Source: Phycisphaerae bacterium (GTDB lineage: Bacteria > Planctomycetota > Phycisphaerae > Tepidisphaerales > Tepidisphaeraceae). From it: a stretch of DNA of 43,854 nucleotides. How positions within the stretch are numbered: the stretch's first letter is position 1; each line of letters opens with the position of its first letter. A program made the position numbers and the translations under genes. Shown piece by piece: positions 1 through 43,854 of this stretch. Location of the stretch: assembly GCA_025924315.1 (NCBI GenBank), contig JAICIO010000043.1:1-43854 (forward strand), in the 5' to 3' direction. The notes beneath the pieces are model-generated. The model was given only the letters and a program-made list of their open reading frames with translations. It made no database searches and was not told the origin of the DNA.

Positions 1-314
<314 letters not shown>

Positions 315-318
<4 letters not shown>

Positions 319-1286
319 CCCGAATCGATGCCCGACCGCTTCGGCTCCATGATTTCGAGCCGCAGGTAGACGATTTGTGCGCTCAAGTCGTCGCCGGTTT
401 GCGCAAGCCGCAAAAAGAGCTGCCCTGCAAGTTCTTCTACGATCGTGAAGGGTCGATCCTGTTCGACCAGATCTGCGAGCTCGACGAGTACTATCCGACC
501 CGCACTGAGCTTTCGATCATGCGCGACAACATCGACGAGATGTGCGCGGTGATCGGCGAGCGCTGCATGCTCGTCGAATATGGCAGCGGAAGCAGTTTGA
601 AGACGCGGATCCTGCTGGAGAATCTGCGCGACGTCGCGGCGTATGTCCCGATCGACATTTCGCGATCGCATCTGCTCCGGGCGTCGAGAGCGCTCGCCAA
701 GCGCTTCCCGATCGAGATCCTGCCGGTGTGTGCCGATTACACCGCCGACTTCGAATTGCCGACGCCGGAATCAGACGTCGATTCCACCGTCGTCTATTTC
801 CCCGGCTCAACGATCGGCAACTTCGAGCCCGCCGCGGCCAGAGAATTTCTTCACACCGCGCGCCTTCGCGCCGGATCCGACAGCGGAATGCTCATCGGCG
901 TCGATCTGAAGAAAGACCCGCAGCGTCTTCACGCGGCATACAATGACGCCAAAGGTGTGACCGCGCGTTTCAACCTGAATCTCTTAGCGAGAATCAATCG
1001 CGAAGCGGATGGCGATTTCGATCTGTCACAATTCGCGCATTACGCGTTCTACAATCCGCTCGCGGGCCGAATCGAAATGCATCTCCAAAGTCTCCGCGAG
1101 CAGATCGTGCACGTCGCCGGCGAATCGTTCGCCTTCCGCGAAGGCGAGACGATCTTCACGGAGAGTTCGTATAAGCACACGCTCGATGAATTCGCGACTC
1201 TCGCACGCGAAAGCGGATATCAGGTTCAACGAGTGTGGACCGATCCGCAGAAATTGTTCAGCGTCCAGTTTCTTGTTTCGACGTAA
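315..1286 (+). CDS. egtD: EgtD, L-histidine N-alpha-methyltransferase
   Basis: The product is a 323-residue SAM-dependent methyltransferase that makes hercynine from histidine, the first step of ergothioneine synthesis. Its length matches the EgtD family. Visible family segments are [26 protein letters not shown] near the N-terminus, the SAM-binding [20 protein letters not shown], the [11 protein letters not shown] loop, [14 protein letters not shown], and the C-terminal [13 protein letters not shown] with the [14 protein letters not shown] end. I chose the ATG at 315 because it overlaps the egtB stop and has GAGGG at 306-310. An in-frame ATG at 279 would lie inside egtB. The 3' end overlaps the convergent glycosidase gene by 29 bases. 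Confidence 0.95.
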
Positions 1287-3246
1287 CACGCTGGTACGTC
1301 ACCAGAACACTCTTCTCTGCCCCCGCGATTTGCACATCAAGGCGCGCGAGATCTGCGCCGCTCATCCTCTCTGTTGGCCCCACGTCGTAAGTTGGGGAGA
1401 TTTGCACGTCGTACTGAGTACGGGGATCAAGACCGCGCAGGTTGGCGGTGACGGAAGCGTTCGAGCAATGAGCGCGACGCAAGAACGTCGCGAAACCTCC
1501 ACCCAATTCCGGGCAATCGAACTGCCACGCGGCCCAGTGGGTTTCGCCGAGATCGATGGGCGTCAGCGGATAAAAATCGCCGAGCGTCAGCGGGCGGATG
1601 CGTTTGATCTCCGCGATCATTTTCGCGAGCTGCGCGTCGTCCTGCTTGGGCATCTGGCGGATTTCCATGCCGGCGCCTTGAATCGCGCCGCTGCGCACGG
1701 CGTACGGATCGAGGCTGAAAACGCCGTTCGCGTGCGTGGGGATGTAGAGGCTGAGACCCATCACGGCGAGCTGGTTGGCGATGGGTAAACGCCCACAATC
1801 CGCGACTTCGCTTCGCGTCCACGCGCCGGCGGAGCGCGACATCACTTCGATGTCCGGGCCGGTGTTGCGCCAATTGCAGCTGTCGATGATCAGCTTCGGA
1901 TGACGCGCGCGCAGCTCGTCCCACATGGCGTAGAAGCCCTGCACGTAAAAGTTTTCGCTTATGCCCTGGCGGTCGGGCGCGTCGTTCGCGCGCCAATAGC
2001 GCACCGGATGAAAGTTCCGATCCTCGCGCAACACGTCGATCCCCCACTCGTCGATCTTCTGCGAGAGAAAATCGGTCATCCACTTTCGCGCATCCGGATC
2101 TCCGAGATTGAACATCATCTCGTTCGGATGTCCCGGCCAGCCGGTTTCAGGATCGAGCCACGGCTCGCGCTTGGCGATGCACCACTGCGGATGCTCTTTG
2201 GCGATGATGGTGTTCGGCCCGCCGACGCGCTCGGGCTCGATCCACAGAACGAACTTCATCCGATCGCGATGGGCGGCGTCGCTGATCGGTCGCAGGCCGT
2301 TGGGAAAGAGATCGCGCTTGACGACCCACGACCCGACATCGAAGCGGAAATCGCCGGGGAACCACGATGCATCGAGCCAGTAGGCTTCCATGCCGAGCTT
2401 GGCGACGCGGTCGATGTCCCTGATCTGCTGACCCGCCGGCGGAACGAGCAGGCCGGTGGTGATGTCGAGCATGCACGTGAGCGGCGTGAGCACCTGCCCA
2501 TCGATCCGCGGGAGGTAGTGATCGATCATCAGATGGCGAAATTGGTTGTAGCCGACAGTTGGGTCGGTGCCTTTGTATTGCAGCAGCACGATACGCGGCG
2601 TGCGGATCTTTTCGCCGGGATGGACGACGAGATGCGTGAGTTGCTGGCCGGCTTGGAGGTGTACATTGTTTCCGTCGCGCGTGACATGCAAAGACCATTG
2701 TCCGGTCCAGCCAATCGCGCCGACGACTCCGCCGTCTTTCGTCTGCAGATTGAAATACGGCAGAAACGCCTGCGAAGGAATCTTTTCGCCGGGCAGGTCG
2801 AGCGAAGCGTTCGCTTTGAGCGCGAGCTCTTTCGGCATGTAGTCGTCATTCGCGGGGCCGACGACACTTCCTTTGCTGTAGTGGAAGACAGGCGAATCGC
2901 TCGGCTCGGTTGGTATCGAAAGATCCAGCGGCCGGATGTTCTCGAGCAGCGGTGTGTCACTCTTGCCGGTGTTTTCGAACCAAACGACCCAGTCGATTGC
3001 GTTGCTGTCCGCAAAGCGCCGCGTCTCGCAGCGGATGACAAGGCCCGTGGTCGGATCGGTGAATGTGGCGACGGTTGTTCCGTGATGTTCGGTTTTCCAG
3101 GACGGCAGCAAATCGCGCGATGCCTTCCCGCCATAGGTGAAAGACACCAGTTGCTCAGGCGTGACGGTCGTGGGGATGACATCGGCGCATGCACGGAGCG
3201 AAAACAGGAAAGAGATTGCGATGAACGCGAATGCGCGACCTTTCAT
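1258..3246 (-). CDS. GH36-family alpha-galactosidase-like exported glycosidase
   Basis: The protein has 662 residues with a signal peptide (MKGRAFAFIAISFLFSLRACA). This is why I start at 3246 rather than at the upstream in-frame ATGs at 3294-3297. It shows the GH36/melibiase plan: a beta-sandwich N-terminal domain, then a TIM barrel with AYWLDASWFPG (about 288-298), VLWIEPERVGG (about 333-343), the nucleophile strand IDVLREDRNFHPVRYWR (candidate nucleophile D409) and IEVMSRSAGAWTRSEVAD (about 466-483), which supplies the acid/base. The family hydrolyses alpha-galactosides with retention. The usual RQDFN and WRSD motifs are altered here (REDRN, WTRSEVAD), so substrate specificity is uncertain. 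The gene stands alone and converges on egtD. Confidence 0.8.
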   Translation of the reverse strand: MKGRAFAFIAISFLFSLRACADVIPTTVTPEQLVSFTYGGKASRDLLPSWKTEHHGTTVATFTDPTTGLVIRCETRRFADSNAIDWVVWFENTGKSDTPLLENIRPLDLSIPTEPSDSPVFHYSKGSVVGPANDDYMPKELALKANASLDLPGEKIPSQAFLPYFNLQTKDGGVVGAIGWTGQWSLHVTRDGNNVHLQAGQQLTHLVVHPGEKIRTPRIVLLQYKGTDPTVGYNQFRHLMIDHYLPRIDGQVLTPLTCMLDITTGLLVPPAGQQIRDIDRVAKLGMEAYWLDASWFPGDFRFDVGSWVVKRDLFPNGLRPISDAAHRDRMKFVLWIEPERVGGPNTIIAKEHPQWCIAKREPWLDPETGWPGHPNEMMFNLGDPDARKWMTDFLSQKIDEWGIDVLREDRNFHPVRYWRANDAPDRQGISENFYVQGFYAMWDELRARHPKLIIDSCNWRNTGPDIEVMSRSAGAWTRSEVADCGRLPIANQLAVMGLSLYIPTHANGVFSLDPYAVRSGAIQGAGMEIRQMPKQDDAQLAKMIAEIKRIRPLTLGDFYPLTPIDLGETHWAAWQFDCPELGGGFATFLRRAHCSNASVTANLRGLDPRTQYDVQISPTYDVGPTERMSGADLARLDVQIAGAEKSVLVTYQRVTSKQETGR

Positions 3247-3301
3247 GGACACGAGAGGATAACGTAATGGTCGAATCTGCTCATCGGGTAACATCATTCG
3301 A

Positions 3302-4243
3302 ATGAGCGAGGGAAACGTTTATCTCTGCAAATGGGAACGCAAGGACGACGGATATCGCGTGTGGGTCGAAAAGCGCCCGCGATTGAGGGCCGAAGGTGAA
3401 TCGCTCGACGAGGCAGGTGAGGAACTGATTAGTCTGATCTGCCTGAAGACCGGTGATGGCGAAGCGGTTCTGGAATTTGAGCGGAAGACGAAGGGAAAAG
3501 ACGCGCTCGTGGCGCTTTCGTATAACCAGAGCTGGTACCCGGCACGAGGTGAGTGGTGGAAACGCGCGGATGAATTGTACGAAGGCGGAATCTGTTCGAG
3601 TTGCTGTGAGGGAATCGGAAAGCGAACGCAAGTTCCGCTGCGCGTCGGAACGGTGGAAGGGGGAGATTTACTTTTTGGGTGGCTTGGTTTCTGCAATTCA
3701 CTCATCGCTTCAGATCGATTTCGGAAACTGCTTCGTCACGAGGAGCGAAGCGCAGTCGAATGGCGGCCGGTGGAACATCACAAGAAGACGAGGCGGCAAT
3801 TCTTCGAGCTCATTCCGGAGAACGCGGTGCGCGAGAGTGCGACCCGCGGGTCCGACTACGGCGGATGGCGGTGTCCGGAATGTGATCGCTCCGCGCTGAG
3901 CGTCGGTGGCTATGACGAGATTCACGTCAATGCCGCCGACGTGCCAAGGCCGAGGCCGAAACTGTTTGTGGTTGAGGGTCTCGTCACGTTCGAACTAGTG
4001 GTTCCGGCAGCGCGATGGAAAAGGATGCGCGGCAAGCCGGGAACGAGCGGCATTACGACGCAGACTGTGGTGCTCGTCCCCCCGGAGCGCGCGTTGCGCC
4101 GCCCCCGGCTTCCGCTGCTCACGCGGAAACAAATTGCGTCGGTTCGGCGGCACCACAAATGGCAACTGAAGGATTCTCTCGTCGACCGGGCGCAAATTAG
4201 GTACGAGTTGGATGGGAGTGTCACGCAGGCTCGATCGTCCTAG
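3302..4243 (+). CDS. hypothetical protein with two cysteine pairs
   Basis: This is a soluble protein of 313 residues with no signal peptide or membrane segment. I do not recognise the family. The N-terminal 75 residues look like a small compact domain (KDDGYRVWVEKRPRLRAEG followed by a helix). The middle has CSSCC (C98, C101, C102), then a stretch resembling a partner-binding fold, LLFGWLGFCNSLIASDRFRKLL. A second pair follows in WRCPEC (C191, C194). The two cysteine pairs could form one zinc site. The C-terminal 60 residues are Arg/Lys-rich and look less ordered. The layout is loosely reminiscent of double-CXXCG immunity-type proteins, but no toxin gene is adjacent and I make no functional claim. 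No clear ribosome-binding site precedes the ATG. Confidence 0.7.
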   Translation: MSEGNVYLCKWERKDDGYRVWVEKRPRLRAEGESLDEAGEELISLICLKTGDGEAVLEFERKTKGKDALVALSYNQSWYPARGEWWKRADELYEGGICSSCCEGIGKRTQVPLRVGTVEGGDLLFGWLGFCNSLIASDRFRKLLRHEERSAVEWRPVEHHKKTRRQFFELIPENAVRESATRGSDYGGWRCPECDRSALSVGGYDEIHVNAADVPRPRPKLFVVEGLVTFELVVPAARWKRMRGKPGTSGITTQTVVLVPPERALRRPRLPLLTRKQIASVRRHHKWQLKDSLVDRAQIRYELDGSVTQARSS

Positions 4244-4253
4244 AATGATACGC

Positions 4254-5672
4254 ATGGATCTGTTTCACGATTCGCGAAAGAGAAATCTCCAGCGCGTCGC
4301 GCCGCTCGCGGCGCGGATGCGGCCGCGTTCTTTGGATGAGTTCGTGGGGCAGCAGCATTTTCTGGGGCCGGGGAAGTTGCTGCGACGAATGCTGGAGGCG
4401 GATCGATTGACGTCCGTGATTTTTTACGGTCCGCCGGGGACGGGGAAGACGACGCTGGCGTCGCTGATTGCGCAGTACACCAAAAGTCATTTCGAACAGG
4501 TGAACGCCGCGGGGGTGGGCGTGAAGGAAGTGCGGGCGATTCTTGATTCCGCGAAGGAGCGGCTGGCGAATGGCGGACAGCGGACGGTTTTGTTCATCGA
4601 TGAGATTCATCGCTTTAATCGGGCGCAGCAGGATATTCTGCTGGGGGATGTTGAAGCCGGTTTGATTCTGCTTGTGGGGGCGACAACGGAGAATCCGTTC
4701 TTCGCGGTGAACTCGCCGCTGGTGAGTCGGAGTCAGATTTTTCAGTATTCGGCGCTCTCGGAAGACGACATTAAGACGCTGATCAAACGGGCGGCGGAGG
4801 ATAAGGAACGCGGGTTTGGGAACTTGAATTTGCAGATCGATGCGGACGCGATGGATCTGTGGGCGACGATGTCGGATGGGGATGCGCGGCGAGCGCTGAT
4901 GGCGCTGGAAGTCGCAGTTCTTTCGTTGCAAAAGGAGCGTGTGGCACAGCCGCCCTCGGCTGTGTCCGACGCGCGAGCGGAAGCACAGTCCCGACCGGTG
5001 GGGACTGTGCCACAAACGGCTCCGCTCATCCATATCACTTTGGATGTCGCTGAGCAGTCGATGCAGCGGAAGGCGATCGTTTATGACGGAACGGGCGACG
5101 AACATTACGATGCGGCGAGCGCGCTGATTAAATCGATGCGCGGAAGCGATCCGGACGCGGCGGTTTATTGGGTGGCGCGCATGCTCGAGGCCGGTGAAGA
5201 TCCGCGATTCATCGCGCGGCGGATTGCAATCCTGGCGAGCGAAGATATTGGAAACGCCGATCCGCGCGCGATCATGGTCGCCGCGGCGGCGTTTGATATC
5301 GTAGAGAAGATCGGGATGCCTGAAGCGCAGCTGACGCTGGGGCAGGCGGCGATTTATATGGCGCTGGCGCCGAAGAGCAACGCATCGGCGATGGCGATCT
5401 GGACCGCGATGTCAGACGTTAAAGAAGGCCGCACCCTCCCCGTTCCCAGACATTTGCGCGATACGCACTACAAGGGCTCGAAAAAGCTTGGACATGGCGA
5501 AGGCTATAAGTATGCTCACGACTACGAGGGCGGACACGTTGAGGAGGATTACCTCGGCGTGCCGAAGATCTATTACGAGCCGACGAATCGAGGCCTGGAG
5601 GCGGAGTTTCAGAAACGGCTCGAACAACTGCGAGGAGGCAGAAGCCAGGAGCCAGAAGCCAGAAGCCAGTAG
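4254..5672 (+). CDS. rarA: RarA/MgsA family replication-recombination AAA+ ATPase
   Basis: RarA (WHIP/Mgs1 family) is a clamp-loader-like AAA+ ATPase acting at stalled replication forks. From the ATG at 4254 it has 472 residues. It begins MDLFHDS, like its homologues. An ATG at 4245 is a possible alternative. Landmarks are RPRSLDEFVGQQHFLG, Walker A GPPGTGKTT (59-67), Walker B LFIDEIHRFN (113-122), the sensor region GATTENPFF (142-150), the lid motif SDGDARRAL (207-215), and the tetramerisation domain starting AEQSMQRKAIVYD (266-278). Two features are odd. Residues about 230-254 are encoded by a palindromic repeat pair inserted in frame between the lid and the tetramerisation domain. The last dozen residues (GGRSQEPEARSQ) are encoded by a second repeat. 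Both spots are tolerant linker or tail positions, so the enzyme is probably active. Confidence 0.95.
   Translation: MDLFHDSRKRNLQRVAPLAARMRPRSLDEFVGQQHFLGPGKLLRRMLEADRLTSVIFYGPPGTGKTTLASLIAQYTKSHFEQVNAAGVGVKEVRAILDSAKERLANGGQRTVLFIDEIHRFNRAQQDILLGDVEAGLILLVGATTENPFFAVNSPLVSRSQIFQYSALSEDDIKTLIKRAAEDKERGFGNLNLQIDADAMDLWATMSDGDARRALMALEVAVLSLQKERVAQPPSAVSDARAEAQSRPVGTVPQTAPLIHITLDVAEQSMQRKAIVYDGTGDEHYDAASALIKSMRGSDPDAAVYWVARMLEAGEDPRFIARRIAILASEDIGNADPRAIMVAAAAFDIVEKIGMPEAQLTLGQAAIYMALAPKSNASAMAIWTAMSDVKEGRTLPVPRHLRDTHYKGSKKLGHGEGYKYAHDYEGGHVEEDYLGVPKIYYEPTNRGLEAEFQKRLEQLRGGRSQEPEARSQ
4941..5013. repeat. REP-like inverted pair inside rarA (mosaic)
   Basis: The left unit (4941-4964) is GTGG plus stem CACAGCCG, loop CCCT, stem CGGCTGTG. 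The right unit, read on the other strand (5013-4984), is GTGG plus stem CACAGTCCC, an 8-nt loop, and stem GGGACTGTG. The outer GTGGCACAG and the closing CTGTG are shared while the hairpin cores differ, so two different units are paired. The pair is in frame in rarA and encodes about 25 residues. Confidence 0.85.
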
Positions 5673-5772
5673 AAGTAATACTGGTGATTGGTGATTGATG
5701 CATGACATCGCATCCATCACCAATCACCAATCACCACTTTCTTCTGGGTTCTGGCTTCTGGCTACTGGCTTC
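5638..5772. repeat. nested inverted element of 7-nt tandem repeats
   Basis: The outer left arm has four heptamers of the AGAAGCC type (5640-5667). The outer right arm has four heptamers of the CTTCTGG type (5741-5768), their complement. Nested inside are TGGTGAT heptamers (5682-5700) and three ATCACCA heptamers (5716-5736), again complementary. The whole forms a long imperfect hairpin that fills the rarA/formyl-THF ligase gap and supplies the rarA stop codon and last residues. Confidence 0.85.
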
Positions 5773-5782
5773 AGACTAAAGC

Positions 5783-6379
5783 ATGTCTGAAACAAGCAAA
5801 TCCGCGCTGCGACGTGAGCTGAGGCAGAAGCTCGCGGACATGACCGAAGCGCAGCGTCACTCGAAAAGTGCCGCCGCTTGTTCATTGATCGCGGCGACGC
5901 CTGAGTTCCAGGCGGCGCGCACGATCATGCTCTATCTGCACACGCCGACGGAAGTCGACACCGCGCCGCTGGCGCTTCGCGCGTGGCAGGAGGGGAAGGA
6001 AGTCCTCGTACCGAAAGTTTCCTGGGATCAGCGGCGCATGCTTCCGGTCGAGATCAGCAGCCTGCAGACCGGCATGACGACGACAGGCTCCGGCGTGCGC
6101 GAACCGATCGCGGGCAAACCGGTGCCTGTCGATTTCATCGATTTCGTGATCGTGCCGGGGCTGGGGTTCAGCAACAACGGCTATCGCATCGGCCGCGGAA
6201 TGGGTTTCTACGATCGCTTCCTCGCGCAGCCGGAATTCATCGGCGTGTCGTGCGGGCTCGCGTTCGAAGAACAAATTGTGCCGGACCTTCCCATCCTCGA
6301 TCACGACATGCCGCTGGGGATGCTCGCCACCGACGGCGGCGTGCGGCGGTTTGTGACCAATCGCATCGAAACGAAATAG
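5783..6379 (+). CDS. 5-formyltetrahydrofolate cyclo-ligase
   Basis: The product is a cytoplasmic enzyme of 198 residues, the usual family length, converting 5-formyl-THF to 5,10-methenyl-THF with ATP. It shows the N-terminal basic helix (KSALRRELRQKLADMT), TIMLYLHTPTEVDT, KEVLVPKV, and the family signature VPGLGFSNNGYRIGRGMGFYDRFL, which forms the ATP and metal site. ILDHDMPLGMLAT lies near the end. The ATG at 5783 comes 10 bases after the end of the nested repeat, and no ribosome-binding site is visible. The repeat therefore occupies the position of the usual 5' leader. The downstream small gene starts 12 bases after the stop. Confidence 0.95.
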   Translation: MSETSKSALRRELRQKLADMTEAQRHSKSAAACSLIAATPEFQAARTIMLYLHTPTEVDTAPLALRAWQEGKEVLVPKVSWDQRRMLPVEISSLQTGMTTTGSGVREPIAGKPVPVDFIDFVIVPGLGFSNNGYRIGRGMGFYDRFLAQPEFIGVSCGLAFEEQIVPDLPILDHDMPLGMLATDGGVRRFVTNRIETK

Positions 6380-6391
6380 TGCTGGATCGCG

Positions 6392-6886
6392 ATGAGCTTC
6401 CCTACACCGCGCCAAAAGCTCGCGGCACTTCTTGTGATCGTCTGGCTGATCGCAACGGCATGGTGGAATGTGCGAAGCGAATCGCCTTACCGCGTGCTAC
6501 TCCAAAACGATCCCAACTCACCGCTGTTTAAGTTCGCTCATCAATACGACGACATCGACAATACCGCCGAGCATCTCCTTCCAGCATCCGGAAACCTGGC
6601 GATCGGGTTTCGCGGCTACGATGCAACGGATGCTCGCGATCAGGCGACAGCGGCGAGGATCTACTTGCGATCGGTCTACAGGGTGTATCCGCGCAGGGTC
6701 TATCCGCTTATCGCGGCTGGAGTGAGTGCCAACGGTCAATCGCTTCTGCAGTCGCAGGTGCGGCCGGACGAATCCTGGCTTCGCGAACATGGCGTCGGGG
6801 CGCTCGCATTGTTTTCGAAATTGCCCAACGGGGAAGAGTCGGTTCAGCGTTTTGAGATTCCGCAGCCGGCAATGGATTCGCGATAA
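6392..6886 (+). CDS. hypothetical protein with one N-terminal membrane anchor
   Basis: The protein has 164 residues and I do not recognise the family. Residues about 9-26 (KLAALLVIVWLIATAWW) form a single membrane segment or uncleaved signal. The rest is a soluble, probably periplasmic domain with SPYRVLLQNDPNSPLFKF, a Tyr/Arg-rich helix RIYLRSVYRVYPRRVYPL, and DESWLREHGVGAL. It lies 18 bases upstream of a GT-C-like membrane protein, so the pair is likely one operon. It may be an accessory protein of that enzyme, which is inference from position alone. Confidence 0.75.
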   Translation: MSFPTPRQKLAALLVIVWLIATAWWNVRSESPYRVLLQNDPNSPLFKFAHQYDDIDNTAEHLLPASGNLAIGFRGYDATDARDQATAARIYLRSVYRVYPRRVYPLIAAGVSANGQSLLQSQVRPDESWLREHGVGALALFSKLPNGEESVQRFEIPQPAMDSR

Positions 6887-6904
6887 ACAGTTTCCCCGAA
6901 ATAC

Positions 6905-8302
6905 ATGCTCGTTGCATACTTCATTTTGATCTTGTGTGCCGGATATGTCGTCGGCTCGATCCTTCTTGGGGCAATACGCGCTTCGATCCTGGAGATACTC
7001 GCGATCTCGCTCACCTGCGGAATGGGCGCGGTCGCCTTTTCTCTTTTTGCACTGAGCCTGTTCTCAATCCGGTTGTCCGCGTCGGTGCTTTGGATCCTGA
7101 TTCTGGCGTTCTTCCTGGCCCTGTCGGTGCTCGCCAACCGGCGTGCAATCATCACGTGGAATCGCGTGCGGTGTCCGGTCGCTTGTCGCAGTTGGTGGGC
7201 TCACCTGCTGCCGATTGTGGTGATCGGCTATTGCATCCTTGTTGTCTTTTGCAGCGCAACACGGTTCCCGCTGTACGACTGGGACGCGTTTTCGGTCTGG
7301 TTAATTAAATCGAAGATCTTGCTGCAACAGCCGGTCGTGCCCGTGCCGAATGGCTTTGTGGACCCTTCGCTCGCGTACAGCCACCAGGATTATCCGCTTG
7401 CGCAGCCGCTGCTGGTCGCCGGTGCGTGGACAACGACCGGACGGGCGGATGACTCGATCGCAATGCTCACGCTCGCGCTCCCGTGGCTCGCGATCGGAGT
7501 GTGGATTGCGGCAGAGGCGAAACGGCGAATCGGCCCCTCAGCCGCCATCTGGCTGATGGCGATTATTCTCTCGATCCGCGCGCCCTTGCTTGCGTCGACA
7601 TCCGGAAGTGCGGACGTATTGCTCGCCTGCTTCTATCTCGGGCACGTCGTGTTCGTCGTTCGCTGGCTGGAAGGCGGCTCGATTCGAGATTGCGCGATCG
7701 CAGGTTTTTTCGCAGCGTGCATGTGCTTCACTAAGCGTGAGGGACTGGCACTGTCGGTCGTCAGCCTTGGAGCAATGACGGTTTTTTCCGCCCGATCGAT
7801 TGCCGAAAGAACGCGTCATCTGGCGGCATTTGCCGGCGTCACGCTATTCTTCATCGCGCCGTGGCTCATCTGGCAGACTCGTTTGCCGCATGTCACCGAA
7901 GCATACTACAGTCGCCTCACACCGTCGATTCTCTACGAAAACCTGCCGCGCGTTCCGGCGATTCTTTCCGCGATCGCGCATGAATGCCTTTCGTGGCGAT
8001 CGTGGGATGGATTGTGGATCGTGCTCATCGCGATCGCGGGGCTGTCCTTCAATTCGATGCGAAATCGTGTTGTGCTGGCGATGTGGTCGCTGCTGGTCGG
8101 GCACTTTATCGTGAACGCGCTGGCGTTCTTCGTCGCCTCCGACGCGATCTATGGAATGATGCCGGCCGTTCTTGACCGGCTCACGATCCACGCGTTTCCG
8201 CTGGCGGCGCTTCTGATCGTGGTCCATGGATCGAGCCTCTTTGGACGCCGGTATCCACCACTTGAAACGCCGCAAGTCATTACGCAACCGTCATCACCTT
8301 GA
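6905..8302 (+). CDS. multi-pass membrane protein, GT-C (PMT/ArnT-like) glycosyltransferase candidate
   Basis: The product has 465 residues with about ten or more hydrophobic helices. After the first helices, the loop FPLYDWDAFSVWLIKSKIL (about 121-139) has the acidic DWDA..W...K arrangement seen in the first external loop of GT-C enzymes, which use lipid-linked sugars. YSHQDYPLAQPLLVAG follows, another feature common in this group. The catalytic role is inferred from fold type only, and neither donor nor acceptor can be named. The gene follows the anchored hypothetical protein and converges on the TPR membrane protein gene with a 27-base gap in which I see no strong terminator. Confidence 0.75.
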   Translation: MLVAYFILILCAGYVVGSILLGAIRASILEILAISLTCGMGAVAFSLFALSLFSIRLSASVLWILILAFFLALSVLANRRAIITWNRVRCPVACRSWWAHLLPIVVIGYCILVVFCSATRFPLYDWDAFSVWLIKSKILLQQPVVPVPNGFVDPSLAYSHQDYPLAQPLLVAGAWTTTGRADDSIAMLTLALPWLAIGVWIAAEAKRRIGPSAAIWLMAIILSIRAPLLASTSGSADVLLACFYLGHVVFVVRWLEGGSIRDCAIAGFFAACMCFTKREGLALSVVSLGAMTVFSARSIAERTRHLAAFAGVTLFFIAPWLIWQTRLPHVTEAYYSRLTPSILYENLPRVPAILSAIAHECLSWRSWDGLWIVLIAIAGLSFNSMRNRVVLAMWSLLVGHFIVNALAFFVASDAIYGMMPAVLDRLTIHAFPLAALLIVVHGSSLFGRRYPPLETPQVITQPSSP

Positions 8303-8329
8303 ACGCCCGCCCGCCGGCGGAACGCGCGA

Positions 8330-9970
8330 TCAGTGCCGCTCTTCTTCGCACTGCTTCAGCATTTCGCGCGCCATGGCATCGTCGGGATTGATCTGCAACG
8401 CCTGTTCCAACAGCCGGATTGCGTCGTCAATCCTCCCCTGCTGCTTTCGAAGGAAGCCGAGATAGATGAGGGCTGGCGGACTGCGCGGCTGGAGGCGCAG
8501 CGCTTCCGTCAGCTGCGCATCGGCTTCGGACAATTGCCCGGTTTGCAGCAGGCAATACCCGAGCCGCCAGTGGATTTCGTCGTCGTCGGGCCAACCTTTG
8601 AGCGTCTCGCGGAGTTGCGCGATGGCTTCGTCGTGTCGCCCGGCGTCCCAGAGCGCGTGCGCGAGGATCGCATGCAGCTGCGGATCGCCGCCGACGTTTT
8701 TCATCGACGAAACGAGCAAGGTTTCGGGCGTAGACCAGACCATCACCTGCGTGAACGTGAGCACGCTGAGAAGAAGCAGGATTAGCGCCGAGCCGATCCC
8801 AATCGCGAAACGATGCGGTTTCGCGGGCAGCAGATCGAGCACGAGCCAAACGATCGCGATACTCAGGCCGATGCTCGGCAGGTAACTGTACCGATCGGCC
8901 ATCGCCTGCAATCCGATCTGAATGATCCCGATGACCGGCAGGAGCATCACCGTGAACCAGGCGAATCCAACGAATAGCGCGCGCTGGTTTCGCGCTCGCA
9001 AAAGCACGATCGCCGTGATGAGAAGCAGCGCAATGGTTGCAGAAGCAATCAAAACAGGCGGCCAGGAATTTGGACGCGGATAGACGATGCTCAGCTCGCT
9101 CGGCCAGGCGAAAACGCCGACATAACGGACGAGCGAGAGGACAGCGTTTTCGACGCGCGCGGTGAGCGAGAATTGCCCCTGCACCGCTCCGCCTCTCACT
9201 TGCGTCAGCCACGCAATGACCGCGAAGAAAATCGCGAGAATCGCGAGGGGAACTTTTTCGAGGATCAGGCGCTTGAGGTTCGATCTGCCCAGCGGCCAGT
9301 AATCCAACAGAAGCAGAATGATCGGCAGCGTGACGAGCATCGGTTTGCTGAGCAGGCCGAGAAGGAACATCCCGACGACGAGCAGATACTTCCCCGGGCT
9401 TGGCGATTTCGCGTACTGCGCGTAGGCGATCAGGCAGAGCATGAAGAAGAGCGCGCTCAGGACGTCCTTGCGCTCGGAGATCCAATCGACCGATTCGACG
9501 TGCTGTGGGTGCAGCGCAAAGACGGCGGCGATGAAGGCGCTGGGCCATGTGCGGCCCGTGAGCATGCGCATGGCGATGAACAGGAGCACGCTGCTCGTGA
9601 CATGCAGGAGCACGTTGACGAGATGCTGCCACATCGCGTTGAGGCCGAAGAATTGCACATCGGCCATGTGCGTGAGGGTCGTCAGCGGGTGGTACATCGA
9701 GACGTGCTGGTGTGTGAACGCCCAGGCGATGTTCTGCCAGCTCAGGCCGGCGAGCACGTGCACGTTTTGCGTGACGTACCAGTCGTCGTCCATCAGGTTG
9801 AAGCCGGAGAAGAGCGATCCGCTGTAGACGATCAGGGTAGCGAGCGCAAGCGCGATTGCGATGAGGATTGGGGTGCGGCGCTTCTCAACCCGCGCAATCG
9901 GAGAGGATTCGGGGATCCCCCCTTTCCGACTGGCCGGTTTTGTCCGCACACGTGGCATTCGCCCAAGCAT
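8330..9970 (-). CDS. GT-C-type membrane protein with C-terminal TPR repeats
   Basis: From the ATG at 9970 the protein has 546 residues, and an ATG at 9958 is possible. The open frame runs further upstream to 10243, but that part translates the repeat pair at 10065-10164 and is not credible coding sequence. After a basic cytoplasmic start there is a first helix, then the loop FNLMDDDWYVTQNVHV with the paired acidic residues typical of GT-C transferases, then HPLTTLTHMADVQFFG and HPQHVESVDWISERKDVLSALFF. These are hallmarks of the O-mannosyltransferase/TMTC-like TPR family. About ten membrane helices follow. The last 150 residues hold tetratricopeptide repeats, including PPALIYLGFLRKQQGRIDDA. 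The likely role is protein or surface glycosylation, with a periplasmic TPR domain. Confidence 0.8.
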   Translation of the reverse strand: MLGRMPRVRTKPASRKGGIPESSPIARVEKRRTPILIAIALALATLIVYSGSLFSGFNLMDDDWYVTQNVHVLAGLSWQNIAWAFTHQHVSMYHPLTTLTHMADVQFFGLNAMWQHLVNVLLHVTSSVLLFIAMRMLTGRTWPSAFIAAVFALHPQHVESVDWISERKDVLSALFFMLCLIAYAQYAKSPSPGKYLLVVGMFLLGLLSKPMLVTLPIILLLLDYWPLGRSNLKRLILEKVPLAILAIFFAVIAWLTQVRGGAVQGQFSLTARVENAVLSLVRYVGVFAWPSELSIVYPRPNSWPPVLIASATIALLLITAIVLLRARNQRALFVGFAWFTVMLLPVIGIIQIGLQAMADRYSYLPSIGLSIAIVWLVLDLLPAKPHRFAIGIGSALILLLLSVLTFTQVMVWSTPETLLVSSMKNVGGDPQLHAILAHALWDAGRHDEAIAQLRETLKGWPDDDEIHWRLGYCLLQTGQLSEADAQLTEALRLQPRSPPALIYLGFLRKQQGRIDDAIRLLEQALQINPDDAMAREMLKQCEEERH

Positions 9971-10064
9971 CCACGGCGTCGCACGAATCGGCAAGCGTTC
10001 GCGATCTCGCCCGACCGGCCCGCCTACACTACGATGGGGGAACTGATACGTTATTCGGGAAATG

Positions 10065-10164
10065 GTGGCACCGACATTCCTGTCGGTGATCGGACGCCGT
10101 AATCGGCGGCCGACATGCGTCGATGAGTACATCGCCGCATCACAGGCAAGAATGCCTGTGCCAC
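10065..10164. repeat. REP-like inverted pair with two different hairpins
   Basis: The left unit (10065-10088) is GTGG, stem CACCGACA, loop TTCC, stem TGTCGGTG. The right unit on the other strand (10164-10141) is GTGG, stem CACAGGCA, loop TTCT, stem TGCCTGTG. Both are exactly 24 nt with the same 4+8+4+8 layout but unrelated stem cores. They lie between the divergent TPR-protein and cyclase genes, separated by 52 bases that contain a smaller CGATG/CATCG hairpin. Confidence 0.85.
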
Positions 10165-10214
10165 CGCTGGAGAAGAAGAACTCGGCGGCCGGATGCGCGC
10201 CAAGAGATTTTCGC

Positions 10215-11390
10215 ATGACCTCGTTTGATTGGCGCATTGGCAACGAAGTAATTCCGTTTTACATGGGCAGCGATTGCGCCGCCGATGTCGCACAGAAACT
10301 TGCGGCGATGAATGCCGACCGCTTCTTCATCGTCGCGGATGAGGCGATCTGGAAGATGCATGGGGCGCCGTACGAACGGGCAGTCGGCGCGGTCGCGCCG
10401 ACGGCATTTATGCCCTACGGCGGAGGCGAGGCGGGAAAGACGCTGGCGGCGATCGAGCAGCTGGCGGCGAAGCTCATCGACAGCGGCATTTCGCGGCGAT
10501 CGGTGCTCGTCGCGATGGGCGGAGGCGTGATCGGCAACATCACCGGGCTGACGGCGTCGCTGCTGTTTCGCGGGATTCGGTTTGTGCAACTGCCGACGAC
10601 ACTGCTGGCGATGCACGATTCGGTGACGTCGCTCAAGCAGGGGGTGAACTGCAACGGCGGGAAGAACATCCTCGGTACGTTTCACGCGCCGTCGAGCGTG
10701 TTCATCGATTTGCGATTTTTGAGCACCCTTCCCGCCCAGCAAATCCGAGGCGGGTTGATCGAGCTGGTGAAGAACGCTCTCATCCTCGGCGGGGATTATG
10801 CGAGGCAGGTTACTGAATCTTTGACAGCATTTCGCGCAGATCCAAAGTCACACGATTGGGCGGCGCTCGTGAATCTCGGGCTGACGGCCAAGCGAACCCT
10901 CGTGCAGGACGATCCGCGGGAGCGCGGCCACGCGATGATCCTCGAGTATGGCCACACAATTGGTCATGCGCTTGAGCTCGCGTATGTCGGGCAGTTGAGC
11001 CACGGCGAGGCGATTGCGTGGGGAATGCGCTGCGCCGCGTGGATTTCGCACCGGCTGGGGTACATGACGGATAGCGCGCTGGCGGTGCACGATCGGTATC
11101 TGGCGTTGCTAGACTTCCCGCCGAAGCCGAACGGGCCTTTTAAGCTTGGGGAACTCCGGGCGCGCTTGCAGCGGGACAACAAGCGCGGATATCTGCCGCC
11201 GGGAAATGAGGGGATGGTTGCGATGATCCTGCTGAACGAACCTGGGGTGGTGCTGAATGGGACGAATCCGTATCCGCTCACGCTCGTGCCGCGCGACGTG
11301 GTTGATGAAGCGCTCGATCACTTGGCGCGGGAGTGGCAATCTCATGTAGCGACGGGGCTTGCCCCGGACGAGGCGGGATTCGCGCGATGA
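10215..11390 (+). CDS. sugar-phosphate cyclase, 2-deoxy-scyllo-inosose synthase-like (DHQS superfamily)
   Basis: The product has 391 residues from the ATG at 10215. Earlier in-frame starts would translate the upstream repeat. The dehydroquinate-synthase fold is clear: GGGEAGKT (69-76), GGGVIGNITG (102-111), LPTTLL (126-131), GGKNILGTFH (148-157), ELVKNALIL (184-192), EYGHTIGHALE (244-254) and SHGEAIAWGM (262-271). E184, H247, H251 and H263 sit at the metal and active-site positions. Where true AroB has a VDSSVGGK-type loop, this protein has HDSVTSLKQGVN (134-145), and it has DNKRGY plus MILL near the end. From memory these are features of 2-deoxy-scyllo-inosose synthases (BtrC type), which cyclise glucose-6-phosphate. 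No aminotransferase or aminoglycoside genes are adjacent. The last dozen or so residues are encoded by a repeat unit. Confidence 0.8.
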   Translation: MTSFDWRIGNEVIPFYMGSDCAADVAQKLAAMNADRFFIVADEAIWKMHGAPYERAVGAVAPTAFMPYGGGEAGKTLAAIEQLAAKLIDSGISRRSVLVAMGGGVIGNITGLTASLLFRGIRFVQLPTTLLAMHDSVTSLKQGVNCNGGKNILGTFHAPSSVFIDLRFLSTLPAQQIRGGLIELVKNALILGGDYARQVTESLTAFRADPKSHDWAALVNLGLTAKRTLVQDDPRERGHAMILEYGHTIGHALELAYVGQLSHGEAIAWGMRCAAWISHRLGYMTDSALAVHDRYLALLDFPPKPNGPFKLGELRARLQRDNKRGYLPPGNEGMVAMILLNEPGVVLNGTNPYPLTLVPRDVVDEALDHLAREWQSHVATGLAPDEAGFAR

Positions 11391-11420
11391 CGGACAACAC
11401 GGGGCAAGCCCCGCCGCTTC
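11346..11420. repeat. REP-like inverted pair at the cyclase 3' end
   Basis: The left unit is GTAG followed by CGACGGGGC, loop TT, GCCCCG (11346-11366). The right unit on the other strand (11420-11400) is GAAG followed by CGGCGGGGC, TT, GCCCCG. The two 21-nt units are complementary with two mismatches. The left unit lies within the last codons of the cyclase gene and encodes part of its C-terminus. The right unit lies just after the stop. Confidence 0.8.
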
Positions 11421-11455
11421 ATGCCCCTGATAACAGCAAAATCCCTCGGTTTTCC

Positions 11456-11483
11456 TTGATTCATCACCCCCATCCGCTATGCT
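11456..11483 (+). promoter_or_regulatory. candidate sigma-70-type promoter for the L,D-transpeptidase gene
   Basis: TTGATT (11456-11461) and TATGCT (11478-11483) are separated by 16 bases, each matching four of six consensus positions. They sit about 130 bases upstream of the transpeptidase start, in the gap after the cyclase gene. Consensus matches alone are weak evidence in a genome of this base composition. Confidence 0.35.
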
Positions 11484-11616
11484 GACGCCCTGTTTGGGGC
11501 TGTTTGACGTTCTGCACATCAAGACGCCGGCCGGCTTGCGGGATGGATTCCGCGCCTGATTTGGCGCGAACCGCGATCAAGGGATCGGCGTTCTGCTGGA
11601 GAACACGGAGGTTCTC

Positions 11617-12738
11617 ATGGGCCGCACCCGCACGCGGATCAGTCGGGGATTAATCGCTGCACTCGCTGTCGTTCTCGTCCTCGGGCTGATTTTCTATTTC
11701 CACAATTCCAACAAGACCAGCGCCAGCCAGACGAAGGCTGTTGCACAGGTCGCGCCCGCGAAGACGACCGTGACGGTCGCCCCGCCGGCCAAGCCGAGCG
11801 CGCAGCCCGCGATTCAAATCAGCGCAACGCCTTCGAATGCGCCGACCGCACAACCGGGCGTCGCGCTTTCGCAAACGCCGACGATTTCCGTCGGCGGACC
11901 GACGACCAAGCCCGCCGCCAATGCCGCGATCGCGCAGCAGCAATCGGCGCCGAAGCCGATCGCGATTTCCTCGACCAAGCCGCTCGTCGATGGCAAAGCG
12001 CGCATGGACGCCGGCGATCTGCTGGGCGCGCGTCGCGTACTCAACACCGCACTCATTTCCGGCAATCTCAACGATGCCGACCAGGCCTCCGCGAAGGCGA
12101 TGATGGCGGAGATCAGCAAGACCGTCGTCTTCTCGCCGAAGCGCTTCGCCGACGATGAGTACGGCGGAAGCTATTCTGTTCAACCCGGCGAATCGCTCCA
12201 GAAGATCGCCCGTCAGCACGATGTGACGTGGGAACTGCTCTGCCGGCTGAATGGCCTGTCCGATCCCAAGCGCCTTCGCGCCGGCGCGACGATCAAGGTG
12301 CTGAAAGGCCCGCTGCACGCGGTCGTCACGAAGAAGAAGTTCACGATGGACATTTACTTCGGCGCGCCCGGCGGGCCGGATTCAATGTACGTGACGACCT
12401 TCGGCGTCGGCCTCGGCCGCGACGATTCCACCCCGACCGGCAAGTGGCTCATCGAGCCGCAGCGGAAGATCAAGAACCCGGTTTACTACAGCCCCCGCGG
12501 CGAAGGCATCATCGACGCGGACGATCCGAAGAATCCGCTCGGCGAATACTGGCTCGGCCTGACCGGCGTGGACGGCCACGCCGTCGGGAAGATGAGCTAC
12601 GGCATCCACGGCACGATCGAGCCGGACAGCATCGGCAAGCAATCGTCGATGGGCTGCATTCGCATGCACAACGAAGACGTCGCGCAGGTCTACGAGATGC
12701 TCGTCGAAGGCAAGAGCACAGTGATCGTGCAGGACTGA
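11617..12738 (+). CDS. membrane-anchored LysM / YkuD L,D-transpeptidase
   Basis: The protein has 373 residues. An N-terminal membrane anchor (about 10-28) is followed by an Ala/Pro/Thr-rich linker to about residue 125 and a short helical repeat (ARMDAGDLLGARRVLNTAL). A LysM domain follows (YSVQPGESLQKIARQHDV to the RLRAGATIKVL end, about 186-228) and then a YkuD domain (about 232-373). The catalytic signature is present: H331 in GIHGT and C347 in SSMGCIRMHNEDV. The family cross-links peptidoglycan or attaches proteins to it through 3-3 linkages. Its presence implies peptidoglycan in this organism. The start at 11617 is supported by GGAGG at 11607-11611. A strong terminator follows, so the gene is probably monocistronic. 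Confidence 0.92.
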   Translation: MGRTRTRISRGLIAALAVVLVLGLIFYFHNSNKTSASQTKAVAQVAPAKTTVTVAPPAKPSAQPAIQISATPSNAPTAQPGVALSQTPTISVGGPTTKPAANAAIAQQQSAPKPIAISSTKPLVDGKARMDAGDLLGARRVLNTALISGNLNDADQASAKAMMAEISKTVVFSPKRFADDEYGGSYSVQPGESLQKIARQHDVTWELLCRLNGLSDPKRLRAGATIKVLKGPLHAVVTKKKFTMDIYFGAPGGPDSMYVTTFGVGLGRDDSTPTGKWLIEPQRKIKNPVYYSPRGEGIIDADDPKNPLGEYWLGLTGVDGHAVGKMSYGIHGTIEPDSIGKQSSMGCIRMHNEDVAQVYEMLVEGKSTVIVQD

Positions 12739-12765
12739 TCGCAGTTCAATCTGCTCGTCAAGCAA

Positions 12766-12800
12766 GTAGCACGGGTTCTTCCAACCCGTGCTTCTTTTTT
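12766..12800 (+). terminator. rho-independent terminator formed by a REP-like unit
   Basis: AGCACGGGTT (12768-12777), a 5-nt loop and AACCCGTGCT (12783-12792) form a perfect 10-bp stem followed by a T-rich tract (TCTTTTTT). It lies 30 bases after the transpeptidase stop. The unit also begins GTAG (12766-12769), the same 5' tetranucleotide as other REP-like units here, so it may be a repeat recruited as a terminator. Confidence 0.85.
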
Positions 12801-12820
12801 GAGATGGACGCGAGCAAAAT

Positions 12821-12886
12821 GTGGCACAGCCGCCCTCGGCTGTGCTGTCACTCAATCACGAACACAGCCGAGGGCGGCTGTGCCAC
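12821..12886. repeat. perfect REP-like inverted pair (24-nt arms)
   Basis: The left unit (12821-12844) is GTGG, stem CACAGCCG, loop CCCT, stem CGGCTGTG. The right unit (12863-12886) is its exact reverse complement over all 24 bases. An 18-base spacer separates them. Each arm can fold on itself, or the two can pair as one long stem. The pair sits between convergent genes, between two terminators. Confidence 0.95.
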
Positions 12887-12911
12887 ACACTATCCGCCGG
12901 ACTTTAAACGA

Positions 12912-12940
12912 AAAACCCACCGCTCAGCGCGGTGGGTTTT
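12912..12940. terminator. bidirectional terminator between convergent genes
   Basis: AAAACCCACCGC (12912-12923), a 5-nt loop and GCGGTGGGTTTT (12929-12940) form a perfect 12-bp stem with A and T tracts on either side, so it can act in both directions. It lies 26 bases beyond the stop of the giant pseudopilin-like gene on the minus strand and also backs up the transpeptidase terminator on the plus strand. Confidence 0.85.
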
Positions 12941-12966
12941 CTCGTTTGGTTGAGCTGACGCAGCCA

Positions 12967-15900
12967 TCAATCCGCCGGGATGTCCGTCGTCTTGATGATG
13001 CGGGCCTTGGTGGTCGCATCGAGGGAAGAACGATCGGCGGTGAAGGCGATGCGTTTTTCCCACGTGAGCATCGGCGGCACGCTCGCCCCCGCCCCGATGT
13101 TCTTCCAGCTCTGCACAAGCACATACACGTTGAACGAATCCGACCGCGTAGTGAGCAGATTGCTCAGGCGAGCGATCTGAAGATACCGCTCCTCAAAGTC
13201 GTTCCGCACGCCGTCGGTTGCCGACGCTGCCGTGAGACCATTCGCCGTCGCAGTCGGGTCATACGGTGAATAATCGCCTTGGCCGTCGCCGGGGTCGGTT
13301 CCGGCATTCGTAAAGTCAATATTGCCCCAGGCATTTTGGAAGCCAGGAGTTGTCGCAACCGGTGACGCAACCGTTGGATCGGCCACCTTGTTCAAATCGA
13401 GCAGCGTCTTGAATGGCCCCTTCGTGGGGTCGGCCGTGTTCGAACGGTACGCGACGATCGCCTTAGCAAGGTTCAGGTTGTCGGGCTCTTTCACTTTGCC
13501 GCTGACCGGATTGAGCACCATTGGCACCATGTCGAGGACCTCCGCCGGGGCTGTGTTGATGTTGATCAAGCCCTGGGTCGCGACGGTGTCTTCGCCGCCT
13601 TCGTTGGCATTGTCGGGGCTCGCACCGTCGTTACCCACTTTCTGCGCATACTTGCCCGTCACACGCCAATACTGCACGGGGCTGAAGTTCGGCATGTAAT
13701 CGTCGGCCTGATTGTGCGTGACGGTGAAGTAGTCGAACAGGTCCGACGCCCACGAGTAATAGTCGTTCCCGACGAGCGTCATATTCGCCGCTCGCGGGCA
13801 GAATCGTCCGACGTCTTCGGTTTCGTTCGCGAACGTGGAGCTGTCTTCCGCAAAAACAGAGTCCATCGTGACGGGATTTACTTCCAGCAGATACTCGTCG
13901 GGAGCAATCCGTCTGGTCGGAGTCACGTTCGGATAATTCGCGGGGGGAAACCGGTTTGCAAGCAGGATACCCGGATCAGGCATTCCCGCTGGAACGCTTC
14001 CTGTGGCCGACCGCTCAACTTCGCGAATGACATACGAGCCGATGAACGGCACTTTCATGATGTCGCCGACACGAGCGAAGCCCCCATACGGCCACTTGTA
14101 CGGCTGTGGGTTCAGTGCACTCGTCGCGGTATTGATCAGCGGGTTGGGGCCGGGCCAATCGATCTCGCAGAGCGGAATCGTGAAGTTCTGCGCGGTTGGG
14201 AAGTCCAGGTTCGGACGCGCCGTTGTTCCCAGTTCAAAACTTGAAAACTGATCGCCGCTGCCGAGCGTGATCGCATGCGTCGGCGCAGGTTCGGCAGTAA
14301 TGTCGGCGACCGACGCGATCTCCGTTCCCTGATGACGCGCAAATGGTTCCCCGCCGTTGTAGCGTCCCGGATAAACGCATCGCCACTGGGGAGATGGGTA
14401 CAACGCGTTGACTGGCTCGTTCAAGCCATGGCTGGCGCGGATGTAGTGCAACCGCGATGACGGGTTCGGGGAACCTGCAGCCTGCATCTCGAATCCCGAG
14501 AAGTCGAACGAATCAACGGGCACCCAGTCCGACAGCCGCAAATTATTGGGGAAAGTGCCCTCATCAAAGGTATCGTAAGGAACGGTTGCGACGCCGTACC
14601 AATTAATAGTAGCCGACGGAATGCCATCCCCACGACGCGGACGCAAGAGGACAAATTCGGATCCGGTTTGACTCGTGATCGCCGAATCAGTGATCACTTC
14701 TTGAAGGTTCGGCACATAGACTTCGATGGCGTATGCCGGAAGCGCAGCCATCTTCGCTTCTGCGAGCGCGGGACGCGACCGTGCCGCGGTGGCATCTCCC
14801 GCGGTCTGTGAGTAATTCTCTAGGACCGCATACCCATTGGCAGGGATGATCGTGGCAGGCGTGGAAGGGATGCCAGGGTTTGTAACACCGTTGCCAATGG
14901 TCAGCGGGCGATACACCATGTTCGCCAGATCATCCGGCGGCGCATTCGGATCAGTGACGCCGTCGCCGACGACCTTGGACGGCGACGGAAAACGCGATAT
15001 GCCTGCCGCCGTTGGCGCGAGGGTCACCGGGCGCGGATTGCGCCGATCGAGCGTTGCAATCTGCCATCCGCTGATGTCGAGAGGCACCGGATACGGATTG
15101 TGCAATTCGATCGCGACGTATCCGTTCGGAATCTGGCCGTTTCGGACGTTGTACGCCAACACCTCCGTGATGTACGGCTGACGCGCGGTCGAGAAGACCG
15201 TCGCCTGGAAACGCGGAAATGGCGCCGGCGTCTGAGGCGCGGCAGCCGTCGCCGTCGGGGTGTCGTACAGCGTGATCGTGCGGCTGTAGACGTTGTTCGT
15301 AATGACTTTCCCGCCAAGAGAAGGGGGCAGAACAAGGCCTTGGTCGCGCATGCCGATGAGATTGATCGCCGCAATCGCCGAGCGCAGCACCATCACCTGG
15401 CTCGGATTCAAGCGCAGCGACTTATTCGTCGCGGTAAACGGCGCGGTCGAGGTCGTTCCGGCCGGGCCGTCCTTGCCACCGCGCACGTCACGGATCGGGC
15501 TGCTGAACATACGAAGCCGGTTTTCTTCATACGGCCCGCTCAAAGCGCCTGCGTCGCGCCTGGGCTCGAAGTTGACCGTATCGAGCGGATTAAATTCCCG
15601 CCCGTAGAACGGAATGTAAACATCCGTATACGTATTGGGATTGAACCAGTCCGGGAGCACAGTGCCTTCGTTTTTCTGGACCCATTCCGTGAAAGTAAGT
15701 GTCCCTGTTCCTCCGGCCGCCGGGCCCCAGATCCCCTGCGGGATGTTGTTGCTAGTGTTCCCCTCCGCCATCACGTTGTAATAGCTGCGGAAGATTTCGC
15801 GGAAGGTCGCGGTGTTGACGGACGTCGGACGGTCGCCGCTGACGTATGGCTGGTATTCCCAATAGTCCGGCGCAGCGACCATGTTCCCGCCGGTGAACGG

Positions 15901-17730
15901 CTCGTGTGTGCTGCCGCTGGGAACGTTGCCAGTGCTGTCAACGTTCACGGCGATGTAGGAGAAGAACGACGCAGTCCCGTCGTTGTCTTTAACAATGTTA
16001 TTGTAACGATACGTACCCCCGCTGGCCCACGTGCCCGAATTCGTCAGGCTGTTGGGGAGCATGCCGGGATACGGCGGATCGGTGTTGTTCGCGGCGCCGT
16101 CATTGTTCCAGTCGAAGATGGCGGTCTGCTTCACCGGCGCCTGGTCCAGCGTCGGGTTGAGCGTTTGCAGGAACTGGCGGATCGTCCGCGGTTTGCCGTC
16201 GGTTGTCTTGTACTTTCCGCCCGCCGCGGCCGTGCTGAAATCCATTTCGTTCCACCACACGTTATACACGTTGGTGGGATCCATCGGATTGGCCGGATAA
16301 AATCGCCACGCCTTGTCGGGGTTGACGGTGAAGTTCGGCGCGCTGTAGAGCAACGAGTTCTGGAGGAACCCCGCCAGTTTTCCCGGCGAACCGCTTGGGT
16401 TGACGAAGTTGAATTTGTAAGCGAAGGCGGTCGCGTCGCTCGTCGGCAACGCCTGATACGCGAGGAAACTGCCCGCGCTGTCTTGTCGGTTGTAGCCGGG
16501 GTTTTTCAGCCGGCGATCGAGGCCGCTGTCCTTCGCTTCGGTTTGCGTATCAAAGTTGTAATCGTTGCGCGCGGTCGGGTTGCTGTTTTGTGAATCAGGC
16601 ATGCTCACCGGAACGGCGCTCGCGCCGTTGAAGCTGCCATCGTTGAAGCGGAAATTGTTGTATTGCGCGATGAGCTCGGTATTGGGCGTGTTGAGCTTCG
16701 TCTCCGACGGATTGTAATCTTCCGCCAGCCCATTGCTCACGAAGCTGGTGCCGACTTTGTCTTCGAGCATCTCCTGGAACCCGACGTTCCCACCCCAAAA
16801 CCCCATGTTGGGCACGTTGGGCGCAGCAGTGAAATTGCCATCCTTGTCGTAATCATGATCGCGGGTCCACGCGATCTGCGGATTGATCGCCGAATTGTTA
16901 TCGACGATGCGAATGCCGACATAGAAATGCTCGCCGCGGATGGGAGTGGTGGTTAGGCGATAGAGGCTGCAATCAGCGACGCCGTCACCATCCGCATCGC
17001 CCGCGAGCACGACCGAGTATGTGCCGGTGTTGTTGAGGTTGTAGACGCCGTAAAACGCGGGAAACTCACGCGTCTTATTCTTCATCAGATCGTCGGGATA
17101 ACTGGCCGGATATTGAACGGTGATCGATCCGGGAATCCAGCGCTGCGGATTGCGCGGTTTGACGTTTGGGTCGTCGTTGTCGTAATCGCTGTACTGGCAT
17201 TGTCCCCACGTTCCCGCGTTGTTTCCCCAAGGCGATTCAAACGGTTGATATCCTGAAGCGAACTGCGTGACACTAACGGCGGGCGTGGCCTTGGTCAGCG
17301 CAGGCCAGAAGCAGACGGTGCCGTCACTGCCCACTGGCGGAGTAACCCCGCCCGGGGCGTTCGGATCGGTGATCGACACAGGATTGCGCGACGACAGGTA
17401 CGGATCGACGCGCATGTAGCTCGTGCCGCTGTTGGTCACAATGAACGGCGAGTCCATCGTGCCGGTGTTGTCGCGGGCCAGCGCATTGATCGCGTCATTG
17501 CGCGCTCGCTGCAGCATCGCTTCACGGATGATTTCATTTTCGACGGTGGTGACCTGCTGACGCGCGGCATAGCGGTCGAGCCGTGCCATGCTGATCGCGG
17601 CGGTGCCGAGCAGCGCCATGATCACCAGCAGTGCGACGACGATGATCAGCACCGACCCGCGGCGCATGGAGCGCACGCGGACAATCCCCCGTTTCAACTT
17701 CTCGGCGAGTTTGTTGCTCAGCATTCGCAT
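12967..17730 (-). CDS. giant GspK/PilX-like minor pseudopilin
   Basis: The protein has 1587 residues, against roughly 300-350 for ordinary GspK. The N-terminus has basic residues and then RRGSVLIIVVALLVIMALLG (about 23-42), the prepilin/PilX-type membrane helix, followed by an amphipathic helix with ENEIIREAMLQRARND. The C-terminal GspK-type helix-hairpin-helix segment is visible in GLININTAPAEVLDMVP. Between them lies over 1000 residues of large beta-rich sequence. This includes an EF-hand-like Ca loop (DADGDGVADC) and a lamin-tail-like strand pattern (YVAIELHNPYPVPLDISGW). It is the last gene of the pseudopilin operon, 19 bases after the J-like gene, and ends at a terminator. By analogy with GspI-J-K tips it would cap the pseudopilus and might touch substrates or the surface, which is inference. 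Confidence 0.8.
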   Translation of the reverse strand: MRMLSNKLAEKLKRGIVRVRSMRRGSVLIIVVALLVIMALLGTAAISMARLDRYAARQQVTTVENEIIREAMLQRARNDAINALARDNTGTMDSPFIVTNSGTSYMRVDPYLSSRNPVSITDPNAPGGVTPPVGSDGTVCFWPALTKATPAVSVTQFASGYQPFESPWGNNAGTWGQCQYSDYDNDDPNVKPRNPQRWIPGSITVQYPASYPDDLMKNKTREFPAFYGVYNLNNTGTYSVVLAGDADGDGVADCSLYRLTTTPIRGEHFYVGIRIVDNNSAINPQIAWTRDHDYDKDGNFTAAPNVPNMGFWGGNVGFQEMLEDKVGTSFVSNGLAEDYNPSETKLNTPNTELIAQYNNFRFNDGSFNGASAVPVSMPDSQNSNPTARNDYNFDTQTEAKDSGLDRRLKNPGYNRQDSAGSFLAYQALPTSDATAFAYKFNFVNPSGSPGKLAGFLQNSLLYSAPNFTVNPDKAWRFYPANPMDPTNVYNVWWNEMDFSTAAAGGKYKTTDGKPRTIRQFLQTLNPTLDQAPVKQTAIFDWNNDGAANNTDPPYPGMLPNSLTNSGTWASGGTYRYNNIVKDNDGTASFFSYIAVNVDSTGNVPSGSTHEPFTGGNMVAAPDYWEYQPYVSGDRPTSVNTATFREIFRSYYNVMAEGNTSNNIPQGIWGPAAGGTGTLTFTEWVQKNEGTVLPDWFNPNTYTDVYIPFYGREFNPLDTVNFEPRRDAGALSGPYEENRLRMFSSPIRDVRGGKDGPAGTTSTAPFTATNKSLRLNPSQVMVLRSAIAAINLIGMRDQGLVLPPSLGGKVITNNVYSRTITLYDTPTATAAAPQTPAPFPRFQATVFSTARQPYITEVLAYNVRNGQIPNGYVAIELHNPYPVPLDISGWQIATLDRRNPRPVTLAPTAAGISRFPSPSKVVGDGVTDPNAPPDDLANMVYRPLTIGNGVTNPGIPSTPATIIPANGYAVLENYSQTAGDATAARSRPALAEAKMAALPAYAIEVYVPNLQEVITDSAITSQTGSEFVLLRPRRGDGIPSATINWYGVATVPYDTFDEGTFPNNLRLSDWVPVDSFDFSGFEMQAAGSPNPSSRLHYIRASHGLNEPVNALYPSPQWRCVYPGRYNGGEPFARHQGTEIASVADITAEPAPTHAITLGSGDQFSSFELGTTARPNLDFPTAQNFTIPLCEIDWPGPNPLINTATSALNPQPYKWPYGGFARVGDIMKVPFIGSYVIREVERSATGSVPAGMPDPGILLANRFPPANYPNVTPTRRIAPDEYLLEVNPVTMDSVFAEDSSTFANETEDVGRFCPRAANMTLVGNDYYSWASDLFDYFTVTHNQADDYMPNFSPVQYWRVTGKYAQKVGNDGASPDNANEGGEDTVATQGLININTAPAEVLDMVPMVLNPVSGKVKEPDNLNLAKAIVAYRSNTADPTKGPFKTLLDLNKVADPTVASPVATTPGFQNAWGNIDFTNAGTDPGDGQGDYSPYDPTATANGLTAASATDGVRNDFEERYLQIARLSNLLTTRSDSFNVYVLVQSWKNIGAGASVPPMLTWEKRIAFTADRSSLDATTKARIIKTTDIPAD

Positions 17731-17749
17731 AACGTTCTCGTTTCAACTC

Positions 17750-19375
17750 TTACTTCACTGCAAAGACGTATTCGAAATTCTGCCCGTCCTGAAGCCGGCC
17801 GGCGGGGTCGGCGATCTGGATGATGATGCGGATCAGGCTGGGCTTGCGCGCTCCGGCCAGCGGATAGCCCGTGCCGTCAAAGTCCTGCGATCGAAATGCC
17901 ACGGTGTAGTACGGATGCGGCGTGCTCGACGCAGCCGGCGGCGGAATCGCGACGATCTCGCGCTCGAACGCGCAATTCCCTGGCGCATTGGTGACGGTAT
18001 TGCCCGGCGCGGTGGCGAACGTTTGCACCGGGCAGACATCGCCGTCCGTCGGCGTGACCACGTTGTCTTTGGCAAACGTTGGCGCTGGTCCCCCAACATC
18101 GCGCGGATAACCGTACCACTGGATCATCCGGCGCTCGGGGATCGCTCCAGTACCGGGAACGCGAACGAAGTCGATCACCCCGTCCGGTTTCGCGGCCGTC
18201 ACTTGGCCGGCGTTTGCCGGAAGCTCTGACTGCGTGAGAAAATCGCCCGCGTATTCGACGATGAACTGCGAGACATTCGACATGAACACCGACGAGGACT
18301 TGTAGGCGGTGTCACCTGTGACGCCGCCGCTGCTAGATCGCACGCCCACCGGATCAGCCTGAAATAGAAATGGGTCCTGCCCCTGCGCCTGAGTGCCGTT
18401 GGTTGCCAGCGGAAGCCACCAGTTCACGCCGGCTACAGCAGTCACCGTATCGCGAAAACTGGCGATCGTTGCGTCCGCGAGATCGCAGTTGCCGGTTTCG
18501 ATGACCGAAGTCACAGAAGAATTGAACGTTCCCGAGGTGGTACCGGTCTTTCGACGGACCGGCGTATCAAATCCCAGAGGCGAGAGCGCCTTTGCACCGC
18601 TTCCGCCGGTGCCAACCAGATAGGAATCCTGGTCCGGCATATCCGCGAAGCTCTTCAGCAGGATCACCTGTCGGCCGAGCAGAAACTGACTCGCGTAGTA
18701 ATTGTTCGGATTCGTCGCCGCCGTTCCGACGCCCGGATAGGTCGGCGGAGGAATTGGCGGATTCGCTGTGGGGTCGGAGCCTACCGTGGAGAATGTCCCG
18801 GTATTATCCGGCAACCACAGCGGGCCGTACGTGATCCACGCTTCGGTGCTCGAAGTGTTGAACATGAGCGTGCCGGCGCCGGCCGCAGCATCGCCTGTTT
18901 GGCGCTTGAACGGATTGCTGATGTCGCGGGCGAAAAACGAAATGTTGTCGAGCCGATGTCGACGGTCCGACGGAAGCTCCGCGGGGATACGTCCATCTGT
19001 CAACGCTGTGGTCGAGCTGAAATCGATCGACGCCGCCGAATTAAGTGGATCGACGTCCCATTGCGGATTGTTCGGATCGACGGCAGTCAGCTGATCCTGC
19101 TTATTTCGAAACGCGTAAACGACGCGCGACCGAATGATGATCGCTGGTTGCTCGCTGGATGAAACGCTGGCATCGAAATCGTGGCGCATCGAGCGCTCGC
19201 CCGCGCGCAGATCGCGCATCGCGGACGAAACCGCCGCCTGCGTGCCGACCGTGTCGGTCGTGTACTTAAAGACGCGGTTCACGCCGATCATCAGGATCAG
19301 CACCAGCGCGATCGAAATCATTAGCTCGGTGAGCGTGAAAGCGGTTGCGAATTTGAAAGATCGATTCACGGGCAC
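17750..19375 (-). CDS. GspJ-like pseudopilin
   Basis: The protein has 541 residues with a short basic leader, then the prepilin cleavage/methylation signature at A-FTLTELMISIALVLILMIG, with Glu at +5 and Ala rather than Gly at -1. The remainder is Ser/Thr/Gly-rich and beta-predicted, with no cysteine-rich or enzymatic motifs. It is much longer than ordinary GspJ (about 200 residues). I assign it J-like from its place between the I-like and K-like genes and from its N-terminus, not from a specific fold signature. The start is GTG at 19375, supported by AGAGG a few bases upstream. The gap to the upstream gene is 26 bases. Confidence 0.75.
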   Translation of the reverse strand: MPVNRSFKFATAFTLTELMISIALVLILMIGVNRVFKYTTDTVGTQAAVSSAMRDLRAGERSMRHDFDASVSSSEQPAIIIRSRVVYAFRNKQDQLTAVDPNNPQWDVDPLNSAASIDFSSTTALTDGRIPAELPSDRRHRLDNISFFARDISNPFKRQTGDAAAGAGTLMFNTSSTEAWITYGPLWLPDNTGTFSTVGSDPTANPPIPPPTYPGVGTAATNPNNYYASQFLLGRQVILLKSFADMPDQDSYLVGTGGSGAKALSPLGFDTPVRRKTGTTSGTFNSSVTSVIETGNCDLADATIASFRDTVTAVAGVNWWLPLATNGTQAQGQDPFLFQADPVGVRSSSGGVTGDTAYKSSSVFMSNVSQFIVEYAGDFLTQSELPANAGQVTAAKPDGVIDFVRVPGTGAIPERRMIQWYGYPRDVGGPAPTFAKDNVVTPTDGDVCPVQTFATAPGNTVTNAPGNCAFEREIVAIPPPAASSTPHPYYTVAFRSQDFDGTGYPLAGARKPSLIRIIIQIADPAGRLQDGQNFEYVFAVK

Positions 19376-19401
19376 GCGGACCTCTCGTTTTTTGAACGAC
19401 G

Positions 19402-20466
19402 CTACGGCCCCACCTGAAGCGGAAGCTGCACGACGATCGGGGGAAGCATAAAGACATCCATCGCGTTCCCCTCAAAGTCGGTCGGGTTGTTGTTGTCGTT
19501 GAACCCTTTGCCAACCATGAACACGTCGGCGGCCGGGATCTCCTTGATGTCGTCGGCGGTGTTCAACACACCGTCTCTTCCGGGGCTGATCTGAAAATCG
19601 TTGCCGGGTTGGAGTTCGTAAACGTTCGGCGCGACCACGCTGCCGAGGCGGTAATACTGTCCGTTCATCAGCGTCGCGTTCAGGCCCGGGAGCTTGTCGT
19701 CGGAAACAAGAATGTACGCTCCCGGAGCAATTGCCCCGTTGAACGGATCGGTGCCGGTGAACGTGGCAGTGTCGACGCCGAACGTTCCTGTCGTGCTGTC
19801 CTGGATGTGCACCCCGGTGAACAGTTTGGGATGCGCGCTGGCAATACCTGAATTAAAGGGAGCAGGTCCCGGCGTTGCGGGCGGATCAAAGTCTGTGCGA
19901 TCGAAGATCGGTTTCGTCTGCGATTGAATAGCGAGCACGTAAACTTCCGCGTAGCGCGCGACGCTGGCGGCAGGGCCAAAGGTGCCGTTGCTTTCGTCGG
20001 ACAGCTTGTAGCCCATCGGAATCCAGGCGAAGCGCGGGTCGGCGGTGTCGACGAAGTTGCCCTTGAGCCGATCCCAGCGACTGGGCGTTAACGTGCCAAG
20101 CCCATCGATCGCATGAACCTTCCCGTCCGCGAGCGCCGGCTTGGGGGCGGAATAGTCTGCGTAACTGCTGATATCGCCATATGGCGCCGGAATCGCCACC
20201 GGCACTCCATTGGCCGGGTTTGCGGGCACGCCGCCTTCGGACAACAGGTTCGCAATCACAATGCTTCCGGTTCGGCCGACCGTCACACCCGCGGAATCCG
20301 ACAAGCTCTCCTGCGTCTGACTGATCGCCACAGGAAAAATCGCCGCGATCATGATGAACCCGATGCCCAGCACAATGACGGCGAACATCACTTCCGCAAA
20401 CGAAAAACCGCGGCGCAACGTCATTCGCTTCGTGCCTTTGTGCCTGAGTGCCTTCGTGCCTTCCAT
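19402..20466 (-). CDS. GspI-like pseudopilin with repeat-encoded leader
   Basis: From the ATG at 20466 the protein has 354 residues, and an upstream AGAGGTGA supports this start. Alternatives are GTG at 20475 and ATG at 20424. The prepilin signature is RRG-FSFAEVMFAVIVLGIGFIM, with Glu at +5. The leader segment KALRHKGTK is encoded by an array of four 8-nt repeats. The mature part is Pro/Gly/Asp-rich with no recognisable catalytic motif. Its position directly after the H-like gene (one-base gap) and before the J-like gene argues for the I slot of a minor pseudopilin set. If translation begins at 20424 the leader is the normal short MTLRRG and the repeat lies in the 5' region. Confidence 0.72.
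   Translation of the reverse strand: MEGTKALRHKGTKRMTLRRGFSFAEVMFAVIVLGIGFIMIAAIFPVAISQTQESLSDSAGVTVGRTGSIVIANLLSEGGVPANPANGVPVAIPAPYGDISSYADYSAPKPALADGKVHAIDGLGTLTPSRWDRLKGNFVDTADPRFAWIPMGYKLSDESNGTFGPAASVARYAEVYVLAIQSQTKPIFDRTDFDPPATPGPAPFNSGIASAHPKLFTGVHIQDSTTGTFGVDTATFTGTDPFNGAIAPGAYILVSDDKLPGLNATLMNGQYYRLGSVVAPNVYELQPGNDFQISPGRDGVLNTADDIKEIPAADVFMVGKGFNDNNNPTDFEGNAMDVFMLPPIVVQLPLQVGP
20429..20460. repeat. four tandem 8-nt repeats (TTCGTGCC type)
   Basis: The copies are TTCGTGCC, TTTGTGCC, TGAGTGCC and TTCGTGCC in a row. This is the same octamer family as the inverted pair at 23292-23422, but only one arm is seen here. The array lies in the leader-peptide region of the I-like pseudopilin. 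Confidence 0.85.
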
Positions 20467-20467
20467 C

Positions 20468-21706
20468 TCATTCACCTCTCACCAGCGTGCCGTTGTAGCG
20501 GTTGACCGTCAGCAGCAGTGATTCGCTGTCGAGCCAGCTTTCCTCGGCGGCCTCGCCGGTCACGCTGGCTGTGGCGCCGTATTTTGAGATCGGCGCGAAC
20601 AAGTCGTTGTCCGTGAAGTCCTTGTCCTTGAACTCGCTCAGGTCGTAGAGCGCGACGCCCAGCTGCGTGTACAGCTGAGGATAAGTCGGCGTGTCGAGAT
20701 CCGCGGTCAGACCGATCTTCTGGCCCAGCGCGCTGGCCGCTCGAATGCCGTACGGAATACTGTCGAACCGTCCCTTGCCGTCGAACATGATGACGCCGGT
20801 CCGGACGTATCGATCCGTGATCGCCGGAGTAGTCTTTCCGCCCTTCGTGTCATTCACAAGCTGCACGCCGACGCCGACGGGAAGGAATTCCGATTCGGCA
20901 TCGATATCGAAGTCAATGAACTTCTGCTGAGCGCTCGCCCAGTAAGTCCCATTCGGCGGGCGAGTGTCAATGGTTGCGTCATGGTCCTTGATGCAGACAA
21001 ACTTCTGCACGATCAGCCGATTCTCCTTCGCCGGGATGGTGCCGTCTTTTGCCGGCCAAGTCTGAGTGGGATCGCCATCGGCCACGACTGCGATCACCTG
21101 CTGACCCACCAGGTAGTGCACCGTGGCTCCCGACCCGCTGAGCTTCCAGCCTTTGTAGTTGTCGAAGGTGTCCTCGGCCCCAACTGACGCCCCGTCGCGC
21201 TGCACGACAATGGTCATCGTGCTGCGGCCGGTGACGGGGTCGAGATAGAACGCCACGCCGGCATCGCGCTCGGTTTCAATCGCCCGTGCGCGGGCTCGGC
21301 CGAGCATGGCGGAGACGATGTTTTGCGCGCCGTCGATGCTTCGTCCACCCGTGATGAACTTGAACGCCGGCACCGCCATCGCGAGCAGCAGGACGATCAA
21401 CGCGATGACGATCAGCAGTTCGGTGAGGGTGAAGCCGTTCGGTGAAGAGAGGATCGAGGATCGAGGATTGAGGATGGCGACACAGGCATCATCGCTATTC
21501 TCCATCCTCCATTCGCCATTCTCTCCGCGCTCAAGCGCAGGGCGGGCTGCAGACAGCTGAACGCTGGCGTGTGCCCCTCCGATAATGGCGCCGGGCAAAC
21601 TTCCGGTAGCCCGGCCAGCACCAGCGCACTTCCGCTGACTGCCGCCCGCCCCGCGCTCGATCCGCGGCTCGCATTCGATTGTCGCGTTGCTCGGCTTCAT
21701 GGTCAT
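20468..21706 (-). CDS. GspH-like pseudopilin with long repeat-containing leader
   Basis: The open frame has 412 residues. The prepilin signature G-FTLTELLIVIALIVLLLAMAVPA is at about residue 92, far further in than normal. The preceding stretch contains ENGEWRMENS and ILNPRSSIL, which are translations of the heptamer repeat pair at 21449-21524. The ATG at 21706 overlaps the upstream stop (ATGA), which supports translational coupling from there. A downstream start closer to the cleavage site cannot be excluded. The helix is followed by a GspH-like pattern (GGRSIDGAQNIVSAMLGRARARAIE, then beta-rich sequence). The C-terminus overlaps the ribosome-binding region of the I-like gene. Confidence 0.75.
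   Translation of the reverse strand: MTMKPSNATIECEPRIERGAGGSQRKCAGAGRATGSLPGAIIGGAHASVQLSAARPALERGENGEWRMENSDDACVAILNPRSSILSSPNGFTLTELLIVIALIVLLLAMAVPAFKFITGGRSIDGAQNIVSAMLGRARARAIETERDAGVAFYLDPVTGRSTMTIVVQRDGASVGAEDTFDNYKGWKLSGSGATVHYLVGQQVIAVVADGDPTQTWPAKDGTIPAKENRLIVQKFVCIKDHDATIDTRPPNGTYWASAQQKFIDFDIDAESEFLPVGVGVQLVNDTKGGKTTPAITDRYVRTGVIMFDGKGRFDSIPYGIRAASALGQKIGLTADLDTPTYPQLYTQLGVALYDLSEFKDKDFTDNDLFAPISKYGATASVTGEAAEESWLDSESLLLTVNRYNGTLVRGE
21449..21524. repeat. paired arrays of four 7-nt repeats
   Basis: The left array is GAGGATC, GAGGATC, GAGGATT, GAGGATG (21449-21476). The right array is ATTCTCC, ATCCTCC, ATTCGCC, ATTCTCT (21497-21524). The arrays are of two different heptamer families that are partly complementary through the shared GAGGAT/ATCCTC core. 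The whole element is within the leader-coding part of the H-like pseudopilin. Confidence 0.85.
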
Positions 21707-22539
21707 TGCTCAAAGGAGTACAGGTTGTCCATCGGCGATTGGAAATTTCCATCCGGCCCCGCGGAAGCAAAGAACGGCCGGCCGTCGGGGGACGTGACCG
21801 TCCCAGTGAACGACGGAGGCATCTGCTCCCAATCGTCGCCCGCAGCCGCCGTCACCCCTTTACTGCCTCGCAGGTTGCGGAAATACGGCCCGCCGGCAGC
21901 GCCGACGACTTCCCCCACCGCGTACTGCTTGGCGCCGTCATACGCGAACGCGACCTGCAGCCCGGCGGGCGGAACGAAGATGATGGGGTTATTCCAGGCG
22001 TCGACGAGAATCGGCGCATCGGGGTGGCCGTGCTCAGGCGGCGTGGGCATCTGCTCGGAGACGGTCAGGAGCTTCGGGGTCTTGGGGGGAGCATACTGGC
22101 CGTACGCGAGTCCACCGGCCTGCGGCCGGAGCAATCGCTCCGGCGCCATCTTCGCGAGAAGCTGACGATTGTCTGGCATCGCCCGAAGCTTCGCCATTAC
22201 CTGCTGGGTCCTGAGCACCGCGGGCGCCAGAAAGCGTCCGTTGTTCTGAGGGATCGTTGTGCTGCTATCGTATGCGTCAACGGTTACGAGTTCGGGCGCG
22301 GGAATGGGGGCCGTGCTGTAGGTCGGGTAAATGCCGCCGAGCTGATTGGTCAGCGTGTCGCGGGTCTCGAGCTCCGCCATCATCGACCGGGCGTTCTGGA
22401 GGCCGATCTGGGTGGAATTGTTCTTGGTCGAGCCAACCATGTGCTTCAGCCCCAGAAGCAGCATGCCGGCCAAGATCACGATGATGCCAATTGCGATCAG
22501 TAACTCGATAGCAGTAAAGGCCTTGCGCTCACGAACCAC
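21703..22539 (-). CDS. GspG-like pseudopilin (A-FTAIE type)
   Basis: The protein has 278 residues. The start is GTG at 22539, chosen because GAGGAG lies 7-8 bases upstream. A short leader VVRERKA precedes FTAIELLIAIGIIVILAGMLLLG, with Ala at -1 and Glu at +5. The C-terminal half has the GspG-type markers VDAWNNPIIF and FFASAGPDGNFQSPMDNLYS, which resemble the major pseudopilin Ca-binding end. The gene is preceded by the 29-bp perfect inverted repeat and its stop overlaps the H-like start by four bases. It is longer than ordinary GspG (about 140 residues). Confidence 0.8.
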   Translation of the reverse strand: MVRERKAFTAIELLIAIGIIVILAGMLLLGLKHMVGSTKNNSTQIGLQNARSMMAELETRDTLTNQLGGIYPTYSTAPIPAPELVTVDAYDSSTTIPQNNGRFLAPAVLRTQQVMAKLRAMPDNRQLLAKMAPERLLRPQAGGLAYGQYAPPKTPKLLTVSEQMPTPPEHGHPDAPILVDAWNNPIIFVPPAGLQVAFAYDGAKQYAVGEVVGAAGGPYFRNLRGSKGVTAAAGDDWEQMPPSFTGTVTSPDGRPFFASAGPDGNFQSPMDNLYSFEQ

Positions 22540-22617
22540 GCGGGATCTCCTCGGCTGAAGATGTCGGATTATTCGCGATGTCCAGCGTTCTTAGAGCACA
22601 TTTGCAGGTTAAAGTTC

Positions 22618-22686
22618 GAACCCGCGGAGCTGCGCTCCGCCGCTAACTAGCCGGTATTTAGCGGCGGAGCGCAGCTCCGCGGGTTC
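22618..22686. repeat. perfect 29-bp inverted repeat with self-folding arms
   Basis: The arms 22618-22646 and 22658-22686 are exact reverse complements with an 11-base loop. Within each arm GCGGAGC and GCTCCGC flank a 3-nt loop, so each arm can also fold alone. It lies in the 145-base gap between two GspG-like genes of the same operon, and its right end overlaps the stop codon of the upstream gene. It could attenuate or protect the mRNA between them. Confidence 0.93.
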
Positions 22687-23362
22687 ACCTGGCGTCTTCC
22701 GGCGGCGCATTGACCGGCAGCGACTCGTAGCTGTACAGGTTGTCGTCGCGCGTGTGGTACTTCTGGTCCGGGCCGGCGCTGAAGAAAAATGGCGCATCTT
22801 TCGGCGCCTGCCCGACTTGTGGATTGCGCTGCGGGGCCATCCCAATCTGCGGATGCATCCCGGCCATGAACACGATCGGGTTGCCCCACGCGTCGTGCAG
22901 CGACGCATTGTTGTACATCGCCACGGGGAGCCGGCCGAAAAGGTTCTCCGATTGATCGTTCTTCGAAGAAGGATTGGTCGTGCCGAGCCGCGTGCGGGCA
23001 TCGTTCTTCAGCGCCGCGACGATCTCCTGGTTGTTCTTGCGGGCGTTGCGGGCCAGCGTCTCTTCGTCCGGTAACGGCGCGCCATCTTCAACCAGCGGCG
23101 TGACGACCGGCAGCTGGTCGTGGTTGTGCGCGAGATAGGCGTCGAGCTGGAGGCTGAGCTGCGCGAGCACTTCGCGCGAAAGCGTGTTGGCGGACCGATC
23201 GCGCACAAACCGCGCGAGGCTGACCATCAGCCCCAGCACAATGATGAGCACCGCGACGGTGGTCATCATTTCGATGAGGGTGAAGCCGGAAGAGGCACGG
23301 AGGCACGAGGGCACGGAGGCACGGAGTGGTGAACGGCAGGCAGAAGGATTCAGTGAATGCAC
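22685..23362 (-). CDS. GspG-like pseudopilin with repeat-encoded leader
   Basis: The protein has 225 residues. The start is GTG at 23362 with AGAGGA a few bases upstream. The leader SPLRASVPSCLRASS is largely the translation of an array of 8-nt repeats and includes a cysteine. Next comes G-FTLIEMMTTVAVLIIVLGLMV, the prepilin signature with Glu at +5. The body ends with the GspG-type markers HDAWGNPIVF and FFFSAGPDQKYHTRDDNLYSY, where the Asp-rich end would bind Ca2+ in classical GspG. It follows a 70-base gap that holds the other arm of the repeat. Confidence 0.8.
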   Translation of the reverse strand: MHSLNPSACRSPLRASVPSCLRASSGFTLIEMMTTVAVLIIVLGLMVSLARFVRDRSANTLSREVLAQLSLQLDAYLAHNHDQLPVVTPLVEDGAPLPDEETLARNARKNNQEIVAALKNDARTRLGTTNPSSKNDQSENLFGRLPVAMYNNASLHDAWGNPIVFMAGMHPQIGMAPQRNPQVGQAPKDAPFFFSAGPDQKYHTRDDNLYSYESLPVNAPPEDAR

Positions 23363-23422
23363 TTCATTCCTCTATGCCTCCGTCACCCCTCGGTGCCTTA
23401 GTGCCTTCGTGCCTCGGTGCCT
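23292..23422. repeat. inverted pair, each arm four 8-nt repeats
   Basis: The left arm is four octamers of GAGGCACG type (23292-23323). The right arm is four octamers CGGTGCCT, TAGTGCCT, TCGTGCCT, CGGTGCCT (23391-23422). The arms are complementary over about 40 bases with mismatches. The left arm encodes the leader peptide of a GspG-like pseudopilin, and the right arm lies in the gap upstream of it. Confidence 0.9.
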
Positions 23423-23432
23423 TCTGTAGCAA

Positions 23433-24464
23433 TCACTTGAAGTTCGTGACATCGTCACACTTTTGGATGTCGGATTCCTGGAAGGTGACGGGAAGCGGCT
23501 TACCCGGGTAGTACTGCGGACCGAAGAAGCCGTCCTGGCCGGCGCTCCAGAGAATGAAGGGCAGTTCGCACTTGGGCGATTCGTTCGTATTGATCCCGCC
23601 GTCGGGCGCGGCGCCGGCGCCGTTGCTCACGTCGCCGAGCATCGACTGCATGCGCTTGAGCGCATCGAGGCTGTTGGTCGCAAGTGTTTCACCCGATCCA
23701 CCCGCGACGATGCCCATGTCCGCATCGCGGAGAAACAGCGAGAGGTTGTCGTTCGCGTTGTACATCGCCAGAGCATTCTGCGCGATGTACTGGTTCGGCT
23801 GATGGATGTCCGGCTTTTTCGGAAGGGCTGGAAAATACGCGATCGGGTGATCGTTCATGTCGAGGATCGCGACCCCCTGCGTTTTGAACTTGTCGATCTG
23901 AAGATACGGCCCCCAGACTTTGGTTCCGCGAGTCGTGCGGAAACCGGGGCCGTCCTTCCCGTCGTTCACGTCGTACGCCGCCCAGTCGACTCCAGGCGGC
24001 GGGATGGTCGTCGTTTTAATGCAGACGTACGTTTGCCCGTTGAGCGCTGCGGGTTGGCGAACGGAATCGCCCGGCTTGTATGTCTTCGCCGTGTAGGCAG
24101 GCGGGTCGTTCGGATCGAGCGTGGGTGGCGTCGGCGGCGCGGGCGCCGGATCGATGATGCCGTTGCCGAACGGGCCCATGAGCGATCGGCCGAGCACCGC
24201 GAAGCCGGTGTTCGGGACATCGACGCGCGGATAATCGCCGAAGTCCGTGCGGAACGCTTCGAGTCCGGTGCTGATCGCCTGCAGATCCGCCGCCTGGCGC
24301 ACCTTCTGTCCGCTGCGGTAGGCCTTGAAGATCAGCGGCAGGCCAATGCCGGCCAGCAGCGCAATGATCGCCATCACCACCATCAACTCGACGAGCGTGA
24401 AGGCGAAGGTCTGGCGGCGATTACTTGACGCTACCGAAGCTGCAGATGTCATCATCGGTTCCAT
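23433..24464 (-). CDS. GspG-like pseudopilin (A-FTLVE type)
   Basis: The protein has 343 residues. The leader MEPMMTSAASVASSNRRQTFA precedes FTLVELMVVMAIIALLAGIGLPL, with Ala at -1 and Glu at +5. The sequence after the helix, ADLQAISTGLEAFRTDFGDYP, is typical of GspG-type pseudopilins. Near the end LPFILWSAGQDGFFGPQYYPG takes the place of the usual Ca-loop. Starts at 24464, 24455 and 24452 are all possible. The first overlaps the upstream gene by 44 bases. Several such proteins in one operon suggest either alternative major subunits or specialised minor subunits. Confidence 0.8.
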   Translation of the reverse strand: MEPMMTSAASVASSNRRQTFAFTLVELMVVMAIIALLAGIGLPLIFKAYRSGQKVRQAADLQAISTGLEAFRTDFGDYPRVDVPNTGFAVLGRSLMGPFGNGIIDPAPAPPTPPTLDPNDPPAYTAKTYKPGDSVRQPAALNGQTYVCIKTTTIPPPGVDWAAYDVNDGKDGPGFRTTRGTKVWGPYLQIDKFKTQGVAILDMNDHPIAYFPALPKKPDIHQPNQYIAQNALAMYNANDNLSLFLRDADMGIVAGGSGETLATNSLDALKRMQSMLGDVSNGAGAAPDGGINTNESPKCELPFILWSAGQDGFFGPQYYPGKPLPVTFQESDIQKCDDVTNFK

Positions 24465-25512
24465 AAACGCGGTCCGCTCCGGCGCTAATGAGAATGTACT
24501 GATCCTTCTGCCGCGCCGTATCCTGGATTGACGGGTTAGAGAAGTAGTTGAACGCGTTGTACGGATACTGATATCCGGTTGCGCCCTTATCCATCGTGGC
24601 GGTTAACAGGACGGTGCTGAGCCCGTGACGCCGATCTTCGGTTGCGGCAAGCGTCGGCACATAATCGGCTTCGCGAACGGTCTTGTCTTCGCCAATGGAT
24701 CGCGTGCGACCACCTGAACTCGTTTGCGTGGTGTAAGCGATGTACTGACTGATATCGTATTGGCCAACGCGCGCCGGAGGCGTGCCGGTGTTGTCCGTGA
24801 TGATCGAGTTGTCCGCCGGCGTCCAGTTCGCCCGCAGCAGTCCTGAAGCGGCGCCGACGCGTGCGCGGAGGTAAAGAATCGGCATCGGCGAGGGAAACGT
24901 GTCGACGAATTCCGGGATCTTCGAGTCGAGCGCCGTGCCTGCCTGGTCTTGATATTGGCCCGTCTTGCCGTTGGCAGAATCACGCCAGAACAGATTGGCG
25001 GTATCGATGTACGGATCGTAGTGCTTGGGATTCAGCACGTTCAGACTGTTGGGTCCGCGGCCGACGCTGGTCGGATCATAGACCAGCGAGGGCGCCAAAG
25101 CTGTTCCACCCACGCGGAACCCGCCCAGCAGGCCGAGCACGAGATTTTCGGACATCGTAATGCTGCCTTGATCGACGGTGGCTATGTCGTAACCCGCGCT
25201 GGCTGACAAGGTTTGAAATCCGCCCGGGAAAGGCGTGCCGGGGCCGACGGTGGGTCCGGGTGTTCCTCCGGAAAGAGCGTTATCGATTTCGTGAAACGTC
25301 AGTGGCCCGGGATACCCGTGAAAATCGCCGTAATATCGGTTGATCGCCCCATCGAGCTGAGAGATGAAGTTCTTCGTATTCGCGGTCTGCGCACTTCGGC
25401 GAATCTTGCTCACCACCGGAATGGCGATCGCCATCAACACGGCGATGATCGCGATCACAACCACCAGTTCCGTCAGACTGAATCCTCGGCGCGAGGTCGT
25501 GCGGTGACGCAT
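24421..25512 (-). CDS. GspG-like pseudopilin (G-FSLTE type), first in the pseudopilin series
   Basis: From the ATG at 25512 the protein has 363 residues. This start gives a normal short leader MRHRTTSRRG and has GGGAG about ten bases upstream. An ATG at 25566 would add 18 residues and nearly abut the gspF stop. The signature is G-FSLTELVVVIAIIAVLMAIAI with Glu at +5. SQLDGAINRYYGDFHGYPGP after the helix resembles GspG. The C-terminal QYILISAGADRVYGTDDDICSF matches the classical GspG Asp-rich Ca site best of the four. I therefore consider it the best candidate for the main subunit. It directly follows gspF in the operon. Confidence 0.82.
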   Translation of the reverse strand: MRHRTTSRRGFSLTELVVVIAIIAVLMAIAIPVVSKIRRSAQTANTKNFISQLDGAINRYYGDFHGYPGPLTFHEIDNALSGGTPGPTVGPGTPFPGGFQTLSASAGYDIATVDQGSITMSENLVLGLLGGFRVGGTALAPSLVYDPTSVGRGPNSLNVLNPKHYDPYIDTANLFWRDSANGKTGQYQDQAGTALDSKIPEFVDTFPSPMPILYLRARVGAASGLLRANWTPADNSIITDNTGTPPARVGQYDISQYIAYTTQTSSGGRTRSIGEDKTVREADYVPTLAATEDRRHGLSTVLLTATMDKGATGYQYPYNAFNYFSNPSIQDTARQKDQYILISAGADRVYGTDDDICSFGSVK

Positions 25513-25571
25513 GCGGGTCTCACTCCCGGTTAGCAAGATCCCGGCGCGCCGGGACTCTTGAATCATCTTCT

Positions 25572-26849
25572 TTACTTCTTCGCACTCGGCGACGACACGC
25601 TTTGGATCAGGCTGATCATCGGTGCGAACAGCGCGACGACGATGAAGCCGACGATCACGCCCAGCACCACCACCATGACCGGTTCCAGAATCGAGATCAA
25701 CGAGCCGACCAGCACGTCCACGTCATTGTCGTAGTTGTCGGCAACCTTGATCAGCATCTTGTCGAGGTCGCCGGTTTCTTCGCCGACGTCCACCATGTTC
25801 ACCACGATCGCGTCGCAGACTTTCGTCGCGCGAAGCGGGTCGGCCATCGATTCGCCTTCGCGAATCGCGTCGTGCACTTTCGCGAGAGCGCGGCTGTAGA
25901 CTTCGTTGCCGCAGGTTTCCTTGGTGATGTTGATGGCGTCGAGAATCGGCACACCGGCGCTGATCAGCGTTCCCAGCGTACGCGTGAATCGCGCGATGGC
26001 GGTCTTGCCCAGGATGGCCCCGAGAATCGGGATCTTGAGCTTCACCATATCGACGAAATATTTCCCGCCTTCGCTGATGCGGATCAGCTTGATCAGCAGG
26101 ATGAGCGCAATCGGCGAGAAGAGCACGTAGGCCCAGCCATAATCCTGTGCAAACCATCGACTGATGACCAGCAGCAGCTTCGTCACGCCCGGCAGTTCGG
26201 TCTTGAAGTCCTTAAAGATCGTTTCGAACTTCGGGATCACGAACACCATGATCATCGAGACGATACCGATGGCGATCGAGATGACGACGATCGGATAGAT
26301 CATCGCCCCGATCACCTTCTTCTTGAGCTTGGCAGCCTTTTCCATGAAGTCGGCCAAGCGCGAGAGGATGATGTCGAGCACACCGCCGGCCTCACCGGCG
26401 TTGATCATGTTCACGTAGAGCTTGTCGAATGCTTTGGGATAGTTGGCCATCGCGTCGGAGAGCGTTCCACCGCCTTCGACTTCGTCCGCCACGCCACCGA
26501 TGATTGCTTTGAGCAGGCCGGGCTTCTGCTGTTGCTCGAGAATCTGCAGCGAGCGCAAGATCGGCAAGCCGGCGTCCTGAAGCGTCGAAAGCTGACGCGT
26601 AAAACCCACCAACTGCTTTCGCGGAACGCCGCCGATCGAAATCGGCATCTTGCGCTTCGGCGTCAGCACCGTCTCGTCGGCTTCCTTCTTCTTGCTGGCT
26701 TTCTTTTTTCCCGCTTTTTCGCGGACTTTGGTGGGAAAATAGCCCTTTCCGCGGATCTTGGCGATCGCCTCTTCCGAACTGGTTGCCTCGACTTCGTCTT
26801 TAACTTCCTGGCCCGAAGAATTCATCGCCTCGTATGCGTACATGGGCAT
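25572..26849 (-). CDS. gspF: GspF/PilC inner-membrane platform protein
   Basis: The protein has 425 residues, the usual GspF length. It has the N-terminal MYAYEAMNSSGQEVKDEVEA segment, a Lys-rich linker (GKKKASKKKEAD), and two GspF domains. The first carries FTRQLSTLQDAGLPILRSL and the second FTRTLGTLISAGVPILDAI. Each is followed by membrane helices (KKKVIGAMIYPIVVISIAIG, then the C-terminal VVVLGVIVGFIVVALFAPM). GspF couples the cytoplasmic ATPase to pseudopilus assembly. The ATG at 26849 is preceded by GGAG about eight bases away. It is the first gene of the minus-strand pseudopilin operon. Confidence 0.95.
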   Translation of the reverse strand: MPMYAYEAMNSSGQEVKDEVEATSSEEAIAKIRGKGYFPTKVREKAGKKKASKKKEADETVLTPKRKMPISIGGVPRKQLVGFTRQLSTLQDAGLPILRSLQILEQQQKPGLLKAIIGGVADEVEGGGTLSDAMANYPKAFDKLYVNMINAGEAGGVLDIILSRLADFMEKAAKLKKKVIGAMIYPIVVISIAIGIVSMIMVFVIPKFETIFKDFKTELPGVTKLLLVISRWFAQDYGWAYVLFSPIALILLIKLIRISEGGKYFVDMVKLKIPILGAILGKTAIARFTRTLGTLISAGVPILDAINITKETCGNEVYSRALAKVHDAIREGESMADPLRATKVCDAIVVNMVDVGEETGDLDKMLIKVADNYDNDVDVLVGSLISILEPVMVVVLGVIVGFIVVALFAPMISLIQSVSSPSAKK

Positions 26850-26896
26850 AGACAGACTCCGTCTCTTATAGGTATGTGCCCGTTATTCTACGCGTT

Positions 26897-26909
26897 GTCC
26901 ACTGTGGAC
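26897..26909. promoter_or_regulatory. operator-like palindrome in divergent intergenic region
   Basis: GTCCAC T GTGGAC is a perfect 13-nt palindrome in the 113-base gap between the divergent gspF operon and the membrane protein gene at 26963. Such a site could bind a dimeric regulator of one or both genes. Nothing else supports this, and I could not define a convincing promoter around it. Confidence 0.25.
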
Positions 26910-26962
26910 TCTACCCCGCGAATTCGATTAGAAGAGACGCACAATTCCCGGGTGCGAACCGC

Positions 26963-28321
26963 ATGGCCACCTTCCCCGATCCGCATTTAGCGCCGCTGGT
27001 CGCCAGGACCGGCGATCGAGGCGCCCGGCGAGTTGTCTGGGCCGGCGGACTGCTCCTCACCGCGATCAACCTTTTTTATATCGCCATTTTCAGCAGGCCT
27101 GTCCCGATCGGGGACGATTTTCTCGTCGTCGCGCCCATGACCGGCGCGGTCGGCCTGCTCCGCTGGTGCTGGGAGCAGTACAACTACCATCGCTTTCCAC
27201 TCGCGAAGCTGATCTTTTTTTGCTGCCTGAAGTTATCGCACTGGGATTTCCGGGTGCCGATGGTGCTCAGTGCCCTGCTACTGGGCGCGTGCGGCATCGG
27301 GCTGGCCGAGGCGGCGCGACATCTCCGCGGAAAAATGCGCTACACGGACCTATTTTTTCCGCTGATCTTTTCGCACGGCGGGCACGCGGTCAATTTGCTC
27401 CTCGCATTTAATCTGAATCTGGTGCTCCCGGCCTTTTGCATCACCCTGACGTTATTTTTCGTGTCGCAGATGCGCGACCCCTCGCGCCCGGCGCCGGTTT
27501 GGCAACTGGCCGTTTGCCTGGTTTGCCTCGGGATGATGGGCGGGTTCGGCCTGCCGTTTCTGCTGAGCTTCGGGTGCTGGTTCATCTATCTCGGGATCCG
27601 CAGCGCAAAGCTTCGCGGCTTGAGCTTGATCAGCGGGTTCTGCGTACTTGGGGCGCTCGCTCTTCAGTTCGTCACGTACAAACCGCCGACGGACGTCCCG
27701 GCGATCCAGAGCCCCACCGATTCGATCCGCACGGGGCTCGAGGTACTGAGCACGTGCTTTGGCACCGCCGCGAAGAAGGGTTGGATCTTGACCCACGGGC
27801 TCACCGGCGCACTCTCGCTCTGCCTGGTTGTCGCAACGGCGGCGGTGGCGCTGCGCGCCTTGGGCCGCGATTCAACCGAGCGTCCGCGCGTCGCAGGGTT
27901 CCTCATTTTCCTCGCTGGTCTCGTGGGCCTCATGCTCGGCATCGGCTGGAGCCGCGCCGGATTCGGACCGTGGTATGGCTTTCAGGCGCGATACACGTCG
28001 CTCGCGACACCATTGCTCGCCTGCATGTACCTCGTCGCGGCGCGGTACCTGCCGGACCGATTCAAGGCGCGCACGTCGCTCGTGCTGTTCATCTTCGCGA
28101 TCGGGCTTTACGTCGCGCACATTCCCCCCGGCATCCATTTCGGCCACGGCGAAGCGCTGATGCTCGACAACTTCACAAACGACGTTCGCGCCGGCGTCCC
28201 GCGCGAGGTCTTGCTGGAGCGCTATACCGACCAATTTCTCGTGAAACGCGCGGAGTTGAACAAGGACTTCCAAAATCTTCGCGCCGCGGGACTGGAACCC
28301 TTCCGCGAGATCAAGGATTGA
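26963..28321 (+). CDS. multi-pass membrane protein, GT-C-like, unknown specificity
   Basis: The product has 452 residues from the ATG at 26963. The open frame extends upstream to 26876, but the extra part does not look coding. There is one helix after a short cytoplasmic start, then FSRPVPIGDDFLVV with paired acidic residues (DD) in the first external loop, as in GT-C transferases and their relatives. RWCWEQYNYHRFPLAKLIF follows, and then about eight further helices. The C-terminal 60 residues are soluble. I cannot name donor or acceptor, and a non-enzymatic role in surface polysaccharide handling is possible. It is divergent from gspF and its 3' end overlaps the convergent phosphatase gene by 11 bases. 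Confidence 0.7.
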   Translation: MATFPDPHLAPLVARTGDRGARRVVWAGGLLLTAINLFYIAIFSRPVPIGDDFLVVAPMTGAVGLLRWCWEQYNYHRFPLAKLIFFCCLKLSHWDFRVPMVLSALLLGACGIGLAEAARHLRGKMRYTDLFFPLIFSHGGHAVNLLLAFNLNLVLPAFCITLTLFFVSQMRDPSRPAPVWQLAVCLVCLGMMGGFGLPFLLSFGCWFIYLGIRSAKLRGLSLISGFCVLGALALQFVTYKPPTDVPAIQSPTDSIRTGLEVLSTCFGTAAKKGWILTHGLTGALSLCLVVATAAVALRALGRDSTERPRVAGFLIFLAGLVGLMLGIGWSRAGFGPWYGFQARYTSLATPLLACMYLVAARYLPDRFKARTSLVLFIFAIGLYVAHIPPGIHFGHGEALMLDNFTNDVRAGVPREVLLERYTDQFLVKRAELNKDFQNLRAAGLEPFREIKD

Positions 28322-31300
28322 CGGGCTCAATCAGAAGATCGACGAGTCGTTCGTCTTCGGCGGTCTCGATTGGGTTTGACGGAACGTTCGGTGACAGCGC
28401 GGCGGACGTCTCAAACGACGATGGCCCCGTCGGCACGGTCACCTGCTGACCAAAATTTGCCGCGAGGATGTTGAAATCGATGAGTGTGATCGTGCCATCG
28501 GTGCTGTAGTCGTAATTGCCCTGGGTGAAGGTCTGGGCGCTCTTCCCGAAATTGGCCGCGAGGAGGTTGAAGTCGGTGATCTCAACCTGCCCGCTACGGT
28601 TGCCATCGCCGGCGAGGACGAAGAAATCGAACCCGCCGTCGCTTGCAATCGCATTCCCCGCCGCGTCGGTCACGCCTGTGGTGATGAGTTTGCCGTGATA
28701 TGTTCCATTGGCGATCGGACTGGCATACATGTACATCGCGACATCCCCGGGACCGTACGTTTTCGTCACGTTGCTCGTCGACAGATCGCTGGTATCACCC
28801 TGCTTGCGAACCGAGAGATCCTCCACGCCGAGCGAGCCCGAGACATCTTCATTGAACGAGAATGAAATGCTGTGGCTGGTCTGATAACTGAAGACACCGG
28901 CCGCGACGGTCGGCGCGGCCGTGTCGATCACGAGCGCCAGCGCCGTCGAGATCGCGCTGACATTCCCCGCGGCGTCGGTCGCTCTCGCGGTGATCTGACG
29001 TGTGCCGTCGACAAGAGCGGTTGACGTTATCTGCCACGCGCCCGTCGCTGCGGCCGCGGTCGCGCTTCCGACCTGCGTGCCGTCACTGAAGAGTTTCACC
29101 GTCGAACCCGGCTCGGCCGTCCCAGTGAACGTCGGCGTTTTGATCTTCGTGATGTTGTCGCTCGAGCTGATCCCGGTGTCGCTGGCATCGGTCAGGTCCG
29201 GCGTGCTGGGCGCGTTCGGAGCACCCGTGTCGAACAAGCCGTCCATCTTCAAATCAAAACTGATGTCGGAACTGTCTGGCACAGACTGATGGACCTCGAC
29301 CGCGATGACGTTTGCGCCATTCACCAGTGCGCTCGCGTCGATCGGAATGTCGTGGAACGTTGATTCATCCGCGCCGCCGATCGTGTTCACCGCCTGCGTC
29401 AGATAATCGATCGTGCCCGTCGGCATGTTGTAACGCGCCACTTCCGTGCCATTGATGTAGATCACCGCCCCGTCGTCAATGAGCAGACTCAGATCCAGGC
29501 CCGACAGCGCCGCGGCGCTGGTGACGTTGAACGATCGGCGGAAATACGTGGTGATGTATTTGTTGTTGGGATCGGGCCCAGAGTAAACGCGCGTCGCTTC
29601 GTCGCCATCGCCGTAGCCGAGCTGTGCGGGACCGGATGCCCATGACGAATCGTCGAAGCCGAGGTTTCGCCACGTCGTGCCGAGATTCTCTCCCGTGTCG
29701 CGATATTTCCAGACGGAACCGGCCGGGAAAATGTTGCTGCGTGTCACGTCGTCGTCGTGAATGGTGACGGTATCGCTCCACCGCGTCGCGACGTTGTAGG
29801 CGCTGCTGGGCGCGAGCGTGAGCGTGACGGTCTCATCCGTTTCGCCGATCGAATCGTTGATGACGTTGATCGGAATGTTGACCGAACTTTGCCCCGCCGG
29901 GATGGTCGCGGAAGTCGTGAGCGTCTGATAGTCGCTGCCGTTCGTCGCGGTGCCGGCGATCGTGTAGTTCACCACGAGCGCGTTCGTCGTGCTGCCCGCG
30001 CGCGTAAGGGTAAACGTGCCGTTGTCGGAGGGCTCCGCCGCGCTCGGATCGCTCGCGGTGAGCGTCACATCGTTTCGCGCGTTAGTGGGATCGAGAGTGT
30101 AACGATCTTGCAACACGCCATCGTCCGTATAGAAGTCGAACGTCATCGCCGTGCCCGAGACATTCACCTGCATCGCCCCATATGAGCCAGCCAATTGGTA
30201 CTTACTGACCGAGGGATCGATGTTCACCAGCGGCGTGAGCTCGGCTCCGCCGACGCCATCGACGAAGTATGTCAGCCCACCGACGCTGAGGCGTTCATAA
30301 TCGTGATCGTGCCCGGACAGCACCGCTGTCGCGCCCCACTGCGCGAACGGCCACTGCATCCAATCGTTGTTCCCGTGCGAGCCGGACGAGTACGCGGGAT
30401 GATGGAACATCACGAGCTTGAACGGCTCCGTCGCCGCCGCGAGACCGGCCTGCAGCCAGTTCGCCTGCACCGAGCCGACGTCGTTCCCGTCTGGCTCGTT
30501 GCCATCGCTGTTGATGACGAAGACGTGCACCGGCCCTTCGACGTAATCGTAATAGCGCTCGTTGCCGGGGAGATCGAAGTAATTCGTGTACGCGTTCAGC
30601 CGGCCCGGTGTGTCGTCCTGCGCGCCATATTCGTGGTTTCCAATCGTCGGAAAGAATCGGCGTGTCGCGCTGCCGGCGCCGTAGCTGCCCTGGTAGTTAA
30701 AAATATAATCATGGTAGTACTTGCCGACGTTCGCATCGATTGTTGAGGCAAACCCATCTTCGTAATTGTTGTCCCCAAGCGTCGCAATGAAGTCCGGATT
30801 CCAGCCTTTCACCATGTTCGCGACCGCGAGCTCATTTGGGCCATCGAGCCCGTAATCACCAATAACAGCGAACTTGCTCGTGAGAGTTTGTGCCGTATAG
30901 CTGAAGGCGAGGTTGTAGTTCGTCGCGGTCGAGACGCTCGTCACGCGCGCGTAATAGGTTGCGCCCGCAAGCAACCGACCAATGTGCTCATTCGCGCTCC
31001 CCGCGCTGGTCGTCGCGGCGATTGCCGTGCCCGTGCTGTCGAGCAACTGCAGATCCGCATTGGCACTGAGGCCCGTTAGCGTGAGATTGATCGTCCCCGC
31101 CGCGCTCGTCGTGAACTTGATGTAGTCGTTGACGTCGCTCGGCCCAACGCTGTCGCTGATCGACTGCGTGCCGCTTAGCGCGCCGAGGTTGTACGCCTGC
31201 GAAATCGAATCATTCGGCTCGGTGATGGAGAGCAGCACCCGAGCTTCAAGTTGTTCAACGAAATACCGAGGCCCGGCCGCTTCAGCGGCAGGGAAAATGC

Positions 31301-31337
31301 GCGCACGCGCTCGCCTTCTCACCCTTAAACCTTGCAT
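28311..31337 (-). CDS. large exported metallophosphoesterase with dockerin repeats
   Basis: From the ATG at 31337 the protein has 1008 residues. A GTG at 31376 is the longer alternative. The N-terminus is basic and carries VEQLEARVLLS (about 27-37), resembling the LEPR-XLL motif of planctomycete exported proteins. It continues with a pre-peptidase C-terminal-type domain (about 40-147) and a calcineurin-like phosphoesterase (about 155-400). The metal motifs of the latter are VIGDYG, LGDNNYEDG, IGNHEYG, FHHPAYSSGSHG and SGHDHDYERL, of purple-acid-phosphatase type. A Calx-beta domain (about 440-545), a galactose-binding-like region (about 550-715), Ig-like domains with TPTFTGTAEPGSTVKLFSDG, and two dockerin repeats (GDGNRSGQVEITDFNLLAAN and a second copy) follow. 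The likely role is extracellular phosphate scavenging or a surface-attached hydrolase. It is a plausible client of the adjacent secretion genes. Confidence 0.88.
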   Translation of the reverse strand: MQGLRVRRRARARIFPAAEAAGPRYFVEQLEARVLLSITEPNDSISQAYNLGALSGTQSISDSVGPSDVNDYIKFTTSAAGTINLTLTGLSANADLQLLDSTGTAIAATTSAGSANEHIGRLLAGATYYARVTSVSTATNYNLAFSYTAQTLTSKFAVIGDYGLDGPNELAVANMVKGWNPDFIATLGDNNYEDGFASTIDANVGKYYHDYIFNYQGSYGAGSATRRFFPTIGNHEYGAQDDTPGRLNAYTNYFDLPGNERYYDYVEGPVHVFVINSDGNEPDGNDVGSVQANWLQAGLAAATEPFKLVMFHHPAYSSGSHGNNDWMQWPFAQWGATAVLSGHDHDYERLSVGGLTYFVDGVGGAELTPLVNIDPSVSKYQLAGSYGAMQVNVSGTAMTFDFYTDDGVLQDRYTLDPTNARNDVTLTASDPSAAEPSDNGTFTLTRAGSTTNALVVNYTIAGTATNGSDYQTLTTSATIPAGQSSVNIPINVINDSIGETDETVTLTLAPSSAYNVATRWSDTVTIHDDDVTRSNIFPAGSVWKYRDTGENLGTTWRNLGFDDSSWASGPAQLGYGDGDEATRVYSGPDPNNKYITTYFRRSFNVTSAAALSGLDLSLLIDDGAVIYINGTEVARYNMPTGTIDYLTQAVNTIGGADESTFHDIPIDASALVNGANVIAVEVHQSVPDSSDISFDLKMDGLFDTGAPNAPSTPDLTDASDTGISSSDNITKIKTPTFTGTAEPGSTVKLFSDGTQVGSATAAAATGAWQITSTALVDGTRQITARATDAAGNVSAISTALALVIDTAAPTVAAGVFSYQTSHSISFSFNEDVSGSLGVEDLSVRKQGDTSDLSTSNVTKTYGPGDVAMYMYASPIANGTYHGKLITTGVTDAAGNAIASDGGFDFFVLAGDGNRSGQVEITDFNLLAANFGKSAQTFTQGNYDYSTDGTITLIDFNILAANFGQQVTVPTGPSSFETSAALSPNVPSNPIETAEDERLVDLLIEPVNP

Positions 31338-31485
31338 TTCTTTCCCAACCTGACAAACGCGCGTGAGGCACGTCACCCACTCACGGAATGAATACGAACC
31401 ATCGTACGATTCGACGCTCCGCGTTCAATCGGTGTTTCCACCGAGTTTCCGCGATTTCTTAAATCGGGTACGATTGCCTCGCTCA

Positions 31486-32721
31486 ATGGCGACGGAAACC
31501 GCATCCATCTCTTCACCGAAATCGGCCGCACCGATCATGCTCCAAATCGAGCAGCCAGCGGAAGGTGCGCTCGAGCTCTCGGTCGTCATTCCGTGCCTGA
31601 ATGAACACGAAACCGTCGGCATCTGCGTGGAAAAAGCGGTCCGCGCCATACGCGAGGCCGGCATCAACGGCGAAGTGATTCTCGCGGACAACGGCAGCAC
31701 CGACGGCTCAATCGAAATCGCCGAGCGCGCCGGCGCGCGACATGTTGCCGTCGCTGCAAAGGGTTACGGCAATGCACTGATGGGCGGGATCAACGCCGCG
31801 CGCGGGCGCTTCATCATCATGGGCGACGCGGACGACAGCTACGATTTCCTGGAAATCCCGAAGTTCGTCCAGAAGTTGCGCAGCGGCAGCGAGCTTGTCC
31901 AAGGTTGCCGCTTGCCTTCCGGTGGCGGAACGATCGCGCCCGGCGCCATGCCGAAACTTCACCGCTGGTGGGGAAACCCGATGTTCTCGTGGCTGGCGCG
32001 ACGATGGTTCGGCGCTCCGATTCACGACGTTTACTGCGGATTGCGCGGATTCACGAAAGATCTTTACCGAAAGCTCGATCAGCGTTGCACAGGAATGGAA
32101 TTCGCCACCGAGATGATCATCAAGGCGAGCCTGTCCCGCGCCGTCATCTCGGAAGTCCCGATCACGCTGCACGTCGATGGTCGCAAGACTCGCGCCCCGC
32201 ATCTCAAAACCTTCCGCGACGGCTGGCGCACGCTGCGGTTCTTCCTGATGTGTAGCCCGCGCTGGCTGTTCCTCATGCCGGGGATGCTGCTCATTCTGAT
32301 GGGTCTCGTCGGCTTCGCGCTCGCGCTGCCCGCGGTCACGATCGGCCGCGCGACGTTCGACGCCCACACGCTGCTCTTCTCGAGCCTCTTCATCCTCTGC
32401 GGATATCAGGCGATCCTCTTCGCCGTGATGGCCAAAACCTTCGCCATCACCGAGGGCCTGCTTCCCGAGGATCCAAAGTTCCTGAGTCTTTTTAGATTTG
32501 TGAATCTTGAGCGCGGCCTGATCTTCGGCGCCCTCAGCTTCGTGATCGGCTGCGCATTACTCGCCGTCGCGATCAACCAATGGCGCGTTCACAACTGGGG
32601 CCGGCTCGATTACGCCCGCACCATGCGCTGGGTCATCCCCGGCACCCTCTTCGCCGCCGTCGGTTTCCAAACTGTCCTCTTCAGCTTCTTCATCAGCATC
32701 CTCGGGCTTCGCCGCAAATGA
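31486..32721 (+). CDS. GT2 family polyprenyl-phosphate glycosyltransferase (DPM1-like) with C-terminal membrane helices
   Basis: The product has 411 residues from the ATG at 31486. The GT-A domain (about 30-260) shows LSVVIPCLNEHETVG, ILADNGSTDGS, GDADDSYDF as the metal-binding DXD region, and the acceptor-side MEFATEMIIKASL followed by VPITLHVDGRKTRAPHLKTF. Four membrane helices then complete the protein. Such enzymes load a nucleotide-activated sugar onto polyprenyl phosphate, and the product is the donor for GT-C enzymes such as those found nearby. The next gene starts within its stop codon (ATGA), followed by two more tightly spaced genes, so the four form one operon. Confidence 0.88.
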   Translation: MATETASISSPKSAAPIMLQIEQPAEGALELSVVIPCLNEHETVGICVEKAVRAIREAGINGEVILADNGSTDGSIEIAERAGARHVAVAAKGYGNALMGGINAARGRFIIMGDADDSYDFLEIPKFVQKLRSGSELVQGCRLPSGGGTIAPGAMPKLHRWWGNPMFSWLARRWFGAPIHDVYCGLRGFTKDLYRKLDQRCTGMEFATEMIIKASLSRAVISEVPITLHVDGRKTRAPHLKTFRDGWRTLRFFLMCSPRWLFLMPGMLLILMGLVGFALALPAVTIGRATFDAHTLLFSSLFILCGYQAILFAVMAKTFAITEGLLPEDPKFLSLFRFVNLERGLIFGALSFVIGCALLAVAINQWRVHNWGRLDYARTMRWVIPGTLFAAVGFQTVLFSFFISILGLRRK

Positions 32722-33350
32722 GCCTGATCGAACGGATTCACACAACGCAAGTCCACACGCGGCGCGTGCGTCGATTGTGCGAATTGCTCTCGAACCAGTT
32801 TCCGCGCGAAGGCAGAGTCCTCGACGTCGGATGTGGTGACGGACTTCTCGCGCAGTGCATTCTCGAGCGCATCAACCAACCTCACCAAGCCCACGGCTTA
32901 AGCCGTGGGCAATTCAAGATCGAAGGCATCGATGTTCTCGTGCGCGATGACACGCACATTCCTGTGACGCGCTTCGATGGAAACAAAATTCCCTTCGACG
33001 ACAACTCCTTCGATTCCGTGATGTTCGTCGATGTCCTTCACCACACCGACGATCCGATGGTCCTGTTGCGCGAGGCCAAACGCGTCACCCGCGGGACGAT
33101 CGTGATTAAAGACCACACCATGAATGGCGTCGCTTCGGGGCCGACGCTGCGTTTCATGGACCGCGTCGGCAACGCGCGCTTCGGCGTTTCCCTGCCGTAC
33201 AACTATTGGCCAAAGCAAAAGTGGATGAACGCGTTCGATGAGCTGGGTTTGAAAATTGAACACTGGGAGAAAAATCTCGGCCTGTACCCCTTCCCCGCAA
33301 ATTTGTTTTTTGGACGATCGCTCCACTTCATCGCGCGATTGAGGAAGTGA
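32718..33350 (+). CDS. class I SAM-dependent methyltransferase with repeat-encoded insertion
   Basis: The protein has 210 residues and its ATG overlaps the GT2 stop. SAM motif I is RVLDVGCGDGLLA (33-45), followed by IPFDDNSFDSVMFVDVLHHTDDP with its acidic motif, then TRGTIVIKDH and the C-terminal FGVSLPYNYW. Residues 58-65 (AHGLSRGQ) come from a 22-nt perfect palindrome inserted in frame between motif I and the second strand (IEGIDVLVR), a loop position likely to tolerate it. The acceptor is unknown. Co-transcription with a polyprenyl-sugar synthase suggests a role in lipid or glycan modification. The next gene starts at the base after its stop. Confidence 0.85.
   Translation: MSLIERIHTTQVHTRRVRRLCELLSNQFPREGRVLDVGCGDGLLAQCILERINQPHQAHGLSRGQFKIEGIDVLVRDDTHIPVTRFDGNKIPFDDNSFDSVMFVDVLHHTDDPMVLLREAKRVTRGTIVIKDHTMNGVASGPTLRFMDRVGNARFGVSLPYNYWPKQKWMNAFDELGLKIEHWEKNLGLYPFPANLFFGRSLHFIARLRK
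32889..32910. repeat. 22-nt perfect palindrome inside the methyltransferase gene
   Basis: GCCCACGGCTT and its reverse complement meet with no spacer (32889-32910). The stem is GC-rich around a central TTAA. It reads in frame and adds a short peptide. It lacks the GTGG/GTAG start seen on other units. Confidence 0.8.
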
Positions 33351-33722
33351 ATGCGACGCCGTCTCTCGAAATTCATCCTGATCAGTTCCCTTGTCCTGCT
33401 GGTGATTACGCTCGGAATCTGGCCGGTCAGTTATCGCACGACGGTTGGGTACATCTGGACGACGGGATCGTTTCTGCTGGAAGGGAAAGAGAACGTCGAT
33501 TCGCACTTCGGCATAACCGCCGCGCACGGGATTCTGCGCGTCGAGCAATTCGTAACGCGCGTTCCCGCTACGCAACCGGTCGTATATGAAAACATCGACA
33601 GACTTCAGACCACCCGCGCGACCGCGCCGCTCTGGGTTTTCGCGATCGCCTGGAGCATTATCGCGCTCGTCGCGTGGCTGGCGCGGCGCAGTATGATCTC
33701 CGGGCAACCGAATGACGACTGA
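33351..33722 (+). CDS. hypothetical small membrane protein
   Basis: The protein has 123 residues and I do not recognise the family. There is one membrane helix near the N-terminus (KFILISSLVLLVITLGIW) and one near the C-terminus (APLWVFAIAWSIIALVAWLA). Between them is a soluble stretch of about 65 residues with TTVGYIWTTGSFLLEGKENVDS and a probable amphipathic segment. It begins at the base immediately after the methyltransferase stop and overlaps the next methyltransferase gene by 11 bases. It is therefore translated as part of the operon. The spacing strongly suggests a real gene despite the lack of a known family. Confidence 0.75.
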   Translation: MRRRLSKFILISSLVLLVITLGIWPVSYRTTVGYIWTTGSFLLEGKENVDSHFGITAAHGILRVEQFVTRVPATQPVVYENIDRLQTTRATAPLWVFAIAWSIIALVAWLARRSMISGQPNDD

Positions 33723-34374
33723 AACGAGCTCAATCAGCGAATGGGAAGCCGCCTATCAGCGCTTCGAAACGCCCGAGCAGGAAGTCGCGAAGTTCATCAA
33801 GCGGCTGCGGCAGATGGGCGCCGATTCCTGGCCGCGCGGCGCGAAAATCGTCGAAATCTTCTGCGGCCGAGGAAATGGGTTCGTGGCGCTCTCGCAACTT
33901 GGGTTCACGAATCTCGAAGGCGTCGATCTCAGCGCCGATCTCCTCAGCAAATACCAGGGCCCCGCCAAGACCTACGTCCGCGATTGCCGGCAGCTTCCGT
34001 TTGAGGATGGCTCCCGCGACATCCTCATCGTCCAAGGCGGACTGCACCATCTGCCGACGCTTCCGAGCGACCTGGAGCAGACGCTGAACGAAGTCAAGCG
34101 CGTGCTCAAGCCCGGCGGACAGTTCATGGTTGTCGAACCGTGGCTCACGCCGTTTCTTCGAGCGGTGCATTTCGCCAGCGAACGAAAACTCGTTCGCGCG
34201 ATCTCAAAGAAGTTCGACGCGCTGCACACGATGATCGTGAACGAACAGCGGACGTACGATCAGTGGCTCTCGCAACCCGATGCGATCGTGAAGCTGCTCG
34301 ATGAGCGGTTTGCGCGCGAACAATTCCGCGCGGCTTGGGGGAAACTAATGTACCTCGGAAGGCGCGGTCGTTGA
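33712..34374 (+). CDS. class I SAM-dependent methyltransferase
   Basis: The protein has 220 residues. SAM-binding motif I appears as KIVEIFCGRGNGFVALSQLG (45-64), then EGVDLSADLL with the acidic residue, VRDCRQLPFEDGSRDIL, a GGLHHLP loop and RVLKPGGQFMVVEPW, the standard order for class I enzymes. The first 40 residues are a helical cap. The acceptor is unknown. It is the fourth gene of the GT2/methyltransferase operon. Its 3' end overlaps by 30 bases the convergent GT-C gene on the minus strand. A repeat pair follows directly. Confidence 0.85.
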   Translation: MTTETSSISEWEAAYQRFETPEQEVAKFIKRLRQMGADSWPRGAKIVEIFCGRGNGFVALSQLGFTNLEGVDLSADLLSKYQGPAKTYVRDCRQLPFEDGSRDILIVQGGLHHLPTLPSDLEQTLNEVKRVLKPGGQFMVVEPWLTPFLRAVHFASERKLVRAISKKFDALHTMIVNEQRTYDQWLSQPDAIVKLLDERFAREQFRAAWGKLMYLGRRGR

Positions 34375-36144
34375 GGTCGCATGTGGCACAGCCGCCCTCG
34401 GCTGTGCTTTTGCAGGATGCACAGCCGGGAGCGGCTGGGCCACACTGGTCGTCGCCGACTTTTTCTTCGGCCACTTGTGCACGTACACCTCGACCTGCGT
34501 CGTCGGATTCCACTTCCGCGTGAGCATGCGGCGCCAACCCGGACGGTGAATCAATTCGTCGGCGATTTCGTCCATTCGATTGCGCGCTTTCTTTGTCGAT
34601 GGTTGCGGCGCGTCCGGCCTGGGTCGCCAGAGAACCAGAATCCCCATGTCCGTTGCGAAGAGGCGGCGCTCGACTTCATCGATATTCTTGTCCGGTGGGA
34701 AGCCGACGAAAGGCATACCGAGGTGATAGGCGAGGTACGTGCCGCGCGTGAGTGCCGTACTCGCCATCGGACCTTTCAGCATGTTCTCTGGCTTGAGGAT
34801 CTCTTGCGCGATCTCACGATAGCGCGGGAACGATCGCGGTTGCATCGCGGCATAGGTTTCGCGCGCGGCGGGGATGAAGAACGAGATCACGATGATGCCC
34901 GCGATCACCGCGCGAACCGGTGGAATCGAAAGCATTTGCCAGCGCGCCCCGAGGATGCGCAGGAGCAGGACGCACAGCGCGAGCGACAGCGGCAGCATCA
35001 TCGAATTGACGTAGCGCGGCTCGAAATAGATGAAGAGGAATCCGCCGCAGTAAATCGCGAGCGTGATCACCGTCCACAGCGCTTCGCTTGCGTCTTCGCT
35101 GCCGTCGAAGAGCCGGCGACCGGCGAAGGGCAGGAGCAGAATCGCGACGAGAGGAAGCCACAGCAAGTCGAGCGAGCCGGCGGTTTTCAGCAGCTCAATT
35201 GAGTTTTTGCCGATCAGGCTGACCTGATGAACGAAATTCTTCCGGCTGGAGAACGGCGACCAATCCGTCCGCGGAAGGAAGTCGGTGTACTCGTTGCGGA
35301 TGATGTATGGCGGCGGCGGGACCTGGAACCAGTCGGGGCGATCTTCTTCCTCGTCTTTCGGTCCGACATACGCATGCGCGATCTCGCCGACGGTGCTGAT
35401 CGTGAATTTGTGATAGCGATAGGAGAGCAAGCCGATCCAAGGGCCTGTGACGACGACAAACGCGATCGAGCCGAGAAGGCCCGTGGCGAAAACACGCTTG
35501 CTGATCTGCGAAACCGCGAGCGATGGATCGCGCCGCTTCGTTGTCCACGCGAAGAAGAGCAGCGTGAACGCGAAATGCGCGAAGAAGACTGGGAACGCGT
35601 ACGCCTTAGCGAGAAACGAGAATCCGCCGATCGCGCCGGCGAGCAGCGCGAGCCGCTTTCGCTCAAGTAATCGCGGCGAGTAAACGACTCCGAGGTAGAT
35701 GAAGAGCCATGTCGAAAGCAGAAGGTCCGGCGTGATGACGCTCGTCGCGACGTGAATTGCGAAAATGCCGATCACGCACATCAGCGCGCCCAGCAGAATG
35801 CCACGCACCTTCGCAACGCGGTGCAGAAACCACCCCGCCGCCAGCATGTAGAGGCCACCCCAGACCGCGAGCGTCCAATGCGCCGCATGCAGCGCATCGA
35901 CCCCGGCGCGCAAAAACGGAACGATGGACCACGAAATCATCGGCGACCAATACGCCGACGCGCTGCGCTCAACCCACCCATTGTTGAGGTACATCGCCCG
36001 GCGGATGTAACAGATCCCGTCCGGGTTGATTGCTTCCAAAACATTATTCGTCGCCGGAATCGCCAAGCCGACGTAGAGCGCGATTGGAATGAGCAGAAGG
36101 AGCGTGCGCCGCAGAAATGAGAATTTTGGATTTCCGATTTGCAA
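34345..36144 (-). CDS. GT-C (PMT/ArnT-like) membrane glycosyltransferase, TTG start, repeat-encoded tail
   Basis: The product has 599 residues and about ten to twelve membrane helices. The first external loop has INPDGICYIRRAMYLNNGW with the acidic residue typical of GT-C enzymes, then SASAYWSPMISW. The soluble C-terminal part (about 430-575) has PRYREIAQEILKPENM. The only possible start is TTG at 36144, because an in-frame stop lies seven codons upstream and there is no earlier ATG or GTG. This start sits inside the repeat at 36121-36216. The last residues SVAQPLPAVHPAKAQPRAAV are encoded by the repeat pair at 34383-34443. Both gene ends are thus repeat-derived. The function is presumably transfer of a lipid-linked sugar, perhaps one made by the nearby GT2. 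Confidence 0.8.
   Translation of the reverse strand: MQIGNPKFSFLRRTLLLLIPIALYVGLAIPATNNVLEAINPDGICYIRRAMYLNNGWVERSASAYWSPMISWSIVPFLRAGVDALHAAHWTLAVWGGLYMLAAGWFLHRVAKVRGILLGALMCVIGIFAIHVATSVITPDLLLSTWLFIYLGVVYSPRLLERKRLALLAGAIGGFSFLAKAYAFPVFFAHFAFTLLFFAWTTKRRDPSLAVSQISKRVFATGLLGSIAFVVVTGPWIGLLSYRYHKFTISTVGEIAHAYVGPKDEEEDRPDWFQVPPPPYIIRNEYTDFLPRTDWSPFSSRKNFVHQVSLIGKNSIELLKTAGSLDLLWLPLVAILLLPFAGRRLFDGSEDASEALWTVITLAIYCGGFLFIYFEPRYVNSMMLPLSLALCVLLLRILGARWQMLSIPPVRAVIAGIIVISFFIPAARETYAAMQPRSFPRYREIAQEILKPENMLKGPMASTALTRGTYLAYHLGMPFVGFPPDKNIDEVERRLFATDMGILVLWRPRPDAPQPSTKKARNRMDEIADELIHRPGWRRMLTRKWNPTTQVEVYVHKWPKKKSATTSVAQPLPAVHPAKAQPRAAVPHATSTTAPSEVH
34383..34443. repeat. REP-like inverted pair at the end of the GT-C gene
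   Basis: The left unit (34383-34406) is identical to the GTGG unit at 12821-12844 and 4941-4964. The right unit on the other strand (34443-34420) is GTGG followed by CCCAGCCG, CTCC, CGGCTGTG, with three differences. A 13-base spacer separates them. The pair encodes the C-terminal tail of the minus-strand GT-C protein. Confidence 0.88.
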
Positions 36145-36216
36145 TTGCGATTGAAGCCGAAGTCAGAAGTTAATCCGACTTCGGCTTCAATCGCAAATCG
36201 CAAATCGAAATTCGCA
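36121..36216. repeat. inverted element with 7-nt repeats flanking an 18-bp perfect stem
   Basis: The inner arms 36147-36164 and 36177-36194 are perfect 18-base reverse complements with a 12-base loop. Outside them lie heptamers of AATCGCA type (four copies, 36189-36216) and the complementary TTTCCGA/TTTGCAA-type series on the left. The element fills the gap between gspE and the GT-C gene and contains that gene's TTG start. Confidence 0.85.
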
Positions 36217-36224
36217 AATCCCGG

Positions 36225-38168
36225 TCACTCTTCCATGATCGTTTCGCGGACGACTTCTTCGATCGTGCTGATGCCGTCGAAGATCGCCATGAGGCCGGAC
36301 TGGCGCAGCGTGCGCATGCCGCGCTTCTTCGCTTCGGCACGCAGGACCTGCGTGCTGGCGTGCTTCACGATGAGGTCGCGCATGTCATCGTCGAGCAGCA
36401 TGATCTCATACAAGCCGAATCGCCCGCGGTAACCGGTGTTGTTGCACTGCTCGCAACCCTTGCCGTACCAGAACTTCTTTCCGGTGACGTCTTCGGGACG
36501 AAGCTCCAGCTCCATGAGCTGCTCTTCAGCGGGCGTGTACTCCGCCTTGCAGTTAAGGCAGATTTTGCGGACGAGTCGCTGAGCGACGATGCCTTCGAGC
36601 GTCGCGGTGACGAGGAACGGTTCGAGGCCAAGATCGAGCAATCGTGCGATGGCGCTCGGAGCGTCATTCGTGTGCAGCGTCGAGAACACCAGGTGACCCG
36701 TGAGCGACGCCTGCACGGCGATTTCGGCGGTTTCCTTATCGCGAATTTCACCGACGAGAATCGTGTCCGGGTCCTGACGCAGCATGCTACGCAGGATGCG
36801 GGCGAAGGTCAGTTCGATTTCCGGTTTGATCTGGCACTGAATGATGCCGTCGATGTCGTATTCGACCGGGTCTTCGGCGGTGATCAGCTTGCTGCTCACG
36901 TCGTTCAGTTCACGCAGCGCTGAGTAAAGCGTGGTGGTTTTGCCGGAACCGGTCGGGCCCGTGCAGATGACGATGCCGTTGGGGCGGTGAATGAGCTGGC
37001 GCATAACGTTGAGGTCATCGTCGCGCATGCCAAGCTTGTCGAGGTCCAGCTGCACGTTCGAGCGGTCGAGCACGCGCATCACGACGCTTTCGCCGAACAT
37101 CGTGGGAAGCACGCTGACGCGGAGGTCGATCGGCTGGTTGTTCACGTTCAGTTCAATACGACCGTCCTGCGGCATACGGCGCTCGGCGATGTCGAGGTTC
37201 GCCATGACTTTCACGCGCGACGCGATGGCCGGCGCGATGTGCGCGGGCGGCGGCATCATTTCGTACAGGATGCCGTCGATGCGGTAACGCATCTTGAATT
37301 CGTCTTCGAACGGCTCGAAGTGAATGTCGGATGCCTTGTCCTTGATTGCCTGCAGCAGCACGAGGTTGATCAGCTTGCGGACGGGATTGCTGTCGGCCGC
37401 TTCCTTCAGCGAGTCGAGGTCGATCGATTCGCCGCGGTTTTTCAGGTCCTTGAGCGCGTCGTCCTGCTGAAGCTCGCCGAGGATTTCCCCGAGGCCTTCC
37501 GCGGCGGTGTTGTAGTGCTTGTTGATGAGCTTATCGATCTGTTCCGGATCACCGATCTTGGCGGTGACGTTGTAACCCATCAGCGAGCGGAGGTCGTCCA
37601 GCGCGCGGAAGTTTTCCTGGTTCGCCATGACGACGGTCAGCTTGCGGGTGTTCTTGTCGAACTCGACCGGAAGCACTTTGTTGGTCGTCGCGATCTGCGC
37701 GGGGACGGCTTCGATCGCTTCCTTCGGAATGTTCACGCCGTCGAGATTGACCAGCTCGTAACCCTTCTGAGCGGCCAGCGCGATGTTGAGATCGGCTTCC
37801 TTGACATAACCGAGGTCGATGAGGATTCGGCCGAGGGCGCCACCCTTGGACTTTTGGAATGTGAGCGCTTCGACGACCTGCTCGCGGGTGACTTTGCCCA
37901 TCTTGGTCAGCACGCGACCGATGGGTCGGCCCTGGAGCTGATCGATCGGCGGCATGCCAGGCATTGTCGAGGGCGCAGCGGCCGGCGCGGGCGCGGCGCC
38001 ACCGGGAGTTTTAGTCGGAGGCGACGAGGCGCCGACGGACGGCGCTTTCGGCGGAGTCGCGCCCGGCTTGTTGGCCGGCATCCCCGGACCTTTCACGCCC
38101 TGCTGCTGCTTGCGCGGATCGGGCGCGCCGGAAGGATTAGAGCTCGGCGGTGGCGTGACTCGTGACAT
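36225..38168 (-). CDS. gspE: GspE/PilB-family assembly ATPase with Pro/Ala-rich N-terminal tail
   Basis: The protein has 647 residues. The first 72 are Pro/Ala/Gly-rich and presumably disordered. An MshEN/GSPII_E_N domain (about 80-165, with RPIGRVLTKMGKVTREQVVEAL) follows, then the N2 domain and the ATPase core. Core motifs are Walker A GPTGSGKTT (404-412), the Asp box AEDPVEYDIDG, Walker B LVGEIRD (471-477), and the His box STLHTND. Two CXXC pairs (ICLNC and CEQCNNTGYRGRFG) form the zinc-binding C-terminal module common in this family. It powers addition of pilin-like subunits. The ATG at 38168 has GAGGA six bases upstream. It is the last of three motor genes on this strand. Confidence 0.95.
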   Translation of the reverse strand: MSRVTPPPSSNPSGAPDPRKQQQGVKGPGMPANKPGATPPKAPSVGASSPPTKTPGGAAPAPAAAPSTMPGMPPIDQLQGRPIGRVLTKMGKVTREQVVEALTFQKSKGGALGRILIDLGYVKEADLNIALAAQKGYELVNLDGVNIPKEAIEAVPAQIATTNKVLPVEFDKNTRKLTVVMANQENFRALDDLRSLMGYNVTAKIGDPEQIDKLINKHYNTAAEGLGEILGELQQDDALKDLKNRGESIDLDSLKEAADSNPVRKLINLVLLQAIKDKASDIHFEPFEDEFKMRYRIDGILYEMMPPPAHIAPAIASRVKVMANLDIAERRMPQDGRIELNVNNQPIDLRVSVLPTMFGESVVMRVLDRSNVQLDLDKLGMRDDDLNVMRQLIHRPNGIVICTGPTGSGKTTTLYSALRELNDVSSKLITAEDPVEYDIDGIIQCQIKPEIELTFARILRSMLRQDPDTILVGEIRDKETAEIAVQASLTGHLVFSTLHTNDAPSAIARLLDLGLEPFLVTATLEGIVAQRLVRKICLNCKAEYTPAEEQLMELELRPEDVTGKKFWYGKGCEQCNNTGYRGRFGLYEIMLLDDDMRDLIVKHASTQVLRAEAKKRGMRTLRQSGLMAIFDGISTIEEVVRETIMEE

Positions 38169-38207
38169 GGGTGTCCTCGCTAAGTAGTTAACTCAACATT
38201 CACTTAC

Positions 38208-38255
38208 TGGTGATTGGTGATTGATGAATGACCATCAACCACCACGCATCAATCA
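38208..38255. repeat. heptamer repeat element between pilT and gspE
   Basis: TGGTGAT, TGGTGAT and TGATGAA (38208-38228) are followed directly by ACCATCA, ACCACCA, CGCATCA and ATCA (38231-38255), roughly their complement. It is the same heptamer family as the inner part of the element at 5638-5772. It ends seven bases before the stop codon of pilT. Confidence 0.75.
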
Positions 38256-38261
38256 GCCGGC

Positions 38262-39494
38262 TTACTTCTTGGCCGACATTGCCTTCATGCGTTCGCGATT
38301 GGCGGCGATTGCGGCGGCCTTGTCCGCGGCCGCACCGGCGGGTTGGCCCGGTTGAGCGGCCGCACCCGGCGTCGCACTGGCCTCGTCAGCTTCTGCCAGC
38401 AGCGCTTCGTCCGCGTTCTGCACCATATGGCCGGCCTTCTGCAGCTTGTCCACCATGAGACCCGGATTCTTGCTCTTGTCGATGCATTCCTCGGCGCTGA
38501 TGCGCCCGGCCTGGAAATGCATCCACAGGTTGTCATCGAGCAGCTGCATGCCGTACTTCTTACCGGTCTGAATATCCGAGTCGATACGGAAGCTCTTGTT
38601 CTCGCGGATCAGATTCTGAATCGACGGCGTGACGTACATGAACTCGTACGCGGCCACTCGCCCTTCCTGGTCGATGCGCGGGCAGAGCGTCTGCGAGAGC
38701 ACCGCGATCAGGTTGTTCGCCAGCTGCACGCGGATCTGTTCCTGCGAATCGGTCGGGAACGCGTCGATGATTCGATTGATCGTCGAAGCGGCACCCGAAG
38801 TGTGCAGCGTGCCGAACACCAAGTGACCGGTTTCAGCAGCGGTGATCGCGGCGCCGATCGTCGCGAGGTCGCGCATTTCGCCGACCAGCATGACGTCCGG
38901 GTCTTGTCGCAACGCGCGGCGGATGGCTTCCGAGAAACTCGGCACGTCCACGCCGATCTCGCGCTGCACCACGATGCTCTTCTTGTGGTTATGGTAGTAT
39001 TCGATCGGGTCTTCCATCGTGATGATGTGGCGATCGAAGTTGTCGTTGATGTAATTGATCATCGACGCGAGCGTTGTTGTCTTGCCGGAGCCGGTGGGGC
39101 CCGTCACAAGAAAGATGCCGCGTGGACGCCGGCAGATTTGCTCCGCCATCGCGGGCAGGCCGATCTGCTCAAACGTGAAAAACTTGCTGGGAATCAGTCG
39201 AAGCACCAGCGAGCAATTCCCCTTCTGCTTGAACACTGCGACGCGGAAACGCGCCTGATCGCCATAAGCGAAGCCGAAGTCGCCCGAGCCGGTTTCTTCG
39301 TATTCCTGCTGGATGCGCTCGGGGGTAATCGACTTCATCAGCGCGACGGTGTCTTCCGGCTCAAGCACCTTCGTCTGCAACTCGCGCAGCGCGCCGTGCA
39401 GTCGAAGTGTCGGCGGACGTCCCGTCGCCAGGTGCAAGTCCGACGCGCCCCGGCGAACCACAGTCTCGAGCAGTCGATCGATTTGAAGGCTCAT
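38262..39494 (-). CDS. pilT: PilT-family twitching/retraction ATPase
   Basis: The protein has 410 residues. The first 345 match PilT. These include the PAS-like N-terminal part with GASDLHLATGRPP, Walker A TGPTGSGKTTT (131-141), Asp box ITMEDPIEY, Walker B ALRQDPDVMLVGEMRD (194-209), the His box with GTLHTSGAASTINRIID, and the C-terminal LAEAD-type region. The last 60 residues are an Ala/Pro/Gln-rich tail absent from ordinary PilT. PilT disassembles type IV pili and is not part of a plain type II secretion system. It lies 30 bases from one assembly ATPase gene and 93 from the other. All three are probably co-transcribed. Confidence 0.94.
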   Translation of the reverse strand: MSLQIDRLLETVVRRGASDLHLATGRPPTLRLHGALRELQTKVLEPEDTVALMKSITPERIQQEYEETGSGDFGFAYGDQARFRVAVFKQKGNCSLVLRLIPSKFFTFEQIGLPAMAEQICRRPRGIFLVTGPTGSGKTTTLASMINYINDNFDRHIITMEDPIEYYHNHKKSIVVQREIGVDVPSFSEAIRRALRQDPDVMLVGEMRDLATIGAAITAAETGHLVFGTLHTSGAASTINRIIDAFPTDSQEQIRVQLANNLIAVLSQTLCPRIDQEGRVAAYEFMYVTPSIQNLIRENKSFRIDSDIQTGKKYGMQLLDDNLWMHFQAGRISAEECIDKSKNPGLMVDKLQKAGHMVQNADEALLAEADEASATPGAAAQPGQPAGAAADKAAAIAANRERMKAMSAKK

Positions 39495-39524
39495 AGATGT
39501 ACTTCCTTAGCTGTTACGTCCGAA

Positions 39525-41303
39525 CTAGCCCGTAATAATTCCTTCCACCTGCGCCACCTTCACCACTTCTTCCGCGGTTGTGGTTCCATTGAGAACCTTC
39601 AACCGGCCGTCGTGAATGAGGCTTCGCATGCCGCTGGCGAGTGCGGCTTTGCGGATCTTGTTGGTGGCCGCGCGCTCGAACGCGAGCGTGCGGATTTCGG
39701 TGTTCAGGTGCATCATTTCGAAGATGCCGACGCGTCCGCGGAAGCCGGTGCCCGTGCAGTAATCGCAGCCGCGCGGCTTGTAAATCGTGCGGTCTTTCAG
39801 ATCGTGCGGCGTGATGCCGGCAAGCTTCAGCCACATCGGATCCGGCTCGCGGTCCGGTTGCTTGCACTTGGGGCAGAGCACGCGAATGAGCCGCTGCGCG
39901 AGAATCGCCTGAATCGACGATGCGACGAGGAACGGCTTCACGCCCATGTCGATCAAGCGCGTGATGGCGCTCGGGGCGTCGTTCGTGTGAAGCGTGCTGA
40001 ACACCAGGTGACCGGTGAGGGCTGCCTGGATGGCGACCTCCGCCACTTCCAGGTCTCGAATTTCACCGACCAGAATGATGTTGGGCGCCTGACGCAGCAT
40101 GGCGCGAAGAATCTTCGCGAACGTCAGGCCGATGTTGTCGCGCACCTGGCACTGGTTGATACCGGGGAAGTTGTATTCGACCGGATCCTCAGCGGTGATG
40201 ATCTTGCGGTCGGGTCGATTTAGTTCGTTGAGCGCGCCGTACAGCGTCGTGGTTTTTCCCGAACCGGTCGGCCCGGTCACGAGGAAGATGCCGTTCGGAC
40301 GCTTAATAATCTTCTGGAACTGCTTGTAGTCCTCTTCCTCGAACCCGAGGTTTTGAATACCGATACGCACCGAGTCCGGACGCAGAATACGAAGCACGAC
40401 CGATTCGCCGTGATAGGCGGGCAGCGTGCTCACGCGGAAGTCCACCTGCGACTTATCTACGCTCAGCTTGATACGTCCGTCCTGCGGCAGGCGCTTCTCC
40501 GCGATGTCGATGCCCGCCATGATCTTCAGACGCGAAATGAGCGGGCCCTTCATGCGCAGCGGAATGCGGTCGCGCTCGACGCATTCGCCGTCGATGCGAT
40601 ACCGAACGCGCACGCGGTCCTTCATCGGCTCGATGTGAATATCCGAAGCGCGATTACGAACGGCTTCGGCGATCATCGCCTGCACGAGCTTGATGATCGG
40701 CGCCTGCGTGGCGTCGTTCTGGGCGTCTTCACCCATCCCGGTCACGTCGATCGATTTGTCGATCGAGCGGTCGAGTGATTTGTCCAGCGATTTATCCAGC
40801 GACTTGTCCATCGAATCGCGCAGGCGGTCGATGGTTCGGTCCATCGTCTTGTCGATCGTGTTGCTCGCCGTGGTGTTGAACATTTCGTCGAGGATCGTCT
40901 TGATACGTCCTTTCGGCGCGAGCACCGGACGGATTTCCTTGTTCAACCGGAAGCGAAGCACGTCCTGCATTTCCAGATCCAGCGGATCGTGGATCGCGAC
41001 CTTGAGCCGGCCGTTTTCCTGACCCAGTGGGAGGATCAGGTACTTTCGCATGATCTCGTCGGGAATGCTGTTGACGGCGTTGGGCGGAACGGAGTTCTTG
41101 TCGAGGTCGATGTAGTCCATGCTGTGCTGGGCGGCGAGCGCTTTGTACACGTTCGATTCGCTGCACAACTTCAGGTCGACCAGCGCCTCGCCGATGCGCA
41201 TCTTCTTCTGCTTGGCATGATCGAGACCTCTCTGGACTTCCTGAGCGCTTAGGATTCCAAGCTCAATCAGGATTTCCCCCAGTCGCTTCTGCTGTTTGGC
41301 CAT
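39525..41303 (-). CDS. second GspE/PilB-family assembly ATPase with DKSL-repeat linker
   Basis: The protein has 592 residues. The N-terminal MshEN domain (RLGEILIELGILSAQEVQRGL) is followed by a linker (about 150-186) made of tandem four-residue units of the DKSL/DRSI kind. The ATPase core has Walker A GPTGSGKTT (344-352), AEDPVEYNFPG, the Walker B region LVGEIRD, STLHTND and the zinc module CPKC...CDYCTGTGFRGRVG. The ATG at 41303 has GGGGA about eight bases upstream. It heads the motor operon (this gene, pilT, gspE). Having two assembly ATPases implies either two machines sharing GspF-type platforms or one machine with alternate motors. Confidence 0.94.
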   Translation of the reverse strand: MAKQQKRLGEILIELGILSAQEVQRGLDHAKQKKMRIGEALVDLKLCSESNVYKALAAQHSMDYIDLDKNSVPPNAVNSIPDEIMRKYLILPLGQENGRLKVAIHDPLDLEMQDVLRFRLNKEIRPVLAPKGRIKTILDEMFNTTASNTIDKTMDRTIDRLRDSMDKSLDKSLDKSLDRSIDKSIDVTGMGEDAQNDATQAPIIKLVQAMIAEAVRNRASDIHIEPMKDRVRVRYRIDGECVERDRIPLRMKGPLISRLKIMAGIDIAEKRLPQDGRIKLSVDKSQVDFRVSTLPAYHGESVVLRILRPDSVRIGIQNLGFEEEDYKQFQKIIKRPNGIFLVTGPTGSGKTTTLYGALNELNRPDRKIITAEDPVEYNFPGINQCQVRDNIGLTFAKILRAMLRQAPNIILVGEIRDLEVAEVAIQAALTGHLVFSTLHTNDAPSAITRLIDMGVKPFLVASSIQAILAQRLIRVLCPKCKQPDREPDPMWLKLAGITPHDLKDRTIYKPRGCDYCTGTGFRGRVGIFEMMHLNTEIRTLAFERAATNKIRKAALASGMRSLIHDGRLKVLNGTTTAEEVVKVAQVEGIITG

Positions 41304-41638
41304 GATCTATTCCCCAATCTCTATTCGTTTGGGAACCACGTCTTTCGGTGGGACAACGCCTTGGCTTTATCGGCGAGGTCATGTCGGAAGGCCTCGTCAA
41401 ACGTCAATCAATTATACCCCGCTAAGGGCACCACAGTTCGCTCGCCGCAAGGCCCAGCGGGAAGTTTACCCCTGCTGCCCGGGATGAAACAAGCGATTTC
41501 GAAGATTTGAGGGAAGAATGCGGGTACAAAAGGCGTGAACTGGAATGCGTGCAGCCGGCGAGCTTGCTCGCCGTTCGCGTTTCATCCAAGAGAACCGCGA
41601 GCAAGCTCGCCGGCTACACGCCGAGGCGATTGCAGCTT
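41304..41638. other. intergenic region upstream of the motor operon
   Basis: These 335 bases separate the OMP gene from the assembly ATPase gene, both on the minus strand. The region holds the repeat pair at 41551-41617. I see no coding potential beyond short random frames, and no promoter I would stand behind. The upstream part (41304-41500) should contain the promoter of the ATPase/pilT operon. Confidence 0.6.
41551..41617. repeat. REP-like inverted pair (GTAG type)
   Basis: The right unit, read on the other strand (41617 downward), is GTAG then CCGGCGAGC, loop TT, GCTCGCGG. The left unit (41551-41573) is GCAG then CCGGCGAGC, TT, GCTCGCCG. Nineteen bases of the arms are perfectly complementary. 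The pair lies 22 bases beyond the OMP gene's stop, a position where it may stabilise or terminate that transcript. Confidence 0.85.
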
Positions 41639-42502
41639 CTAGTATTCGAGGATCAAACTACTGACGATGCCCCAGTCGAACTCGTCGCGCGCGTCGTCAT
41701 TGAGGGGAAACACATAACCAATCAAAAACTTAGGCTGAAACACGCCCACAGGCTCGAACATCACGTTCGCGCCGATGACGCCATCGAGAATCGTCGTGCC
41801 TGATTCGCCGTGATTCAGCCCCGTTTCGCCGTCGATTTCCGCGATCGGTACGATACGAAAGAACGGCGAGGGCAGATCGATGTTGTAGCCCGCCACAGCG
41901 GCATACTCGAGCACCTGCTCGCCGCCATCTTCGCCCGGGCCGAAGAGCGTCGACCATCCCGCTCGTGTTTGCAGCGTGACATGCTCGCCAAACGCCATCG
42001 TCTGATAAAGACCGAGAACCAGTTCCGTGTTCTTCGAAACCTCGCTTCCCGTCGCGACGGCGAGCTCCGCGTTCGCGCCCAGCGTGTAATCGAACCACCC
42101 GGAGCCGGAAACGAACTGGTAAATCGGATGCCGCGCGGAGACTTCGACGTTGCCCATGCCATCGGTGTTGTCCGTCGCCCCATCCTCGGTCTCGGCGTCG
42201 TGTTCCCACGGAATCTCGATCTCGAGCGTTAACTGGCCGAACGTTGCCTCGATCTCCGCCGACATTTCATCCGAGCGCGATCCGCGGTCTTCGAAGTGGC
42301 CGTAATTGAGACGAAGCTCCTGATCGGCGTCCATCTCGTCGGTGTTGAGCGGCTCGGGATAGAAGTTGGTGTTGTACCGGCTGCCGTTATCGAGGAGCCC
42401 GAATAGTCCGTAACGGTTTTCATCGGCACGAGTTACAGCCGAGGAAGACGCAAGGATAAGAGCGGCCAAAAGAACCCAGCGAAGATCACATCGATTGCGC
42501 AT
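41639..42502 (-). CDS. outer-membrane beta-barrel protein (transporter/phenol-MetA-like)
   Basis: The protein has 287 residues with a signal peptide (MRNRCDLRWVLLAALILASSSAVTRA). The mature part has alternating hydrophobic strands typical of a small barrel: RLNYGHFEDRG, EATFGQLTLEIEIPWEHD, VEVSARHPIYQF, DYTLGANAELAVATGS, TELVLGLYQTMAFG, FQPKFLIGYVFPL. It ends with GIVSSLILEY, an aromatic C-terminal residue as expected for BAM-inserted proteins. The layout resembles the MetA-pathway-of-phenol-degradation/transporter family. Its substrate is unknown. It indicates a real outer membrane. The gene appears to stand alone with repeat elements on its 3' side. Confidence 0.75.
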   Translation of the reverse strand: MRNRCDLRWVLLAALILASSSAVTRADENRYGLFGLLDNGSRYNTNFYPEPLNTDEMDADQELRLNYGHFEDRGSRSDEMSAEIEATFGQLTLEIEIPWEHDAETEDGATDNTDGMGNVEVSARHPIYQFVSGSGWFDYTLGANAELAVATGSEVSKNTELVLGLYQTMAFGEHVTLQTRAGWSTLFGPGEDGGEQVLEYAAVAGYNIDLPSPFFRIVPIAEIDGETGLNHGESGTTILDGVIGANVMFEPVGVFQPKFLIGYVFPLNDDARDEFDWGIVSSLILEY

Positions 42503-42544
42503 GCACGCAATTTATGCAATTGAGACTCAGTTTCAAGGGCTCAG

Positions 42545-43783
42545 CTAATGCGCGCTCGCGCTCAGACTCGATCGGTCACCAAGTTTCATTGGGATCCATT
42601 CGGCGATCACGATTCGCTTCGTCCCCTCCCCACCAAACCCGCCCGGCCGACGACCGAATCCTCCGGCGCCCATCGGACCCATTCCCATTCCACCCATCGG
42701 CGGCCCGCCCATCGGACCCGTGCCTCCGCCTGGACCACCAATCCGACCGCGCCCGCGCATCATTCCGCCGCCCATTCCCGGCCCGCGGCCCATGATTCCG
42801 CCGCCCGGTCCGTCCATTCGCGTCGCCGGCGGATCTGGCAGATCCACCCGCGCGATGAGCTTCACCTTCCCTTCCCCGCCGATGCCCTCGCGCACTTCAT
42901 CTTCCGCGCCGACGAGATAGACCTTGCTCGCCCCCGCCCACGTCGCCACGTCGCTCGCAAACTTCGTCTCCTTCTGTGCCTGCGTGCCCGGATATTTCTT
43001 GATCTGCTCTTCGAGCTTCGCGCGCTGCATCGGCGAGGGCTCATCCGAATCATCACCGTTCGGTCCCATCCCGCGCCCGAATCGGCCGCCACCGGGTCCG
43101 CCTCGCAGTACTTGCTCGTCCGCGAGCTTCCACTTCCGCACGAAGTCCAGGTCCTGCAGGATCTGATTGTTCGACACCACGACGTCCCCCGCCGACGCAA
43201 CTTCATCCAATTTGTCCGTCACGCGCGCGAGCATCTCCTTGCTGAAGTGAATGCGATTGGCCTCCGACATGAGATCACCCGCGCCCCATAACCCCTGTGC
43301 GATCATCAGCGTCAGTGGAACCGCGACGCGCGCTTCGCGCGGCGATTCCTTCAAAAAGGTCGCGAGCATCCACACGCCCGCCAGCACATACGCCGGAAAC
43401 GTCGGCAGCAAAAACCGCATCGTCGCCGCCGACTGCATCTGCGGCGCCCAGTAGTACGCCATGTAGAGCAGAAGCATCGGCAGGCAAACCAGCGCGAACA
43501 TCACACCCAGCGCTCGCGACGCGCGATAGCAGATCATCGTCACGATCCCGACGACGCCGAGTCCGAGCAGCAATCCTACCCCGCCGGAATTCAGCGACTG
43601 AATGTACGCGAGCGCATGCTCGCGGAAATATTGCCAGCTGAATCCGGTTTGCTCATTCGTGAGCGCGTAACCCGTCCGCCAAAACGCGCCGAGGAGAAGT
43701 TGATTCCGAACCAGCAGTGGTAGGACGGGAATCGATGCACCGACACAGAACAGCAGAAGGTGCCACCAAGTGGGAGGGGGAGG
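42545..43783 (-). CDS. membrane glycosyltransferase-like protein, 5' part interrupted by a repeat
   Basis: The frame is open for 412 codons. Immediately upstream are two in-frame stops (TAG at 43786-43784, TAA at 43819-43817), both inside a repeat pair. The protein reads through WWHLLLFCVGASIPVLPLLV and LLLGAFWRTGYALTNEQTGF before the first possible start, a TTG at 43573. Coding-quality sequence therefore precedes any start and the gene looks broken by the insertion. The fragment has several membrane helices of GT-C type. It continues into a soluble part with VSNNQILQDLDFVRKWKLA and a Gly/Met/Pro-rich tract of about 60 residues. If functional, translation would begin at 43573 (342 residues). 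The 5' part would lie beyond the window. Confidence 0.65.
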   Translation of the reverse strand, partial: PPPPTWWHLLLFCVGASIPVLPLLVRNQLLLGAFWRTGYALTNEQTGFSWQYFREHALAYIQSLNSGGVGLLLGLGVVGIVTMICYRASRALGVMFALVCLPMLLLYMAYYWAPQMQSAATMRFLLPTFPAYVLAGVWMLATFLKESPREARVAVPLTLMIAQGLWGAGDLMSEANRIHFSKEMLARVTDKLDEVASAGDVVVSNNQILQDLDFVRKWKLADEQVLRGGPGGGRFGRGMGPNGDDSDEPSPMQRAKLEEQIKKYPGTQAQKETKFASDVATWAGASKVYLVGAEDEVREGIGGEGKVKLIARVDLPDPPATRMDGPGGGIMGRGPGMGGGMMRGRGRIGGPGGGTGPMGGPPMGGMGMGPMGAGGFGRRPGGFGGEGTKRIVIAEWIPMKLGDRSSLSASAH

Positions 43784-43842
43784 CTACGGCCGAGCCGGTT
43801 GTGGGTCTTTTTCCGATTAGGCTCGGCAGGAGCCTCGCCCAC
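43770..43842. repeat. REP-like inverted pair interrupting the last gene
   Basis: The right unit on the other strand (43842-43820) is GTGG, GCGA, stem GGCTC, loop CTGCC, stem GAGCC. The left unit starts GTGG at 43770 and has a related GGCTACGGCCGAGCC core to 43796. The pair brings two stop codons into the frame of the membrane protein gene. Confidence 0.8.
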
Positions 43843-43854
43843 CCCCGATCGGAA

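Follow-up and report, generated by a model that had tools for sequence, protein, structure and literature searches.

Among the described systems closest to the elements considered here are the 23S rRNA IVS of Coxiella and Leptospira that carry an S23 ORF, for which mobility with involvement of the ORF was proposed in 1993 (as cited in PMC4990558). Short tandem arrays are known from Xanthomonas (GGGAATC) and Nostoc (GGGGA(C/T)T), where intergenic heptamer repeats show a preference for four units and, in Xanthomonas, form 70-75 convergent pairs per genome (Rehm et al. 2015, PMC4692102); they were interpreted as simple repeats of the G-quadruplex type, with no parent gene assigned to them. Abundant miniature inverted repeats that are spread in trans are represented by the REPIN/RAYT system, with a Y1 transposase parent and one conserved REP (Bertels and Rainey 2011, PMC3116915), while the MITEs of insertion sequences are internal-deletion derivatives that retain both parental ends. 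No open-access paper linking S23/IVP genes to tandem inverted arms was found in the literature; an earlier description in subscription papers or preprints is possible.

The window analysed here is a stretch of 43,854 nucleotides from a Phycisphaerae bacterium (contig JAICIO010000043.1), in which six loci had been predicted to share inverted arms built of tandem 7- or 8-mers. Each of the six predicted coordinates has a tandem array of one of these periods no more than a few bases away (five arrays of period 7 and one of period 8, compared with none in order-3 Markov sequence), and Rfam gives no match in the window at the gathering threshold. When the score of the partner array is compared with the maximum of 100 shuffles, the predicted reverse-complement partner is clear at four of the six loci, whereas the locus at 38208 is decayed and that at 20429 is a lone arm. 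The features, in forward-strand coordinates, are the following.

5633..5777, putative AGAAGCC miniature element, arms 5633-5673 and 5740-5777, pairing 27.0 against a shuffle maximum of 12.8
5682..5737, TGGTGAT hairpin lying within the AGAAGCC loop, pairing 16.0 against 9.8
20428..20463, lone arm of the octamer family, tandem array of CTTCGTGC (reverse complement GCACGAAG)
21446..21525, putative GAGGATC-type miniature element, arms 21446-21477 and 21497-21525, pairing 13.6 against 9.8
23292..23422, putative octamer miniature element with arms of GAGGCACG, 23292-23328 and 23389-23422, pairing 23.0 against 11.8
36117..36221, putative miniature element of the GATTTGC / AATCGCA family, inner stem GAAGCCGAAGTC, pairing 17.2 against 9.6
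38207..38256, putative decayed TGGTGAT miniature, left array found, partner 10.2 against 10.6 (not significant)

The AGAAGCC element lies at the 3' end of a MgsA/RarA-type gene, the ORF of which (4212-5672) ends inside the arm, and precedes a 5-FTHF cyclo-ligase gene (5783-6379; neighbours by Pfam). Its unit is identical to that of the arms around an IVP gene of the source genome (G000:C4:116384-116689, locus L165), and the hairpin nested in its loop has the inner sequence ATGCRTGAC in common with many TGGTGAT copies of the same genome. The lone arm at 20428..20463, which has no partner within 700 bp, is located directly upstream of a minus-strand pseudopilin-like start, and its octamer also makes up the arms of the IVP element that G211 and G222 carry in dnaE. 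The elements at 21446..21525 and 23292..23422 are each found at the start of a pseudopilin-like gene; the unit family of the former is that of the arms of a second IVP gene of the source genome (G000:C101:11097-11414, locus L244), and the octamer of the latter is that of the IVP elements L236 and L306. The element at 36117..36221 adjoins a T2SSE (PilB-like) ATPase gene, assigned by Pfam, and is weakly tied to a full element, L276 being the sole match to its pattern. The decayed miniature at 38207..38256, between two T2SSE-family ATPase genes, belongs to the 56-copy TGGTGAT set; TGGTGATTGGTGATTG has 56 copies in the source genome and its reversed control has none.

The original observation is for the most part real. 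The comparison with shuffled sequence set out with the original prediction gave no equal count, 29 period-7 arrays being present in 427 kb of the source genome (a sample taken by regions) and none in order-4 Markov sequence. The unit sequence does vary between loci under one architecture, as had been claimed, and it is correct that this architecture has no familiar class name. The proposed copy number near four holds roughly here, with three, four and five units in 20, 14 and 3 of 37 arrays, respectively, but it is not fixed elsewhere, as seen in a GACTGCG array of 268 bp (L067) and in the 2-26 units of Xanthomonas (PMC4692102). Likewise, the suggested distance of about 20-100 bases between the arms gives way to a variable loop, which in an AGAAGCC pair at L036 (16316-16775) measures ~390 bp and contains a gene. 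The statement that coding pressure does not explain the arrays proved too simple. The arrays are depleted in open frames: by mechanical ORF calls, ORF bodies make up 85% of the sequence but contain 15 of the 39 arrays. Read-through in frame is seen for the elements in dnaE, in a capD-like gene and at the 3' end of the MgsA/RarA-type gene. The original interpretation is supported in part; it stopped at the architecture and missed what the arrays likely are, namely the arms of a mobile element with an S23/IVP gene in its full form.

PF05635 (23S_rRNA_IVP / S23, an Avd-like four-helix bundle) is present in all 25 genomes searched and in none of 14 control genomes. Among 90 IVP loci, sampled from element-bearing genomes and their relatives, 79 are flanked by inverted arms at a score of at least 14, compared with 5 of 384 offset control positions; 11 have no arms at this threshold, and at a score of at least 20 the numbers are 56 loci and 2 control positions. 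Arrays on both sides occur at 23/90 IVP loci, 0/556 offsets and 0/38 Y1_Tnp/RT loci, and in an independent set the arms enclose 7 of 8 plasmid IVP loci. Two of the five IVP genes of the source genome have arm units seen in the window (AGAAGCC and GAGGATC), the window octamer is found around IVP genes of other members of the same family, and TGGTGAT around those of other bacteria. No IVP parent for TGGTGAT, the commonest unit of the source genome, exists among its five IVP genes, and CAGTTGT has no match at any IVP locus in the arm-unit comparison. Similar IVP proteins have unrelated flanks in 42 of 49 pairs when all 90 proteins are compared, and related elements are found at unrelated sites, also on plasmids. 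Similar arms accompany similar IVP proteins to an extent reached in 0 of 2000 permutations, based on ten pairs among the 53 of 90 proteins that entered the test (37 were dropped by the choice of strand).

A direct parent-to-miniature series is provided by the accB-accC junction, compared across 52 Luteimonas genomes. The full element is present in 13 of them, many others have a clean empty site of 6-10 bp, and L210 retains only both ends, having lost the interior of an L204-type element. GGGAATC arms surround the IVP gene at this junction. At this locus, which was read on both strands (the first Luteimonas locus had been read on one, with several orthologues left out), the arm type tracks the IVP clade. 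The RI_153 miniatures similarly have the inner GGGGCAGAGG in common with the full element L234. Target-site duplications were not resolved at the accB-accC and dnaE sites, the spacer at the empty accB-accC sites is not conserved, and neither a movement event nor an exact junction was observed at the sites compared. These data make it very likely that full IVP elements and gene-less copies are related as parents and miniatures, and it is likely, with somewhat less confidence, that the window loci are miniature, gene-less, non-autonomous members of a bacterial family of IVP-gene mobile elements. The relation resembles that of MITEs (L210 and L204, L234 and RI_153), but the parent is not an IS and has no recognised transposase, and no fixed terminal repeat forms the ends.

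Movement by a RAYT (TnpA-REP, Y1_Tnp) transposase, as for REP/REPIN palindromes, is very improbable. The elements are indeed short intergenic inverted repeats, and PF01797 occurs in the source genome (10 matches) and in many carriers, but it is absent from 4 of 14 element-bearing genomes (G237, G244, G245 and G247), Y1_Tnp loci have no flanking arms, and the miniatures derive from IVP elements, with tandem arrays of changing sequence in place of one conserved REP. G-quadruplex repeats under regulatory selection, as proposed for Xanthomonas GGGAATC, would account for the four-unit preference and inverted pairs reported there and for the G-rich units found here (GGGATTC, GGGTTCA). The same architecture is however built from units without G-triplets: runs of at least three G are absent from TGGTGAT, AGAAGCC, GATTTGC, GAGGATC and GAGGCACG, and TTGATTA is a further such unit. 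GGGAATC is one unit family among many, most of them unable to form quadruplexes, which refutes this as a general explanation and leaves it an extremely small probability. We assign an equally slight chance to a purely local origin, in which slippage and quasi-palindrome template switching build the arrays in place. Such a process explains why the arms match and the units drift, and the favoured model of arm upkeep includes it, but the same unit and inner sequence recur at dozens of unrelated sites and in several phyla, and presence, absence and deletion derivatives are seen at one site. The earlier view that ordinary slippage alone is insufficient was correct.

Retention of the stems as RNA hairpins (RNase III substrates or mRNA stabilisers) is improbable as well. 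RNase III excises the 23S IVS (PMC4990558), and at 53 of 71 loci the element has the same direction as the upstream gene; nevertheless, G-U type arm mismatches on the sense strand are not in excess over the A-C type (120 and 129). The full element inside dnaE of the source genome and three relatives, moreover, leaves the dnaE frame open throughout, and the open frames there and in other genes indicate that translation, not excision, was selected, which would argue against RNase III excision at coding sites. More serious, if still rather unlikely, is the possibility that mobility or self-generation resides in the arms, with another enzyme of the host or element moving them and the IVP gene as passenger or beneficiary. 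No catalytic function is recognised for the IVP protein, TGGTGAT is abundant in the source genome with no IVP parent found there, and a different gene, GxxExxY, is enclosed by analogous 9/10-mer arms. On the other hand, IVP is nearly always enclosed by arms, the arm type goes with the IVP clade at accB-accC, and the IVP frame is kept even within dnaE, where a second frame must also remain open.

As no transposase or reverse transcriptase is common to the carriers, we infer the dependence on IVP, and for IVP-driven movement the chances appear about even. In the favoured model, the full form consists of one S23/IVP gene (PF05635) between inverted arms, each of ~3-5 tandem copies of a 7- or 8-mer. 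Replication slippage along the array and hairpin template switching between the arms would keep the arms matched with a slowly drifting unit, such that the architecture persists and the sequence drifts. Less certainly, the IVP protein may act in trans on the arm hairpins, the strand chemistry being done by host replication or repair. A solved relative of the IVP protein is a pentamer, and IVP is also a relative of Avd. The protein has no known catalytic site and may be cargo or an accessory. The Avd of diversity-generating retroelements shares this fold family, to judge from a weak match to bAvd (PF22296, E 2.9e-4, below the cut-off), but the present element has no reverse transcriptase. An Avd-style reverse transcriptase as the mover was rejected: of 26 genomes searched, 11 have no RVT_1 match, among them Luteimonas G239 and G247 and Stenotrophomonas G248.

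Like the 23S rRNA IVS, the full elements have the same gene family within terminal inverted repeats, whereas the window copies have no gene. The known IVS lie in 23S rRNA. The present elements are found between protein genes or within them, have arms of tandem 7/8-mers and are accompanied by many derivatives that lack the gene. The full element emerges as little noticed; it occurs in many bacterial phyla and can lie even inside essential genes, and the window arrays look like gutted copies of it. The published Xanthomonas and Nostoc heptamers probably belong to the same class. It is an evenly balanced proposition that all these form a widespread class of bacterial transposable elements without a recognisable transposase, in which one pentameric four-helix-bundle protein and host replication spread hairpins ending in self-homogenising tandem arrays, with the 23S rRNA IVS, Xanthomonas GGGAATC repeats and cyanobacterial heptamers as members and the GxxExxY (PDDEXK_3) protein with 9/10-mer arms as a sister class. 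Such a class would connect three curiosities that had been described apart from one another (IVS, the 'G4' heptamers of Xanthomonas and cyanobacterial heptamers), offer a genomic role for S23, a very common four-helix-bundle protein of unknown function, and pose the sharp puzzle of movement without an identified transposase and of ends that change sequence in concert. The 1993 proposal of IVS mobility becomes directly testable in laboratory strains of cyanobacteria and in E. coli.

The dnaE insertion, with its two open frames, shows how an essential gene can tolerate such elements. Two genera have the octamer GCGACGAA at this site and two other genomes have GGCACGAA, in each case the same in both arms. 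Where the unit changes within one site, a new element could also have taken the place of the old one, as an alternative to drift.

The arrays of period 7 or 8 predicted at six coordinates of the window (5638, 20429, 21449, 23292, 36121, and 38208) are found in place and far exceed chance expectation, as 29 period-7 arrays occur in 427 kb of the source genome (6.57 Mb in 262 contigs, the window being one of them) compared to none in an order-4 Markov sequence. In the same genome, TGGTGATTGGTGATTG has 56 copies, while the reversed pattern has none. The complementary opposite arm that the original prediction assigned to each locus is clear at four of them (5638, 21449, 23292, and 36121); 38208 retains a decayed one, and 20429 has none. 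The detected arrays have 3–5 units, and elements are nested inside one another at window positions 5682–5737 and in two other stretches (L050, 5346–5496; L048, 13244–13372). The starts of pseudopilin-like genes (N_methyl motif) carry three of the window elements (20429–20463, 21446–21525, and 23292–23422), and the leader peptide or the translation start of these genes may come from element sequence. A CGGGACT-type miniature, i.e., two arms without a gene, lies in frame within a capD-type nucleotide-sugar dehydratase-like gene (L037, 17826–17906).

In the full element, the arms enclose a PF05635 gene (23S_rRNA_IVP or S23, here IVP), as in the following locus:

L036, 16316–16775: PF05635 gene enclosed by arms (23S_rRNA_IVP, E 7e-35)

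The nearest solved structure to this protein is XCC0516 (2GSC, E 6.6e-18). PF05635 matches are present in 25 of the 25 genomes searched and in none of 14 well-known control genomes. When the 200-bp flank on one side was compared with the reverse complement of the other, scores of at least 14 were obtained at 79/90 IVP loci versus 5/384 offset positions, and of at least 20 at 56/90 versus 2/384; the 90 loci were drawn from element-bearing genomes and their relatives, such that 79/90 is not a global estimate, while the positional control is internal. Two-sided arrays within 150-bp flanks were detected at 23 of the 90 loci (five loci having provisional coordinates), versus 0/556 offsets and 0/38 Y1_Tnp or reverse transcriptase loci. 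The arm period, clear at 50 loci, is 7 at 37, 8 at 10, and another value at 3. A separate set of plasmid loci, mostly on named cyanobacterial plasmids, has matching inverted arms in 7/8 cases.

At 53 of 71 loci, the IVP gene points the same way as the gene upstream of it, a bias compatible with selective retention or with the elements using host transcripts. In the strand that was read, G outnumbers C in the 5′ arm at 71/76 loci. At two Luteimonas loci (L129 and L148), what lies between the arms is a native transcription terminator and not part of an element; host DNA would seem to have become enclosed by a pair of arms. On a Picosynechococcus plasmid (L320) the IVP gene is located between cas10 and cmr3, and on a Pseudanabaena plasmid (L323) between cas6 and cas4, with AAAAGCT/AAAAGCC arrays that are direct, not inverted. 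Such placement may be the reason why 23S_rRNA_IVP genes have been reported to be associated with cas loci (PMC3936711).

The miniatures are very probably deletion derivatives of the full elements. The accB–accC junction was located in 52 Luteimonas genomes, and 30 loci were read out. Thirteen genomes have a full element of about 440–461 bp at this junction, while 11 of the 30 loci are empty, with only 6–10 bp from the accB stop to the accC start. In one genome (locus L210), the junction holds a miniature of 159 bp that has TGGTGATT arms and whose inner part can be aligned to the two ends of an L204-type IVP gene. This pair provides the clearest evidence that miniatures derive from full elements by internal deletion. 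Three arm types (GGGAATC, GGGATTC, and GTGATTSG) occur at the junction, each with its own IVP sequence group. In the unclassified MAG RI_153, an inner GGGGCAGAGG is common to the miniatures and the full element L234.

A full element is also present within dnaE of the source genome and of genomes G203 and G211, between the motifs SKAF and DPAVY (or DPVVY). The dnaE frame is free of stops through the element in all three, the IVP gene using a different frame. A comparable insert in G222 combines octamer arms with an IVP frame (E 2.4e-30). In both arms alike, the source genome and G203 have the octamer GCGACGAA, and G211 and G222 have GGCACGAA, which also makes up the arrays at window loci 20429 and 23292. 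On the basis of such unit sharing and of the general parent–miniature relation, the window loci are highly likely to derive from IVP-gene elements. Other relatives have a short native loop or different insertions at the dnaE site, and this loop of an essential gene is a hotspot of insertion. In the source genome and the three relatives with an IVP insert, a shared stretch of 500–600 bp is open both in the dnaE frame and in the different frame of IVP (L228, contig C125 of the source genome, and L296; also L170, L236, and L306). The loops of L301, L309, L299, and L297 hold unrelated in-frame inserts, namely a 7-mer miniature (L309), a CACAGAGA-type hairpin (L301), a GTGGCATGGGCGTC inverted repeat, and a C-rich octamer array.

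The elements are dispersed, as 42 of 49 IVP pairs of at least 55% identity have unrelated flanks (e.g., L174/L175, 89.5%, and L250/L252, 85%). Nostoc-type plasmids, of which some are classed as conjugative, carry IVP genes with AGAAGTC-like arms; these genes share about 60% identity with the AGAAGCC-armed copy of the source genome. The AGAAGCC unit is abundant in that genome and in one member of its family, G199, but most of the family lacks it. Within the phylum, 4 of the 199 genomes sampled contain TGGTGAT. The exact hairpin of this unit is found in Luteimonas, Thermomonas, Stenotrophomonas, Caulobacteraceae, Saprospiraceae, Desulfuromonadales, Gemmatimonadaceae, and RI_153. The inner sequence adjacent to the arms is common within a genome or group and different from one lineage to another, an indication that the elements fall into families with shared ancestry. 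IVP protein similarity is higher in similar-arm pairs (mean 0.51 vs 0.32; 0 of 2000 permutations), of which there are only ten. A Saprospiraceae MAG contains a 268-bp GACTGCG/GACTTCG heptamer array of about 38 units (L067, 4990–5257).

Repeats of GGGAATC and GGGGA(C/T)T, in which four units are preferred and inverted pairs are numerous, have been reported in Xanthomonas and Nostoc and linked to G-quadruplexes (Rehm et al. 2015, PMC4692102). However, most units in the present analysis lack G-triplets, and the four-unit preference therefore needs another cause. The full elements resemble the 23S rRNA IVS as described, in which the same gene lies inside terminal inverted repeats and for which mobility has been proposed (PMC4990558). 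In the open-access literature, no published link of S23/IVP genes to tandem inverted arms was found.

As to the mechanism, slippage together with hairpin template switching would keep the arms matched while the units drift. The IVP protein would act in trans on the arm hairpins, and insertion would be completed by host replication or repair. Arm mismatches on the sense strand have no G-U bias (120 G-U vs 129 A-C type), and DNA is thus favored over RNA. Among the element-bearing genomes searched, not all carriers have Y1_Tnp, and the same holds for reverse transcriptase. The chances that the IVP protein drives the movement are judged to be about even.

PF13366 genes (GxxExxY, PDDEXK_3) have inverted arms of the 9/10-mer type at 7 of 9 loci (score of at least 22; L288–L294). 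Their arms include CCACAGATGAACACAGATGAACAC, a type also seen in the period-10 hairpins of the source genome, where many gene-less copies are built of PF13366-arm units (ACAGATGAAC, ACGAAGGAC; e.g., L034, 15228–15302, and L048, 9242–9331). This suggests a second, parallel class of elements that carries another gene.

Follow-up and report, generated by a model that had tools for sequence, protein, structure and literature searches.

The stretch of DNA analysed here (the window; 43,854 nt) is the entire contig C43 of a 6.57 Mb genome in 262 contigs. Open reading frames and profile matches reveal a pilus/type II secretion-like operon on its minus strand, and the occurrence of GspF/PilC and GspE-type ATPases near pseudopilins marks it as a type II secretion/type IV pilus operon. 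It also holds further G-like pseudopilins, a J-like protein and a very long K-like protein. The names I, H and G are assigned from gene position and weak profile matches. The features considered are:

19402..20475, minus strand, I-like (PilV/GspI-like) pseudopilin open reading frame, weak TIGR02523 match
20407..20409, minus strand, I-like cleavage-site Gly codon (G^FSFAEV)
20432..20463, minus strand, octamer array (AGGCACGA-type) in the I-like leader
20464..20466, minus strand, likely I-like start ATG, 1 nt after the H-like stop, AGAGG upstream
20468..21706, minus strand, H-like pseudopilin open reading frame (ORF list, profile match)
21434..21436, minus strand, H-like cleavage-site Gly codon (G^FTLTEL)
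21440..21530, minus strand, H-like heptamer hairpin element, both arms (21456-21480/21499-21523) within leader codons
21444-21480 and 21499-21523, minus strand, H-like heptamer array, two inverted arms
21531..21660, second inverted repeat in the long-form H-like leader, arms 21531-21561 and 21630-21660
21703-22539, minus strand, small pilin in the same operon
22685..23362, minus strand, G-like pseudopilin open reading frame (ORF list, profile matches)
23285..23287, minus strand, G-like cleavage-site Gly codon (G^FTLIEM)
23285..23430, minus strand, G-like octamer hairpin stretch, spanning upstream stop to cleavage site
23360..23362, minus strand, G-like GTG start in the element loop, GAGGA 6 nt upstream
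25572-26849, minus strand, GspF (T2SSF profile match)
36225-37955, 38262-39494 and 39525-41303, farther along the window, GspE-type ATPases (T2SSE profile match)

In type IV pilins, the prepilin leader forms a tail on the cytoplasmic side and is cut off by the prepilin peptidase. The prepilin N-terminal cleavage/methylation motif of the H-like protein scores above the Pfam cut-off (23.6 vs 21.2), that of the G-like protein slightly below the cut-off in one profile search (20.8) and above it in another (23.5), and the I-like protein is without a Pfam match and has a weak PilV match. The 6.6-Mb genome contains 85 prepilin-like matches and, by profile search, two Peptidase_A24 genes.

As the preliminary description had claimed, each of the three genes carries an array of short repeats directly before the prepilin cleavage site, ending 22, 9 and 4 nt from the cleavage Gly codon in the I-like, H-like and G-like genes, respectively. 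The I-like array is a single octamer arm. The heptamer element measures about 80 bp. The G-like element, an octamer hairpin, spans about 130-146 bp; its 3' arm (23292-23326) belongs to the leader, and its 5' arm (23392-23423) precedes the start. With arrays called where a 21-nt window holds at least 17 matches at a given lag, 1.15 Mb of this genome contains 37 lag-7 and 5 lag-8 arrays, compared with 0 and 0 in a Markov shuffle, which rules out chance periodicity as their origin. Other lags are also populated in this 1.15 Mb (lag 10: 22; lag 9: 13). Both elements are palindromic, hairpin-forming and multi-copy: the heptamer element recurs, complete or in part, at nine further sites of this genome, and the octamer element, likewise complete or in part, at seven further sites besides the I-like array. 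The arrays thus lie where they had been described, but their counting as three independent cases is doubtful, since two of them share an octamer family for which no more than seven further sites turned up genome-wide.

The G-like element folds strongly (-87.1 kcal/mol, z -9.0 vs shuffles), and its loop bears the Shine-Dalgarno-like GAGGA and the GTG, in line with a regulatory role in which a hairpin over the start region would tune pseudopilin translation and the leader peptide would be a by-product. The H-like element (z -0.96) and the I array (z -1.33), however, fold no better than shuffles, and many relatives lack arrays at the same pseudopilin genes. With two of the three arrays folding like shuffles, hairpin strength is rejected as a general cause, and we regard such a regulatory role as improbable.

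Candidate starts of the H-like gene are ATG 21706, ATG 21700, TTG 21598 and ATG 21505 (inside the element). No start codon occurs from the second arm to the cleavage site, and the H-like array should therefore be read. Its leader comprises 91 residues including the Gly from ATG 21706, in agreement with the length of about 91 proposed earlier for the coupled ATG, and 24 from ATG 21505. For the G-like gene, possible starts are limited to GTG 23362 in the loop and GTG 23314 inside the array. The I-like leader read from ATG 20466 is MEGTKALRHKGTKRMTLRRG (20 residues); the alternative ATG 20424, downstream of the array, would give MTLRRG. In relatives, wherever the H end is identifiable, the I start lies mostly 0-5 nt after the H stop. 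This recurrence favours ATG 20466, and the I-like gene likely starts there, ahead of the array. In one relative (L105), the I leader consists, two codons aside, of ATGAAG and a heptamer array, with no other start.

We note that the G-like element occupies everything from the upstream stop to the cleavage site. One tentative reading, which we hold to be doubtful, is that these elements act as portable 5' cassettes, the loop providing a ribosome-binding site and start codon and the 3' arm the whole leader. Insertion or recombination could then swap the entire start of a prepilin gene. On the same reading, such elements would keep rewriting leaders and loops in this clade, as an ongoing source of new coding sequence that other phyla share.

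Arrays are also found in the leaders of relatives. Pilin-like sites were identified by a regular expression that admits a few false ones (e.g., one within a T2SSE gene in the window). Across 21 family loci plus the window, 25 of 125 such sites carry a lag-7 or lag-8 array at most 150 nt before the cleavage site. By lag, these number 20 at lag 7 and 9 at lag 8, with 0-2 at other lags except the multiples 14 and 16, and a 150-nt control zone in the mature part holds zero arrays at lags 7 or 8. Forty further loci (5 family, 35 class) add 23 of 169 sites, in 9 of the 40 loci, and again zero arrays in the mature zone. The arrays come from many heptamer and octamer families, which differ at the same place. 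In one genome, G005 (L102), both the H and I leaders contain arrays; this genome is a single contig, which makes an assembly artefact unlikely.

Together, the 150-nt pre-cleavage zones of the window and 60 family and class loci contain 64 arrays (L081 and L138 overlap, and G004 and G008 give two loci each). A stop interrupts the leader frame in 4 of these arrays and the other two frames in 15 and 14 (p=0.005), and 57 of the 64 stay open as far as the cleavage site. In part, any leader should be open in frame 0 close to this site: of 242 array-free controls, 42, 69 and 95 have stops in frames 0, 1 and 2. Forty-five of the 57 open arrays are followed by no ATG, GTG or TTG, and 29 of the 57 have no start inside either. 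The nearest possible start is 20 or more codons upstream in 26 of 48 genes with an array, compared with 35 of 242 without one. These counts bear on the alternative that the arrays are untranslated 5' sequence and that true starts downstream leave ordinary short leaders. This would suit the I-like gene if ATG 20424 were used, and one distant locus described below (L184), but it is impossible for the H-like gene barring a non-standard start and runs against the 45 open arrays just mentioned; we consider it very improbable. The start-codon survey does not place starts downstream of the arrays in all three genes, and together with array position and open frames it supports, at the level of sequence, the proposal that the leaders are encoded by repeat elements.

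Comparison of the same operon across related genomes reveals that arrays refill leaders, including one in-frame gain in a sister pair, G020 (C352, L101) and G021 (C570, L104). Their H genes have the same Shine-Dalgarno sequence and ATGACC start, followed by a leader of 51 nt (17 codons) in L104 and 132 nt (44 codons) in L101, and the excess in L101 is an 81-nt heptamer hairpin, in frame. No clear target-site duplication is seen in this one empty-site pair, which is too diverged; the inverted arms are present. In the I genes of this pair, two unrelated heptamer families fill the leaders after ATGGAT.

The preliminary description had left a choice between a targeting preference for the leader and strong survivorship of insertions there. 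In this genome, the 150-nt pilin zone has 3.75 arrays per 10 kb, similar to intergenic DNA (3.25), compared with 0.08 in coding interiors, and tolerance or survivorship is thereby supported. The corresponding densities are 16.4, 7.6 and 0.03 in the family loci and 13.4, 3.5 and 0.16 in the class loci. None of the 79 other prepilin-like leaders of this genome has an array, and a general preference for prepilin leaders is rejected for this genome. Its junction test is likewise null (pilin 4/53 vs other 23/424, p=0.53, with junctions defined by a home-made gene caller), and in-frame copies occur in unrelated proteins, so that targeting finds no support here.

In relatives, arrays occur at 22 of 106 pilin junctions vs 9 of 93 others in the family and at 18 of 115 vs 12 of 146 in the class; pooled, this gives 40/221 vs 21/239 (p=0.004), in a test that counts related junctions as independent. 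With length matched within each locus, the 40 pilin junctions with an array compare with 30.0 (sd 2.7) expected (p=0.0003, related junctions again taken as independent). Considering both the densities and the length-matched test, tolerance accounts for most of the pattern, and a modest excess at pilin junctions stays in relatives. Such an excess, and the finding that 26 of 48 arrays end at most 15 nt from the cleavage codon, would be consistent with a mover that favours closely spaced gene junctions or the sequence around the pilin cleavage site. The 79 array-free leaders and the null junction test of this genome speak against such a mover, as does same-site refilling of a non-pilin loop (see below), and we judge it unlikely. 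Separately, one relative, G133, displays marked clustering of arrays in leaders, for which paralogue exchange could be the explanation.

Local spread could add to tolerance: recombination between paralogous pilin genes would copy arrays to neighbours, possibly with the conserved start of the mature part as recombination site, so that operon clusters would reflect few events. In G061, three non-orthologous pilins of a single operon have a near-identical leader block of ~130-170 nt ending at the cleavage site. In G133, pilin leaders account for ~10 of ~23 CCCGTCT clusters found genome-wide (counts merged by eye), each of these ~10 on the sense strand, and another leader is common to several of its paralogues, in a comparison that read the plus strand alone and gave no result for 9 of 30 loci. 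The window itself has two octamer cases in one operon, against the seven other genome sites. On the other hand, its I and G copies use opposite arms, the I copy being partial, its H-like leader holds a different family, and the I leader of the G020/G021 pair differs in family between sister genomes. We therefore see local spread, including the proposed recombination site, as a possible contribution, with the odds against it.

Copies elsewhere in this genome reveal that leaders are not the only coding sites affected. Of the 16 other copies of both families, 8 are called intergenic and 8 overlap a called gene, 4 of these lying well inside open reading frames with domain matches: a DUF58/VWA protein, a TPP/POR oxidoreductase (which we infer to be of the indolepyruvate type), a LexA-like HTH-S24 protein (in the linker) and a Y-family polymerase. 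Orthologue comparison covered the DUF58 protein and the oxidoreductase, and in both the insertion is in frame in a conserved gene and missing from orthologues. For many DUF58 orthologues the match is interrupted at the element, and in five that were aligned 16-21 residues are missing at its site (6 of 12 loci were recovered by the search expression). The oxidoreductase loop is short in 4 and long in 8 of 12 aligned genomes. The long loops contain the octamer element in this genome, other heptamer or octamer arrays in L274, L278 and L279, and another repeat-like stretch in L277; array detection came up empty in the loops of L276 and L280, and L275 was left out of the readout. Because this loop is also refilled by different arrays, same-site refilling is not special to leaders.

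We think it quite likely that these are dispersed hairpin repeats that survive in frame where coding sequence is permissive, in a manner comparable to Rickettsia palindromic elements. This reading draws on the position and openness of the arrays, the missing alternative starts, the in-frame gain between sister genomes and the copies elsewhere, all legible in the DNA. Hairpin repeats with heptamer or octamer arms would have inserted in the operon and stayed in frame. Neither 7 nor 8 is divisible by 3, so that reading along an array passes through all three frames; a stop-free unit would leave its arm open in any phase, and the total length modulo 3 alone would matter. Since prepilin peptidase removes the leader, nearly every open peptide that leads up to the cleavage site and is not overly hydrophobic may be tolerated, and from this tolerance leaders would collect repeats like intergenic DNA, as would the loops and linkers of some other proteins of this genome. 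We infer that array leaders are actually translated, cleaved and neutral; the leader repeats are probably harmless passengers. Pure survivorship leaves the pilin-junction excess and the sense-strand cluster of G133 unexplained.

Among one genome each of 84,980 species, a pattern in which a single heptamer family precedes a pilin motif finds 7 contigs: two from Gallionella, one each from a gammaproteobacterium, a deltaproteobacterium and a planctomycete, and two from Hydrogenedentota/Hydrogenedentes. As the pattern represents one heptamer family, this count of phyla is a lower bound. Six of the 7 carry the array in frame within the leader. In the seventh, L184, a stop and the probable start both follow the array, which is therefore not translated. 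If survival of hairpin repeats at permissive coding sites is the true explanation, the prepilin leader would be a site with a clear reason for tolerance, its being cut off, and a natural assay in which the same gene, empty in one related species and filled with differing repeat families in others, allows insertion, frame selection and spread to be counted. For annotation, long pilin leaders resembling artefacts may be real.

Titles and abstract openings returned by our literature searches mention no repeats in prepilin leaders, though this does not prove that none have been described, and neither the heptamer/octamer build nor the concentration at prepilin leaders was found there. Related systems are known. 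Rickettsia palindromic elements (RPE; Ogata et al. 2000) are hairpin repeats found between genes and in frame in conserved genes, and the product of an RPE-bearing gmk was translated and active in the tested case, according to excerpts of one account (PMC2229807). The present elements resemble them in build as dispersed hairpin repeats, intergenic and in frame in protein genes, but have arms of imperfect heptamer or octamer arrays, lengths of about 80 and 130-146 bp, and pilin leaders as a frequent site. The same excerpts describe YPAL/RU-2 and other MITEs fused in frame, with a repeat in the N-terminal export signal of YPO1552; in both systems a repeat forms part of such a signal, here a prepilin leader and there a Sec signal. 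Heptamer direct repeats, such as TAACTGA in Beggiatoaceae and others (PMC4679880) and those of Xanthomonas and Nostoc (PMC4692102), share, in the portions of these sources consulted, the seven-base units and a mostly intergenic location, often close upstream of genes. There one unit is repeated directly, whereas here inverted arms form hairpins, with many unit families and stop-free arms read in frame. REP/BIME elements with RAYT transposases are, by partial description, likewise dispersed hairpin repeats (PMC2817692, PMC3733652). In-frame hairpin repeats are thus already known from Rickettsia and MITEs, and what is apparently new, as far as these sources extend, is the building of arrays from heptamers or octamers and their concentration at prepilin leaders. 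The present case extends the in-frame insertion of selfish hairpin repeats, reviewed in those excerpts mainly for Rickettsia, to another bacterial group.

The heptamer and octamer elements, the dispersed hairpin repeats of the H-like and G-like pseudopilin leaders, are also found in frame inside two non-pilin proteins.

L247 137-4036, minus strand: complete octamer element, in frame within an oxidoreductase
L253 1616-2608, plus strand: heptamer element, in frame within a DUF58/VWA protein

In related genomes, the oxidoreductase loop that carries the octamer element is occupied by other repeats.

Leader sequences are also shared between pilins of relatives. In one operon of G061 (L151), three different pilins (6437, 8128, 11345) have an almost identical leader block that is rich in repeats. 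Several contigs of a second relative, G133 (L227, L234, L235, L239 and L243), start ~35-115 nt upstream of a pilin cleavage site and have one leader sequence in common, as if the shared leaders had broken the assembly. The H-like leader of a third, G015 (L138, before position 9082), is made up of another, longer palindromic repeat of the ACAGACAGGAATGTCTGTC type, which our scan for 7- or 8-nt periods did not pick up.

Within the window, a near-perfect hairpin (22618-22686; 32-nt arms, 97% complementary, 5-nt loop; fold z -11.8) separates two pseudopilin genes and is a repeat type distinct from the leader arrays. Heptamer arrays lie in gaps adjoining the GspE-type ATPase genes (36187-36220 and 38204-38231). 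A further heptamer hairpin (5632-5777) is built from two unit families, CAGAAGC outer and AATCACC inner; it overlaps the 3' end of the called gene 4254-5672 and is possibly a C-terminal extension of its product.
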